Shown: positions 1-64,000 of the stretch, one piece after another
How the letters are laid out: every line of letters starts with the position of its first letter
How positions within the stretch are numbered: the stretch's first letter is position 1
Source of the DNA: Lophium mytilinum
Taxonomy: Eukaryota; Ascomycota; Dothideomycetes; Mytilinidiales; Mytilinidiaceae
DNA: 64,000 bases
Direction: 5' to 3'
NCBI GenBank assembly: GCA_010093605.1
Contig: MU004191.1
Span: forward strand, 233,112 to 297,111
Notes under the pieces: generated by a model
What the model was told of the DNA's origin: nothing
Database searches by the model: none
The model's input: the letters and a program-made list of their open reading frames with translations, nothing else
Position numbers and translations under genes: made by a program

Positions 1-24
1 TATTCCTACTAGACTTCCTCCGCC

Positions 25-1491
25 ATGCCTCCACGCGACGCAAACTGGGTCGATGTAAGCCTCTCCACCGCGGGAATCCTGGGCTCGCGTCGTCCCGCCT
101 GAGGATGAGACAGCAGATCACCGCTGACATCGGCATTCACAGGGCTTTCGAGGCATCGCATCCTTCATGGTCGTCTGCGGTCACCTCTGCACCGCCTTCG
201 TCCCGTGGCTCCACGCTCCTGCACACTCGGCCACCGAGGCGCCGCACCTCTTCCAACTCCCCTTCTTCCGTCTCGCCGTTGGAGGCCGCAGCGCCGTGGC
301 TATATTCTTCCTTATAACAGGCTATGTTAACTCAATTGGTCCAATTGCGAGATCGAGGTCCGGCAACACCGAGGCCGCCTTGTCAGGGTTGGCGAGGAGC
401 ACCTTGGCTCGGTCAGGAAGGCTAGTCCTCCCAACCATGGTTGCGACCCTGATTACCTGGTTCCTGGCAAACATAAATGCCTACCACATGACTAAACATG
501 TGGATTCGACCTGGATTCGCCAAGGCTGGCATCGCCAGGAGCCCACTCTGTACAAAATGTTTACCAGTCTGGTGCGGGCAGAAGTTGGGACCTGGACAAC
601 GGGATGGGACGAATACGACGGCACCCAATGGACTCTACAGCTTTTCCTGGAGGGCAGCATGATGGTCTACCTGACTATGCTAGCGACAGTTCTAATTAAA
701 CCACGCGCTAGGAAACTAGTATTTGCCGTGCTCTACGTTTATTGCTGGATTTCAGGCCAAGGTACGTTTGAAGAGGCCGAGTAGCTCCCTCTAATCGCAT
801 TGTACTGACTTGTGCAGGCCTTTCTATTGGACCCCTGAAAAGTTTGAACATCATTACTGGCATGTTTCTAGCGGAACTGCAAAACGAGTACAAAGACGCA
901 GCCACTAGCATGATTCCAGCTCCCATTCCCGCCCTCATGATCATATTTGGAATGTTCATGTCCAGCTACCCGCAAGATGCCCCGGAGCGCGCTGCCTGGT
1001 CCAACCACATGTGCAAATTCATGCACCACTTCACTCCCAAGGATGCCGACGTCCGCCGATACTGGGACTCCTTAGGCGCATCGACTGTCCTTTTCGGAAT
1101 CTTCTTCTCTAGGAACGCTCGAAAAGTGCTCACTTCTCCAGTATTCAACTTCTTGGGACGGGTCAGCTTCCCAGTCTACCTCATGCACAACACTCTCATC
1201 AAATCTGTTCTGACGTGGATGGTATACCTGCCCTCTGCCATGAATCCTCCACGCAACGCGAAGGGCGAGCAAATGGATCTGCAGCGCGGCTCCACCATGC
1301 ACATTTTCATTGCTGTTGGAATCTTCTACTACATTCTTTACCGCCTCGCATCGCTCTGGGTCCAGTACATCGATCCAGCCTGCGGCAGAGTTGTGAATGC
1401 TTTCACCAAGTGGGCAACCGGAGACCCTCCTACCCACAACGGACACGCCATCGGCAATGGACATGCGGAAAAGCCAGTGCTGCTGCAATAA
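25..1491 (+). CDS. Acyltransferase-3 family membrane protein
   Basis: Model: exons 25-54, 143-761 and 818-1491, giving 440 residues. The first intron starts GTAAGC and ends CACAG with a CTGAC branch site; the second is GTACGT..GTGCAG. The protein opens with MPPRDANWVD followed by GFRGIASFMVVCGHL at residues 11-25. That is the hallmark start of the acyltransferase-3 family (PF01757), with the conserved His at 24. Several hydrophobic segments follow, and a late FLGRVSFPVYLMH segment near residues 326-338 matches the family's usual SYxxYLxH region. Members move acyl groups onto carbohydrate, lipid or sterol substrates at membranes; the substrate here cannot be read. The start lies only 25 bases into the window, so an upstream exon is possible, but family proteins normally begin just before this motif. 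Confidence 0.85.
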
Positions 1492-2939
1492 ACATGACAG
1501 AAGGAAAGTTAAGAGAACTACTCCCAAATCTGAAGCTGGGACTGGACTCTACAGCACGCAGGGGAATTCGCCATTTGATGAACCACGACATTACTTCTTC
1601 TAATCTGATCCGGGATTCGCCCGGCCCACCAGCTTTTACGGAACAATCCGCCGCGTCGCTGATATGCAAGCATGCATGACGACAAATGTCTATAATTTTT
1701 CCTCAAAACTTCTTGGATTATCTAGAAGCTCGGAGTCACGGAGGAGGAACGTTGATTCTGAATACCCGATCTCCAATTTCATTTCAAGCTTTTGCGCATC
1801 TGTGGAGAGAAGGACAACCTCTCCCATTGATTCTGTCAAAAATCGTCATATTCTTGTGTATTGTCTTTTGGTTCGAATAGCAAGAATAGTCGGATATTCA
1901 GACTAAAGCTCGCGCCCAGTTTAGCCACTGCTAATTTCGTTTCCATCCGCATTTTTTGCATCCTGAGGAGTATTGGGAAAGGCTGGCGAACAAGTGATTT
2001 GGTAGCCACAACATATCAATATATCCATCATAAACTATCAAATCATAGTCAACATGCCGCTCCTTGCTAAAATGGACAGACTAGGTCTTCACACAGCCTA
2101 CCATGTTACTACCAATCAGACCACGTAAGTATTACAGTCCTCGCAAGTCTGGACCTGCTTACGAAGGTACAAACCATGTTTGACTATCAAACCACAAAAT
2201 GCATCCCTCACACAAAGCTAGATTGTCCGATCTTTCGTGCCCTTCTCATTCCACGCCGCGTCATCACTACAACATTCCAAAATCTTGCACCACCTCGCTA
2301 GTGGCAGACGGGTGCGACACTGGCCCGTATCTGGAACCACGCCGCCTTCTTTTGTGTTTCATGTTCCGCTGACTGCTGAGCCACGGGCCGCAGCTACCTT
2401 ACCTAGCGGGGGTGGCTTAGAATGACGGTGGCTTAGTGCTATAATAGTAGGTATATTTCTAAGACATGGCGGGAGGGAGGATCATGCTAGACGCAAGGCT
2501 AGTTGCGCAGCAGGTAACTTATCAACGTGGTCTAACTCTTTCGAAAATAAGGCTTCCACCAGCACTCCAGCTACGAGATTTGAGTAGAAGGGACTTCGAT
2601 TAGCTTGTGGGTCTTGGCGCTGTATTCAGTATGCCTGTCTACTGTATCCACGTACCTCCTTAGTGATCCTGCTCACACACTCGCTGACTGTTACAACGAT
2701 CCCCGCTCTCGTATAATTTTAATGTATAATCAAGTCCCCTAAGTGCACATATCCTAAACACATCCTTAACACCACAACAAGCCTAGCACAGGTGTACGGC
2801 GTGCACAAACATGGGTCTAAGCTATCTCTACTCGGGTTCTCCCATATATCCATACGCAGTCGTCCCAGTAGCTACTACACCAGGCTAACATTATCACACA
2901 GCGTGCCTGTTACACTACATCAACCCCTCTAAAGACAAA
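1492..2939. other. Intergenic, no gene seen
   Basis: This stretch follows the acyltransferase stop codon. Only short unrelated reading frames occur, none with a recognisable motif or plausible splice structure. The first few hundred bases probably include the acyltransferase 3' UTR. Confidence 0.5.
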
Positions 2940-5065
2940 AAGTAGAAAAACGAACCGGAATCGTCCACGCTGCGTAGTTACTTTCTATCCCATTACCGCA
3001 GCTCCTAGATCAGACCAACGTCGCTAGGCTTATAGAAAACTGGCGAAGCACCTCCGCTTCCGGATTTAGTTGCCTGGTTACAAGTTCTAACGGATTTAAC
3101 CGTGTAGGTGGAAGTTTGGTAGACGCAGAGGAGTACGCGGCGTGCCCCTTTTCAACCCTTTTTCACAAGCTGGAAGCAATGGGGCCTAGATTAGGACCTA
3201 TTTAAGAGGTTTAAATGAAGCTGTTAGAGTACCTCTGCTTATGAGATCCGAAGTTCGGTTACAAGTTCTAACGGATTCAACCGCGTACATGGAAGTTAAG
3301 TGGATGCGGAGGGGTAGGCGGTGTGCTTTTTTACTGCGTATCTATAGCTCTTAGATCGGGCTCAATTCTAACTAGATTTTCCTAGGCCTAGAAGAGAATG
3401 CTAAAGTGCCCCCCGGTATCAAGATAGTGGTCTACTTACAAGTTCTCACGGAATTAGCCGTGTGAAATAGGCCTTCGTGGATGTGGAGGGCACACAGAGG
3501 GTGCGCGGTATGGGGTTTTCTTGCTACTTTTCTACGCCTTTTAAATCGAGTTGACGTTCTCGATGAAAGTGCGTCGCAGCTGAAGCACCTCCACTATCTT
3601 GTAACAACTGTTGGTTACTTCTTTTCACATATTCAACTGCGTGAAACCAATCTTATAAGACGCAAAGGGTACGCTGCGTAGTTACTTCTAACTACTTTTC
3701 TACACCCTCTAAATCAGCTTACCTTTCTAAAGTAAAGTAAAAGTAGCTAAGACACCTCCGCTAAATGGTAGCAACAATCGGTTACTTTTTGTTACAGAAT
3801 CAACCTTGTGATACAACTTTCCATAGCCATTTTCCCATCCGTTTTTCACGGGTTGTGGATCAGCTCATCGCAAAAAGGTCTTCCAGGAGCCTGCTGAAGC
3901 TCCTCCGTTGATTTCTTGCTCGCCCAGTTACAAGTTCTTACAGAATTGACCGCGCAGCTGAAGTATTTGGTAGACGCCGCGTACCCTTGTCATCCTTTTC
4001 CCGCAGCTCCTGAATCAGCTTAATGGAAAAGGGCTTCTTAAGAACCGGCTGAAGCTCCTCCGCCAATCTCTCACCTATCCGGTTACAAGTTCTCACGGAA
4101 TGAACCGCGTAGCCGAGAAATTTGGTAGACGCCGCGTACCTTTTTCATCCTTTTTCCGCAACTCCCAAATCAGCTTATTGGAAAATAGTTTCTTAAGAAC
4201 CTGTCGAAGCCCCGCTCTATGAATATTTCACTCTTCTAGTTACAAGTTCTTGCGGAATTATCCGTGTCGCTGAAATATTTAGTACACGCCGCGTACCATT
4301 TTCATCCTTTTTCCGCAGCTCCTAAATCAGCTTAATGGAGAAAGGTTTCTTAAGAACCTGCGGAAGCCCCCTCTGTCAATATCTCACTCTTTCAATTACA
4401 AGCTTTCACAGAATTAACCGTGTAGCGACATGTTTGGTAGACGTCGCGGACCCTTTTCCATAGCTCCTAAATCAGCTCATAGGAAAAAGATTTCTCAAGA
4501 ACCTACTGAAGCCCCTCTAGCAACGTCTTAATCTCCCAGTTACAACTTGTCACGGAATCAACCGCGTGGCGAAAGATTTCATAGACGCCGCGTACCCTCT
4601 TCGTCCATATAAAGTAGTCCCTTCCAACCCCTTTCCTACAGCTCCTAAAGCAGCTCGTCGTTAATAAGCTCTAGGAGAAGCTACTGAAGCCCCTCTAACA
4701 ACGTCTCCCTGTCCTAGTTACAAGTTTTCACAAAACTAACCATGTAGCGAAGTATTTACTAAACACTGCGTTCCACCTAACGTAGCCCTTCCCACCCCTT
4801 TTCCACGGCTCCTGAATCAGTCTATCGACTAAGGACTCTAAGAAAGCCTACTGAAACCCCTCTGACAGTGTCTCATCGTTTCAGTTACAAGTTTTCACAG
4901 AATCAACCGTGCAGCGGAGTATCTTTCAGACACCGCGTGCTACCTAACGTAGCCCTTCCCCATCCCATTTCCACAGCTCCTAAACATTTTGAGTTCTTAC
5001 GGACCAGCGCTGTGCAGACGGACGTCTGATAAACCCCGGAGGGGTTACGCGGCGGGGGACCTGGG
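2940..5065. repeat. Degenerate tandem array, about 12-13 units of 145-180 bp
   Basis: A core resembling TTACAAGTTCTCACGGAAT, then AACCG(C/T)GTAGC, recurs near 3077, 3258, 3435, 3600 (weak), 3760 (weak), 3925, 4081, 4238, 4394, 4538, 4714 and 4880. Each core is followed at constant distance by GGTAGACGCCGCGTACC, CATCC-TTTTCCGCAGCTCC, AAATCAGCTTA, and TTCTTAAGAACCTG-(C)TGAAGC. A partial last unit with GAGTTCTTACGGACC sits at 4989. Many differences between units are C/T or G/A transitions, as mild RIP would give. No unit encodes an obvious protein and no sharp flanking repeats were seen. It may be a satellite or the eroded internal repeat of an old element. Confidence 0.8.
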
Positions 5066-5984
5066 AAGCGGGTTGGTTACGGTGGGCTTGAATCGGACGC
5101 TTGGTTCTCCGTAACGGGTGGGATGCGGGTGTACGGCTTCTAGATTTGAGGTTGATAGATTGCAAGGGGTTGTTTAGTATTTCGTTTCGGGGCAATGCCT
5201 GTGGTTAGAGGGGTGGCCAATTGCGAAGGGGTAAAAGGACTGCCAATGGGAGATGCAGCTATGAGACGGAGAGAACGAATTGAGTGCTTGGCGGCTGCGG
5301 GTAGCGGCACCAAAGGTTGGAAATGCGAGGGGAGAAGGCGCAGGATGCGATCTAGGATCAGAGCTTGTCTTAGTGTAAGGTGGCATAGCGAGCCGTAGTG
5401 AAGGCCGGAGTGTGGAGAATCCTCGTGCTGTCGGAAAGTGCAGAGCTCATTTGGGAGCATTGGCCTGTGTTGTTCAAGTAACGAAAGGCGGCATGATATG
5501 CAACGTGGCGATGTATGTGGTAATGATAGCAGGGTAAGGGGAAAAGCTTTAGGTAATGGAATCAGAAAAACATGACGTTAGAGGTTGAATGAAGATTAGC
5601 AGGAGAGTTTCAGTGGAGAACAGCAAGGAGGTGCGTGTCAAGCACATGACTTGTCCAACCCTTGAGTTCACGATGAACCTAGTCGCTTCGTATTTTTCTA
5701 TCCGAAATGTTAATGTAAACTTGATGTTGAACTGGCCGTATCCATGCTCCTGAGGGTATCTTCTCTTCTCTAAATATGCCCGATGTGGTACTACTCGCTT
5801 GCGCTGTCCGCTCCTGCATCAATCTAAATGCTTCTTCGTGGGAATAGAAAGACCCGATGATCACTAAAAAGACTCCTTGATGATTAAATGCCGTGACGCC
5901 GTTCGTATGGTATAACGCTAATGAGAATGCCAAAATGCCGCCAATGGCTATATGTATATCGAGATAGTTTGGTATCGATGTTGC
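5066..5984. other. Intergenic between tandem array and permease 3' end
   Basis: No convincing gene is present. A 106-codon frame on the minus strand (5140-5460) has no recognisable motif. The part next to 5985 probably holds the permease 3' UTR and polyadenylation region. Confidence 0.45.
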
Positions 5985-8102
5985 TCAAGCGTAATCGCTG
6001 AGTATTTCTTCCGGGTCCTCGGCTGGAAGCATGTCTAGGAGGTCTTTTGTGCGTGGACCGGTATATTTGCTAAGGAAATGTCAACATCTCTTCCAGTGGG
6101 AATGGAAACGGCAGTGCACTTACTTCTTTGCCCCCATGAACCACCAGGACATGCTGAATATAGCAATGAAACTAGCCACACAGATGGCGTAGTTCATATT
6201 GGCAGCCGTAACTGGCTTGATGGTAGGGAGGAATAGAATGATACTGATGAAGATAACCCATGAGACTGCGATCGCGTTGATCGGTTTGCTCCATTTCCCT
6301 AGACTATATGGACCTTCGATGAACTGGACTCTGTTCTCGTAGACCCGATGGGCAATTATGACCGCAATGTAGCTGAGATCCAGAGCAGGGGCCGTGATGT
6401 TAAAGATGGAGACAATGGTCAATGTGCTGCCAATCCCAATCAGGGTAAGGCAGGTACAGAAAAGGACGACAAGCCAAACAGCATTGACGGGCGTATGGGT
6501 ATGGCGGCTGACCTTGCTCCAGAACCTAATTATTGATTAGCATCTTGGCTTGGCTCGAAAGGAGTAAAGCATCCATACCCTGAAAATGGAATTGCCTCAT
6601 CGCGAGCAAATGCATATGCCATCCTTGCGTTTGCGAGCATGGCAGAGCAACCGGTAAAGAACTGGACTAGGATGACGAAACACCACATCACGGTGCCTCC
6701 GGTCCTACCACCTGCATTGAGGAAGATTTGCGCAACAGGCAGCCCTGTGGGTGAAGTCATGACTCCTTCATAATCTGACATGCAGAAGCAGAAGGTCACG
6801 GTCAACATCCAGCCGACGACTCCAGATACGAGGACTGCCGCCCTAATCGCCACAGGGCCGCGAATTGCTGCATCGTGTGTTTCTTCCGACATGCTGAAGG
6901 GGTGTTATGTCAGACTTGCTTACTTGCATGAACAGGGGTAGGAGCTCACTGTGTTGTCCCATCATAGTCGGTCATCGTCCATGCAACCGACAAAAATCTA
7001 ACAAGGTTAGCGATCTGTTTATCGGTGAGAGACGTCTTGTCATTACCCAAGGAGGAAAGAAAAGCCTTTGTTGCCCCAGCCTGTACCATCAGTGACTTCC
7101 GTGAATACCCACTTAGCACTCTGCTTCTTAGGGGTCAAAACCAGAAGAGCGATACATATGCTGATTGAAGCAATAACTGCAGGGTTTGTCAGAAGTAAGT
7201 AGGTAAAAGGTACAAGAAGAGACTAACCATTGATTGGAGCGAACCATATAACAATCCTGTGCAACCATCTCGTGGTCAGCGAGCAGATGATGCCAAATAT
7301 GCATAGGATCAAGATGGTAAGTAGCACGGTCTGTAAGGCGGTTCTGTGAAGTTGTGTGAGATGGTGAAGAACTGATAAGGGGGTCTGATTCATACGGTGT
7401 GAAGGAGTATGTTCCATCCACGTAAGATGAATTCATAACGGCGGCTGCAAGAATCATCTGCGCGACGGTGTATGTCACGCTGGCCACGCCTGCGGCCTGA
7501 CCGAGCAAGTTGCACCACCCGATAACCCAGGCCCAGATGGCTATGTGCTCAGGCGGCACGACGTGTTTCGTGACAAAATACATGCCACCGGCGGTGGGAT
7601 ACGCGGATACCAATTCAGCCACTGTGAATATCAGTACCAAGGAGATGACTTTAGAAGTACAAAGGCTACGTACCCGAGCTGGCTATGCACATAGCCATGA
7701 CGCTCCCGATGAACCATGCCCATACCGCGGTTGCTGGTCCTCCGGCATTGATAGGGCTACCGAACGTGGCAGGGACGGAGCCCAGCACACCTAGAATGGA
7801 AATGGCATAGGAGACTGTAGACCACTTGTTGAATTCTCGTCTGAGTTCCTAAGATGTGTCAATTGCTACAGGATCTAGCGCGGGAAGCAGAAGTTACGAA
7901 CTTGCTTGTAGCCTATCCGCGCAAGCAGACGCTCGTCATCGTCTTGAATTGTCGCCATCGGCCGTGAGCCTTGCGGTCGAGATGTAGCTTCGGCTTCTTT
8001 TTGCGATGTTTTGGAGTCGGTGTGAGCCAATGGCGGCGGTTGCGCCGCAGAAGCCGGCTGTTTCTCCGAGATAGAAGGTTGGAGGGGTTGACTGTTCGCC
8101 AT
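5985..8102 (-). CDS. APC-superfamily amino-acid / GABA / choline-type permease
   Basis: Nine exons join in frame into 565 residues: complement of 5985-6069, 6124-6525, 6579-6893, 6950-6997, 7047-7176, 7228-7343, 7396-7621, 7674-7848 and 7902-8102. All eight introns are 49-56 bp with GT..AG ends. The N terminus is a polar cytosolic tail of about 65 residues ending RIGYKQ|ELRREF. Membrane segments follow, with VAELVSAYPTAGGMYF (a classic APC substrate-site segment) and TTHMSEE near residues 297-302, the pattern of fungal UGA4/HNM1-like transporters. It should import an amino acid, GABA or choline with protons at the plasma or vacuolar membrane; the exact substrate is not readable. An in-frame upstream ATG at about 8219 could add 39 residues; I chose 8102 because the tail there is typical of the family. 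Confidence 0.9.
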
Positions 8103-11100
8103 TGCAACGGTTATCAATCGGTCATGGAGAAGAAACGTGTAGCTGGATTGGAAGATGGCAGCAGATGGCGAGAGAAAATGTGGGAAGAGAACAGAAGTAG
8201 TGAGGTGGGATGATGACAATAGACTCGAGGGGGGTGAGATGAAAGGAAGGGCAAGGATCGCAACATGGCATCATACGGGAGACATACTTCTATATACGTA
8301 TCTTGCCAATCGGCGAGGGGTCGGTGTAGCAGGGCGCGCCGATGAGAGGAGCAGCAGGTTGGACCTTGCTGGCGGCCACCATGCCGTTACTTCGTGCCCG
8401 TAGCTCCCTAGCCTGGTCAGGGCATCCAGGCTCCGCGCTCGCGGCCAGGGATAGGGACACGTGCCGAAGGAGGCTGGAGCTGCACAATGCGGTTGCTGCT
8501 GAGTGGTGGAGGGGCGCGAGCGGAGGATTGGCGGTGGGTGACGGGTGAATGGGGGGTGGGGGCAGCTCGATTGGGACAGGTCTTCGCTGGGCCAGTCGCG
8601 GGATCTGTACGACAGCGACGGTGATCTCAGAAGTTGGCCCGCGGGAAGATGCCTTTCCTTTGCAGCCACGAGGCCGGACAAGGGCCCAAGGGCAGCATTC
8701 CACCGTTGCGAGAGCAGCCGGCGCGGGCACGTTGCGTGTCAAAGGGCCGAGTAGAACCTGGTTGGCGGGACCACGGTGCTGGGAGCGAGAAGTGATGACG
8801 GCCCAGGAAGAATGCTCCCAGCGTGCTGTTCAAGGCGAGAGTCTAGACGCTATGTAGATATCTGAACCGGGCGCAAGGCCGTAGCGGTTCGTATAAATTT
8901 GAAACCACCAGCGGGAGGAACAACGCTAGAACTCGCCTTGAAACTGACCCGTGCGGGCCCCGCCCTCGCCAATGCGCACTTCAATTTCTCTCTCTTGCGG
9001 ATGCTGCTGGAGTCCTGAATCGGCCAGCGGTGACCAATGCTGAGTCGTCTGGCGCCGATGGTCGCGGCTATGAATCGTGAACGACCCTGGGCCCGCGCGA
9101 CTCATCAACACTGTGACACTGTCGTGCGGCGCCCACTCCCTGTCTCCGAACAATGTCGTCTTTCTGGCGGTGAGGCCCAGTTCTAATTGGTGCCATTGTC
9201 GCCGAACAGTGCCGAGCGTGAGCTATCGTGGTCGGAGGCTAAGGTACAAGCCGTTACGATATACCTTCGGCTTATCGAAAAACTCCCCACGGCGCCGAGT
9301 ACCGCTACCTCCAACGGGGACACGGGGACGTCTGCAGCGTGGCATGATTGGGCGCCGTTATCCTGCACGACACGTTATGCCCGATATGGTGCAGTGTCTA
9401 CTCAATATCCACCTCACACACCACTTTATTATACGTCAGCGCAGCGTCGACGAGACATGAAACGCAACATGGAATCTCTATTGCCGCTGCTACAGCTTGC
9501 ACCATTTACCTTCATGTTAGTAGTGACATGGTGTCGGTAGTGCTGATACATTGGTGGGGTTCCAACTGCCCGAAGCAGCAGCATAGCGGACTCTTTTGAA
9601 GCTTCTCCCTTTCTGCATCCACATGCATGGAGACGGGAACGACGGGTGGAAGCGGACCACTCCGAGGCTAGCTTCCTGTACTGGCCACTTGGGCATGTTC
9701 CACCGTTCCTTTTCTCACGCAATGTGGTAATTTTCTTGTCTGCTCTTCCGTGCCACGTCATGAACATGACTATTTTTTTTGCTGAGCCAAGACGCTATCA
9801 AGTTTAGGACGAGATAATGCCGAATTCAGTTCCGAGGTAGCGGTCTACCATCCGTCGCGGCGGCGCGTCTGTATGCACTTGTCCGTATGACTTGTTGTAG
9901 CGCGGGGCGAAGGATCCAAGAGAGATCCGACAGTATGGTACGCCAGTTCGCTTGTCGAATTGCCATCTATCTTTGCTGGGACTGCTTTGATGCCGACCTG
10001 CCATACGTCTGCGCTCGGATGGCTTCCGAGCCCATGTCGCGCATCCCCGAGGCACAAAACGGCAGTGACTTATTCACCGTACTTTGACATCCATCTCCCT
10101 CTCGCACTCTCTTGACCGGATGAATAGTTAGTGAAGAGACTATCTGGACCAATGGAGAAAAAGAAAGGTATCAGGCGAAGCTAATGCAACCCGGATCGAA
10201 AGCCGTATAGCTGTCGATCTAGAAGGATTGCATGCTGCAGACCTGCGTCTTCGATGCAGGAATCCCGGTGACACAGCAGCGAGTCTTCATGGCGCGCGCC
10301 CAGTCGCCATTTTTAATAAAGTGGCACCACGTTGACAGCTGTAGCGCAACAGCATTCTCGTCTTGTCCTAGAGCTTTTACCAGCATCTGTTTCGAGATAT
10401 CAACGGGAGTGCCAATCAGACCTTCGTCAGACCAAAGCCGCGGATATGCTAGATTACCCTAAGAGGTAGTCGAGCCAACAAATCAAGGACGAGGCTTGGA
10501 GGTATGCTGCTGAATAATCACAAATAATCCCCTTGTGTCGCAAAACTTGGAACCCAAGGCTGTCCCATGTCCGTCTTCGAATCCTTCGCAGATACTGAAA
10601 CAGCAAGTCGTCGAAGTCCACGGTCACGGGTAGGAGTATCTTCAGCCCGATCCCGACTCATTGGGCCGGCCGTCGATCAGCCTTACGACCCGAACCCCGC
10701 TAGTCAATCAGCCTTGTCCCAGAGCTTGGGGACCACCCAAAACAGCGACTCCAACACCACCCTAGCGTTATCCTCCTCTTATTATACCGCAGTATTATGG
10801 CAAGTTACCTCCAAAACATCCACGACATCGACGTCGTACTACCCACCCTCCTCAAATTCCCACGAATCCACTTCGACAACCCTGAGAACATACTCGACCC
10901 CAGTTGTAAGTTTGTGAGAACGACAGACCATCGGCGTCCAGTCCGCCCCCGCGACTCCAGCACCCCCTATCCGCACCTACCCGCAACTCGCTCTCTGCAA
11001 GCTGCGAGTGTGAAGCACAGCATAACCATCCCATGCATCACGACATGCAACTGTGCAGCCATCCCATCACAGCGCGCGGGGAACGCCCGGATGCACTGAT

Positions 11101-12109
11101 CCGCAGAGACAAGGCGACGAACCAGCGCCTGCATTGCTGCATCCTCCCCCTCACGATCGAAGACGCAATCGCCGTCGAGCGTCGTCTGCAACCACTTTCT
11201 GCCGGGGACCACCTTAGGCGGGTTGCACGAATAGGAAGCGGACCGGAGTGTATCGTATCGTCATGTTTCAGCATCGGCGGGTCCAGAATCTGAAAACGTC
11301 TATAGGCGAGGTGAGAAATCTGATCTGTCACATATGAAGTTAAAAGCCTCCGCTTTACTCACATGCGTTTACACTTCCTGCCCTGCTCCGCTTGCCTCGC
11401 ATGCTGCGTTATGTTCCCCCCTCCCTTTGCCTCACTCAAACCGAACCCTCATCCTAGCATCAAGTCATGCACTCTGCGTCCGCAATCTCCCCTACAGTCG
11501 TTCTGCTCGAGGCAGACCAAGATGACGCTGATGTGATGCTCATGTGGTTACACAACGCAATCTCCTTCTCTCCCCACTCTTGTCCATCAATCCACTCTTG
11601 CTCCAGCCTCACGTCTCACCAGCCCTCGGCACCTAAAAACTAGTCCATCTGTGCTTATGTCCATAGCTCTTTCCCACGCTCTACCCACACTAGTCTTCCT
11701 TCAGCACCGTTCACTCTATCGAACAAGGAGAGAATTGGGGGGAATGGCCACTCCTGTGTCGACATCACAACTCACAGCACCATTCATTTTCCAATTTTCC
11801 AATTTTCCTCATATCGTGCATTGACGGCTCCACCTACACTTAGCATTTCTATCTTCACCGATGATCCATCGTGCGGGAATGAGAGAACGACCAAAAGGGG
11901 GGGGAATCAATAAAAAAAGAAAACAATGGAAAAGTAACACAGCATCAAAATCGCCTCCCTAATCACTTGTCCATGCCGCCTCGATGCCCCAACGTCCAAC
12001 GCCGGTGAGAAAAGAGCGCGCCTCGCCTCAGCTCCCCAACCATCCCGAGTCCTCGTCGTCATCAAGCTCCCCATAACCTGTCTCACCAACCAAGCACCCC
12101 ATCCCCCAA
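8103..12109. other. 4-kb interval without a convincing gene
   Basis: The first part is presumably the permease promoter and 5' UTR, and the last 200 bases the VID27 3' UTR. In between are several frames of 60-150 codons on both strands, mostly overlapping one another in GC-rich sequence, without motifs. One short stretch at 10798-10910 looks more protein-like and is listed separately. GC content is ordinary, so RIP has not affected this interval strongly. Confidence 0.5.
10798..10910 (+). pseudogene. Possible orphan first exon
   Basis: ATG at 10798 opens a frame reading MASYLQNIHDIDVV, then PTLLKFPRIHFDNPE, which looks like a helical N-terminal domain. It runs into a good donor, GTTGTAAGT, at about 10910. 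No acceptable downstream exon was found. The style is reminiscent of TFIIS N-terminal-like helical domains, but I cannot confirm the family. It could be a fragment left after rearrangement, a real gene with unusual structure, or chance. Confidence 0.25.
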
Positions 12110-14651
12110 CTAATATGGACTATTAACAATCTCGTTCCTCCCCAAATAGCTCCCCCTCGCACCACTCCTCCGCGGCGTGCCCACCCGCGCGGGACTCGCA
12201 ATACTCTCGCGCGTCGGCCGCTGCAGCGCGCGCTTCGCCACCATATTGACCTCATTCGGCAGCGCGACAATCAGATTCTTATCGCTGCCAAACTTGAAGT
12301 TATCCGCCTTGACCTCCTCGCTATACCGCTTAATACTGTACGGATCCTTGCGGTTCGCCAGCACCTTCTTCAAGCTCCACGTGACGATGAACGGCCCCGT
12401 CGCCGTGATGATAGTCGTCTCCTTATCGTCGAGGCCCGTGTTGAAGTGCGCCGTCGTGAAGGCGATGGGCTGCTTCGTCTCGTGCTGGAACTGCGCGACG
12501 TGGCTGGGCGTGAGGCCGAGGCGGCGGGGTTGGGGTTTGTCGTCCTTGGCGAAGGCCTTTTCGAAGCCGAGCTTGCCCGCGTTCTTGCCGTCTTTTTGGA
12601 GGGCGTCGATGAGGAGGAGGTAGGTGCGGGTCGTGGCGAGCACCCAGCGCCCGTCGGCTGACACGTCCATGCCAATGATGGGGTCGCCGAGGGCGGGGAT
12701 GAGGGTTTTGGCGTTGATGCCGAGGCGGTCGAAGAGGCGGATGTCGCCTTTGTTGGAGGCGACGGCGATGTGGCCCTTCTCGGTGGTTGCGGCGGCGGAG
12801 AAGTCGTTTTTGCTGACGTATGTCTTGAGGTCGGTGTCGACGAGCTTGTTGCCGGAGAGGCGGGGGTCGATGCGGTAGAGGGCGTTGCCTGATAGCCCGA
12901 GGAAGGTCTGCTCGCCGGTCATTTGGGCGAATTTCTGTAGTATGTTAGTTGACGGATTCAAGACGAGGAGATTCTTTGAAACTTACTTTCTCTGGGGCGA
13001 AGGTCCTGACAGTGATGTCGTCGTGAACCTTCCATTCATCCACGACCTTTCCGTATTCTAAGTCCATACGGTAGAGCGAGTTGGGATCATCCGTGTTCTG
13101 CAAGATCATATTCGTGTCCTCTGCGTGCAGCATAACCTTGTTCGGGCTAAACAATTTGCCCTTGGGCGTCTGGACTTTGGAGATGTTGGTCGAGAACTCC
13201 AGATGATTATCCGGAGTGTGCTTGAAGACTCCAATTTTGGATCCTCGGACAACGAAGGACCGATCATGCTTATAGCCCACAGCGAGCTGGGAGTTGACAT
13301 TGCCATCCTCGTCGCGGGTGACAACATCATCTTCGGATTCATCACTGTCGTAATGCTCGCTGCGCTTCCCATCATCTGCATCTTCATAGTCCTCTTCCTC
13401 ATCTTCTTCTTCCTCAGCATCTGGAGCGTCTTCCATGGTGAGGTCATTGAAGGCATCTAGCACGTACTGCTGATCAGTCTCCTTAGATTTCGCCCATTTG
13501 ATCTGATTGAGATGCTCCCACAGTGCCTGCATAGTCCCAGACTGGAAGCTCTCCAGGCCTTTTTCAGTAGGGAACTTCAAAAGCCAAGAGTAAGCGGAGC
13601 CATCCTCCAAGTAGTGATTAAAGATGAAAGATTGGTATTCGAAGTTGAAGACTGGGTTGATCTCAGGAATGATAGGCTGTCCGAGCCACTCTCGCTCCTC
13701 GCCAGTAATCTGAAGCCAGTAATCCCAATTGCCCACCTCCAAGACTCTCGCATGGACCGCAGGATCCTGCTTGATAAAGGTTCCGGAGGGGAAGTCGAAG
13801 AGATGCAGCTCCGCGACGTCGTCGGCCAGTACCGTGCGGCTTTCAGGGTGAGCTGCAGATGGAGGTGCGACTGTCGGGCCCTCTTCTTGCACAGGCTCTT
13901 TGCCCTTGCCCACAACCTTCTTGGACATCTTCTCCTTGGCGGTATTCGGGAACAGGGCAGTAGTGTCAGGAGTAGGTGGGAGGACTGGAGACTTAGACAC
14001 CGGGCTAGCAAGCGGGCTAGCCTCCGGAATCGGCTCTTCGTCGAAAGTGAGGTCCTCTAGATCCTGTTCACTGGCGCGCTCGTGGCTCTGACGGAACTTC
14101 CTCTCGTACTGACACTGGAGAGACACGCGCTCGAAGAGGGCCGCAGTCTCGGGCTTGACAGAAGAGTCGCACACAAACTCCCACAGGTCACCGTAGTCGC
14201 CGCTCAAGTCGCGCCACGCAAAGACCTTCTCCCCCGTCTGGCGGATGTCGGTGCGGAACTGTAGGCTTGGGTCGAGGAGGAACGTCTTCTCGTCTTTTTC
14301 CCCACCGAGCCCCTCAACACCAGCGTCCTCGCCGTCTTCTTCCGCTAGAAGCTCTTCCTCGCCTTCCTCGTAGGCGCGCTGTATCACAAGCTGGTATTGG
14401 AACTCCTGGCCAGTGCGGCGGATCGAGGCTGCCGCGTCCTTGAAGATGAGCTCGGAGTAGCCCTTGACGGAAAGCGGTCGGACGAGGTAGAGTTGGCCCT
14501 GGGGGATCTCGATGATTGATTCCTTTGATGCGTCGCCGAAGAGGAACTTGCTAACTGGAGTGTTGTGTCAGTGGAGGCGCAGTAAATGGGAGGAAGGGAT
14601 TCCAAACACAGCGTTGGCGGGGGTATACATACCGTTCCTGAGCATGAACAT
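12110..14651 (-). CDS. VID27: VID27 family cytoplasmic protein
   Basis: Three exons give 803 residues: complement of 12110-12934, 12987-14554 and 14633-14651. The first exon is only 19 nt (MFMLRN plus one base), joined by a GTATGT..CCAG intron of 78 bp to SKFLFGDASKESIIEIPQGQ. The N-terminal half contains the PH-like region and FQYQLVIQRAYEEGEEELL. A strongly acidic stretch lies around residues 390-415. The C-terminal part, with LGLSGNALYRIDPRL, GDIRLFDRLG and GMDVSADGRWVLATT, is the WD40-like VID27 domain. Length matches yeast Vid27 (about 780). Yeast Vid27 was linked to vacuole import and degradation of gluconeogenic enzymes; its biochemistry is poorly known. The C terminus is Arg/Ser rich and probably disordered. 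Confidence 0.93.
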
Positions 14652-15475
14652 GGTGATAAGGACGTGTAGCTAGAACCTGGATGATCCGAGGTGAGGTGTT
14701 GGCTGGGTGTCTGAGACTTTGAAGGGCCCCGCAGGTATTTTGCGCTGGCGGGCGGGTAGGCAGGGCAAAACGCGAGCTGGTGAATGCATTATTATGACGC
14801 TGCCCGCTTACGCCACAGTAGGTGGGCAGGCGGCAAAGTGGCTTTTTCGAAGTGTCCACTACACTGCGAGCAAACCAGACCCAAACATAGGTACTAGTAC
14901 GTAAGTTTGCAACTAATAAAAGGCCTTCAGAACCATATGAGAAGGTCCAGGAAACCAGCAATACACTCTATTTTAAATCGCCTGTTCGACGTTACAGCTG
15001 TGCAAAAATCTCGCCGAGTTGTGTATATATCTTCTGGAGTCGCGATCTGGAACTAAAGTTAGACAGTATATGCGGGCTCCCGCTCGCTTCCAAGATTCTC
15101 CCCAGGCAACGGGCTCGTGCAGCGGTCCGTGATCAGACAGATGATTTACTCAGGGACACCTGGCAAACAATTGAGACAAATATTTGGCACTCATAGCGGA
15201 TGCCACTGCTTGAAGCGACTCAAGTAGATAGCCTGGCAAGAGGAAATGGCACAGTGCTCGAGACCTTCTGTCGTCTTTAGATTTCTGTAATCATGTTGAG
15301 GCATGGGGGCAAATTCAATGCAGACTCATGAGGAGGTACTGTAGGTTTTTGTCTGACTATCGCTGGATTTCTACTCGCCCGCTCCTGCACTGGCTCTGCC
15401 AGTTGCCGCCCGCTACCAATTTCCGATAAGTGATACAGACGGTAGTCCACCTGCACCATTCCGCGGCACCCTGCA
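14652..15475. promoter_or_regulatory. VID27 upstream region and AP-1 beta 3' flank
   Basis: About 820 bp separate the VID27 start codon from the AP-1 beta stop codon; both genes are on the minus strand. The stretch should hold the VID27 promoter and 5' UTR and the AP-1 beta 3' UTR. I see no coding motif and no distinctive regulatory element. Confidence 0.4.
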
Positions 15476-18053
15476 TTAAAACAAATCCAAAAGCTCCTGG
15501 TTGCTCTTTGGCCCCGCCGGACTGCCCAGCTGCTGGCTTGCGGGCGGAGGCTGGCTGGAGCCTCCAATATCTAAACCTCCGAACCCGTTCATTATGTCGT
15601 CGTTCGTCATCTGCGCCGCCGTGCTGGGGTTGCCGTCTCCGAATAGACCCATTAAGTCGTCCATGTTGTTCGCCGGCGCGTTGGATGTCGGAGATGCAAC
15701 TCTCTGCGGCGTACCAGCGAGACCCTCCAAGCCTGACGATCCCGGCGGTGGTTTTGTTTGCATTGATGCGGGCGCCGAACCATCAAAATCGAAGTCGAGG
15801 AGGTTCTCTGCGTTCGGTTGCGGAGCTGTGCCTCCTGTGGCAGCGGCAGCTGCAGCGGCTGCCGCAATCGGATTCTCTCGAGCCTCTTGTTGTTGCTCCC
15901 TGTGAAAGTAAGTAAAGGGCTGCGTGGGCTGGACACCGACAAAACATACTCAATAGCCGCCTTTTGCATAGCCTCTGCCCCGAATCGGCCTTGTCCAAGG
16001 AATGTCTCTGGTGGCTTGTGATACACCGACGCTAGCGTTGAAAGTTCTGTGAGAAGTTGCTCGAGGAGAGGAGCCGGTAGTGACTGAATGGTAGATGTGA
16101 TTGGAGGTTTGTCAGAAAGGACGATGTTCTGAGCCGATCATCAGTATTCTTCCTTATTAAGTACATATTAAAACATACCTTTGCGATTTGAGGATCACTG
16201 GAAAGCAGTCTCCAGTAGACATAGGCTCGGTCTCTGATATCGGGGTTGTCATTTTCCGCCGTGGCCGCCTGCAGGACCTTTTGCACGAGGCCTTGTGATT
16301 GATCCGGTTTCTTGAGGAACAATTTGACCACAGCTGTCAAAATCTGTAGTTGTGTCTGACATGCAAGTCAGCTTCCGCCCGATTCTAAACGCTAGAATTG
16401 AACCTACCTGTGTAAACTCCTCGCTAAAGCCATCAACGAATCCAGAAAGGATGTCGCCAGCATTGTTAATCTTGTCCGCATACTCCCCAACAATCCAAAT
16501 GAGAGCGCCTCGAGCATTTGGTTCGTCGAGCTCATCAATGCATTGGCAAAGTGTGGGAATGATGCCTTCATATCCAGGGTATCGCCGGAATATGTCCTTA
16601 ATAACCACAATGGCTTCTTGTACAACGTAGTTGACCTTGGTATTGATGAGATCAAGGAGCGTGTTGACACACTTCTCACTCGCACTCTCAATCTTGATAG
16701 CCACCTGACCGATGGCTTTTACTGCGCGCCTCACAAAGTCCATATCAACCTCCATGGCGTATTCCTTGAGTTCTGCTAATAGCTGGTCGACGTTCTTGTC
16801 GTTTGCGATCCTGACCATGATTTCTAGCTTCTCGAGCTTCAGATAGGGAGGGTCGTTATATTTGCAGAAGAAGACTCGCATTTCCTTGCTCAAAACATCC
16901 GGTTGCTTCTGTAATATTAGGTCGATGTTTCGTAGGGCAACATATTGGACCTCAGGTGCAGATGATACCAAGGTAACTAAGGCTGTTAGCGCCCGTTATT
17001 ACAAGCATTGGCATCTATACATACCCAGAGGAGGAGCCATTTTCTTGAGGTAGGACTTGGCAAGTTCAGGACCAACATATCGCATGTGGAGGAACACAAC
17101 TTTGACGGCTGCAAGCACTACGCTTGGATTGACGTGTTGGAATTGCGGGGATACCCTTTCGCAAATGTGTTCAGCCTCCTTTGTATCTACTGCCTTGTAG
17201 TCCGCGAGAGTTGTGAGTAAGGTGACTCGTCCCCATTCCGTGCACTCATTAAGAGCCATGAGCATCTTCTTCAACGTGGCTGCACTTATAGCGAAGGCCT
17301 TTGTCTCTGGCGCAGATTCTTGAATCTCCACCAACGCAGTTACGGAGTTCGCTACCACCATGGGGTTGGGGTCGCCTATCATTTCCTGTAAAGATTCCAG
17401 GAAGCCGTTTTCCAAGCACATCGAGGGGTTGAGGTCGAAAAGTTTCGCAACACAAAGGGCAGCGGTTTTCCGCACGTAAGGAGATTCGTCCCGAAGAGTC
17501 TTTCTTAGGGGTTCCTCCATGTAGTCCACCATTTTGTCAACCCGAATGCAACCCATTGTCCGTATTGCCAGCGCGCGCACCAGAGGATTGGGGTCTTCGG
17601 AGTCCTGAACGAAAGTGTTCACGGCGAGAATGCAGAGGTCGGGATGTGATTTGGCGTAATTCCTGAACGCAGCTGTTAGATCTAAGTGTGAGTATGCGCC
17701 TAGACTGACCTACATCAAGTAAAGGTACACTAGTTTTTTCTGGTCCAGATCAGACGTCGCTATATTCTTGAGGACATCTGGAAACAACGCGGACACGTCC
17801 TTGCCCAGCGTCATAGACATGATCGTCTTCTGGATAGCCTCTTTCCTATGGAGGCTTAGTAAATAGTCTCAGATCTGTATAGTTCCGCGCAGGCGAACCT
17901 TTCGTATGCATATTGAGACCTAAAAGCAATGATCAGTACGGCGCATAATGGACCGACATGCTGCGGGTGCTCTTACACCAGACCTGCCCTCAGCTCGAAC
18001 GTCTCTCCCTTCCTAGGCACCGCGAAGGCACCTCTTATCCTGTTTACCGCCAT
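15476..18053 (-). CDS. APL2: AP-1 complex subunit beta (beta-adaptin)
   Basis: Eight exons splice in frame to 738 residues: complement of 15476-15899, 15950-16128, 16179-16355, 16408-16976, 17025-17662, 17714-17845, 17899-17919 and 17977-18053. Introns are 48-57 bp. The N terminus [17 protein letters not shown], then [20 protein letters not shown], and [18 protein letters not shown] are diagnostic of the beta-adaptin HEAT-repeat trunk (Adaptin_N). The hinge is Ala/Pro/Gly rich with NLLDFDF, and the protein ends ELLDLF, a clathrin-box-like motif. It lacks the C-terminal appendage of animal beta-adaptins, as fungal Apl2 (about 726 aa) does. It works in clathrin coats for trans-Golgi/endosome sorting. 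Exon 2 is a 21-nt micro-exon. Confidence 0.95.
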
Positions 18054-19251
18054 CTCTACACTTCAGCCGCGGGGGTGCCGACCGCAGACGCCGCCCTCAT
18101 ACACTTGGAGATTTGTTGCTTGGTGATCGCTAGCTCGCGGAGGGGTGTTCGTGGGGTGGATGGGGCTGACAAGTCGATTTGGGGAGGTTTCGCGGGAGGA
18201 TTTGGTTTCGAAGAAGGTGTGAGAGGTGGGTGGGTTTAGTGTGTTGTGATGATGCTGATCAGATTTGAGGTCGCGGAAGTGGTGGCCTTGTCCTGAATGG
18301 CGAGAAGTCCCCGATGGCGATTGGCGAGTCTCGAACCTCTCGTCCACGCCATCCGCAAACAACGTCAATATTCTAGGAGTGCAAGTAGGCAGGCACTTCG
18401 TGGAAGCTATACACTATGGTTTGTCTCTTTTCGAATTGCTATATCACTTCGCTCGGCTTAACATCGTCACAGCCTTCTAATCTCCCCAATCTCCGGAGGC
18501 TGTTCGTAGAGGCACGAACTGACGCTGAAGAAAGCGCCTACTCAAGAAACGCGGTACGATACACCTATGCCACTGTGAACTCAAGGTCATTCTCTAACGT
18601 CTTTGCAGTTCTATAATTTGGTTCTATTCATGTCCTCGGTTGCGGTGTTCAGTCTTGCAGCCCAACGCATGTCAGAGAACCGTATTACTGGCTAGGAGTA
18701 CGAGCGGCTGTGCTTCAAAAAGTGAATCTCTGGAGGGCGTACGCGGGAACAGCATTATCGCCTTGTGCACGGAGGCATAGGCGTGAGGAAGGCGTTTGGG
18801 AATCATGATTGAGTAAAAGCTTGGCGTTATTCGAGATACCCATGGGGTGCCCCAGCGAGGTCAAAGGGCTGCCAAAGCGTTCGGAAATTGGGCCGAAGTA
18901 GACCGTGCAGACTTTGCATTTTGTTCAAATGTTATGCGACTCACGGAAGCCCCACAGACCGTGTGAACCAGTGTACACTGATTTTTGAAATAGATAGCAT
19001 GACAACCGCTAATATTGGGTATATTGATACGAGAAACTCTACACCTGCTTTTACCACACTAAACATCGTCGAATCCGAATTTCCTTCCCTATATCTTAGC
19101 AGTCAAGCTGCATCTTCTAGCAGCAATGAACTCTTTCACGCTCGAAATCAAGCCCTTCACGCTACATTTATATCACATGCCAAATGCTCTTAGAGGACGC
19201 CCAGCATGAATATTACTCGCAGCATGCTGCCAGTCCATCGACGCCGATCGC
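18054..19251. promoter_or_regulatory. AP-1 beta upstream region / HIRIP3-like 3' flank
   Basis: About 1.2 kb between two minus-strand genes. It should contain the AP-1 beta promoter and the 3' UTR of the DEK_C/HIRIP3-like gene. A GGTTCGA-containing stretch on the minus strand near 18330 was checked for a tRNA and does not fold as one. No gene is seen. Confidence 0.4.
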
Positions 19252-20701
19252 TTAATCTGAGTCTGAACCTGAAAAGGCCGATTCCTCCGACTCTTCGTCC
19301 TCATCGTCTTCACCATCACCGTTGTCCTCAACAGCATCGTCGCTGTCATCATCTCCACCATCTTGTTCCTCGCCCGAGTCATCCGAGTCAAATTTGATAG
19401 GAGCAACTGGCTTGGAAGCTCTCGCCGCTGCTCTCCGTGGCCTTCCCCCGGCATCTTCTGCGTTGCCCCACGCTTTTGCGCCCTCCTGCACAGCATTCAA
19501 TTCTGCGTCTAGCTCACGCTTCGCCTTGATTTTCTGTGCCTTCTCAAGGGTGTATCGTCCGTCCATCCCGGCATCCCTTAGCAGCTCTTTAAGATGACTG
19601 ATCTTTTCTTTCGGGGTGTCGTATTGAGCGAGGTACCGAGCCCACACCTTCTTGATGCCACAGCTCACTAAGTGGCTCTGCAACTGCTTTATCTCGGCCT
19701 CTTGGGGAGTCACATCCTTTCCAGCAGACTTGGCCTTTGGCTCGCGCGGTTTAGGGGCGCTCGTTGCCTTTTTCGTGCGTGGTTTCTTCGTCGGAGGTTC
19801 GTCCAATACGTCTGACAGCTCGCTTTCGGAGGCATCTTTTTTGGCTTTGCTCGCTTTAGCCCCCGTCTCCTGATCGCTCTCATCGTCTGGCGGTTCGTTG
19901 TCGTGTCCTGCTGATGCATCGCTCATCTCGTCGTCAGACTCCACCTTTTTGACGTTCGCAGCTGCTCGTCGAGCAGGACTTTTCGGGCCAGCTGCCAAAT
20001 CAGAATCACTAGGTGATTGTACTGAGTCTGGGGCATCTGATTCCTCATCTTCGTCGCTCGAGACGACCTTTCTGCGTTTCTGAGGCTTGGGCTTGGAGAC
20101 TGGAGATTTCCTCTTCACGCCTCGTGGAGGCTCAGCTGGCTTGGTCTTTTTTGGCGCAGCTTTGGGTTTTGGGGCTGGCTTCGCCGCAACTTTCTTCTTC
20201 TTCGGGGGACTAGGTTCGGGTGTAGGGGCAGCATCCTCTTTCTGGCATGTATCCTGGCACGCGCAGATCAGTCAGCGCCATATTCTACGTGTAAATGCAT
20301 AACGGTTACACGTGCGCGCTATTGCTTCACGTGCTTAACGAGTTGCAATCCCTCCTCCATAATTTATAAACGACCCGTCTGAGCAGTAGAGGGTGTAGCT
20401 TCATCATTCTAAAGAAGTATTGAAGCGCGCCAAACAGTAGCAAGCATGGGTACACAGCTCGATGAAGTGCAGAAAGACATACCACTTGGCCGTGAATGAT
20501 GGTGTGGCTTTTCGTCTTCCAGAGAGCATCTTTCAAGAATCCCGACGGCAGCTCGAGTTTCTCCTCGGTGACGGTGCGCACGCGTTTGACAGTGAGGTCG
20601 TCGGTGTTACCGGACTTCCAGATCTCGACGACAGATTCGCGTAGGACCTTCTCGATGGTGGCGTCGGTGGGCGCATCCTGGTCTGCGTCGTCGTAGGCCA
20701 T
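19252..20701 (-). CDS. DEK_C-domain, HIRIP3-like acidic nuclear protein (putative histone chaperone)
   Basis: Two exons, complement of 19252-20253 and 20483-20701, joined by a 229-bp intron (GTATGT..GCCAG), give 406 residues. Residues about 12-70 (TIEKVLRESVVEIW through FLKDALWKTKSHTI) form a DEK_C-like helical domain. A Lys/Pro/Ser-rich, low-complexity middle follows. Then comes QLQSHLVSCGIKKVWARYL with KISHLKELLRDAGMDGRYTL, which resembles the HIRIP3 core. The tail is extremely acidic (runs of Asp/Glu/Ser), as in H2A/H2B chaperones. A nuclear chromatin role is inferred, not proven. The start codon is 98 bp from the left end of the giant AT-rich element, so most of its original promoter is separated from or replaced by that element. 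The intron is the longest in the window and could hide another exon. Confidence 0.82.
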
Positions 20702-20799
20702 AGCGGCGTTGTTGATATGTCGACGCGTGTGGTGTTGAGCGTGAAAGGCGGATCGACAGGGCTCACTGCGGAGACAGCGCCGTATGGCCGGCTAGGCTG

Positions 20800-21001
20800 G
20801 ATTTATTGTATTTAAAACGGAGTACATTCCTTGGCGTTTTTCTCTATACACCCCCCCTAATTTTATAAGCGCGTGCCTGGGATTATTAGATAGGTTATAT
20901 ATTAATTTTTAACTACTTTTTAATATACCTATATTAGCTATTAGTAAGGCCTCTTATATATATATTAAAGCTTATATACTAATAATTTCTAGTATTCTAG
21001 T
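20800..21001 (+). repeat. Left terminal inverted repeat
   Basis: It starts GATTTATTGTATTTAAAACG and continues GGAGTACATTCCTTGGCG, a run of seven C, and GGATTATTAGATAGGTTATA, ending near CTAGTATTCTAGT. Compared with the reverse complement of 52292-52494 I count about twelve differences, all C/T or G/A, plus one 1-base indel near the inner end. Similarity stops sharply after 21001. The outer 90 bases keep more GC and CA than the interior. Confidence 0.9.
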
Positions 21002-23043
21002 ACTACTATAATATTCTTAATACAGCGTAATCTTTAATAATAATACCTAACGCTCTAGAGACCTACTAGTAGCTAGAGAAGGTAGAAAAAAAGAAGAAAG
21101 AGAAGAAAGAGAAGAAGTAGGTACTTTTATAGAATTACTTAAAGTTACGCTAAAGAATATATAGACTACTACCTAAAGAGAGAGATATATATACTTTAAT
21201 AATAGCTAAGCTACTATTAAAGCTACTATAAGACTAGGTATAGATCTTTTAGCTAAAATAGTAAAAGAGAGAAAGAATAGACTATAGTATAAGGCTTAGG
21301 CAGCTAAAAAGGCTATACATAAGGCTATAGTAATAGATAGGTAGCGCGCGGTATAAAAAAAGGTAGTATAATAGTAAAAGAAGATAGTATAGTAGTAAGA
21401 AGAAGTAGTATAGAATAAAAAGATCTAGAATAGTTATAACTCTATACTAGGTCTACCGCTATTATTACTACTAGATAGAGATAGAGTACTACCCTTTATA
21501 TTCTCTTCTACTTTTAGTACTCTAGCGCGCTATAAGCGCGTAGTATTAATATTACTACTAATATCTACTAGTTCTCTAGACTATAATATTAACCTATTAT
21601 TCTAGCTATTTATTAATAAGAAGAAGGCGGATAGTAAGGTAGTAGGTATAAGAATATAGTTTAGCCTCTCTAGTAATAATATTAAGCTAGAACTTAATAA
21701 GCTAGTTATAAAGGCATAGGCTAATAGTAACTACTAGGCGGAGTATACTATTACTTTTTATACTATAGTGCTATATACTTTAAATAGTAAAGGCGGTATA
21801 TAAATATATAATATAGATAACTTCTTTATATTCTTTTTTAATAGATTATTTATAGCCCTTAATATAAAGTAGATAGTCTTCTAGAAGAGTACTATAGCGC
21901 TTCTATTTAAATATAAAGTTCTATCTAATCTATCTAGAAAGTTAATTATATTTAAGTTTTTACTAGCTATAGCTATACCTAAGAGTTATAGTAGGAAGCT
22001 ACTATAGTAGTATAAGGCTATAATAAGTAGAATTACTAATATAAGAGACTATAATATAGACCTAATATAGTATTAAAAGTATACTAATAAAGAGTATAGT
22101 AACTTTAATAGCTACTACTTTCTTAATAGTAGTAAGCACTTTATTATACTTACTAAGTAGTAGAAGGTATAGGCTAATACTATAGCGCGCGGTAAGGCTA
22201 CTATATTAGTGCCCCTAATTAAATTATTAAAGAAGCTTTAAATAAATAGGCCTATAGGTTTAGAATATTATTAGCTAGTAAAGATAATAAGAGTATAGTA
22301 GATAGTAAGTACTATAGATAATATTAAGGTAATAATAAAATAGACTATAGAGCTTAGTAGTATATAATAGATAATAGCTATAGCTAAGAGGTTTTTAAGT
22401 ATATAGTAGCCTTTATTATAGCCTTAGTTATAGCCTTAATAGTAGTAGTATAGCTACTATTCTCTCCCTTCTCTACTACTCTATTATCTACTAAATCTAT
22501 ATATTTCTGCTAGGTTTCTAGTATTTCTATATATGCTAGCACCTACGCCTATACCTATGCCTTCCCTTTCTCTACTACTATTACTACTACTTTTAACTTA
22601 GGCCCTAGCTGCTATAGAACCTTACTAACTAAAGAGCTTAAGCCTAGTATACCCTAAAAAGAAGAATATAAATATACTAGAGGCGTTCTTCTATTAGAAA
22701 GTTAATAGTATATAAAATGCTAGTTTATACTAGCACTAGTAGTAGGCGGCCTAGGTAGTAATAAATTAGGCTTAAAATATAGATTTCCTCTATTAGATAA
22801 TAAATAAAAGCTTAAAGGCATATTATAAAACTATATAGCTAGAAATATTAAATAGAATAGCTATAAAGTTTACTAAGAAGCTATATAGGTTTAAGTAGCT
22901 ATACTAGAAGAATAAAGCGGCGTTTAATTTTACTCTACTAGATAATAGGGGGTAGAGTGTATAGTAATAGATATATACTATCTATCTAATATATACTATC
23001 TATAATATATATACTACCTATTAATTAGGGGGTATTTATAGTT
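21002..23043. other. RIP-mutated DNA, former content unassigned
   Basis: AT-rich sequence with CpA/TpG removed. On the plus strand around 21720-22260 a frame with only TAA/TAG interruptions gives a protein-like text (for example KSTIALLFKYKVLSNLSRKL), but I recognise no family. Absence of TGA stops is not evidence here, because RIP removes TG in every frame. Confidence 0.3.
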
Positions 23044-23260
23044 TAAGGCTTAAGTATTAGTAGTAAGAATTCTATTCTAATATTTTGCAGCTTAAGTATT
23101 AGTAGTAAGGATCTTATTTTAATATTTTAAGGCTTAAGTATTAGCGCAGGGTAAATTTCCTCTACGCTAATACTTAAGCCTTAAAATAGAATTCTTACTA
23201 CTAATACTTAAGCTATAAATTATTAAAATAAGATTCTTACTACTAATACTTAAGCCTTAA
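23044..23260. repeat. Palindromic cluster of CTTAAGTATTAG repeats
   Basis: Two arms of about 95-100 bp face each other across a loop of about 20 bases (near 23146-23164). Each arm holds three copies of GGCTTAAGTATTAG, usually extended to TAGTAGTAAG, spaced 35-45 bases apart. The arms pair over most of their length (TAAGGCTTAAGTATTAG at the outer end, CTTAAGTATTAGCG at the loop). Related copies occur at 24524-24575 and 31879-31935. It could be the inverted termini of a small element, or two repeat ends abutting. Confidence 0.75.
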
Positions 23261-24523
23261 GTTAGATACTATATAGAGTATATATAAAACGGGAAGGCTA
23301 TATAGAAATAGAATCTATTACTTTATTATATCTTAGTAAATATAAGTTTAAATTATATAAATAGATAGCTAAATTACGCGTTTAAATATATATATTTACA
23401 TCCGCGTACTAAATATATAGAAATATTAATTAGTAGTAATAAACTTTTAAAGTTATAGTTATAGTTTCTAAGTATATAGTTAAATAGGCTTAATTCTCTA
23501 CTTCTTTCTTTTAGTATAACTAGCTCTAGGCTTTAGAGCCCGCTTAAACGCTACTATATCTTCTATAGTATTAATCTAAGTATAGCGCTTACTTTTAACC
23601 CTATATATACTATATTTACTATCTAGATTATTATTAGTATAGAAATTAATATTATACTAATAATAGCCCCTAGTAGGTATATTCTAGGCGCACTCTAGGT
23701 ATATACTATAGGCTAGGCCCGCCTAATTCTAGCTATATTAGCTATTAATAAGCTTTATATAGGTAAGCTTAGCGCGGTAAAAGTACTTTTAAAGGGCTAT
23801 AGTAATAGTAGAGAAGCTAAAAGTAGTAGTAAGATTATTAGTATACTAAGAAGGAGTTAGTAGGCCTAGAATAATAGTAATAGTAAGAGGAAAGAGTAGA
23901 TAGTAAGCGCAGCGCTTTCTATATAAATAGGTTAGCTAGATTCTTAAGCTACTATACTAGAAATTATATATAGTAGAGGGGGATTAGTTTTTTCTTTTTC
24001 TTTTTTATTTTTATTCTTCTTTTAATTAGGTATATTATAAATATCTCTACTAATAGTAAGAGTAGAAAGAGAGTATATAGGCCTACTATATACTATATAA
24101 AGCCTCTAAGGGCTAGAATTCTTTAAGCTCTTACTAGAGAAAGCTTCTAGCGCCTTATCTTTAGCTTAAACGCCTATTATCTTCTTCTTAGTAAGAAGTA
24201 GCCTAGCTACTACTATCTATATTACTAGAGGATCTAGGTAAACTCTAAGAGGCCTAAAGAGGTATATAGTAAGAGATAGAGAGGGGGAGGGCTCTATAAG
24301 AATATTATTAATTAGGCTATTAATAGAGCTTTAATTACTAGTATTATTAGCTATAGTATTATTAGCTATAGTATTATAAAGATAGTAATTAATAGTATAT
24401 AAAGTCTAAAGAAAAAAGAGAGTTAAGAAAAAAATAAAAATATATAGAAAAATAAATAATAGCTATTAAGCTTTACTATATAACTTTATTCTATATTAAT
24501 ATATAAGCTATAGATTATCTACT

Positions 24524-24575
24524 AGTGCTAATACTTAAGCCTTAAAATATCTACTAGCGCTAATACTTAAGCCTT
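24524..24575. repeat. Two tandem copies of the CTAATACTTAAGCCTTA repeat
   Basis: ATCTACTAG(T/C)GCTAATACTTAAGCC occurs twice in direct order, the same motif as the palindrome at 23044-23260 in inverse orientation. It lies just beyond the 3' end of the Tc1-like transposase remnant, so it may be part of that element's terminus. Confidence 0.6.
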
Positions 24576-24719
24576 AGCCTAAAAAGTATATAAAAAATAG
24601 TAAGGCTATATATAAAGTATATATTAAATAAAAAGGCTATATATAGTATATACTTAGGCCTTAACCTACTTCTCTACCTACTTCTTCTTAATTTAAGTAT
24701 TAGTATTACCTCTTTTATA

Positions 24720-25330
24720 TACATCTAGCTTAGCCTAAATTCTATCTATCTCTTCTCTTATATAGTATACTTCTCTAGCTATATAATAGAACTACTTTTA
24801 AGTAAAGTAATTATACTAGCTCTACTTAATAGTAGCCCTTAGAAAGTTACTAAAGTTATAATAGGCCGGGCGTAGGTAATAGTAATACCTATAGATTTAT
24901 ACCTTTAGCGTAGTAAAGGTTAACTCTATAGGGTTAAAATCTAGTAAGTATAGCGGTAGAAAATATACTAGATATTCTTACGCCTAGATTATATATATAA
25001 GAGCTTTCTTAGTATATATTCTAATATTATCTAGAATAATAATCTTTAAGCGGCCCTTAAACTTACCTTCTATAGCTAGTAGAAAAGTAGTAATAATTTA
25101 GCTTTAGAACTTCTTAGTATTAAAGTAGCCCTCTTATATAGCTATATATAGTAGCTACTCTACTATACTTATTACCGCGTATATACTCTATATATTTCTA
25201 TAATTTATAGGCCTCTAGTAGTATATAGAACTTCTAATAGATATATATATATAATAGCGCTAGCTAGTCTTCTTATTAAATATAGACTTATTAAGAAAGA
25301 TAAGATCTTTTAGCTTATAGTAACTAGTAA
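24720..25330 (-). pseudogene. Tc1/mariner-type DD34E transposase remnant
   Basis: On the minus strand one frame holds all three catalytic positions. A LNKSIFNKKTSQR stretch (family: LDES.NEKTG) has its first Asp at 25290-25292, changed to Asn by G-to-A. The second Asp is in ILDNIRIYTKKALI (25029-25031). The Glu is in LLDFNPIEL (24924-24926). Spacing between second Asp and Glu is exactly 34 residues, and the preceding YFLPLYLLDFNPIE corresponds to the family's YLPPYSPDxNPIE. A tail with QFYYIAREVY follows, near the position of the family's HFRxxGY ending. Stops are TAA/TAG at former Gln/Trp codons. The protein is dead. The N-terminal helix-turn-helix part should lie above 25330 but was not delimited. 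Confidence 0.8.
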
Positions 25331-28300
25331 GCTCTAAGTACTTTAACCTTAACTTCTTACTTACGCAGTTTAACTAGCGCTAGGCCTACTTTTTACTTTA
25401 TCTATTTCTCTTTATTATATATAATATAGTTAGCTATAAAGCTCTAATACTATACTTAAAATTAAGCTATATTTAAATCTTATCTTAATTACGCTAGCTA
25501 TCTTCTAGAAGCTATTAGAGCACCGCCTTTTTATCTACTATAGTAAGTCTTCTTAGCTATTCTATCTTAATTTATAGAGGCCTTATAGGCGCGCTATAAA
25601 GAATTATATATTTTTCTATATTATATACTATCTTCTAGTAAATATAAATAATCTTAGTAATCTATTTAGAATACTTATTAAGCTAGAGAAGCTATATAAT
25701 ATCTAGGCGCTATAAGGCTAATATTAGGAATTTCTAAATTAAGAAACGCGCGGAGAATACTAGTTACTTACGTAACCTTCTAGAAGACTATATATTTTAC
25801 TGCTCTACGGGCTTTACGCTACTCTATAAAAGTTTACCTACTTTTTATATAAAATTTGCGCGCAGGCTGTATAGATAATTCTTAATTATAGATAATCTAG
25901 CATTATAGATAATTATTATAGTTAATAACTACTTTATAGTCCTTATAAATATAGCTATCTACCTCCTCTATCTAACCTTTTAAAACCGCCTAATCCGCCT
26001 AGGTTATAGATAGATAGATAATAACATAGATAGGGCCTTATATACTAAATACATAATTATCGCGTATAGTAGGAAATTTAAAGTTGCACTAGTATATTTA
26101 GTTATCTCTTCTTACTACCTCTACTAGGGCTTTATAGTCTATAGTAACTTTATATATATTATAGACTTTACGCGTTATATAGATAGTAATACCTATATAT
26201 ATTTCTAAGAATTATATAACTATTACTAACCTTAATAATTTTAATATCCTAGTAGACTATTAGAGCTAGCAACGCGTGCACTAGATGTCCGGGCTAGAAA
26301 ATAGCACGTAATATGCACGTTGCGTGTTAGATAGTAGACTATATAGTAATTTAGAATACATCTAATTGCGGTATATATATTATAAAATAGAAAGATAATA
26401 CTAAGTATAAGATAGAGCCTACTTATACTCTATTTACTAATTCTATACTACTATTCCTCGTCCCTAATACTCTTAAGCAACTTAATAACTAGCCGCAGGC
26501 TTTCTTCTCTAGAATCCTGTGCCTTAACGCAGGCAGCTATAAACTTTTAATATTAGTTCTTATTAGACATAATTATAGTATTATTTTTATACTAGCTGTA
26601 TTTATCTTTCTTTATATAGAACTGCTGCCTAAATTATATAAATAAGAGATTAAGAGGGCACTGCTTCTAGTAGTTCTTTATCTTAATACTCTTCTTAGCC
26701 TCTCTATAAATTAGAGCTAAGCGGTATAAGTTATTATTAGTAAGGGGCTCTATATTATTAATCTTATTATTCTATAGTTAATATAATTAGTATATTATAC
26801 TTTAGCTCTCTATCTTATATAATTACCTATACTATCTATAATATCTAATAAAGTATCCCTAAGGGGGGGGCTAAATAGAATTAAATATAGTAAGGATAAG
26901 TACCTAGAGTTAAATAGTTATACTTTGCTCTTAATGCGCTTTATTAGCGCATATATCTTCTCGCGTTAGTTAATAAGGTTCCGCTACTAATCCCGCTTCT
27001 TTACTTCTATTCTCGCCACCCTTATAGTAAAGGCCTGTTATTATTCTAGTATTATATCTTTAGTTAAATCTAATATATTATAGCAGTTAGGGTTATTATA
27101 TATATCCTTATTATTATCTTCTTTATAGTTTATATACTAACCTACCCGTTTTATAATAAATTCTTGCTAGTAGAATAATAGTTAGTGCTTATAGTATAAG
27201 CTAAGTGCCCGCTATTAGGCGAGATATTTATTATAATTTACTACTCTAGCTTATAGTTAGTATAGTCTTATATAAGAGGGGCGGTAGTTAATACTAGTAG
27301 TAGTAACCCCGTAAATTAGGTTTATGCACTTCTAGCCTAAGGTATATTTACTAATAGCGTAGTAGAGGTAAGTATATATATATATAATAGTATTACCTAA
27401 GAGGGGGTTAAAAAACTCTTTTAAGTATCTTTATATCTCTAAGGCGTTTATAGACTATTCTATAAAGAGTAGGTCTATAACTACTACCTAGATAGCCTTA
27501 GCTATAAAGATTACTAGTAGCCCCTATAATCTATTAGAATACTATCTAACGCTAGGTTAGTAACTAACCTTAGCTTAGTCTTTATCTACCCTAAAGAAAT
27601 AGTTCTAATCCTTTATTAGCATTAACGCGGTGCTAGTAATATCTAGAGTTATAGAACTAAGACTATAGCATTCTTATATAATATTATAAGCAACCTTTAT
27701 TATAGCGTTATAGAAATAACTAAAAGCGTTATAAATCTAGGTTATATATTATAATTAGCTATTATATAAGGTTATAGAAGTAGGGAGAGAGTAATATATC
27801 TTCTACATGTAAAAAGAATCTAGAGTAGTAGGAATATTAGCTTAAGTATAGAATAGTTAGTCTTTATAGATATCTACCTATATTTATATTAGTACTTACT
27901 AAAATATATCTAGCCTAATACTCTTAGTCTAGGCTATAAGGTTATTACTATATTTCCTAATTATATTAGTACCTAATACTATACTTCTAAGTATCTAGTA
28001 TCTTATTTATTCTTCTACTACTATATATTTTACCTCTATAGTTAGTACTTTAGTATGCCTATCTATACTATTCTATATTTAAATTATTTTACTGCGTTAT
28101 TTTATACTAAGGGAGCTAATATAGTTATAGATAGGTGTGCCTCTGCCCGTGCCTAAGAAGCGGCTAGTAGAAGAGGAGGATAGTAGACCGCTTAATATAA
28201 AGGTATTAGACCTAGTTATTTAGTTAACGGCCCTGCAGGCTTCTATTCTAGCCGCTATTTTATCTTAGACTACGGCGGCACTCTAATAGGTATTTATTAG

Positions 28301-30444
28301 TATATACTACTTAGTAGAGTGGCCGTAATATATATATAAGCTAATCTTACGCTTAAAGTCTATTTACACGCGGAAGTTAGTATTACTAGATTAGAAGATA
28401 GGCGTATGCCTATTCTTATTCTCTATACCGCATTTTCTCTTTCTAGTAAGAGATAAGGTGCAGCTAGACGGCTAAGATAATATAGTATTACTATCTTAGA
28501 ATATTCTAGTAGTATATTCTCTTTTACTTATTAAGTTCTATATATTTATTATTAGTCGGCAGGCGTTAGAGTTAAGAAAGCTAGGCGCATTACTATATTA
28601 ATTAGTTTTAAGGTAGCACGTTTTTACTTCTTTACTATCTATAGTTATATGCGTTAGCTATATATATATTAATATATACTATAGATAGGGTATATAGTAT
28701 AGTATGTTTAAGTTATATAGTAAGTCCCTATTTAGGGTAGAGAGAGATAGTCCTATATTACCTTTTACTATATTTAAGTAGATAATATTAAGCCTTACTA
28801 AATAATAGATAGAGGGCGTGTAGTAAAAGAATATTCTATTTCTTAAGGTAGAGTGCAAGAATAATAACTATAAAGGGAAGTAAAGTAGATTATAATTAAG
28901 TAGCGTAGAGAGAAGGGAATAAAGGGAAAGTAAGTTGCGCGTTTATTATAATAGAATATAATAGAGCTAGCTAGATATAGTCTATATATATTAACTTAGT
29001 ATCTTTAGCTAGTTATATGCCTCTTCTCTATCCCCCCCTTAATAAAGCCCTATTATTCTATATAATTAAATACTTCCGTCTACGCAATTACCTCTTCTAT
29101 TATATCGCCTTAGACTAGAGCTTATACTTATGTACTTGCGTTAACTTCTACTAATTGCTGCACGCGCGCTACTACCTTCTACTATTATTTCTAGATAGTA
29201 TCTTCTATACTATTAGAATAGTAGTTAGTTAAAAGATTATAGACTTTATATTCTATATTATTAAATAGATAGCTAGCTAAGTTAGAGGCCCTAATAGAGG
29301 TATTAATATTATAATACGCAGCCGTCCCCTTATTACTAACTTTATCCTCGGTTAGGCAACCTACTTAGGCGTAAATAACCTACTAGCTATCTTCTCTAGC
29401 TATAGTATATGTCCCTCTTCTATATTATCTATAATAAACGCCTCTACCTTTACTAACTAAATTACGCAACCTTAAGCTATTATATCCTTCTCTCTCTTAG
29501 CCTAAAACACCCTCTTTACTACTATTTAGGCCTTTTTTCTATAATTCTAGCCCTCTATTAGTTACTATACTATAAGCGGTTATATACTATATTACAGGGT
29601 ACTCCTCTATAGTAGAAAGGTCCCTAGATAGAAAAATAGAAAAATAGTCTACTAGTAGTAAATTCCCCCCCTATAGAATCTATATACCTAGTTAGAATAT
29701 TTAGCTATATAGCTATACTTCTAGTTCTAATAATAGCTATAGTTTAGATAACTCTATACTACCTATATATAGAGATATTAAGCCGTCTATATTCTAGTTT
29801 AGTAAGATAGTATAAGATTATAATAAGGCCCCGCCTTAGAGTAGTATAGTTCTAGTCTAGTTCCCTTAGTAAGGCGGGCTATAGAATAGTCTAATTATAA
29901 ATTAGGTTAGCTAGGTATATAGACTCTTGCGCTATTTAAGTTCTCTACCTTTTATAGTTCTACACTCTTATCTCTTATATAACCCTTATATTCTTTTTAA
30001 CTTTTTCTATAGCTTTAATCTCTTACTTATTTATCTTATTACGCAGGCATTTATAACTAGTAGAGGCTAATATAGATATAGATAGAAGAATAGTATAGTG
30101 CTAGCTAAAGTAGATAGATACAGGGGTATTATTTATCTATATTAGCTATATTAATTAAAATTATCGTATATATCTAATATACTATTTAGCTAAGGCTTAA
30201 TAATTAGGGTAATATAGTCTAGTTCTCTTAATAAACTCTAATATACTATTACTATATACTAGTCTATCTTATTCTTAACTAGAAACTTAAAATTATCTAT
30301 AATATAGTAATATATAGTTTTACATTCTATATTAAGACTAAATATTATATTTAACCTAGTAATAAGTATACTAAATTTAGAGGCTAGTATTACTAGTATA
30401 CTCTTTAGTAGTATAGGTAGTGCAAGTTTATATACTAGTATAAT
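25331..30444. other. RIP-mutated DNA, former content unassigned
   Basis: Continuous RIP signature. On the minus strand around 27400-27760 a frame reads like a helical protein (VSYQPSVRQYSNRLQGLLV), and on the plus strand 28140-28680 another gives LVRDKVQLDGQDNIVLL-like text; neither can be assigned. Around 26258-26345 a short patch retains several CA/TG dinucleotides and an inverted pair, GCAACGCGTGCAC versus ATGCACGTTGCGTG. Confidence 0.3.
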
Positions 30445-31354
30445 NNNNNNNNNNNNNNNNNNNNNNNNNNNNNNNNNNNNNNNNNNNNNNNNNNNNNNNN
30501 NNNNNNNNNNNNNNNNNNNNNNNNNNNNNNNNNNNNNNNNNNNNNNNNNNNNNNNNNNNNNNNNNNNNNNNNNNNNNNNNNNNNNNNNNNNNNNNNNNNN
30601 NNNNNNNNNNNNNNNNNNNNNNNNNNNNNNNNNNNNNNNNNNNNNNNNNNNNNNNNNNNNNNNNNNNNNNNNNNNNNNNNNNNNNNNNNNNNNNNNNNNN
30701 NNNNNNNNNNNNNNNNNNNNNNNNNNNNNNNNNNNNNNNNNNNNNNNNNNNNNNNNNNNNNNNNNNNNNNNNNNNNNNNNNNNNNNNNNNNNNNNNNNNN
30801 NNNNNNNNNNNNNNNNNNNNNNNNNNNNNNNNNNNNNNNNNNNNNNNNNNNNNNNNNNNNNNNNNNNNNNNNNNNNNNNNNNNNNNNNNNNNNNNNNNNN
30901 NNNNNNNNNNNNNNNNNNNNNNNNNNNNNNNNNNNNNNNNNNNNNNNNNNNNNNNNNNNNNNNNNNNNNNNNNNNNNNNNNNNNNNNNNNNNNNNNNNNN
31001 NNNNNNNNNNNNNNNNNNNNNNNNNNNNNNNNNNNNNNNNNNNNNNNNNNNNNNNNNNNNNNNNNNNNNNNNNNNNNNNNNNNNNNNNNNNNNNNNNNNN
31101 NNNNNNNNNNNNNNNNNNNNNNNNNNNNNNNNNNNNNNNNNNNNNNNNNNNNNNNNNNNNNNNNNNNNNNNNNNNNNNNNNNNNNNNNNNNNNNNNNNNN
31201 NNNNNNNNNNNNNNNNNNNNNNNNNNNNNNNNNNNNNNNNNNNNNNNNNNNNNNNNNNNNNNNNNNNNNNNNNNNNNNNNNNNNNNNNNNNNNNNNNNNN
31301 NNNNNNNNNNNNNNNNNNNNNNNNNNNNNNNNNNNNNNNNNNNNNNNNNNNNNN
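30445..31354. other. Assembly gap, 910 N
   Basis: A run of 910 undetermined bases interrupts the AT-rich block. The odd length suggests a size estimated from scaffolding rather than a placeholder. Sequence on both sides has the same RIP signature. Confidence 0.98.
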
Positions 31355-31878
31355 ATTAAGAAGCGTAATAAATATAATAGTATTTTAGAGTATTTTCTAA
31401 ATTAAGTAGAAAGGTTATAAATAGATAGCGTCTAAATTAGCTATAGAGTAGCATATAAATGTATTATACTATCTTAAAACTAACCTAACTTATCTCTATA
31501 TCTAATTAGCTATAGTGTTAGTAGTATATTAAAATATAGGTAGCTAGAAAGGGCTTAGTATTAGTAAGTATATACTTTTCTACCTATTTTCTTTTAGCTA
31601 GTATGTATATATAGCACTAAATTATACTACTATAGACCTATAGTGCACTCTAATTTATAGGCTGCTCTATTTAAATCTCTTTATTAGAAATATAAGTAAG
31701 ATTAGACGCATACTATCTACTAATATTCTGCGGTCTAGATTAGAATAGTAGAATAGAGAGTTCTTGCAACCTTTCTATACCTTATAATATATAAGAATAT
31801 TACTAATAATATATATAGGCCTATAGAGTATTAGCGCTGCTATATAAATATTTACCTATATAATACTATAGTTTATAT

Positions 31879-31935
31879 TACTAATACTTAGGCCTTAAAT
31901 TATATTTAAGGCTTATACTACTAATATCTAAGCCT
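31879..31935. repeat. Inverted pair of the CTAATACTTAAGCC-type repeat
   Basis: CTAATACTTAGGCCTTAAAT is followed directly by ATTTAAGGCTTA and then ACTACTAATATCTAAGCC. These are further copies, in both orientations, of the motif clustered at 23044-23260. Confidence 0.5.
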
Positions 31936-31949
31936 TATAGTAAGTATAT

Positions 31950-34900
31950 AGTTAAGTAGATTATATTAATATTAAAAATAGGCAGTCTATAGTAGACCTA
32001 CTATAGATATAGTATACTTATTAACGCGGCGATTATAGGTATATTATAGAAGTAGAAGTTAAAATAGTTTATTTTATAATGTCTACTATAGAACTATATA
32101 TACTATATAATTAGTGCATTTAGTAGTTACCTTAGTACTAATAGTCCCTTAGTTTTTCTTCTTTTTTAGTATACTTTATATAACCTTATATATAAACTTA
32201 TTATTATTAACTATATAGAACTAAGCTAGTATATCTACCGGGTTATTACCCCCTATATAGGCGAGAATAATGCTATATATTCTATTAGACCTCTAGTTCT
32301 TCTACTATACTCTAGATATAATCTATATCTTAAGGCTAGATATAGTCTATAGCTCTATAACTATTACGCACGTGCATTAAAAAGTAAAGTTAGAGCCTTC
32401 TACTCCTCTAGTCTTCCGGTTCGCAACTAGAATATTAACAGCCGCTAGATTATCTTAATTACGCTTAAAGCCGGTATTAAATTACTTCTATTACTTAACT
32501 ATTAGTAATAAATATAACTATATAAGCTTTTTAGTTAGTATAGTCTTTATAATTATCTAGTATTAATTATATTAGTTTATTAGATAATAATTACTAATTA
32601 TAGATAGAGATAGGTGGCAACTTATAATATAGATAACTAAATTAACTATAGGCTTCTTACTAATAATTAGTATCTTCTTCTTCTTAGCTTAAATGTATTA
32701 AACTATGCTTCTAATTTTCTTTAGCTTTCCTAAATTAGCTAGTAGATTAGTATACTATTTAGTAAGGGTACTCTCTAAGTCTATATAATCTATCTAGCCT
32801 ATATTTTTAATATCTTCTAGAGTAAAGATTAGGTTACTTATTAAGCTAAGCTCTTTCTATTATGTCTTTAACTTAGCCAGCCTAGAAATTAATGTAAAAA
32901 TCCAGGGCAGCCTCCCCTTACCTAAGCCCGTTAGAAAGGCGCCTAGGCTAAAGAAAGGCGGCGGCTTATTAATTACTACTTTATACCTTAGCTATTCTTT
33001 ATACTCTTCTTTAAGGTCTATATATCTCTCTCTAATAACTATATAGTACTTCTTAATAAAGAGTTTAAAGCGGTTAGGTATACTAACTATTACCTGCTAT
33101 ATAATATAGAGCGGCATATCCCCTAAAAAAAGGCTATCTAGGCTAAGGCTTATTAGTATTCTATAGATACTTATAGCTATAATTATATCTAATACTCTCT
33201 AGAGACGCCTAGATAATTTAGAATTATTCTATAGTTACCGCTCTTTCTCTATTTTTAAGGTAAGATAGTAACCTCTAGCCCCTATAAGGTCTCCTTAATT
33301 AATACGCCGGAGGGTAGGGCCTTAATAAAGAATATTAAACTTATCCCCTTTATTTATATTCTCTTTCTCTAACTCCTTATCTAGAAGAGTATTATTCGGG
33401 TTATCTTTAATATTAGCGTCTAAATTAGTTAAGTCCGCTATCTAAGTTAGCGTCTATAAACCTCTATATAGTATAACTATTAGATATAATAGAGTTTTAG
33501 GGCCGTAGAGAAAAGAAGTCCTACTATAGAATAAGCCTCTAGGGTAGCTATATAGATTAGCAGCCTTATTAAACCCTTTTAAGTTCTAGCTCTAATAAAC
33601 CTAATTAAGCGCACGGTTAATATTCGCCTATTTGCGCGTAGTTAGGCGGAATATATACTAATACTACATGGACTTAATATAGCTAAAAGCTATAATATAT
33701 AGAGATATATTATTAAATTCTAGATAGAACTTATTAAAAAAAACAGCCCTATATATATACGTGGGGGTTACTTTATTACTATATAATAGGTTATAGAATA
33801 TTATAAAGGTCTCTAGTAAGTTTAAATTCTTATTATATTTTTTATTAAAGGTCTCCGCGCTTATAATAATAAGGTAGGTTTTTACTCTTAGATTTAGCTT
33901 ATACTACATCTAACTATTTATTTCTTAGTAGATAGGCCTAAGGTTCTTCTAGTCTTTAAAGGTAAAGTTACCCTCTATAATACTTCTATATACACGCCAG
34001 ATATAAAGTCTTCTACTAGGGACCTTAAAATCCTTATTCTTATATTTAATATCTAGCTAGTATTTTACCTTCTTATAGGTCTAATTTAGTAGACTCTTCT
34101 TAGTAAGCTAAATAATGTAGCCTTTAACGCTGCTAGAACGCGGAGTATTAGTACTAGCCTCTCTAGTATAAGTAGTAAATGCTATTAATATTTATAGAGT
34201 TTTTCCTATCCTAGGGGGGTTTATAAGAATTAGCCTACGCGCTCTACTAGTAAGACCTTAGATAATACTATATATCCCGGCCACCTAGTATAGGGCCGCA
34301 TGCATCTTTAGGTTAGTAGTTATTTCTAGCAGCTTAAAGGTTATATTACTAGAAAAATTCCTATATATTAGAGGTAAACTAAAAAACTATAGTACCTTCT
34401 TAAATGCTGCTACTAAGATATTCTTTATAGAGCTTAATATTAGGGCTATTATAGTAGTAATATTAATAGTATCTATCTTTTCTATATTAGCTATAATTAT
34501 CTTATTTATATCTATAGAGGGTCTAGTCTTGCTAAGACTATATATATTAAATTTAAGCGTAGCCGCAATATTAATACTACTAATTACTATATCCCCTATA
34601 ACTTAGGTATTACTAGAGATAGTCTAGCCGCTCTCTATAGTAACTATAAGCGCATAGAGTTATTTTTAGGTAGTTAAATACTAAGTAGTTCTAGGCCTAA
34701 GCGCCCTAAGCTACTATATAACCTTATTATAAATAATACTAGGCTAAATAGAATTACGCATTAACTTAGTATATAGCTAGATAATATTAAGTATCTATTA
34801 GATTAGTTACGCTTTCTTCTCTATTTATAGCTTCTATACCTTCTTCTCTACTAGTAGTTTCTACTTTCTTTATTTCTCTTACTCTACCGTCTCTTCTAGC

Positions 34901-35950
34901 TATTTCTACCTTTTTACTTTCTCTTTAGTTATAGTCTTAGCTAGCTCTCTCTCCTTCTATTCTATCTACTTCTTAGCCTTCTCTGCTATTACTATATCTA
35001 CTAGCTCTCTCTTCTTTATCTCTTTCTTCTTTATTTCTTTCTTCTTTCTTTCTTTCTCTACTTTTACTATTTCTACTAGCGCTTTCTCTACTAGCGCTTT
35101 CTCCGCCAGCTCTTTCTCCGCCAACTTTTTCTTCTTCTTCTCTTTCTCTTTCTTTTCTCTTTCTACTTTCGCTGTTTCTACCAGCTCTTTCTTCTTTTTT
35201 TCTTTCTCTTCTTTTACTATATCTACTAGCTATTTCCGCTTCTCCCCTTTATTCTACTCTATAGTAGAATTAACCCTATCTATATTAGCTATATATATAT
35301 CTAGACTTATAGTTAAGTTAATAATTATTTTATCTAAAGTGTTAGCGGCGGTAGATTTAGGTAGACTCTTAGCCGCGGCAGCCTTAGGCTTACTGCGGCG
35401 GGGGCGTTTCTTAGCCGGGTAGATACTAGGGGGCGGGGACTTAAAAAAGTGCGGACCTAGCTATATATTAGTTAGTAGTAATATTTAATAATTAATAATA
35501 ATTAATATACGTCTAGTCTTAAGTTTAGATATTACCTCTTTAATATTAAGGCCCTTTACTATAAAACTAAGCACTATCTCTTTAGGTATACTCTTTATTT
35601 TCTCTAATAGCGTAGTTAGATAGAAGTTATTCTCTATTAACTTCTAGGTTCTATTAACTATAATAATATACTCTAGAGGGTTAAAGTCTATAAAAGTTCT
35701 ATTAATAGCTTCTAGAAACTTTATAAAGCTATAGTCTTCTAGCTCTAGGCCTTTACTACTAGACCTTACAAGATAGAGAGTAAAAAGGCGTCTAGTACTT
35801 TTCTACTGCGGCAGCTAGTATATTATAGTAAGGACCGCGTGTAATAGCTAGAGCTTAAATAGGGCATTTTAGGTAGTAATATCTAGAGATTTTATTAGAG
35901 AGCTAAGGCCTACTAATATAACTAACTTTGCGGACAAGGCTAACTTAGAC
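31950..35950 (-). pseudogene. SNF2-family ATPase/helicase remnant with Lys/Glu-rich coil
   Basis: Four landmarks on the minus strand share one reading frame. A Lys/Glu-rich coiled coil lies around 35300-34850 (for example VKEEKEKKKKELVE). Motif I with its preceding Q-motif region, YQVAGIYSIIQGL then RLILINPPRIGKTLQ, lies at about 34290-34190. A motif III-like segment, LIVILYRGLQTLTQIADL (family: LTATPxxN), lies at 33430-33495. Motifs V/VI, SSLKIQIISRVQQKNQRSNR (family: QxxGRxHRxGQ), lie at 32291-32355. Motif I to III is 249 codons and I to VI is 634 codons, both exact multiples of three. Stops are TAA/TAG at former Gln/Trp codons. SNF2 ATPases move along DNA to remodel chromatin or assist recombination; here the gene is dead cargo. 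End positions are approximate. Confidence 0.72.
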
Positions 35951-35999
35951 TGCTTCCGCTTCTTATTACTTTTAATAATACTACCCTATATTTTATATT

Positions 36000-38950
36000 T
36001 CTTATAGACTTTATACTAGATTAATATCTAATATACTTACTTCTACTTAGCTAATATAGAAGACTTCTTAAATATGCAACTCTATATATTTATAAAAAGC
36101 GTATATATTTTAGACTAAGTATCTAAGTAGGTGTTATTCTTACTATAGTTATTTTAGCCTAGTTATAAAAGACGTTTTGCCTGCAGGTATGCTTTAGAGT
36201 TCTCTATTAGTATAAATAAGTTAGCTTCTATCTAGTACTATATCTTAAAAGCTAGACCTAAGCCAGCTATAATATTTATTTAACTTAAGTAGCCTTTAGG
36301 GTTCTTAGTAAAATTAGATACTATCTTACTCTATATAGATATATTATATAGCAGATCTACTAGAAGTATTATAGCCTTCCTCTAAGTAGGTCTAGAGTAT
36401 TAGTAGCTACTATAGAAAGGCTAGCGGCTATAGTAGTTATCTAGCTTATCTAGCTCTAAATTACTATTATAGTCTACTTAACTAGAGTCTATACTTAATA
36501 ACTATTTATCTAGGTTAAACTTCTTATTATTTTAATTATTAGGGAGGCGTTATTAGCAACTAGTATATTAACCTAATCCTTTAGCTATATTAGGTAAATA
36601 AGATAAGAAGTTAGGGTATAAGAAAGGTAGATAGAAGGGGGTAGAGTTAGTAGATAGAATAGCGTTATATAGTAATGCGGGTAAGGGCAGGCGGAAGGCT
36701 AATAATATTAGATAAACAGCAATAGTAAGTAATAAGTAAGGTAGTTACTTACCTATAAAGTTATAATAGTAGACGCTACTTATAGTATAATTAACCTTAG
36801 GATTATACGCGTTAAAAAATAAGGTAACTATAGTAGAAGATATATAAATCCGCGCGCGCTAGTAATAGAAGTAGCTACTTTTAGTTATACTTTTAAATAG
36901 GTATAACATCTATTAAAGAAGTACTTATAGAGCGGTACTAGAAATATAGTAAGTGCAGGCAAGCCTAAGGCGTAGAGAAGAAAGTTAGCGTATAAGGGAG
37001 GAAGGAGAAAAAGAAGAGAGAGAGAAAAGAGAGAGATAGAGGAGGAGGAGAATAAGAGAGGAAAGATAGGTAAGAATAGTAGATAAGAATTAGAATTAAA
37101 AGGCTAGATAGAAGGTAAAGTTTAAAGTAGCGCATAATTAAGTATATAATTAGTAAACAGGCTATATTATAATATAATAGAAGTAAAGAGTTATATAGCT
37201 TAAAAAACTCTACTACCTAATAATTAGTAATAATCGGCCTCTACCTTAATATTTATCTATACCTATTAGCTTTTAGTAATGCTTAATAGATTAGTAATAA
37301 CTTCTACCTAATATTACCTTCTACTTACCTAGGTTAGTTAATATAGGGAGAAAGGCTAATTTCTATATATAGGTGCCCCCCCCTATTATTTAAGTTAGTG
37401 TTATAAGCTCTACTAGATTAGCGGCTAATAGGTTAAAGTCCTTAGAATAGAAAGAGAAGTTAGCTATAGCTATCTAAGAAGGTACTATACTACTTATTAT
37501 TACCTAAGCTACTACGCGCCTCTCTACCTCTAATAGTAGCTTATTATCTACTAAAGTTGCGCCCTATAAGCTAGTAGGCAGTAGTACTAATTTATATATC
37601 TTCTTACTATCTACTCTTTTTATAAGTATTACTAATTTAGCTTATACTATAGAATAGCTTACTTACCTACTCTCTCCCTTACTAAATAAGCACCTTTACC
37701 CTCTAGCCCCTCTACTAGCGCGTACACTACCTCTATATAGAGAACGCCTACTTTAACCTACCCGGGAAGACTAGCGTTACCTACCTATATATTTATTATA
37801 CTTCTTATCTACTTACTTACTCCCGCTAGCGCTAGGCTAACTATAGTCTATATTTAACTAGCCTATATATCTTTCTCTCTTATAGCCCTCTACTACTCTA
37901 GGCGGCGCTTTCTAGAGGCTCTACTTAGTAGTTTCCGCTCTCTTTCTATCTCTTACAGCTCGCGCTCTAATAACTAGGTTAGCGCGCTTCTTCTTGCGGA
38001 TTTAGCCTTTCTAGAAGTAGTAGAATTATATAGTTATATTTTATAGGCCACGCCTCTAGAATATATATAGGTTAGTAATGCTTAGGTTTACCTATTATAG
38101 TATACTATAAGGCTAACCCTTAAGTATAGCTTAAAATTAGTAGAGGTAGGTTAAAAGTAGATAAGAAAGATAATAGAGTAATACTTAGATATTTAGAGGA
38201 CTAATTAACTACTATATAGTACCTGCATTCTACTAGGTAATTTAGCTATTAAATACGCGTTTAGATAAAAGCCTCTTAACGTAACTAATATCTTACTAGA
38301 CGTAATAGTACTTAGTTCTAATTTAATTATTAGCCTAATATTATACCGGCCTTAACTCTAACCCTCTAGAAGGTAGCTACTACTATAGCAACTTACGCCT
38401 TTTATAATAATAGCTAATATACTACCAGCGCATATTAAACTAAAGCTTTAAACTCTTCTAATAACCTACTTACTATTAAATTATAGCCTCTTCTCTAACC
38501 CTAACTATTTTATTTAGAATATAAGCGTATCTACCTATACTAATACTAACTAACTATTTAAATATATTAGGCCTAACAGTAATATATAGTCTAGAATGGC
38601 AAAGGCTAATATACTTTAGATAGAGACTAAGTAGTAAGTCTAGCTTATGCGCAGTAGTATCTAGACTTAATAGACTAATCTATATATAGAGAGGTTACTA
38701 CTAAGCCCTTCTTTTAACTCTACTCTAAGGGTGCTAACTAATTCTTTAATCTTCTATATAGTATACGCAAAATCTTAGTTATAAGAAATAAATTAAATAA
38801 ACTATAGGGAGCGGAACTTAAAAAGATACTTACTACTTAAAAGACTATAATATAGTCTACTAATAGGTTTAAGTCTATAGTAACCTTTAAAGAGAAATAT
38901 AGCAACCTCTAAAAGCACTAGAGATATACTAAATACTAACTTAATTCTAT
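36000..38950. other. RIP-mutated DNA, former content unassigned
   Basis: Includes a purine-rich patch at 36960-37110 (GAAGGAGAAAAAGAAGAGAG) that could be a second Lys/Glu-rich coding remnant or simple sequence. No family was recognised in either strand. Confidence 0.3.
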
Positions 38951-41900
38951 AGTAAATATTCTAATCTTAAAAGGCTAAATAGGGGTAATAGATGCCTACG
39001 CCCTTACTATTATTCTAATAACCATGCCCAATGCCACCCGTGCGGTAAAGCTTGCCAAGGCGCTATAAGACTAAGAGCTACTAAAGTAAGTTATAATTAA
39101 GTGCTAATTTAGAATCTCTACTTAGATGCGCCCTAGCCTACCTACTAATATACCGGGTATATAATAGTGCACTTACTCTTATTATTTTAATCTAGATATA
39201 TATAAACTATAAAAGGTAGCCTCTATAAATAAGCCTAAGTACTACTATAACCTTACTATTAAGGGCACTCTTAAGGTTCTTAAGATTCTAGAAGAATACC
39301 TACCGCCCTTATTTAGAGGCTAGATAATTAGGTGTAATACTAACGCGACCGCTAGTAAAGAGCTAGTAGAGGTCCCTATCTTTCTTACTATTATTCTAAC
39401 CTAACTAGCTACCCCTGCTAAGCTAGTAAAACCCTATAAGAGGTTAATATAGAACGCTATTTACTATATAAGGGTCTAAGATAAATATAAGTCTTATATT
39501 AGTCTACCTTAGAATCTATATTCTAAATAGTATATACCTATTATCTTATATATAATCTATAGAGAATTAGCTAATAGAAGTCTAGCCTTATAAATATAGC
39601 TTATATTTATAGTTCTAGTATTTAGATTACTATATACTAATAAGCTATACTAGATTATATTCTATAGCTAAGCGGACTCTCTACTTAATACTGTTTATAC
39701 TAATAAGAAGTTTAAGGCTATAATAATAGATAGTTTTACCTAGATGCACCTAGTTATATCTACGCTAGATACTCTAGAGAAGTTAGCGTCTATAGAAGTA
39801 TAAGCTAGAGAATTTTACAGCCTTAAGTAGCCCCTAAACCTACTATAAACTACACCCCCGCTCCTAGAGTTATAGAAGGCTAAACTTCTTACCTAAACTA
39901 ATCTACTATTTATTAGAATTATAGAGCACCTACTAGTGCCCTAGTATAACTACTATACCTACTCTTCTATTAATACTCTAAGTAAGTATATAGACCTAGA
40001 TTATATTCTTTATTTTAAGATTACTACTTCTAATATAAAGAAGTAAAGTCTAAATAATAAGCACCGGCATGCTACTTAGACGGCATATAAAAATATTGCC
40101 TAGCGTACTATACTAGTTAACTTATTATAGAAATAGGTTAATACCTAGACTTATAAGAAGTTTTATAAGGTATTATATAACGCAGCTGCTAAAATACTTA
40201 TAGTATTATCTATAACGCTAAATATAGTAAATATAATAAATAATATAGTAGAGAGCTTTATAGACGCAACTAAGCCCCTTTATATATATCTAAATTAGTA
40301 CTAGGTTCTAATAATAGAGGATTATATACTACTAGAGAGACTATATACTATTAATATTTCCTACTAAGGCTACTCTAACTAGTTTCTATCCCTGTTTAAG
40401 TTAGTATAGATTATAGTTAAGCGAGTTTATAACTTTAAGATAACTAGTAGACCGGAAGGGCATAGTAAATATAATATTAAGAATATCCTTAGGTACTATA
40501 CTAAGGTACTAGATAAGTTTAAGGCTAGCCGGGCTAAGGCTAGTAATAGTGCAGAGGGGGATAAATAGAACGCTGCTAAAGTCTACTATATTAATAGTCT
40601 AATCTTCTATATAGACTACTATATAGCTAGAGGTTTTACTATATTTATCTAAGAACTAATTACTAATAGTACTATTAACTATTATAAAGTAAGTAGCTAT
40701 TTAGCAGTTAGCTATTACTACTCCGCCTTTAGCTATAATAGAAGTAATAACTTCTACTCTAAGTGCAATACTAGTAAAGATAATAATACTAACTAAGATA
40801 GTACCTATACGCTATACTCGGGCGATAATAAATTAATACGCCGGCGGCTAACTATCTTAGATTGTATCTATAAGGCTATTCTAGACCTTAAGAACTGCGC
40901 TAGACTCCTTAATAGAGATAGTAATAGTAGTAATAACTTAAATGCGTAAGATAATTATAGACTATAGAATCCACGCAAAAATAAGCTTAGCTAGAGAATA
41001 TAGAACTATATAGCTAAAGCGTTAGCTAAAATATAGTAAGTAGTAGAGGGCTACTATAATTAGGAATAATTAATAATAATTAAAAATAATTAGACATTCT
41101 ATAGGCGGCCTAGGTAGACTATAGTATAAGAGTTACTACTAGCACTAGTTATAGGCGCCGGTAACTTAGATAGAAGGTAGCATCCCCGCTACTAATTTAG
41201 AGGTATTAGTAATCTAGAAGTCTTCTATACCTATATACTTAATTTAAAATACTAAGTTATTATTATATTTACTATAGGTTATATATATAAATACTAGATA
41301 GTAATATATATAGCCTATAAGCTAATATCTTTCTAGGGCTAAATATCTACTAGCCTAATTTCTAGCACTATTAATAAGGGCTTAATAATTCTTTAGCTTC
41401 CCTATTAACCCGGTATAGAATAGAGCCTAGAGTTTTACTAGAGTGTTATTATAAAAGTAGCTAAAGAACTTAACCTACTTTTAATGGCGCGGTATAGACT
41501 ATTAAAGAAAGGCTTAAGTACTTTTATAATCTATAAGAAGATAGTCCTCTACTCTTACTACTTACTAGTCCTTATAAGTTATCTACTCTCTATCTACCTT
41601 ATCTTTATTAAGTGTAGTTATTACTAATATATATACCGCTAATTCTACCGCGTATAAGAGGCTTAAGTAGCTAAATTAGTAATATTATAAAACTCTCTAC
41701 CTAACTAGCGCCTTCTAGCTATTATCTAATTTTGCGCCGGCTAAGAGAGACGTAGAGTTTAACCTAGGCTACTTAATGCGCATCTAATATTACTATCTTA
41801 TAGCTATTCTATAACTAATACTTACCCTAGCGGCTATCTTCTTAATAACGCCGGCACTCTTAGTAGATGCCCGTTAACTCTATTCTACTAGACTAGTAAT

Positions 41901-42450
41901 GTATCGCCGCCTAGCGCTCGCCTTATAGAAGGAAGTAACGCGCTTAGACTTAGTATCTTCTTCTATATTACCTAGATAGTACTTACCTAGAGTTAAGAGT
42001 TCTTTACTATAGCTAGTAACTACGGTAGAAAGTTAGATACTAGAAATTAGTAAAAGGTAATACTTACTTTTAATACACGCTATACTATTAGAACTAGGGA
42101 AACTAGATATAACTACTAGTATATACTTAAAACTACGCCTACTATAAAGGTTTATACTAGCTATAAAGAATATAGAAATAATAGAAATAATTATATATAG
42201 GCTTTAGAGTTGCAGTTTAAGAAAGTAAGCTATAGTCTTTAACGCGTAGATATATTAAGGTTCTAGGCTAATAGAATAGCCCGCCCCCTATTAGAATATA
42301 TTACGTGCTATTAAAGAATAATAAGTACTATATACTAGCCTATAATCTAATATAATCTATAATAATTACTTATAATCTATAAGTTTCTATATAGGGCTAA
42401 CTAAATTTAACTAGAAATAGAGTATATACCTTCTACTAAATATAGATACT
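38950..42450 (+). pseudogene. Possible long coding remnant, family unknown
   Basis: A single plus-strand frame from about 39030 to at least 41900 gives protein-like text when TAA/TAG are passed over, for example YYNLTIKGTLKVLKILEEYL and SRPEGHSKYNIKNILRYYTK. It lies immediately upstream of the Plavaka-type transposase on the same strand and may be its partner gene or N-terminal part. I recognise no domain. Because TG is depleted everywhere in the block, long stretches lacking TGA carry little weight, so this is tentative. Confidence 0.3.
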
Positions 42451-43299
42451 ACTATAAGTTATTTTAAATACTTAGTGCCCTAAATAAATATATACTATAC
42501 TATAAAAAGCTTCTTAAAATACTGCAGCAGGTCCCGCTTACTAATACTAGAACTACTAGATCTATAATCTAGTCTTATATACTCTACGTTATTTAGATAA
42601 TAGACGGGATATTATTTAGAACGCCTAGATTACTACTAGTAAGTCTACCTCTACTAGCTAACCTCTATAATAAGATAAAGTATAAGATAAATAGAATAGA
42701 GCTATATATCTCTAGTAAACTAAAAGAGTACTAGAGTCCGCCTTTTATAAATAAAGGCCCTATAAGCTTAATATATAATAACCCGCCGGAGGCTACTAAA
42801 TTCTATATTCCGCACTAATAAGGCTAACTAATAATATTATCTATATTATTGCTATAAGAGGAAGTATATCTCTCTACTAAATTAGGCATGCCTGCAGGGG
42901 CGTCTATTAGATAGGCTAATACTAGATAGTAGATATAAGTATTATTAGAGACCGCTATCCCCCCCGCCTATAAAGGCGGTATTAAAGCTTACTAACTAGT
43001 TACTCTATTATAGGGACTAATCCCCCTTCTATCTATTTTAATTAGCGTTTAACTATACTTTTATATTATAGCTTTAGTAGATTAGCTGCACTAAGAATAA
43101 TATTAACCTGCTATTTAATAATATCTACCTTAAGAGCATATTCTCTAACTTTCTTATATTTACATCGGGCGATTTATAGAATAGTAAACTAGAGAAAATT
43201 AAATATAGCGTTAATAATACTAACTATATAGTAGAGATGCTATATTTCCTAAGTAAAAAATAAAGCTTAAGTAGAGAGTAGTATCTAGTATACTACTTT

Positions 43300-45700
43300 A
43301 ATATAATAGTAGCTATATTATTCCTAATTAGACACCGCCCTTTCTATAATTACCTTATATTTATACTAGTTTAAGTCTATAATATAGAAGGCTAGTAGGT
43401 ATATACTAAGTTATATATATTAGACTAGTAGTAGTAGACTTAGTTAAAGCTTCTAGCGGGGGCTATAGTAATACCTATCTTACTCTCCGTAGATAAGATA
43501 TAGCTTATCTAATATTGCGGCGATAAGAGCGTATAGCTAGTCTATCTAACTATTAGTAACCTAGATAGAACTATATGGCGCTTAAATATATTACCTAGCA
43601 CTCTACTACTAGGCTTTATACTAAGCACGGCGGATAAAGGAGACTATCTAAAGTATTAGCTATACTATAGCTCTTTAGGCTATATTCTTAGATATTAGTA
43701 AAATTCTTACTAATACTAAGTAGTTTTCTAATATAAAATAAGCTATTATAGAATATACTACTAATAGAATTATACTAGAATACAGGGATAGTAAGAATTA
43801 AAGGTGCTATCTAGTATTATACAGAATTATAGCTAATTATAAAGAATAGAGCCTACTTATAGGTATTAAATTTAGAAAACACTATACTATATACTAGGTA
43901 CTATTACATTAATATAAAGACCTAGAGACTAAACATACTATAAGGTCTTACTACTTAACTATTATTTAGATTAAATAGCAACGTAATAATAAAGAGCGTT
44001 TAAAACTTCTACTAAATAAAGTACTATATAATATAGAGGCTATAGAGCTTAATATAGAGTTATATATATATTCTATAAATAACTTTACTTAGAAATACCC
44101 CTATACTAATATCTACTAGATAATAATAATAGATATTCTATACTAACTATTTACGGGCGTTATTTATAACCTTATTAAATAGGTCTAGCTACTAGTAGCG
44201 GAGGTCTACACCCTAGCAATTAGAAGAAAAGATGCCTATATTCTAATAGAAAATAAGAGCGGCTTAACCTAGCTAGATAAGTAATTTAAGGACGTGCTGC
44301 CTTTCCCGGGTCTATCTATATTTAATAAGAAGAATTTTAGTAAACTCTTATAGTATACTAGCTCTAAATAAAAGTCTATAGCCCGCTAGCTTATAGTAGT
44401 AGTAGCACTACTACTAGAAGTAAAGGCGCTAAATACGCTCTAGTTTATCTATGCAATACTTAATTTTACTATTCTAGTATAGTATAAAATATATAATAAG
44501 GCTACGCTAGAGTATATAGAGCTAGCGATAGCTTAAATTAATATATATAAGTTAGAATTTAGGATATTTAGACCTAGAAATAAGAATAGAAACTACGCCT
44601 TCTACTACTTAAAATTCTATATTATATAGTACTACGTTAATTTTATATAGAAATTTAGCGCTATTAATAGCTATAACACTAGCTTAAATAGTAAAGTAAA
44701 ATACTAACACCTAGTTAAATTACAGTATTAGTTAATAAACTATAAGGACTTTCTACCCTAGATCTACTAATTAAACTAGAGACTTATAAATAACTAGGCC
44801 ATAAATAATATACTAAACTACTAATATTACTATCCTTAACTAGCAGCGATAAGAGATATGCTAATGCAATAGATAATAGTATTAGAAAGTATTAACATCT
44901 TAAACTTTAAATAGCCTAGATATAATAATTCCTATAAAGGCTAAATAGTATACTATCTAAAAGTAAGTATTAAGTATATAGCTAATATAAGCTAGAAGCT
45001 AGACTTTATAGCCGCCGCCGCCGTATTTATTTAAGAAGAGAGGCGTAAGATCTAAGGCTAATATACTAAGCCTAGCAGCCTAGATATATTAGACCCTAAT
45101 CTATTCTAGGTTAGCTACCTCTAGCTTAAGTTCTATGCTAGTATTTTATATTAGAAGTAATTAGGTACTAGTAAGAACCTAGAAAGCCTTATAAAAGAAA
45201 ATCTATAGTATAACCCTAAGTAGTAGAACTAAGAATAGTAATATAACTATCTATAGGTATAAGAGTATAGCTTAAACTATACTAAAAATAGAAAGACGCG
45301 CGTTAGTATTACTAATAGAAGGTTAGTAGAGTAGCTATAATTTATAGTAACTATTATAGACTCTATTCTAAAGGGTAAAGATACCCTATAGGCGGTATAC
45401 TCTAGAGTTTTTATTTACCTTCTAGCGCTAATTAATAACGGAAAGCTATATTATATCTATAGCCTAGTAGAGGTAGCTTTTTAGGCTTCTAATAATAGCC
45501 GCCGCTAATAAAAGCTAGAAGTATATTAATTCTATCTACTACTATAAGTCCTCTAAAGTGCACATATTATACTAGCTACCTTTAGCCCGGACTCTACCTG
45601 TTTTTTTATTAATAACTATATTAACTAGAATTAATATAATACACTCTATATAAAAGACTAGAAGATAGAGGTATAAGAGATAATAAGGTAGTACTAGCTT
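43300..45700 (+). pseudogene. Plavaka-type transposase remnant
   Basis: The decoded text matches the conserved core of fungal Plavaka transposases (CACTA-like superfamily). Around 43456 it reads AGAIVIPILLSVDKIQL, corresponding to the family's xVIPVILxSDKTxL. Next come YCGDKS, LVYLTISNLDRTIWR and LLLGFIL, corresponding to SGDKxxWPVYLTIGNLxxxIRR and a TxLIGxxP stretch. At about 44291 it reads DVLPFPGLSIFNKKNF, and at 44432-44530 LQFIYAILNFTILVQYKIY (family: ALLDFIYLAQYxSH). The first and second parts are one base out of frame with each other, so an indel or intron lies between 43700 and 44290. Stops at former Gln/Trp codons make it non-functional. It probably mobilised the whole element or a large part of it; this is inference. 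Confidence 0.75.
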
Positions 45701-48700
45701 AGCAGTTACACTAAAGAGATTAAAGCTACCCTAAGAGTTAAAGACGCAGTAGAGTTTTTAGTAAAGCGCGCAAGGGTAAAAGTACTTACTAACGCCTCTT
45801 TCCTACAACTAAGCCGGTAAATACTAAGAAGTAGTATAGTAAAAAGAAGCTATAGCACTAGCAAGCAACGGCGTAGGTAGAAATAAGGCCGCAAGGAAAG
45901 ATATTCTTAATTTTTCCCTACTATTAAGAGATAATTAAGCATTATTTAGCTTTATTAACCTCTAAGGCTAATTAATATAAGATAATAACTATGTACTTTC
46001 CTATATAATTTCTATAAAACTAGGTAACGCTAGTATACCCCGCTAGCGCTACCTTACTTTACTTTTTAAAATTGCATATTACTACCTTTACCTATTTCCC
46101 TTTACTAATAATAGCCGCCTAATTAAATTTACCGGCTACTTAAACTTACTACCCCCTAATTACTTTCTTTCCTTAATACTTTATAGTAATTAACCCTAAA
46201 TAGCGCCTATAGTAAGCACGTTATCTATACTAGAGGTTCTAGGCTATAGTTAAGTTATAAACCGCTTTCTAGTAGGTTAATACTATAAGATAGAGGTATA
46301 AGGTATAAACCTTAATATACTTAAACTATACTTACCTATTCTAGTCTAGTTAAACGCGGATAAACCTCTCTCTAAACCGGGTTAGAACTATAAGATACCC
46401 TCCGCCTTTACTAGAGCGTATACGTCTAAAGAGGGGGATATCTTCTACCTCTATAACTTTAAGCATGTTAGTAATAATACTCTATATTTTAGCCCTATTA
46501 AACTAACACCTACAAGCTATATAATATTCTAGCTAATAATACTAAGCTAATAGAATAAGTATTTTATTAATTAAAGCTGCACCTATCTATACACAGTTAG
46601 AATGTAATTCTCTTATAGCCCTACGCTATAAGATATAATACTAAGATAAATTATCTAGAAAAGTTAGTAAGCATTAGCCTACTTAAAGAGGTAAGTAAGT
46701 ACTCCCTCTTCTATAGATACCTGCTAATATAATATCCCTTTTCTAGCTATTTAGGTAATACTATTAAGACTCTATTATTTATAATACTTATATATATATA
46801 TTACCGGGTAAAATACTAATCTTTACTCTTCTAAAATTCTTTTATATATACAGTTACGTCTACTATATAGACCTAAATACTAATAAATACTTTAGCCTAT
46901 AACTATTATCTCCTACTATAATATATATAGATTGCGGATCCGCTAGCCTTATAGATAAGTGCACCAGTCTAGACCCGCTCTAACTAAACGCAGCTAACTA
47001 GTTAATAATACTTTAAAACCTCTTAAGTAATATCTATATATAATATATTATTAACTATAAATAATAGTTAGACTATAATCTACTAAAGCCTTTTAATCTA
47101 GAGGACTTTTAGCACTTAGTTAATCTATATATAATAGAACTTACTAACTATAGAACTAATTTAAAGATAAGTAAAGCGTTTAAGTTAGAATTTAAGCCTA
47201 ATATAGATAATATAGAGAAGAAGAATATAGAGATAGAGATAGGCAAGATAGGTAATATTAAAGTAGAGATAGAGGCAGATAATATAGAGATAGAGGATAG
47301 CGGGTAGAAGGCTTCTCTTAAGCGTGCTTAAGTTATATAGTAGGTAGTATATATAGTTAGTCTAGACCCCTAAATATAGTAGTTTATTCTATAATAGCGT
47401 CTATATTTAAGTATAAGGTATAATAGGGTTTTAAAAATATTAATATATAAGTTAATTACTAGCAATTTAATTTTTCTTACTACCTATACGCTTAACCCTT
47501 CTCTTTTATAGATTATTAATTATAATTAGAGATTATATATATCTCCCTTTTATAATTAGAGTTAGCCCGCTACTTATATTATCTTACCCGTCTTAATTCT
47601 ATTATACTCCTTCTTATTAAGCAGGGCTACTACTTATTTAAATACCGCGCAGGTATATATAAGTTAGTTACACTAGTTAAGATTTACGCCCTATAAACTA
47701 TTTAAAGTAATACCTAGGGTAGCTAATATTAGGGGCTACATTTCTAATAATATTAAGAGGTATTCTATTAGTAGACCTACTACCCTATCTAATAGACCTA
47801 AATTCTTTCTCTAATTCTAAAGTAGCATATATTATTCTTTATCTTTAGGCCCTAACGCTAGAAGACTGCTCTTTATAGAGCCCGGTATTACCCGCAGCTT
47901 CTACTCTATTACCTCTAACACTTAATATAATTAATTATAATTAGAGATTATTACCCTCTCGCAATAGTATAAAGTCTACCTTAACTATCTAACTTCTTAG
48001 GCTACGTAGCATTATCTATTACCTAAGCTAAGGCTATAAACCTACTTTACCTAGTAGACGCGCATTATATTATAGCTAGTAAAGACCTTTACCTTCTCTA
48101 CTAATAACTAAGCAGGCTAGTAAGTAAAATTTAACTCTAACCTTACTCTTATATATAAGCCTTACTATACTCTTTCTTACTATATTACTAATAGCTTAAT
48201 AGCCTAAGTTACTATAACCCCGCTACTATAATAGAGTAGATAGCAGTCTACTAGAATAGACTAGTAGACCTTACTATTACTATCTATATTAATAGCTATA
48301 TAGACTACTTTAAAGCGCTATATACTATATATAGTAGAGATAATCTAGAGAAAGCTACTATATTTCTCTAGCGCCCTTAGAAAGATATTATAGACTTTAA
48401 GATTAAATATAACGCACTTATCTAGTCTATATATAAGTATTTACTATACCTAGTTCTAAGTTAAGAATTAAATAATATAAAGGGCGGCTAGTCTAATAAG
48501 CTAGAGATAAAAACTATGCCGGAGGTAGTAAAGAAGGCCTATAGAAAGGGCTCTAAAAGCTTCTTTATTAAGAATTAGGCCTATATAAATCTATCTACTA
48601 CTTCCCCACCTATATCTACTAACTATTTACTAGTATAAGAAGCTTATAGTACCTATAGTTCTAGATAAGAGCGGCTTTAAATACTCTAGAGGTAAAGAAG

Positions 48701-51700
48701 GTATAGTAGTATAGCTGCGTAAGGGCTATAGACTCTAAGTTAATATATCTATAAATACGCTTAATATTACTAGTAGTATAGCACTAATTATATATATAAG
48801 CTATACTTTAATACCTACCCTACTAAGTATATTCTAATCTATACTTATTAATATAGATGTTAGAAAGACCTTCTACTACTACTAAGACCTAAAATATACG
48901 CCGCTGCTATATATAAGAAGATTATATATTTACTAACCTGCATTTAGTTCTCTTACTAATGCGTGCCTACTTTATTAACTCTAAAGATAGTTCTATATTT
49001 AAAGTTAGCCTTATAAACCTAATATTATTCTACTTAAATTACGCCGCCTTAGGTAAGGCTATTAGCTACTATGCAGCTACATCTAGGGAGAAAGGGGAGA
49101 AAGATAACTATAACCTCTAACTAGAAGTCTAAATTTATACTAAGCACATCCTTATAGTTAAGCTGTAGATCTTAATATTCTAGAAGACTAGAAGCGTATA
49201 AGCGGCGCTATTATTACTAGAGACCTATATCTTTATAGATAAGCTATAGACCTTAATACGCTAGAAGACTAGAGGTATATAAGAGGCGCTATTATTGCCG
49301 GAGACCTTAGTAATAGCTAAGGCTAAAGAGAAGAACTTAGAAATAGTAGTATTAGAATAAGAGACTTAAGATGCAACCTTAAAGAATAAATATAAAGCAC
49401 TATCTAATAAACTAGAGCCTATAGATCTTATAGAAGATAAAGATAAATTAGATATATACTACTTTAATAATAGAAAAAACTAGGTAGAGAAAGTTAACTA
49501 GAATAAAGAAAATACTATAAAGAAGGTATTATTTATAGGAGACCTAGATAGCTTAGAGGTAGCGGAGGCGGCCTTATATAAGGCTAAAATAGGCCTAATT
49601 ATAGCTTAGACTAGCATTAAGAAGGCCTTAGAAATTATGCGTACTTACATAGTAAGGGATAAAGAGAAGAATACTAACTCTACTATCTTTTACTTCTCTA
49701 ATATTATCTAAGAGACGCCTAAAAGTAGATATAGAAGGCGTATATACTTAGTATAGTAAGTACCTTCTTAAGAAATTACTAATTTTCTAGTATATATATA
49801 GGTAGAAAGCGGCCTTAAATAGAACTATATAAGTCTACCTATATATACTTTCTATATACCTTCTATACTCTTACACTGCTACTAAGTTAACTTTTAATAA
49901 ATGTATAGCATGTATATATACCTTATATCTTAAAGCCTACCTCCGCCCTAAGCTCTAACTTAGAAACTACTTATCTACCTACTTCTAATATAAACCCCCT
50001 AAACTACACGCGCTTAAAAATACTACTAGTCTTATAATACCTATTTAGAGATATTCTATAGTTATAATACCTAGCGCGTTAAGCTATAATATAAGGGATT
50101 AAACCTAAGGCTAATTAAGAATAACTATTAGTAATAATAGCGCACTACTATAAAGACGCACTTATATAAGATTCTAATAGTATACTTAAGAAAAAAGTAT
50201 ATAGTAACTATTAGTTAAAATACATGCGCCTAAGTTTTAAATTTCTAGCGCCTGCCCGCATATATAATAGAACTATTCTCCTCTATTCTATAGATATAAA
50301 AGCCTGCCCTATATCTCTTTCTCTATACTATAGAGTAGTAGAAGGTAGTAAGAGTTAAAAAGGTAGAAGAGTTATAGTAGAGATTAACTTAAGGCTAACT
50401 ATTTAAAATATAGCGGGTATTAAAATTATATATACTAATAAATTATAGTAGAGGCTAAAGCTAGTAGAAACTTATTTAAGAAGCTAGAATATAGAGAATA
50501 AGAGGCAGTACGTAGGTATAGCTTACTAATAGTATCTACTATAATAGAAAGCTAATAGCGCACTAATATTTAGGTTAGTAGTTAAACTAGCATAGTTCTA
50601 TAGAGCTATATTAGGTAAAGATAATATACTCTAGTATTACTAGCTTATATTATCTACTAAGCTTCTCTATCTCTTCTACTCTACTCTATAAGCTTTTTTA
50701 TCTACTAGGTTTCTCTATTCCTCCCGCTCTACTCTATAGAATTTTTTTTCTACTAAGTTTCTCTATCCCTCCCGCTCTACTCTATATAATAGCGCCTTAG
50801 TTCTAGTATAATCTTTTATATACATAGCTCTTAATCTTCCTAACTACTATATATAACTATATATCTATATTCCCTACTAGCTTTTAACTCTACCCTAACT
50901 ACTACTTCTCTAGCCCTACTTTCCTTAGAAAATAAGCGGGCGGATAGAATATATACTCTATTACTAGTGCTAGATATACTTTAATCTAGTATTATAGGGA
51001 CAACCTAGCCCTTATATATACTAGTAATAGATAACTATCTACTATATAATAATGCAGTAGAGAGAGGGAAAATAAAGCTACCTCTACTCTAATATCTCTA
51101 ACTCTTCTTATAGTACTATATAAGATTATTTAGGATTATATAAAATTATCTATAATTATTATAGCGTGCCCTCTATATTTTTACATTCTAAAAGAGACTC
51201 TAGCCTATTTCTTTAAGTATATTTTAGGTTCTATAACTGCCCTGCTAGATAGAGAGTATATATTTTTATTACCTTTTAGCGCATAAGTATACTATAGGCT
51301 AGGTTATAAAATAATAGTATCCTAACTTCTAAGGTTAGAAGTATAATAGGAGAGACTATAAATAGAGGAGCGGTAACCTAAAATATAGATAGAAGAAGTA
51401 AAGTATACTAATATAGAGAGAAATAAGAGATATAGAAGAAGTAAATAGAAAGAAGGGGCTATAGAGGTAGTAGCATTATAGCTATAATACTAGAGGCTAT
51501 TCTATAATATAAATATAAGAGACTACTGCTAGAGCTTATATTAGTAGTAGAATAGTTATATACTTTTTATTATTTATAGATAGTTATATACCGCGGCCTA
51601 ACTCTTAAATAATAGGTCTTAGTAGTAATATAGTAAGAGTCTACCTAAGAATATATTAAGTATCCTAATTATAATTTATAAGCCGGACCTAGCGCTAAAT

Positions 51701-52291
51701 TATAGAATAGATAGATTATATCTTTTCTACCTATTCTCTATGCATTTATTAAATCTACTTTTTAACTACTACAGCCCTAACTTTACTATACTAACTATTT
51801 ATAGAATAAAGATTAAACGTTCTAGCCTAAGTACTTACTATTTCTACTTACTTCTACCCCCGCCTTATACTACTATAGAGAGGAAAGAGCGGTAAATAGA
51901 ATTATTTTATAGTAGGATGTAGGTAGTATTATATATGGGGCATGTATATATTAGCTCTAGCACTACTAAGGCTAATTAGGTAAAAGATACTATAGAACTA
52001 AATTATTAATAGTTTAAAATAATAGATAATAATTAAGTATTATTAGACTATATAGTATATAGGTAAACTACTACTAGTCTATATAGTAATATTACCTGCG
52101 CTAGTAGTTTATATAGATATTATATAATTTATATAGTTTACTAGAAGTTTACGCCGTTCGCTACTAAGTACTAATAGCCCTAACTTTTGCAGTTTTAGGT
52201 TTTTCTAATAAATATTAGGGTTTAATTCTAGAGTTAGGTTTACATGCTAGTAGAGAGGAGGATTTAACTATAGATTAAGTTATTAACTTAC
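45701..52291. other. RIP-mutated DNA, former content mostly unassigned
   Basis: Continuous RIP signature. On the plus strand at 47220-47310 there is an acidic repetitive stretch (DNIEKKNIEIEIGK) that looks like former coding sequence. A tandem duplication at 49160-49310 is listed separately. CT-rich simple sequence occurs at 50650-50800. No family was recognised. Confidence 0.3.
49160..49310 (+). repeat. 81-bp tandem duplication inside a former coding stretch
   Basis: Two copies begin AAGCTGTAGATCTTAATA (49160) and AAGCTATAGACCTTAATA (49241) and both continue CTAGAAGACTAGA, then GGCGCTATTATT and GAGACCT. The 81-base offset is 27 codons, and differences include several C/T and G/A changes. 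The unit reads roughly KLQTLIRQKTRGIQEALLL after passing over stops, so it was probably a repeat within a protein. Confidence 0.6.
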
Positions 52292-52494
52292 ACTAGAAAT
52301 ACTAAAAATTATTAGTATATAAGCTTTAATATATATATAAAAGGCCTTACTAATAGCTAATATAGGTATATTAAAAAGTAGTTAAAAATTAATATATAAC
52401 CTATCTAATAATCCTAGGCGCGCGCTTACAAAATTAGGGGGGGTGCACGGAGAAAAACGCTAAGGAATGTACTCCGTTTTGAATACGACAAATC
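52292..52494 (-). repeat. Right terminal inverted repeat
   Basis: Reverse complement partner of 20800-21001. Its outer end reads GGAATGTACTCCGTTTTG, then AATACGACAAATC, and it contains a run of seven G preceding TGCACGGAGAAAAACGC. It retains more CA/CG than the left copy (GTCGTATTC versus TTGTATTT in the same orientation), so it is the less RIP-mutated end. Confidence 0.9.
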
Positions 52495-53144
52495 GGGGTG
52501 GGTTGCGTCAGTTTGGAGTGCTCGCGGGACGCAGCTTTTGACGAGCCAGACACGGGAGACTCTTCCGCTGTGGCTCAGTTCTGCGGCGGCACACTGTGCA
52601 CCTGCAGGGTTTCACTGATGGATGCCCGATGCTGCACCGCCAGATGAAGACGGCTAGCTGGCCTCTTGGGCGTTGTGATTATACCAGAAATCTTGGTATA
52701 GTTGCCAGACCTCAAGCCTTGACGGCGAGTTCAGACCCCGCTACTGACTGCCATGCTTTGACACATGCCCCCTGCGCCCAGCGACGTCAATTTACGGTCA
52801 TGAGAGTGGCTGCTTGCTTGTCTCAACCAGAGCTTTCTCTCTCTCTCCACAAACCTCTTCCGCTGCTCCTGCCAATCCGTCGCTACGTGACCTCCATTTC
52901 CCTCTCGCCGGCCTCGGACTACTAAATCCCTCGTACACACTCCGCGCCGTATAGCTCGCGGAACAGCCCGAGTACCTCACCTCAACTAACCGAACATTCT
53001 TCCGTCACCTCCACCAATTCTCCCACCAGTCATTCACTGAAACCCTCTTGTGGTGGACAACCGACAGAGACAGCTCACCACGACCCTTCTGTACTCCCCG
53101 CCTAACGAGCTCTAGCTTCCTGGACTCCTCCTCTCTCCAGCAAG
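52495..53144 (+). promoter_or_regulatory. TPS1 promoter and 5' UTR
   Basis: GC-normal DNA between the element's right repeat and the TPS1 start. It contains CCCCT at 52769-52773, a candidate stress response element of the type that controls trehalose genes in yeast, and CT-rich tracts near 52830-52860 and 53125-53140 typical of fungal 5' UTRs. Function is inferred from motif and position only. Confidence 0.45.
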
Positions 53145-54940
53145 ATGCCGGCTGCTACAGAAGAGCCCAAGACCGACGGCCGCCTGCTCCTCGTCTCCAA
53201 TCGGTTGCCTATCACAATCAAGAGATCAGATGAGGGCAAATATGATTTCTCCATGTCCTCCGGGGGTCTCGTCAGCGGATTGAGCGGCCTCTCCAAGTCC
53301 ACCACCTTCCAGTGGTACGGCTGGCCAGGTCTGGAGGTGCCCGAAAACGAGATACCCGAGTTGAAAGCGAGGCTGAAGGACGAATATAATGCGGTACCCA
53401 TCATGCTGGACGACGAGCTCGCCGACAGGCATTACAACGGCTTCTCAAGTTCGTATACACGTTGCGACACATGCAGTCTGCGTCGTGCAACCCAAAGCTA
53501 ACAACTGTCCTCCAGATTCCATCCTCTGGCCACTCTTCCACTATCATCCCGGAGAAATCACATTCGACGAGTCGGCCTGGAATGCCTACACCGAAGCGAA
53601 TCGCTTGTTCGCCCGAGCAATTGCCGCCGATGTGAATGACAACGATATGGTTTGGGTTCACGATTACCATCTCATGCTGCTTCCTGCCATGCTACGTGAG
53701 GAAATTGGAACCTCCAAGAAAAACGTCAAACTAGGCTTCTTTCTACATACACCTTTCCCGAGTAGTGAGATATATCGGATTCTTCCAGTCCGCAACGAAA
53801 TCCTACTCGGCGTACTCCATTGCGATCTCATTGGCTTCCATACCTACGACTACGCCCGCCACTTCCTGAGCAGCTGTTCAAGAATACTGTACGTTACTCC
53901 GAACTGATTTTGTTCCCTGAAGATGCATTTACTAACGTTTGTTGGCAGCGGAATGCCCACTACGCCAAATGGGGTTGAGTTCCAGGGCAAGCTCGTGACC
54001 GTCGGCGCATTCCCTATCGGCATTGATCCCGAGAAGTTCGAAGAAGGTCTCAAGAAGCCAAAAGTCCAAGAGCGCATAGCTACCCTAGAGCGAAAGTTTC
54101 AAGGTGTCAAGCTCATCGTGGGTGTAGATCGCCTTGATTACATCAAGGGTGTACCTCAGAAGCTTCACGCTCTGGAGGTTTTCCTCACGGAGCACCCTGA
54201 TCAAATAGGCAAGGTGGTACTGGTCCAGGTAGCAGTACCTAGTCGACAGGACGTCGAGGAGTATCAAAATCTACGGGCGGTTGTGAATGAGCTTGTGGGA
54301 AGGATCAACGGCAAATTCGGTACGTTCAAGATAGAAGTTTGCACTATCTTACTAACATTGACAGGCACGATCGAGTTTATGCCCATCCACTTCATGCATA
54401 AATCCGTCTCATTTGACGAACTGATCGCTCTCTATGCCGTGTCTGACGTCTGTCTTGTGTCTTCCACCCGCGATGGCATGAACCTGGTCTCTTACGAATA
54501 CATCGCTACGCAGCAGAAACGTCACGGAGTCATGATACTGTCAGAGTTTACAGGAGCAGCACAGAGTCTGAACGGCAGCTTGGTAGTCAATCCGTGGAAC
54601 ACGGAAGAGTTGGCTGACGCGATCCACGACGCTGTGACCATGGGCGATGAACAGCGTGCCATCAACTATCAGAAAATGGCCAAATACGTTAACAAGTACA
54701 CGAGGTAGATAACTTGCTCTCACAAACCTCCAACCATTCACTAATTTTACTTCCAGCGCGTGGTGGGGCCAGTCGTTCGTCCGCGAGCTCACGAGAATCT
54801 CAGAGCATGCCGAGAGCAAGCTCAAAGTTCGCCGGGGCTCAACCTTCGATTCCACAGACAGCAACGGTCAGCCCGCGGAACGACCATCGACTGCGCCAGA
54901 ACGCATCGTCCCGGCCCCCGAAAAATCCGCGACGCTGTAG
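53145..54940 (+). CDS. TPS1: Alpha,alpha-trehalose-phosphate synthase (UDP-forming), GT20
   Basis: Five exons, 53145-53448, 53516-53888, 53949-54319, 54365-54704 and 54757-54940, give 523 residues, the usual size of fungal Tps1. Introns are 45-67 bp. The enzyme joins UDP-glucose and glucose-6-phosphate to form trehalose-6-phosphate in the cytosol. Visible GT20 hallmarks in order: LLVSNRLPITIKR, SGGLVSGL, WYGWPG, NSILWPLFHYHPG, WVHDYHLMLLP, FFLHTPFPSSEIYR, GVDRLDYIKGVPQKL and SSTRDGMNLVSYEYIA. The C terminus is short, with no phosphatase domain, so this is Tps1 rather than Tps2. The context ATG at 53145 follows a CT-rich leader. No missing catalytic residue was noticed. Confidence 0.97.
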
Positions 54941-56124
54941 ATTGGCTGCTCTTCTCAGCTCACCTTCTGTCACTATTCTCCCTTTTCGATCAAAATACCC
55001 CAAACACTTTGTAAAATCCAATTCACGATTGGCACGAAATCGCATGACGGCGCATACCACACGTGGGCGTGGAAGTCTAGAAGATGGAAACTGGTTGGCG
55101 TAGACGAGGGTGTCTGGTTAGATTGGATAGCGTCTCTTTCCGAGCTCGTTTGTCCCTTTCTGTCACCAACCGTGGCATCTTACCCCCTCCCCTTCTGTAA
55201 CCTGTCTTCTCGTGTATGCATAGCTAAGACTAGCGATGCGCCTAGCATCAACTATCCGGCTTGTTCTGTTTCGCTTGTACTCTGAGGTGCTCGCCGTTGC
55301 TTCTGGCTCTTTAACGCATTCTAGGAAACAGTCGAACTGATCCCTGGTCATCAACTCTTGGGACACCTAACACGGTACCAGCAGGTTACGTATTTTGAAA
55401 GCCAATACAAAAGTGCAGCCGCTGAGGAATTGGCAGGCAGTTTAGTGCCCCAAATACGTCCTAGTCGGATGCATGAGCCATCCAACCGCCTAACCATGAC
55501 AGTGCTCGAGAGCAACGTAAACTAGGTTCGCATTATCAGAGCGCACCGAAGAAACCTAAGCAGTGACAAGAACGGGATCATGGCTGAATCGAGATTTTCA
55601 AAAGTCCGTAGGAAGTCCTCCTATCTTCGTTTCTAAAACTGCATCGTAAGCTACCTTGCTTAATATGTACAAGTTTGATCTACTGTCTCTTATAAGACAT
55701 TGTATGTTTGCCAAAGCCACAGTAAAAGTACCACTCTCAATGTTGTAATGGTTCCTAGCCATGGAACCCGAACTTTGTACCATCGGATTCTCACCAAAGC
55801 CATCTCATCTGTGGAACCGAATCATCGCCCACTCATATGGACCAGGGCCAGAAACCTGAACGCAGCCACCCAAGGAAACATTGCGCCGATCTTCACGATG
55901 TAGAGAAAGCAACTTGGTAAGATGAATTAAGGTCCACATCAAAACATGGTACCGACATCAGAGCGCATCGACACGGGATATATATTCAATCTGCCATCTG
56001 CATTTTTCTTGACAACTCGCACACACAGTGTACCTCTCTCCAATACCTCTCACATACTCCAACTCTTTTCCAATACCTTCCACGAATAGATATGTGCCTA
56101 GGCTAGTTCTACACTACTCTCGTC
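54941..56124. other. Intergenic, TPS1 3' flank and next promoter
   Basis: No convincing gene. CT-rich sequence ACACACAGTGTACCTCTCTCC and neighbours at 56020-56080 probably form the leader of the next gene. Confidence 0.45.
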
Positions 56125-57261
56125 ATGGCCTCCACCCACCAGCACGCCTCGAACCAGGCCGCGAAGCCGGCACTTGGGCGCGACAGAAAGTTTACTGCTC
56201 ACAAACATCCTACGTCTTTTGACTCGGTCGAGGAGGAGTCGCCTGACTCCATCAACTCCTATCTCTCGTCTTCTTCTTCTCCACGCTCCTCGCACAAATC
56301 GATCAGAGATATCCGCGCCTGGCTTCGTGGCCTCCACCGCCATGCTCAACACGCCCGCTTCCCCACCTCATCTCCCTCTGTACCCAGCTCGCTCTCTATC
56401 CCCTTCGCCCTACCGCCGCCCGCCATCCCCACCACCCCGTCCACCTCTTCCGAATCCACGCAAGAGTCCGCCTCCTGGAAAGTGTTTAGCGCCCGCTCGC
56501 TACTCACCCGCCACCACTTCCTGAAACAATGGAAAAGCTACTTACGAGAGCGCTCAGAAGAGCTCGCGCGCTCGGAGAAGCAGAAGTACGGCTCCATGCC
56601 GCCGACGCCGGTTCTGCTCGCACAGGACAACGAGGAGATGATACCGCTTCTGTTTCTGGGATCGCAGGAGTACCCGCACTGCGCTATCACGATCGCGGTC
56701 ACGCCGCCGACGCCGGTCCTGGGCCCTATGCCGCCGACGCCCGTCCTACGACCACAGGAAGACGTGGGCATGATACCGGTGCTGGACCTGGACCTAGACG
56801 CGCAGGAGGGTTGGGGGACACCTCAAGAGATCTTAGTGCACCTAGAGGAGCAAGGGTACGAGTACGCCATCGAGATGGTAATCATGCCGCCGACACCCGT
56901 CCTGCGACCGCAGGCAGACGTGGGCGTGATACCGGTGCTGGTTCTGGACGCGCAGGAGGGTTGGGGGACAGCGCAAGAGATCCTAGCGCAGCTGACAGTG
57001 CCGGAAGGCGAGTGGGAGGGGAGCGGGGTGGGTGGGTTGAAGAGGTCGAATGCGGTTAGGGGAAGGAAGGAGAGGGGGGTGCGACGGGTTGGGAGGGGGG
57101 AGAGGCAGGTGGGGAGAGCGGCGGGGAGGGAGGTGCTGAGGGGAGAGGAGATTGTTGAGGAAGTGAAGAGGGGCATTGAGGAGTGGCGGCGGAGGGCGAG
57201 GCGGGATAGGAGGTTGAAGAGGAGGTGTAAGTGGCTTGTTAAGATGGGGTTGGTGAGGTGA
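56125..57261 (+). CDS. Hypothetical protein with duplicated PPTPVL unit and basic C terminus
   Basis: An intronless frame of 378 codons with ATG at 56125. I do not recognise the family. The N-terminal third is Ser/Pro rich with SYLSSSSSPRSSHKSIRDIR and reads as disordered. The middle carries four copies of (M/T)PPTPVL. Two are extended into a unit of about 60 residues with RPQ(E/A)DVG(M/V)IPVL, LDAQEGWGT(P/A)QEIL. The last 80 residues are very basic (RRRARRDRRLKRRCKWLVK), possibly a nucleic-acid-binding or nuclear-localising tail. Other frames in the same DNA are also open because of the high GC, so the frame choice rests on the in-frame repeat and the start. The protein could be lineage-specific. 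Confidence 0.6.
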   Translation: MASTHQHASNQAAKPALGRDRKFTAHKHPTSFDSVEEESPDSINSYLSSSSSPRSSHKSIRDIRAWLRGLHRHAQHARFPTSSPSVPSSLSIPFALPPPAIPTTPSTSSESTQESASWKVFSARSLLTRHHFLKQWKSYLRERSEELARSEKQKYGSMPPTPVLLAQDNEEMIPLLFLGSQEYPHCAITIAVTPPTPVLGPMPPTPVLRPQEDVGMIPVLDLDLDAQEGWGTPQEILVHLEEQGYEYAIEMVIMPPTPVLRPQADVGVIPVLVLDAQEGWGTAQEILAQLTVPEGEWEGSGVGGLKRSNAVRGRKERGVRRVGRGERQVGRAAGREVLRGEEIVEEVKRGIEEWRRRARRDRRLKRRCKWLVKMGLVR

Positions 57262-59175
57262 GGATTCTGGTGACGAGGGTATGGCGGTTTGGTGAGCTCT
57301 TCTGGGAAGACTTGTGTTGGGTATACGGCGGGAGCTTGGAGGGTGAGAATTGAGAGGCTTGGATGAAGTCTTTTAGTGGTGCTGGTTTGGATAGAACAGT
57401 TTAGAGATGGGGTGGTCTGGTGGAAGTTCTATTGGGGTGTGGTATCTGGAATTTGGAGTTTAAGTTTCAGTATTATAAACGTTGAAACAAGTAAAAAATG
57501 AATGGAACGGCGAAAGTTGCCGTATATGCTAAATTAATGATAATGATGTAAGTGCCATAGCACCATATACAGGGTACTGTAGGTTCTGTGATAAATCTGA
57601 ATCTTGACGTTGATGACTGTAATTTTTTCGAATTAATAGCGTCGTGAAGAGCGTAGTTGCTTGCCTAGTCTGCAACTTGACGTGTGTGTTGGAAACAAAT
57701 GTCAGTCTATACGAATATGATTTGGTCTATACTGGTATGCGTGAGTACGAACACGTCTGCCACCAATCCTACTGGGACTAGTTTCTCGCTTAGACCATCC
57801 GTATTGCAGAATGCTATAAAACAATAACGGATCTAGTTGCTGAGCTAGGTGTGCAGCTTTCATAACAGTATTAGGGAGTGAAGGGCTTCTGTAGATTGCA
57901 ACCCAGAGTTAGGTTGGTACATGTTCGATATATGATGCAATAGCTAATTCTATAGTTCCATAGGTACGGAAACAGTCCGCTGTGAATGATGTTTGTGCTA
58001 GAGCACTAGACACGTGGGAGCTCTTCGCCGGACCCGACAAGCTCTTCGCCGGACCCGACGGGCCCGAAGACTGTCCTTAGAACATCCGCTAGAAGGGGGT
58101 AGCGACAGAAATAGAACCGAATCAATGTCAGGATTCAGGAGAAGTATGCCGTGTGTATGCCTCGCAGGATAAGCGAGCATTATATCAGATTCAGCTGGTT
58201 CCCGCAGCCATCCGAGCCACAAACCGCGTCAACAAGCATACATTGAAGCTTAATTGCTAGTGGCATGCGCGCAATGGATCCGGATTGAGACAGTGGAGCG
58301 TGGCTCAGGGCGGAGGCTCTCACTTGAAACATCTGCGACGAGTTGATACTGGGTCGCAAGCTGATGACCCCTGGAGAAGGTAATTTCGAATACTTGTAAC
58401 CGATGCGAGTAGAGGCGTCCAGTGTCAAAGATTGCGTCAGATGCTGCGGCAAGCCATACGAAACACTGCAGTCCAACAGGCAGCAATGAGTCTTGAGCAT
58501 TCGAGGAAGCTCGTATGCTCGAGACGGCAGGGCTGTTGCTTACAATTAGCTGCTGCGCCACTAGGGAGCACAGACGTCCTAGGTTTTCACAGCCAACCGT
58601 TGTGGTCAGTGTACGGCAGGCTAACCGCAATGCGTGATGCTTGCGAAAAGTCACTCTTCGCAGGTGAACGACTCCGAACGGCGACACTCTCGCTCCGACG
58701 CCCCGATGGCTATTTGCAGTCAAGCACCTCGATTGCGCCCTATCCCCAGGTACAATTCTCTCGTATCATTCGGCCAACCGAAGCGTGTCGTTGTGCCTGG
58801 CCTGATAGCTCTCCCATTCTGCGGTTCTAGATATGGACCAGTGCACTTGGCACACTGCTCTCTCCTCGCATTGACGCGCCATCATCGTCTCCCCGGTTGC
58901 TCAACTTACCTGTTGTGCTCGGCCCGACCGTTCTATACCCTATTATCACTTTCAGGCTTCGATCGCTTACGAGGACTTACTCCCAGGGCGTCTGAAAGTC
59001 TGAATGGGAGACGTGTGCTTCGGGGCGGAGTGTGTCCCTGAGGTTCTTCATAGCGTACTTCTATCGTGGACTGCCTGTACTGAGGCTCCAATATCTGGAT
59101 CAATGCTAGACTCGTGCCTGGCAAAATTCCACGTCTGAGTCATCACTCTTTTCTACTTTGCCTTCAGTTCGTATC
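57262..59175. other. Intergenic, about 1.9 kb
   Basis: Several frames of 60-157 codons occur on both strands between 58200 and 59040, mutually overlapping and without motifs. A short 21-bp tandem duplication lies at 58019-58060. The last part is presumably the promoter of the Zn2Cys6 gene. Confidence 0.45.
58019..58060. repeat. 21-bp direct tandem duplication
   Basis: AGCTCTTCGCCGGACCCGAC occurs twice in direct succession, separated by one base, and a GGGCCC follows. Confidence 0.85.
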
Positions 59176-61311
59176 ATGGTGTACACGGGAAAGCCAAGCC
59201 GGGGGTGTCAGATGTGCAAAACCCGCCGCATTAAAGTAGGTCCTGAACGGAAGACCTTGCGATGTGGCAACCCTCTTCATCCGCCGACTTCCACTCTGTG
59301 TGCTGATTGTGGCATAGTGTGATGAAAAACGTCCCATCTGCACCCAGTGCAAGAAATCTGGTCGTACATGTCCAGGTTCGTCTACCTGTTCTGGATGCTA
59401 CGGCCGTACTAACATAGATATCTACATAGGATACCAGGATGAGTTCGACCTTATCTTCCGAGATGAGAACATAGTGCAGGAGCGTAAAGCAAGAAAAGCT
59501 TCAGGGGCTACATCTACCTCCCAAGGATCGTCCTCAAAGTGAGTAGCTAGCATCCGTATCTGCCTCTTTTTTGTACTCAAAGTCATCCGTATCACCTCTA
59601 TCTAAGTCTCAACCGCTTTTTTCGCGGTATTCATGCGTATGGCTCCCAAAGGAGCAGTGCTTGCGATTCCCACGTAATTCTTCCAACACGGGCTGACACC
59701 TTCTGGGCAGAGCATCGCCTCGTTCTTCCTCCGAGCAGAGTCCTGTTTCGACTCTTACACTCCGTTCAGAGAGTCCACATTCACAGACGTTGCCGGCGAA
59801 TGACGGTTCCCCTCCCTACCTTCTTCCCACAGATCTCACACTGTTCCAGGCCTACCTATGGCAACAGGGAAATGCAGTACCTGCAGTATTCCCACCGTCG
59901 ACGGAGGCTCAAGCCACCGCATTCTTCTTCCGTAATTTCGTTGTATTACCGCAGCAAGCAGAGAGCATGCGCGGATTTCTTGAATTGCTAGTCCCAAAGT
60001 ATAATGAAGAATCGCCCTCCTCCGCCCTCCACTCTGCTACACATGCTGTTGCACTCTCTACGTTAGGAAATTACCCTGGCAGGCAAAATCTACTACAAGA
60101 AGCGTCTATAGCGTATGGTCAAGCATTGACCAAGCTTAATGTGGCGCTGCAAGACCCAGTAGAATCCAAATCTGATGCTACCATATTAGCAGTACTGCTG
60201 TTCTCGCTCTATGAGGTATGCTATCTGAAAGCGACTCCAAAATGCTTCGTCTGACGTTGAAGTACAGGCTATCATGGCAACCGCTGAAACGGTCAACGCA
60301 TGGGCGAACCACGTTGATGGAGCCGTGGCTCTCGTCAAACTCCGAGGCAATGAACAGTTCAAGAACCCGTATTCGTATAGTGTGTTCCGAGCTGTGCGGA
60401 CAATGATGGTGCGTAGCCCGAGCGCCCTGTTATCTTTGGCTTCAATTGAGCTAATCCGACACAGATCACAAGCTGCGTGCAACGGTCGATGTCAGTCACA
60501 GAATTTCCAGGCGAGTACGGCTGGATTGGCTCCGAGCACAGCGAAGAAAACGCGGCAAACCGCCTCACATTGATATCCATCGACCTACCAAACGTGCGGA
60601 CGCGCGCTCACGACCTCCTCACTAGCGAAAAAACTCCTGAGACCGAAGTGGAAGTGCTGTCCTTGATGGAGTACGCACAGATGGTAGACGCGAACCTCGA
60701 GAATTGGGCTCACACGCTGCCTGACGACTGGAATTTCCGAACGACGAAGATGGTGTACGACATGCCGGAGGATGTGGAAAATGCGAACGAATGGCCGGGC
60801 CCGCAGCACACGTACGGAGACGTCTTCATTGCAAACATTGTCAACGACTACCGCGTCAGCCGGATATTTTGTCAGAGCGTCATTCTAGGGTGCGTCACAT
60901 GGCTGGCACTGGAGCAGGAGGACCACCGGATAGAACGCAAGTGCGCGCGCGCCCGCTTCGTCATCCAAGCCATGACGGACGAGATTGCAGCGAGTGTTCC
61001 TTTCCACATGAACTACGACCTGCAGCCGGTGGCGAAGCAGCTCGGTCAGGACCAGTCAGGTTAGTTCGAGATACTCCGTCGGTGTGGGTAATACTGACAC
61101 CAACTTAGCTGCTGAAGCATTAGGGGGCTACTTCCTCGTTTGGCCACTCTTCGTGGCTGGGAATACAGATGTTGTGCCCATAAACCAGAGGAAGTGGTTT
61201 CTAGGGCGACTCAACCTCATCGGCCGCGAGTTTGGTCTGAGCAATGCTCAGATACTCGCGATGGCGCGTCGACACGTGCTTACGTGCGGTCCAATCTACG
61301 TCTACCCATGA
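59176..61311 (+). CDS. Zn2Cys6 (GAL4-type) transcription factor
   Basis: Seven exons, 59176-59235, 59318-59375, 59430-59538, 59711-60215, 60268-60408, 60465-61059 and 61109-61311, splice in frame to 556 residues. The zinc cluster spans Cys11, 14, 21, 28, 31 and 38 with spacing 2-6-6-2-6, split by an intron right before Cys21 (RRIK|CDEKRPIC). A basic Ser-rich linker (QERKARKASGATS) follows. The remaining 450 residues resemble the fungal-specific middle homology region, with LLFSLYEAIMATAETVNAWANH and GVVxxV-like helices. It binds DNA as a dimer at CGG half-sites in the nucleus; targets are unknown. Neighbours give no cluster context. Confidence 0.88.
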
Positions 61312-62232
61312 TGAGAGACGCAGAGAGGGACAATGCGCATACAATGAGTGTAGATTCTGGTCAGCGAGCTCACATTACTTCTTTCATCTGATGTATTACA
61401 ACCCTCCCACCGGCCTTTTCTTTCCAAGTCGTCGGAGTTTTAGATAATGCTGGGACGTACTGTACGATTGGGGTAATAAGATGAATGTACTGCTAATAGA
61501 AAGGTAAATATTATAATATGAAAGAGCGTAAACATCCTTGCTTATGACCGATCGAATATTACTGAAAGGGCGATCAATTTTGAGCGGAAGCACACTAGAA
61601 TGAGGTATCATTGGACCTTCAAGCATTGAAGCTCTTACCTGAAACTGTGATATTTCTCAGTTTATTTATTTCCGTTTGGATGGCTTGAGGTGCTCCTGGT
61701 CAATTTAATTCGGAACTATAACAGCAGCTCCATCCGCACGTTACGTTTGATATGATTGGCTGAGCGGTCGATATATGTGAGCTTGGTTCAACCTTGAAGG
61801 AAACTATCTTATCATCACGGATCTGATCAGCGGTGAATTGAACCCCTGTTCTAGCCAATGCTGTGGCTCCTGATTCAAGATACTGCTTAGGTAGAGTGCT
61901 CTGGTAGTGGTGTATCAGACTGCAATATTGCTCCATGTTAACCTTGGAAGGAGACAGAGTGTCCTTGGCACTAGCTAAGCCGGATTGGAGGGGCATCTAG
62001 AATTAAAAACCCCAGATTTCCACAACCACCATCACTTCGAACGCGTGCACCCTCCTGCTCGGGCACAAGCCTCGTGGACTCCTTTCTAGGATATGTTCTT
62101 TCGAACGCCGCTGCGCGATCTACTCCCATCGCCCGGCCTGTGATTACGACCCCTTGACCGAATCTTCCACCGTGCCAGCATCCGCTGGTGACCTCCGCAC
62201 CGCCAGAACCCTCCCAGGTCACCACCGCCAAA
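61312..62232. other. Intergenic, Zn2Cys6 3' flank and SEC24 promoter
   Basis: About 920 bp without a convincing gene. AT-rich DNA at 61440-61640 likely contains the 3' UTR and polyadenylation signals of the upstream gene. Frames on the minus strand at 61700-62384 have no motif. Confidence 0.45.
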
Positions 62233-64000
62233 ATGTCCGAGTTCTCCATGTACCATGCGCTAGGTTCCCCGGTAGGCTCGCCAGGTCTCAACGGCCCGCC
62301 AAACCCCAGGAAGAAAGAAGCTGCCAAGTTCCGGCCTCCTGTGGCTACAAGTCCTGGCGGATACCAGCAAATTGGATCCCCCACATACGGAGCCCCTCCA
62401 AATCAATACATAGGGACGCCCCTCAGTGGCATTCCAGCTACTCCAGCCCAGGAGCAGGGCTACTTCCCCGCTCAACCAGCACCCCCGGCGGCGAACGAGG
62501 CAGAAGTGGCAGGTCTGGCACAACAAATGGGGGGTATGGGTTTGGGATTGGAGGCATCGGGTTACCCGAGGGCGCATAAGAAGAAAGACAGGCATGCATA
62601 TCACAACATTGAAGGACCGGGTGGCAGTTCACAGGCCTTCAATGGCATGCCCCAGGGGGATATGGGAACTCCCACGCAGTTCCTAAACCAAAATACACCT
62701 CAGCTAGGCGGTACACCCCAGTGGGGTAGCCCGCAAGTCACGCCTGCGATGTCCCAGTTCCCAGCAGGAGTCGGGAATCAGTCGTTCACTCCTGCAAATG
62801 CGGCTACTCCTATGCAGCACGCTGCGCGGTCCGGCACTCCTCTAGGCGGAGCTGCGGCCTCCTCTTCGGCAGGTCGCGTGGACCCGGAACATATTCCCAG
62901 TGTACCCAGGTCTCGAGATATACCGGCGAAATATTACCTGGACCACGTGTACCCCACCATGGAGCAGCATCTTCCACCTCCGGCTGCGGTTCCTTTCGTT
63001 GCTTTCGATCAGGGAAACTCGTCGCCGAAATTTGCAAGACTGACTCTGAATAATATCCCCTCCTCCTCGGATGCATTAGCCTCAACTGCTCTACCCCTAG
63101 GTTTGATCCTCCAGCCTCTTGCGCCCCAGCAAGAAGGTGAACAACCAATACCAGTACTCGACTTTGGCGAAACAGGACCTCCGAGGTGTCGGAGATGTAG
63201 AGCTTACATCAACCCTTTCATGACGTTCCGATCTGGGGGTAGCAAATTTGTATGTAACATGTGCACATTTCCGAACGACGTTCCAGGGGAATATTTCTCC
63301 CCAACAGATCCGTCCGGCGTAAGAGTGGACAGACAACAGAGACCTGAACTATCAATGGGGACGGTGGAGTTTATGGTACCAAAAGAATACTGGGCAAAGG
63401 AGCCTGTCGGGCTTCGGTGGCTATTCCTGATCGATGTCAGTGCCGAAGCAGTCAACCGCGGATTCCTTGATGGATTTTGCGAGGGAATAATAAGCTCTCT
63501 ATATGGAAGCACCGACAAACAGCCAGACCAGCCGGACGCTGCAGCTACGCGGAATTTACCAGTCGGCGCAAAGGTAGGCATCGTAACGTTCGACAAGGAG
63601 ATACATTTCTACAACCTTAGTGCTGGCCTTGACCAGGCACAAATGATGGTAATGCCTGATATTGAGGACCCTTTTGTACCACTGAGCGAAGGCCTATTCG
63701 TAGATCCCGAAGAGTCAAAAGCTGTGATCACTTCACTGCTCACGCAGTTACCGAGTATGTTTCGCGAGGTCAAAAATCCAGAGCCAGCCTTATTGCCAAC
63801 GCTCAATGCAGCTGTCTCTGCATTGACTGCAACGGGAGGGAAAATAGTATGCTCCCTAGCTGCTCTTCCCACCTGGGGCCCGGGTGCTCTGTTCATGCGC
63901 GATAATGGAAGTATGCACGCAAGCGACGCGGAGAAAAAACTGCTTACAACGGAGCATCCCGGATACCGCAAGATAGCAACGAAAATGGTCGAAAGCGGGA
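62233..64000 (+). CDS. SEC24: SEC24, COPII coat cargo-binding subunit (5' part)
   Basis: ATG at 62233 (CCAAAATG context) opens a frame of 589 codons that runs off the window without a stop or intron. Residues 1-210 are Pro/Gln/Gly/Ala rich and disordered, as in all Sec24 proteins. DPEHIPSVPRSRDIPAKYYL marks the start of the folded part. The zinc finger is CRRC at 319-322 with CNMC at 341-344, in PPRCRRCRAYINPFMTF. The trunk region begins with GTVEFMVPKEYW, followed by RWLFLIDVSAEAVNRGFLDG. Sec24 pairs with Sec23, packs cargo into vesicles leaving the endoplasmic reticulum, and normally spans about 900-1000 residues, so roughly 350-400 are missing beyond the window. Confidence 0.97.
   Translation, partial: MSEFSMYHALGSPVGSPGLNGPPNPRKKEAAKFRPPVATSPGGYQQIGSPTYGAPPNQYIGTPLSGIPATPAQEQGYFPAQPAPPAANEAEVAGLAQQMGGMGLGLEASGYPRAHKKKDRHAYHNIEGPGGSSQAFNGMPQGDMGTPTQFLNQNTPQLGGTPQWGSPQVTPAMSQFPAGVGNQSFTPANAATPMQHAARSGTPLGGAAASSSAGRVDPEHIPSVPRSRDIPAKYYLDHVYPTMEQHLPPPAAVPFVAFDQGNSSPKFARLTLNNIPSSSDALASTALPLGLILQPLAPQQEGEQPIPVLDFGETGPPRCRRCRAYINPFMTFRSGGSKFVCNMCTFPNDVPGEYFSPTDPSGVRVDRQQRPELSMGTVEFMVPKEYWAKEPVGLRWLFLIDVSAEAVNRGFLDGFCEGIISSLYGSTDKQPDQPDAAATRNLPVGAKVGIVTFDKEIHFYNLSAGLDQAQMMVMPDIEDPFVPLSEGLFVDPEESKAVITSLLTQLPSMFREVKNPEPALLPTLNAAVSALTATGGKIVCSLAALPTWGPGALFMRDNGSMHASDAEKKLLTTEHPGYRKIATKMVESG

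Follow-up and report, generated by a model that had tools for sequence, protein, structure and literature searches.

The window analysed here, a 64,000-nucleotide stretch of the Lophium mytilinum genome, contains an AT-rich block that we read as two nested DNA transposons. A 26.5-kb Plavaka-type element lies inside a 5.2-kb element, and both were later mutated by RIP; we put the probability of this reading at roughly 90%. The borders, the duplicated targets, the size of the moving unit, the family of the transposase and the RIP pattern are all observations and are described below.

The block is delimited by a pair of inverted repeats. When the window was compared with itself by blastn, positions 20800-21001 aligned with 52494-52292 at 93.6% identity over 203 columns (12 mismatches, 1 gap, E 4.6e-82), and a repeat scan of the window recovered the same pair (94% over 197 bp). 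A MAFFT alignment that included a few extra bases counted 14 transitions, no transversions and one 1-base indel. Such a pair is far beyond chance. The GC content drops from ~0.5 to ~0.28 near 20.8 kb and recovers near 52.5 kb, while the TA/AT ratio stays at 1.55-2.21 in every 1-kb window between 21001 and 52000. It is thus confirmed that the block between the 202-bp repeats is AT-rich and RIP-mutated. The initial annotation had described inverted repeats of about 202 bp at the borders of an AT-rich block, differing by about twelve transitions and one 1-base indel but by no transversion; blastn, the repeat scan and the GC shift bear out the borders, and the blastn and MAFFT counts bear out the differences. 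Since the copies vary at the outermost base of the repeat, we place the conserved ends of the outer element at 20801 and 52493.

The inner giant element occupies positions 25722..52210 (forward strand), which is 26,489 bp as assembled and ~26,650 bp once a run of 910 N at 30445-31354 is corrected. In four other copies 1,071 bp separate the flanks of this gap, and the C12, C13 and C7 copies contain no N. The left terminus, TATTAGGAA (25722..25730, forward strand), forms an imperfect inverted repeat with the right terminus (52202..52210, reverse strand), which ends in CTAATA. In the least mutated copy seen, at C12:209906, the left terminus reads CATTAGGAA. End alignments and an empty site place a 2-bp target-site duplication, AA, at 25720..25721 and 52211..52212 (both forward strand).

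To find further ends, the host's own assembly (43.18 Mb in 24 contigs) was searched with both halves of the insert, with segments 38950-43500 and 43400-47500 and with the right end; one of the insert-half searches scored 16 of 25 candidates. This yielded at least 16 left and at least 15 right ends, the window included. Every one of the 16 left ends reads (C/T)ATTAG(G/A) followed by AATTT, with C as the first base only at C12:209906, and every one of the 15 right ends reads CTAATA. The inner ends are therefore short imperfect inverted repeats. In the window, the two match at 13 of their first 20 positions, a level that 533 of 200,000 random block pairs reach.

Five copies are contiguous, each ~26.6 kb long: the window (corrected for the N gap), C13:1241622-1214973, C7:2186485-2213101, C12:209906-236510 and C12:1384403-1357799. 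The 2-bp flanks are equal in all five (AA, TA, CT, AG and AA) and in six of the eight candidate end pairs. At this composition two bases would agree by chance with a probability of 0.106 per pair, which gives 1.3e-5 for five out of five and 3.3e-5 for at least six out of eight. The sixth agreeing pair, C5:125515-174063, has AA flanks and spans 48.5 kb; it is presumed to be one interrupted copy. In the two disagreeing pairs, C7:1090922/1128476 and C11:366113/328078, the ends lie ~38 kb apart and may belong to different copies.

A 9-bp (Mutator-like) duplication at the inner ends was also considered and rejected, as the end alignments assign ATTAGG to the element end and leave just 2 bp duplicated. 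The window appears to have the 9-bp duplication AATATTAGG because the target itself reads AATATTAGG.

Full-length alignment covered four of the five contiguous copies (window, 26,489 bp with 910 N; C12, 26,605 bp; C13, 26,650 bp; C7, 26,617 bp), and the fifth was characterised by its search matches, ends and length. Over 25,531-26,605 columns, transversions number only 13-24 per pair of aligned copies, while transitions number 1653-3004. Apart from the N gap, the alignment has indels of 15, 45 and 48 bp. So few transversions and indels mean that RIP acted on copies that still differed very little along their full 26.6 kb. Among the C/G sites of the C12 copy, those changed in the window amount to 77% for CA, 53% for CG, 13% for CC and 3% for CT. 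This CpA-type pattern suggests a filamentous ascomycete as host, as does a host ISWI protein whose score with PDB 5jxr, from Myceliophthora thermophila, exceeds that with yeast ISW1 (1182.7 against 1132.9 bits). The 26.6 kb moved as a single unit shortly before RIP. Additionally, the family provides a paralogous empty site of its own: the copy at C12:1384403-1357799 sits inside another copy of the same family with AA duplicated, and the uninterrupted counterpart of its target, at 41820-41870 in the window, has a single AA.

These comparisons also bear on the possibility that the inner 26.5 kb represents an ancient nest that accumulated once and was later copied as a block by segmental duplication. 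A length of 26 kb is not accounted for by any single gene, and we know of no report of DUF6532 or helicase-like genes as regular parts of Plavaka elements, which we counted in favour of a nest. Some duplication does occur, as the right ends at C15:1012143 and C12:1344096 share the same flank and are for that reason not independent. However, all five contiguous copies have different surroundings, exact ends and 2-bp duplications, and the internal repeats found by the self-comparison and the repeat scan of the window are short ones only. We consider such a history improbable.

The 202-bp repeat, in turn, belongs to a smaller element. It has 21 matches in the genome: five weaker ones (74-86%) and 16 near-full-length ones, which form eight inverted pairs, the window's included. 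One 5.2-kb content is common to all eight pairs, with ~86-97% identity in pieces longer than 1 kb. Plain copies span 5,250 bp (C3b), 5,257 bp (C4) and 5,287 bp (C2), and a further copy of 5,544 bp (C3a) carries a 259-bp internal duplication. In the other four pairs, spanning 12,552 bp (C17), 24,817 bp (C6), 29,749 bp (C7) and 31,695 bp (window), unrelated insertions split this content, each time at a different point. The C17, C6 and C7 insertions carry direct repeats of 238 or 201 bp at their ends, are partly alike and look like LTR retrotransposons; the 26.5-kb insert of the window matches none of them over 150 bp or more.

In the window, genome comparison places most of the outer 5.2-kb transposon at 20800..25721, in reverse orientation relative to the C2 copy and with one terminal inverted repeat at 20800-21001. 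This part is 89.8-91.6% identical to the plain copies C2, C3b and C4 over ~5.0 kb. The remainder, in the same orientation, lies at 52213..52494 with the second repeat at 52292-52494 (blastn and copy alignment). When the two outer halves are joined without 25722-52210 and one AA, the result is 5,204 bp long and aligns to the four plain copies with no gap at the junction.

The initial annotation had taken the 202-bp repeats for the ends of one 31.7-kb element, and in the window the pair does delimit the block exactly. Across the genome, the eight pairs show instead that these repeats end a 5.2-kb element. Four of them hold just 5.2-5.5 kb of the same content, the remaining four hold that content broken at four different points, and ends of the inner 26.5-kb insert occur at many genome sites outside the other seven pairs. 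The distances between inverted pairs, which the annotation had proposed to list, range from 5.25 to 31.7 kb. Moreover, the pairs bracket mutually unrelated contents, which the annotation itself had named as an outcome that would speak against it. A single transposon of 31.7 kb is thus very hard to maintain. What stands is that a giant DNA transposon is present and encodes a Plavaka transposase, but it is the 26.5-kb inner insert, with short ends and a 2-bp duplication of its own.

As for the class of the outer element, its C2 copy gave a match to DDE_3 (PF13358; E 5.3e-5) of 23.6 bits, below the 28.6-bit cut-off, in a scan of five of the six readings of this one RIP-mutated copy. Tc1/mariner-like elements duplicate a TA target. 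At the outer element no TA duplication was found: AT is present at all 16 ends, with no longer duplication.

The inner element encodes a stop-ridden Plavaka transposase (PF18759) in two frames at 43252..44167 on the forward strand. The better frame scored E 3.7e-9 and 36.7 bits against a cut-off of 26.3, and the second E 8.3e-4 and 19.1 bits. When the six frames of the window's inner element were scanned against Pfam (12 readings, E up to 1), Plavaka was found in two readings and nothing else was matched. In a PF18759 search of the genome the window reached 42.9 bits and the C12 copy 61.2 bits. All 12 matches of this search exceed the cut-off (37-61 bits); they lie at 10 places, all contain stops, and every one overlaps a stretch matched by the inner-element repeat. 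In the window this match is incomplete and divided between the two frames.

Plavaka elements, of the CMCT/CACTA clade, are recognised by a PF18759 match above the curated cut-off and a duplication of 2-3 bp, and the inner element has both, with a 2-bp duplication. CA is present at one of the 16 left ends, and TA at the other 15 and at all 15 right ends. Because RIP turns CA into TA, the original termini may have been of the CA..TG kind. DDE residues with C(2)C and H(3-4)H motifs are a further mark of the clade; the transposase readings carry too many mutations for these to be scored one by one. The PlavakaB-type CATCA occurs at no inner end, the nearest being CATTAGG, which is derivable from it by RIP at the inner CA. 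A search for TET/JBP gave no match, and the controls were equally silent. The best reading of the inner element is that of a giant Plavaka-type (CACTA-related) cut-and-paste element wrecked by RIP. A Starship-like element, with a tyrosine recombinase, a TATTAGG target and 9-bp direct repeats, would fit the size and the AATATTAGG on both sides in the window, but none of the 14 other right flanks starts with ATTAGG or AATATTAGG and the end motif is inverted at both ends, which leaves this option with next to no probability. Its captain (DUF3435) was absent from the Pfam matches of the window (12 readings) and of the C12 copy (27 readings), and DUF3435 had no match in the genome, although 14 control genomes were silent too.

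Besides the transposase, the element carries a DUF6532 region. Pfam scans of the C12 copy covered 27 readings, not every frame, and found Plavaka in one and DUF6532 (PF20149) in two, with E 1e-8 and 1.9e-9. The genome search with PF20149 gave a single match, at C12:211507-211929 (E 2.0e-8). By comparison with the C12 copy, the equivalent position in the window is 27323..27745 on the reverse strand, where the window's own copy is without a score. All other matches in the 27 readings were below the cut-off: MTES_1575 (0.032), HDA2-3 (0.04), OstA_2 (0.077), SPC12 (0.36), AAA_lid_TANC1 (1.3) and Rv2466c-like (4.4). HDA2-3 we take to be SNF2-like in fold.

A second candidate for cargo is a reading of 931 codons with many stops at 31861..34653 (reverse strand), which recurs in other copies and which hhalign marks as helicase-like, perhaps of SNF2 type. 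An hhalign comparison with 13 host SNF2 proteins gave P 3.3e-4 over 70 N-terminal columns. A local rerun with a profile of 15 sequences gave 2.6e-4. The best of 60 shuffles reached 0.042, and the best reading of the element that does not overlap this one, among 114 listed matches, reached 0.023. In an SNF2-like helicase, the features expected to align with SNF2 profiles are the N-terminal Q motif and Walker A. In contrast, the SNF2-rel_dom profile (PF00176) had 42 matches in the genome, all of them outside the inner element of the window and outside the other contiguous copies. An hmmsearch run that used 15 host SNF2 proteins as its profile reached at best E 0.49, outside the motif I region. 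Support for an SNF2 reading is therefore mixed: the hmmsearch failure counts against it, and hhalign provides its sole statistical support.

In a PDB search with this reading and with the one at 38.6-43.0 kb, just antibody or nanobody matches appeared, with E 0.09 or worse. The genome search with the helicase-like reading returned 11 matches. All contain stops, one is weak (35.7 bits), and none is an open relative in the host. We take 31861..34653 to be a helicase-like gene, which may be of SNF2 type. The SNF2 cargo that had been proposed for the block thus lacks a Pfam SNF2 match and a significant hmmsearch match, while its profile-profile match beats the shuffles. According to the accessible text of one report, Plavaka, KDZ and DUF6532 occur among the additional domains of two Ganoderma species (PMC8955403).

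The history that we propose would start with the insertion of the 5.2-kb element with its 202-bp inverted repeats. The 26.6-kb Plavaka-type element would then have entered it by cut-and-paste, duplicating AA; we infer this mode of movement from the transposase family and the target duplications. The Plavaka transposase would act on the short ends (C/T)ATTAGG...CTAATA and carry the 26.6 kb as one block, with the transposase and several genes, including those for the DUF6532 protein and the helicase-like protein. Once the element had spread, RIP, changing C to T chiefly at CpA and CpG, mutated the copies and filled their readings with stops. We also infer that the cargo serves the element. As a guess, a chromatin remodeller among the cargo would help the element to act in silenced chromatin.

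Starships are giant gene carriers of filamentous fungi, as is the inner element, but they are moved by a tyrosine recombinase and not by a DDE enzyme. In the literature on Plavaka, CACTA/EnSpm, Starships and cargo, as far as its accessible text goes, we found no report of a comparable element in an ascomycete. The following comparisons have the same scope.

Plavaka families have been reported from Agaricomycotina, where PlavakaA has a 2-bp duplication and TGT..ACA ends and PlavakaB duplications of 2 or 3 bp and CATCA..TGATG ends (PMC12730594), and Plavaka is also mentioned for the mushroom Marasmius oreades (PMC8290104, PMC9674265). The inner element shares with PlavakaA/B the transposase family, the 2-bp duplication and termini compatible with the CA..TG kind. 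It differs from them in its terminus, which the least mutated copy shows as CATTAGG on one side, and in its 26.6-kb size, and it places Plavaka in a genome with strong CpA RIP.

In Amoebidium, Plavaka-flanked clusters of up to 50 kb are known, but these giant repeats are tandem clusters of intron-poor genes with many tyrosine recombinases and are delimited by methylation (PMC11244446). The inner element has sharper, defined ends, target duplications and a fixed content, and the Pfam scans made found no recombinase in it. The enlarged En/Spm elements of Chondrus crispus, 16-20 kb long with 4-5 ORFs, are CACTA-related as well (cited in PMC6431247); they come from a red alga and are smaller than the 26.6-kb DDE unit described here.

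A parallel in size is X3X3R8 of Stagonospora nodorum, a 26-kb RIP-degraded repeat with Rad5/SNF2-like helicases that was read as a duplicated endogenous gene cluster (PMC3017866). Like the inner element, it is ~26 kb long, RIP-degraded and multi-copy and contains helicase genes. X3X3R8 differs by two features that were not seen in the inner element, an internal tandem repeat of X3 and a ubiquitin-conjugating enzyme. The comparison covers gene content, size and RIP, as ends and target duplications are not part of the accessible description of X3X3R8 (PMC3017866).

In general, transition and transversion counts together with paralogous empty sites can separate a giant element from a nest in DNA ruined by RIP. 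The finding suggests that Starships need not be the sole large gene carriers in such fungi. More speculatively, filamentous ascomycetes might harbour a parallel lineage of giant (>25 kb) cargo-carrying DDE elements moved by Plavaka transposases, with the helicase-like and DUF6532 genes as standing parts, and 26-kb families of the X3X3R8 kind may belong to it; we regard this broader proposal as tentative and, for now, rather doubtful.

Outside the window, the outer element, a 5.2-kb DNA transposon whose terminal repeats occupy 20800-21001 and 52292-52494 of the window, has other copies on contigs C2, C3, C4, C6, C7 and C17. Its conserved termini are ATTTGTCG...CGACAAAT, and the left end of the window copy reads ATTTATTG. 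In 8 out of 8 copies no matching target duplication was found at the flanks, save a possible AT, which is unusual for the DDE_3 (Tc1-like) identity suggested for this element by a below-cut-off match.

Besides the window copy, three others (C17:514145-526696, C6:1212279-1237095 and C7:1416044-1445792) are broken up by sequences with direct terminal repeats of 201 or 238 bp. Judging from these repeats, the insertions, some of which are nested, appear to be LTR-like. An inverted pair of weaker (78%) copies of the 202-bp repeat, spaced by only ~0.5 kb, lies at C4:1345274-1345786 and is perhaps a short deletion derivative.

Apart from the main block, a patch at 3000-5000 of the window reaches a TA/AT value of 1.61; several direct repeats of 52-591 bp, 73-85% alike, lie there, and a ~113-bp direct repeat (85% identity) is found at 56728-56990. 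Within the ~26.6-kb inner, Plavaka-type element, a TCTTTC-rich, low-complexity stretch (34800-35260) lies upstream of the helicase-like reading; its minus-strand reading is a charged, coiled-coil-like repeat.

Inner-element fragments at C9:1994599-1995142, C24:327654-332366 and C7:2237039-2237134 run to within 10 bases of contig ends, which probably reflects assembly breaks at this repeat. The complete inner-element copy at C12:1357799-1384403 sits within a second copy of the same family. Two right ends of the inner element on separate contigs, C15:1012143 and C12:1344096, share identical flanking sequence, and this common flank points to a duplication of the site.
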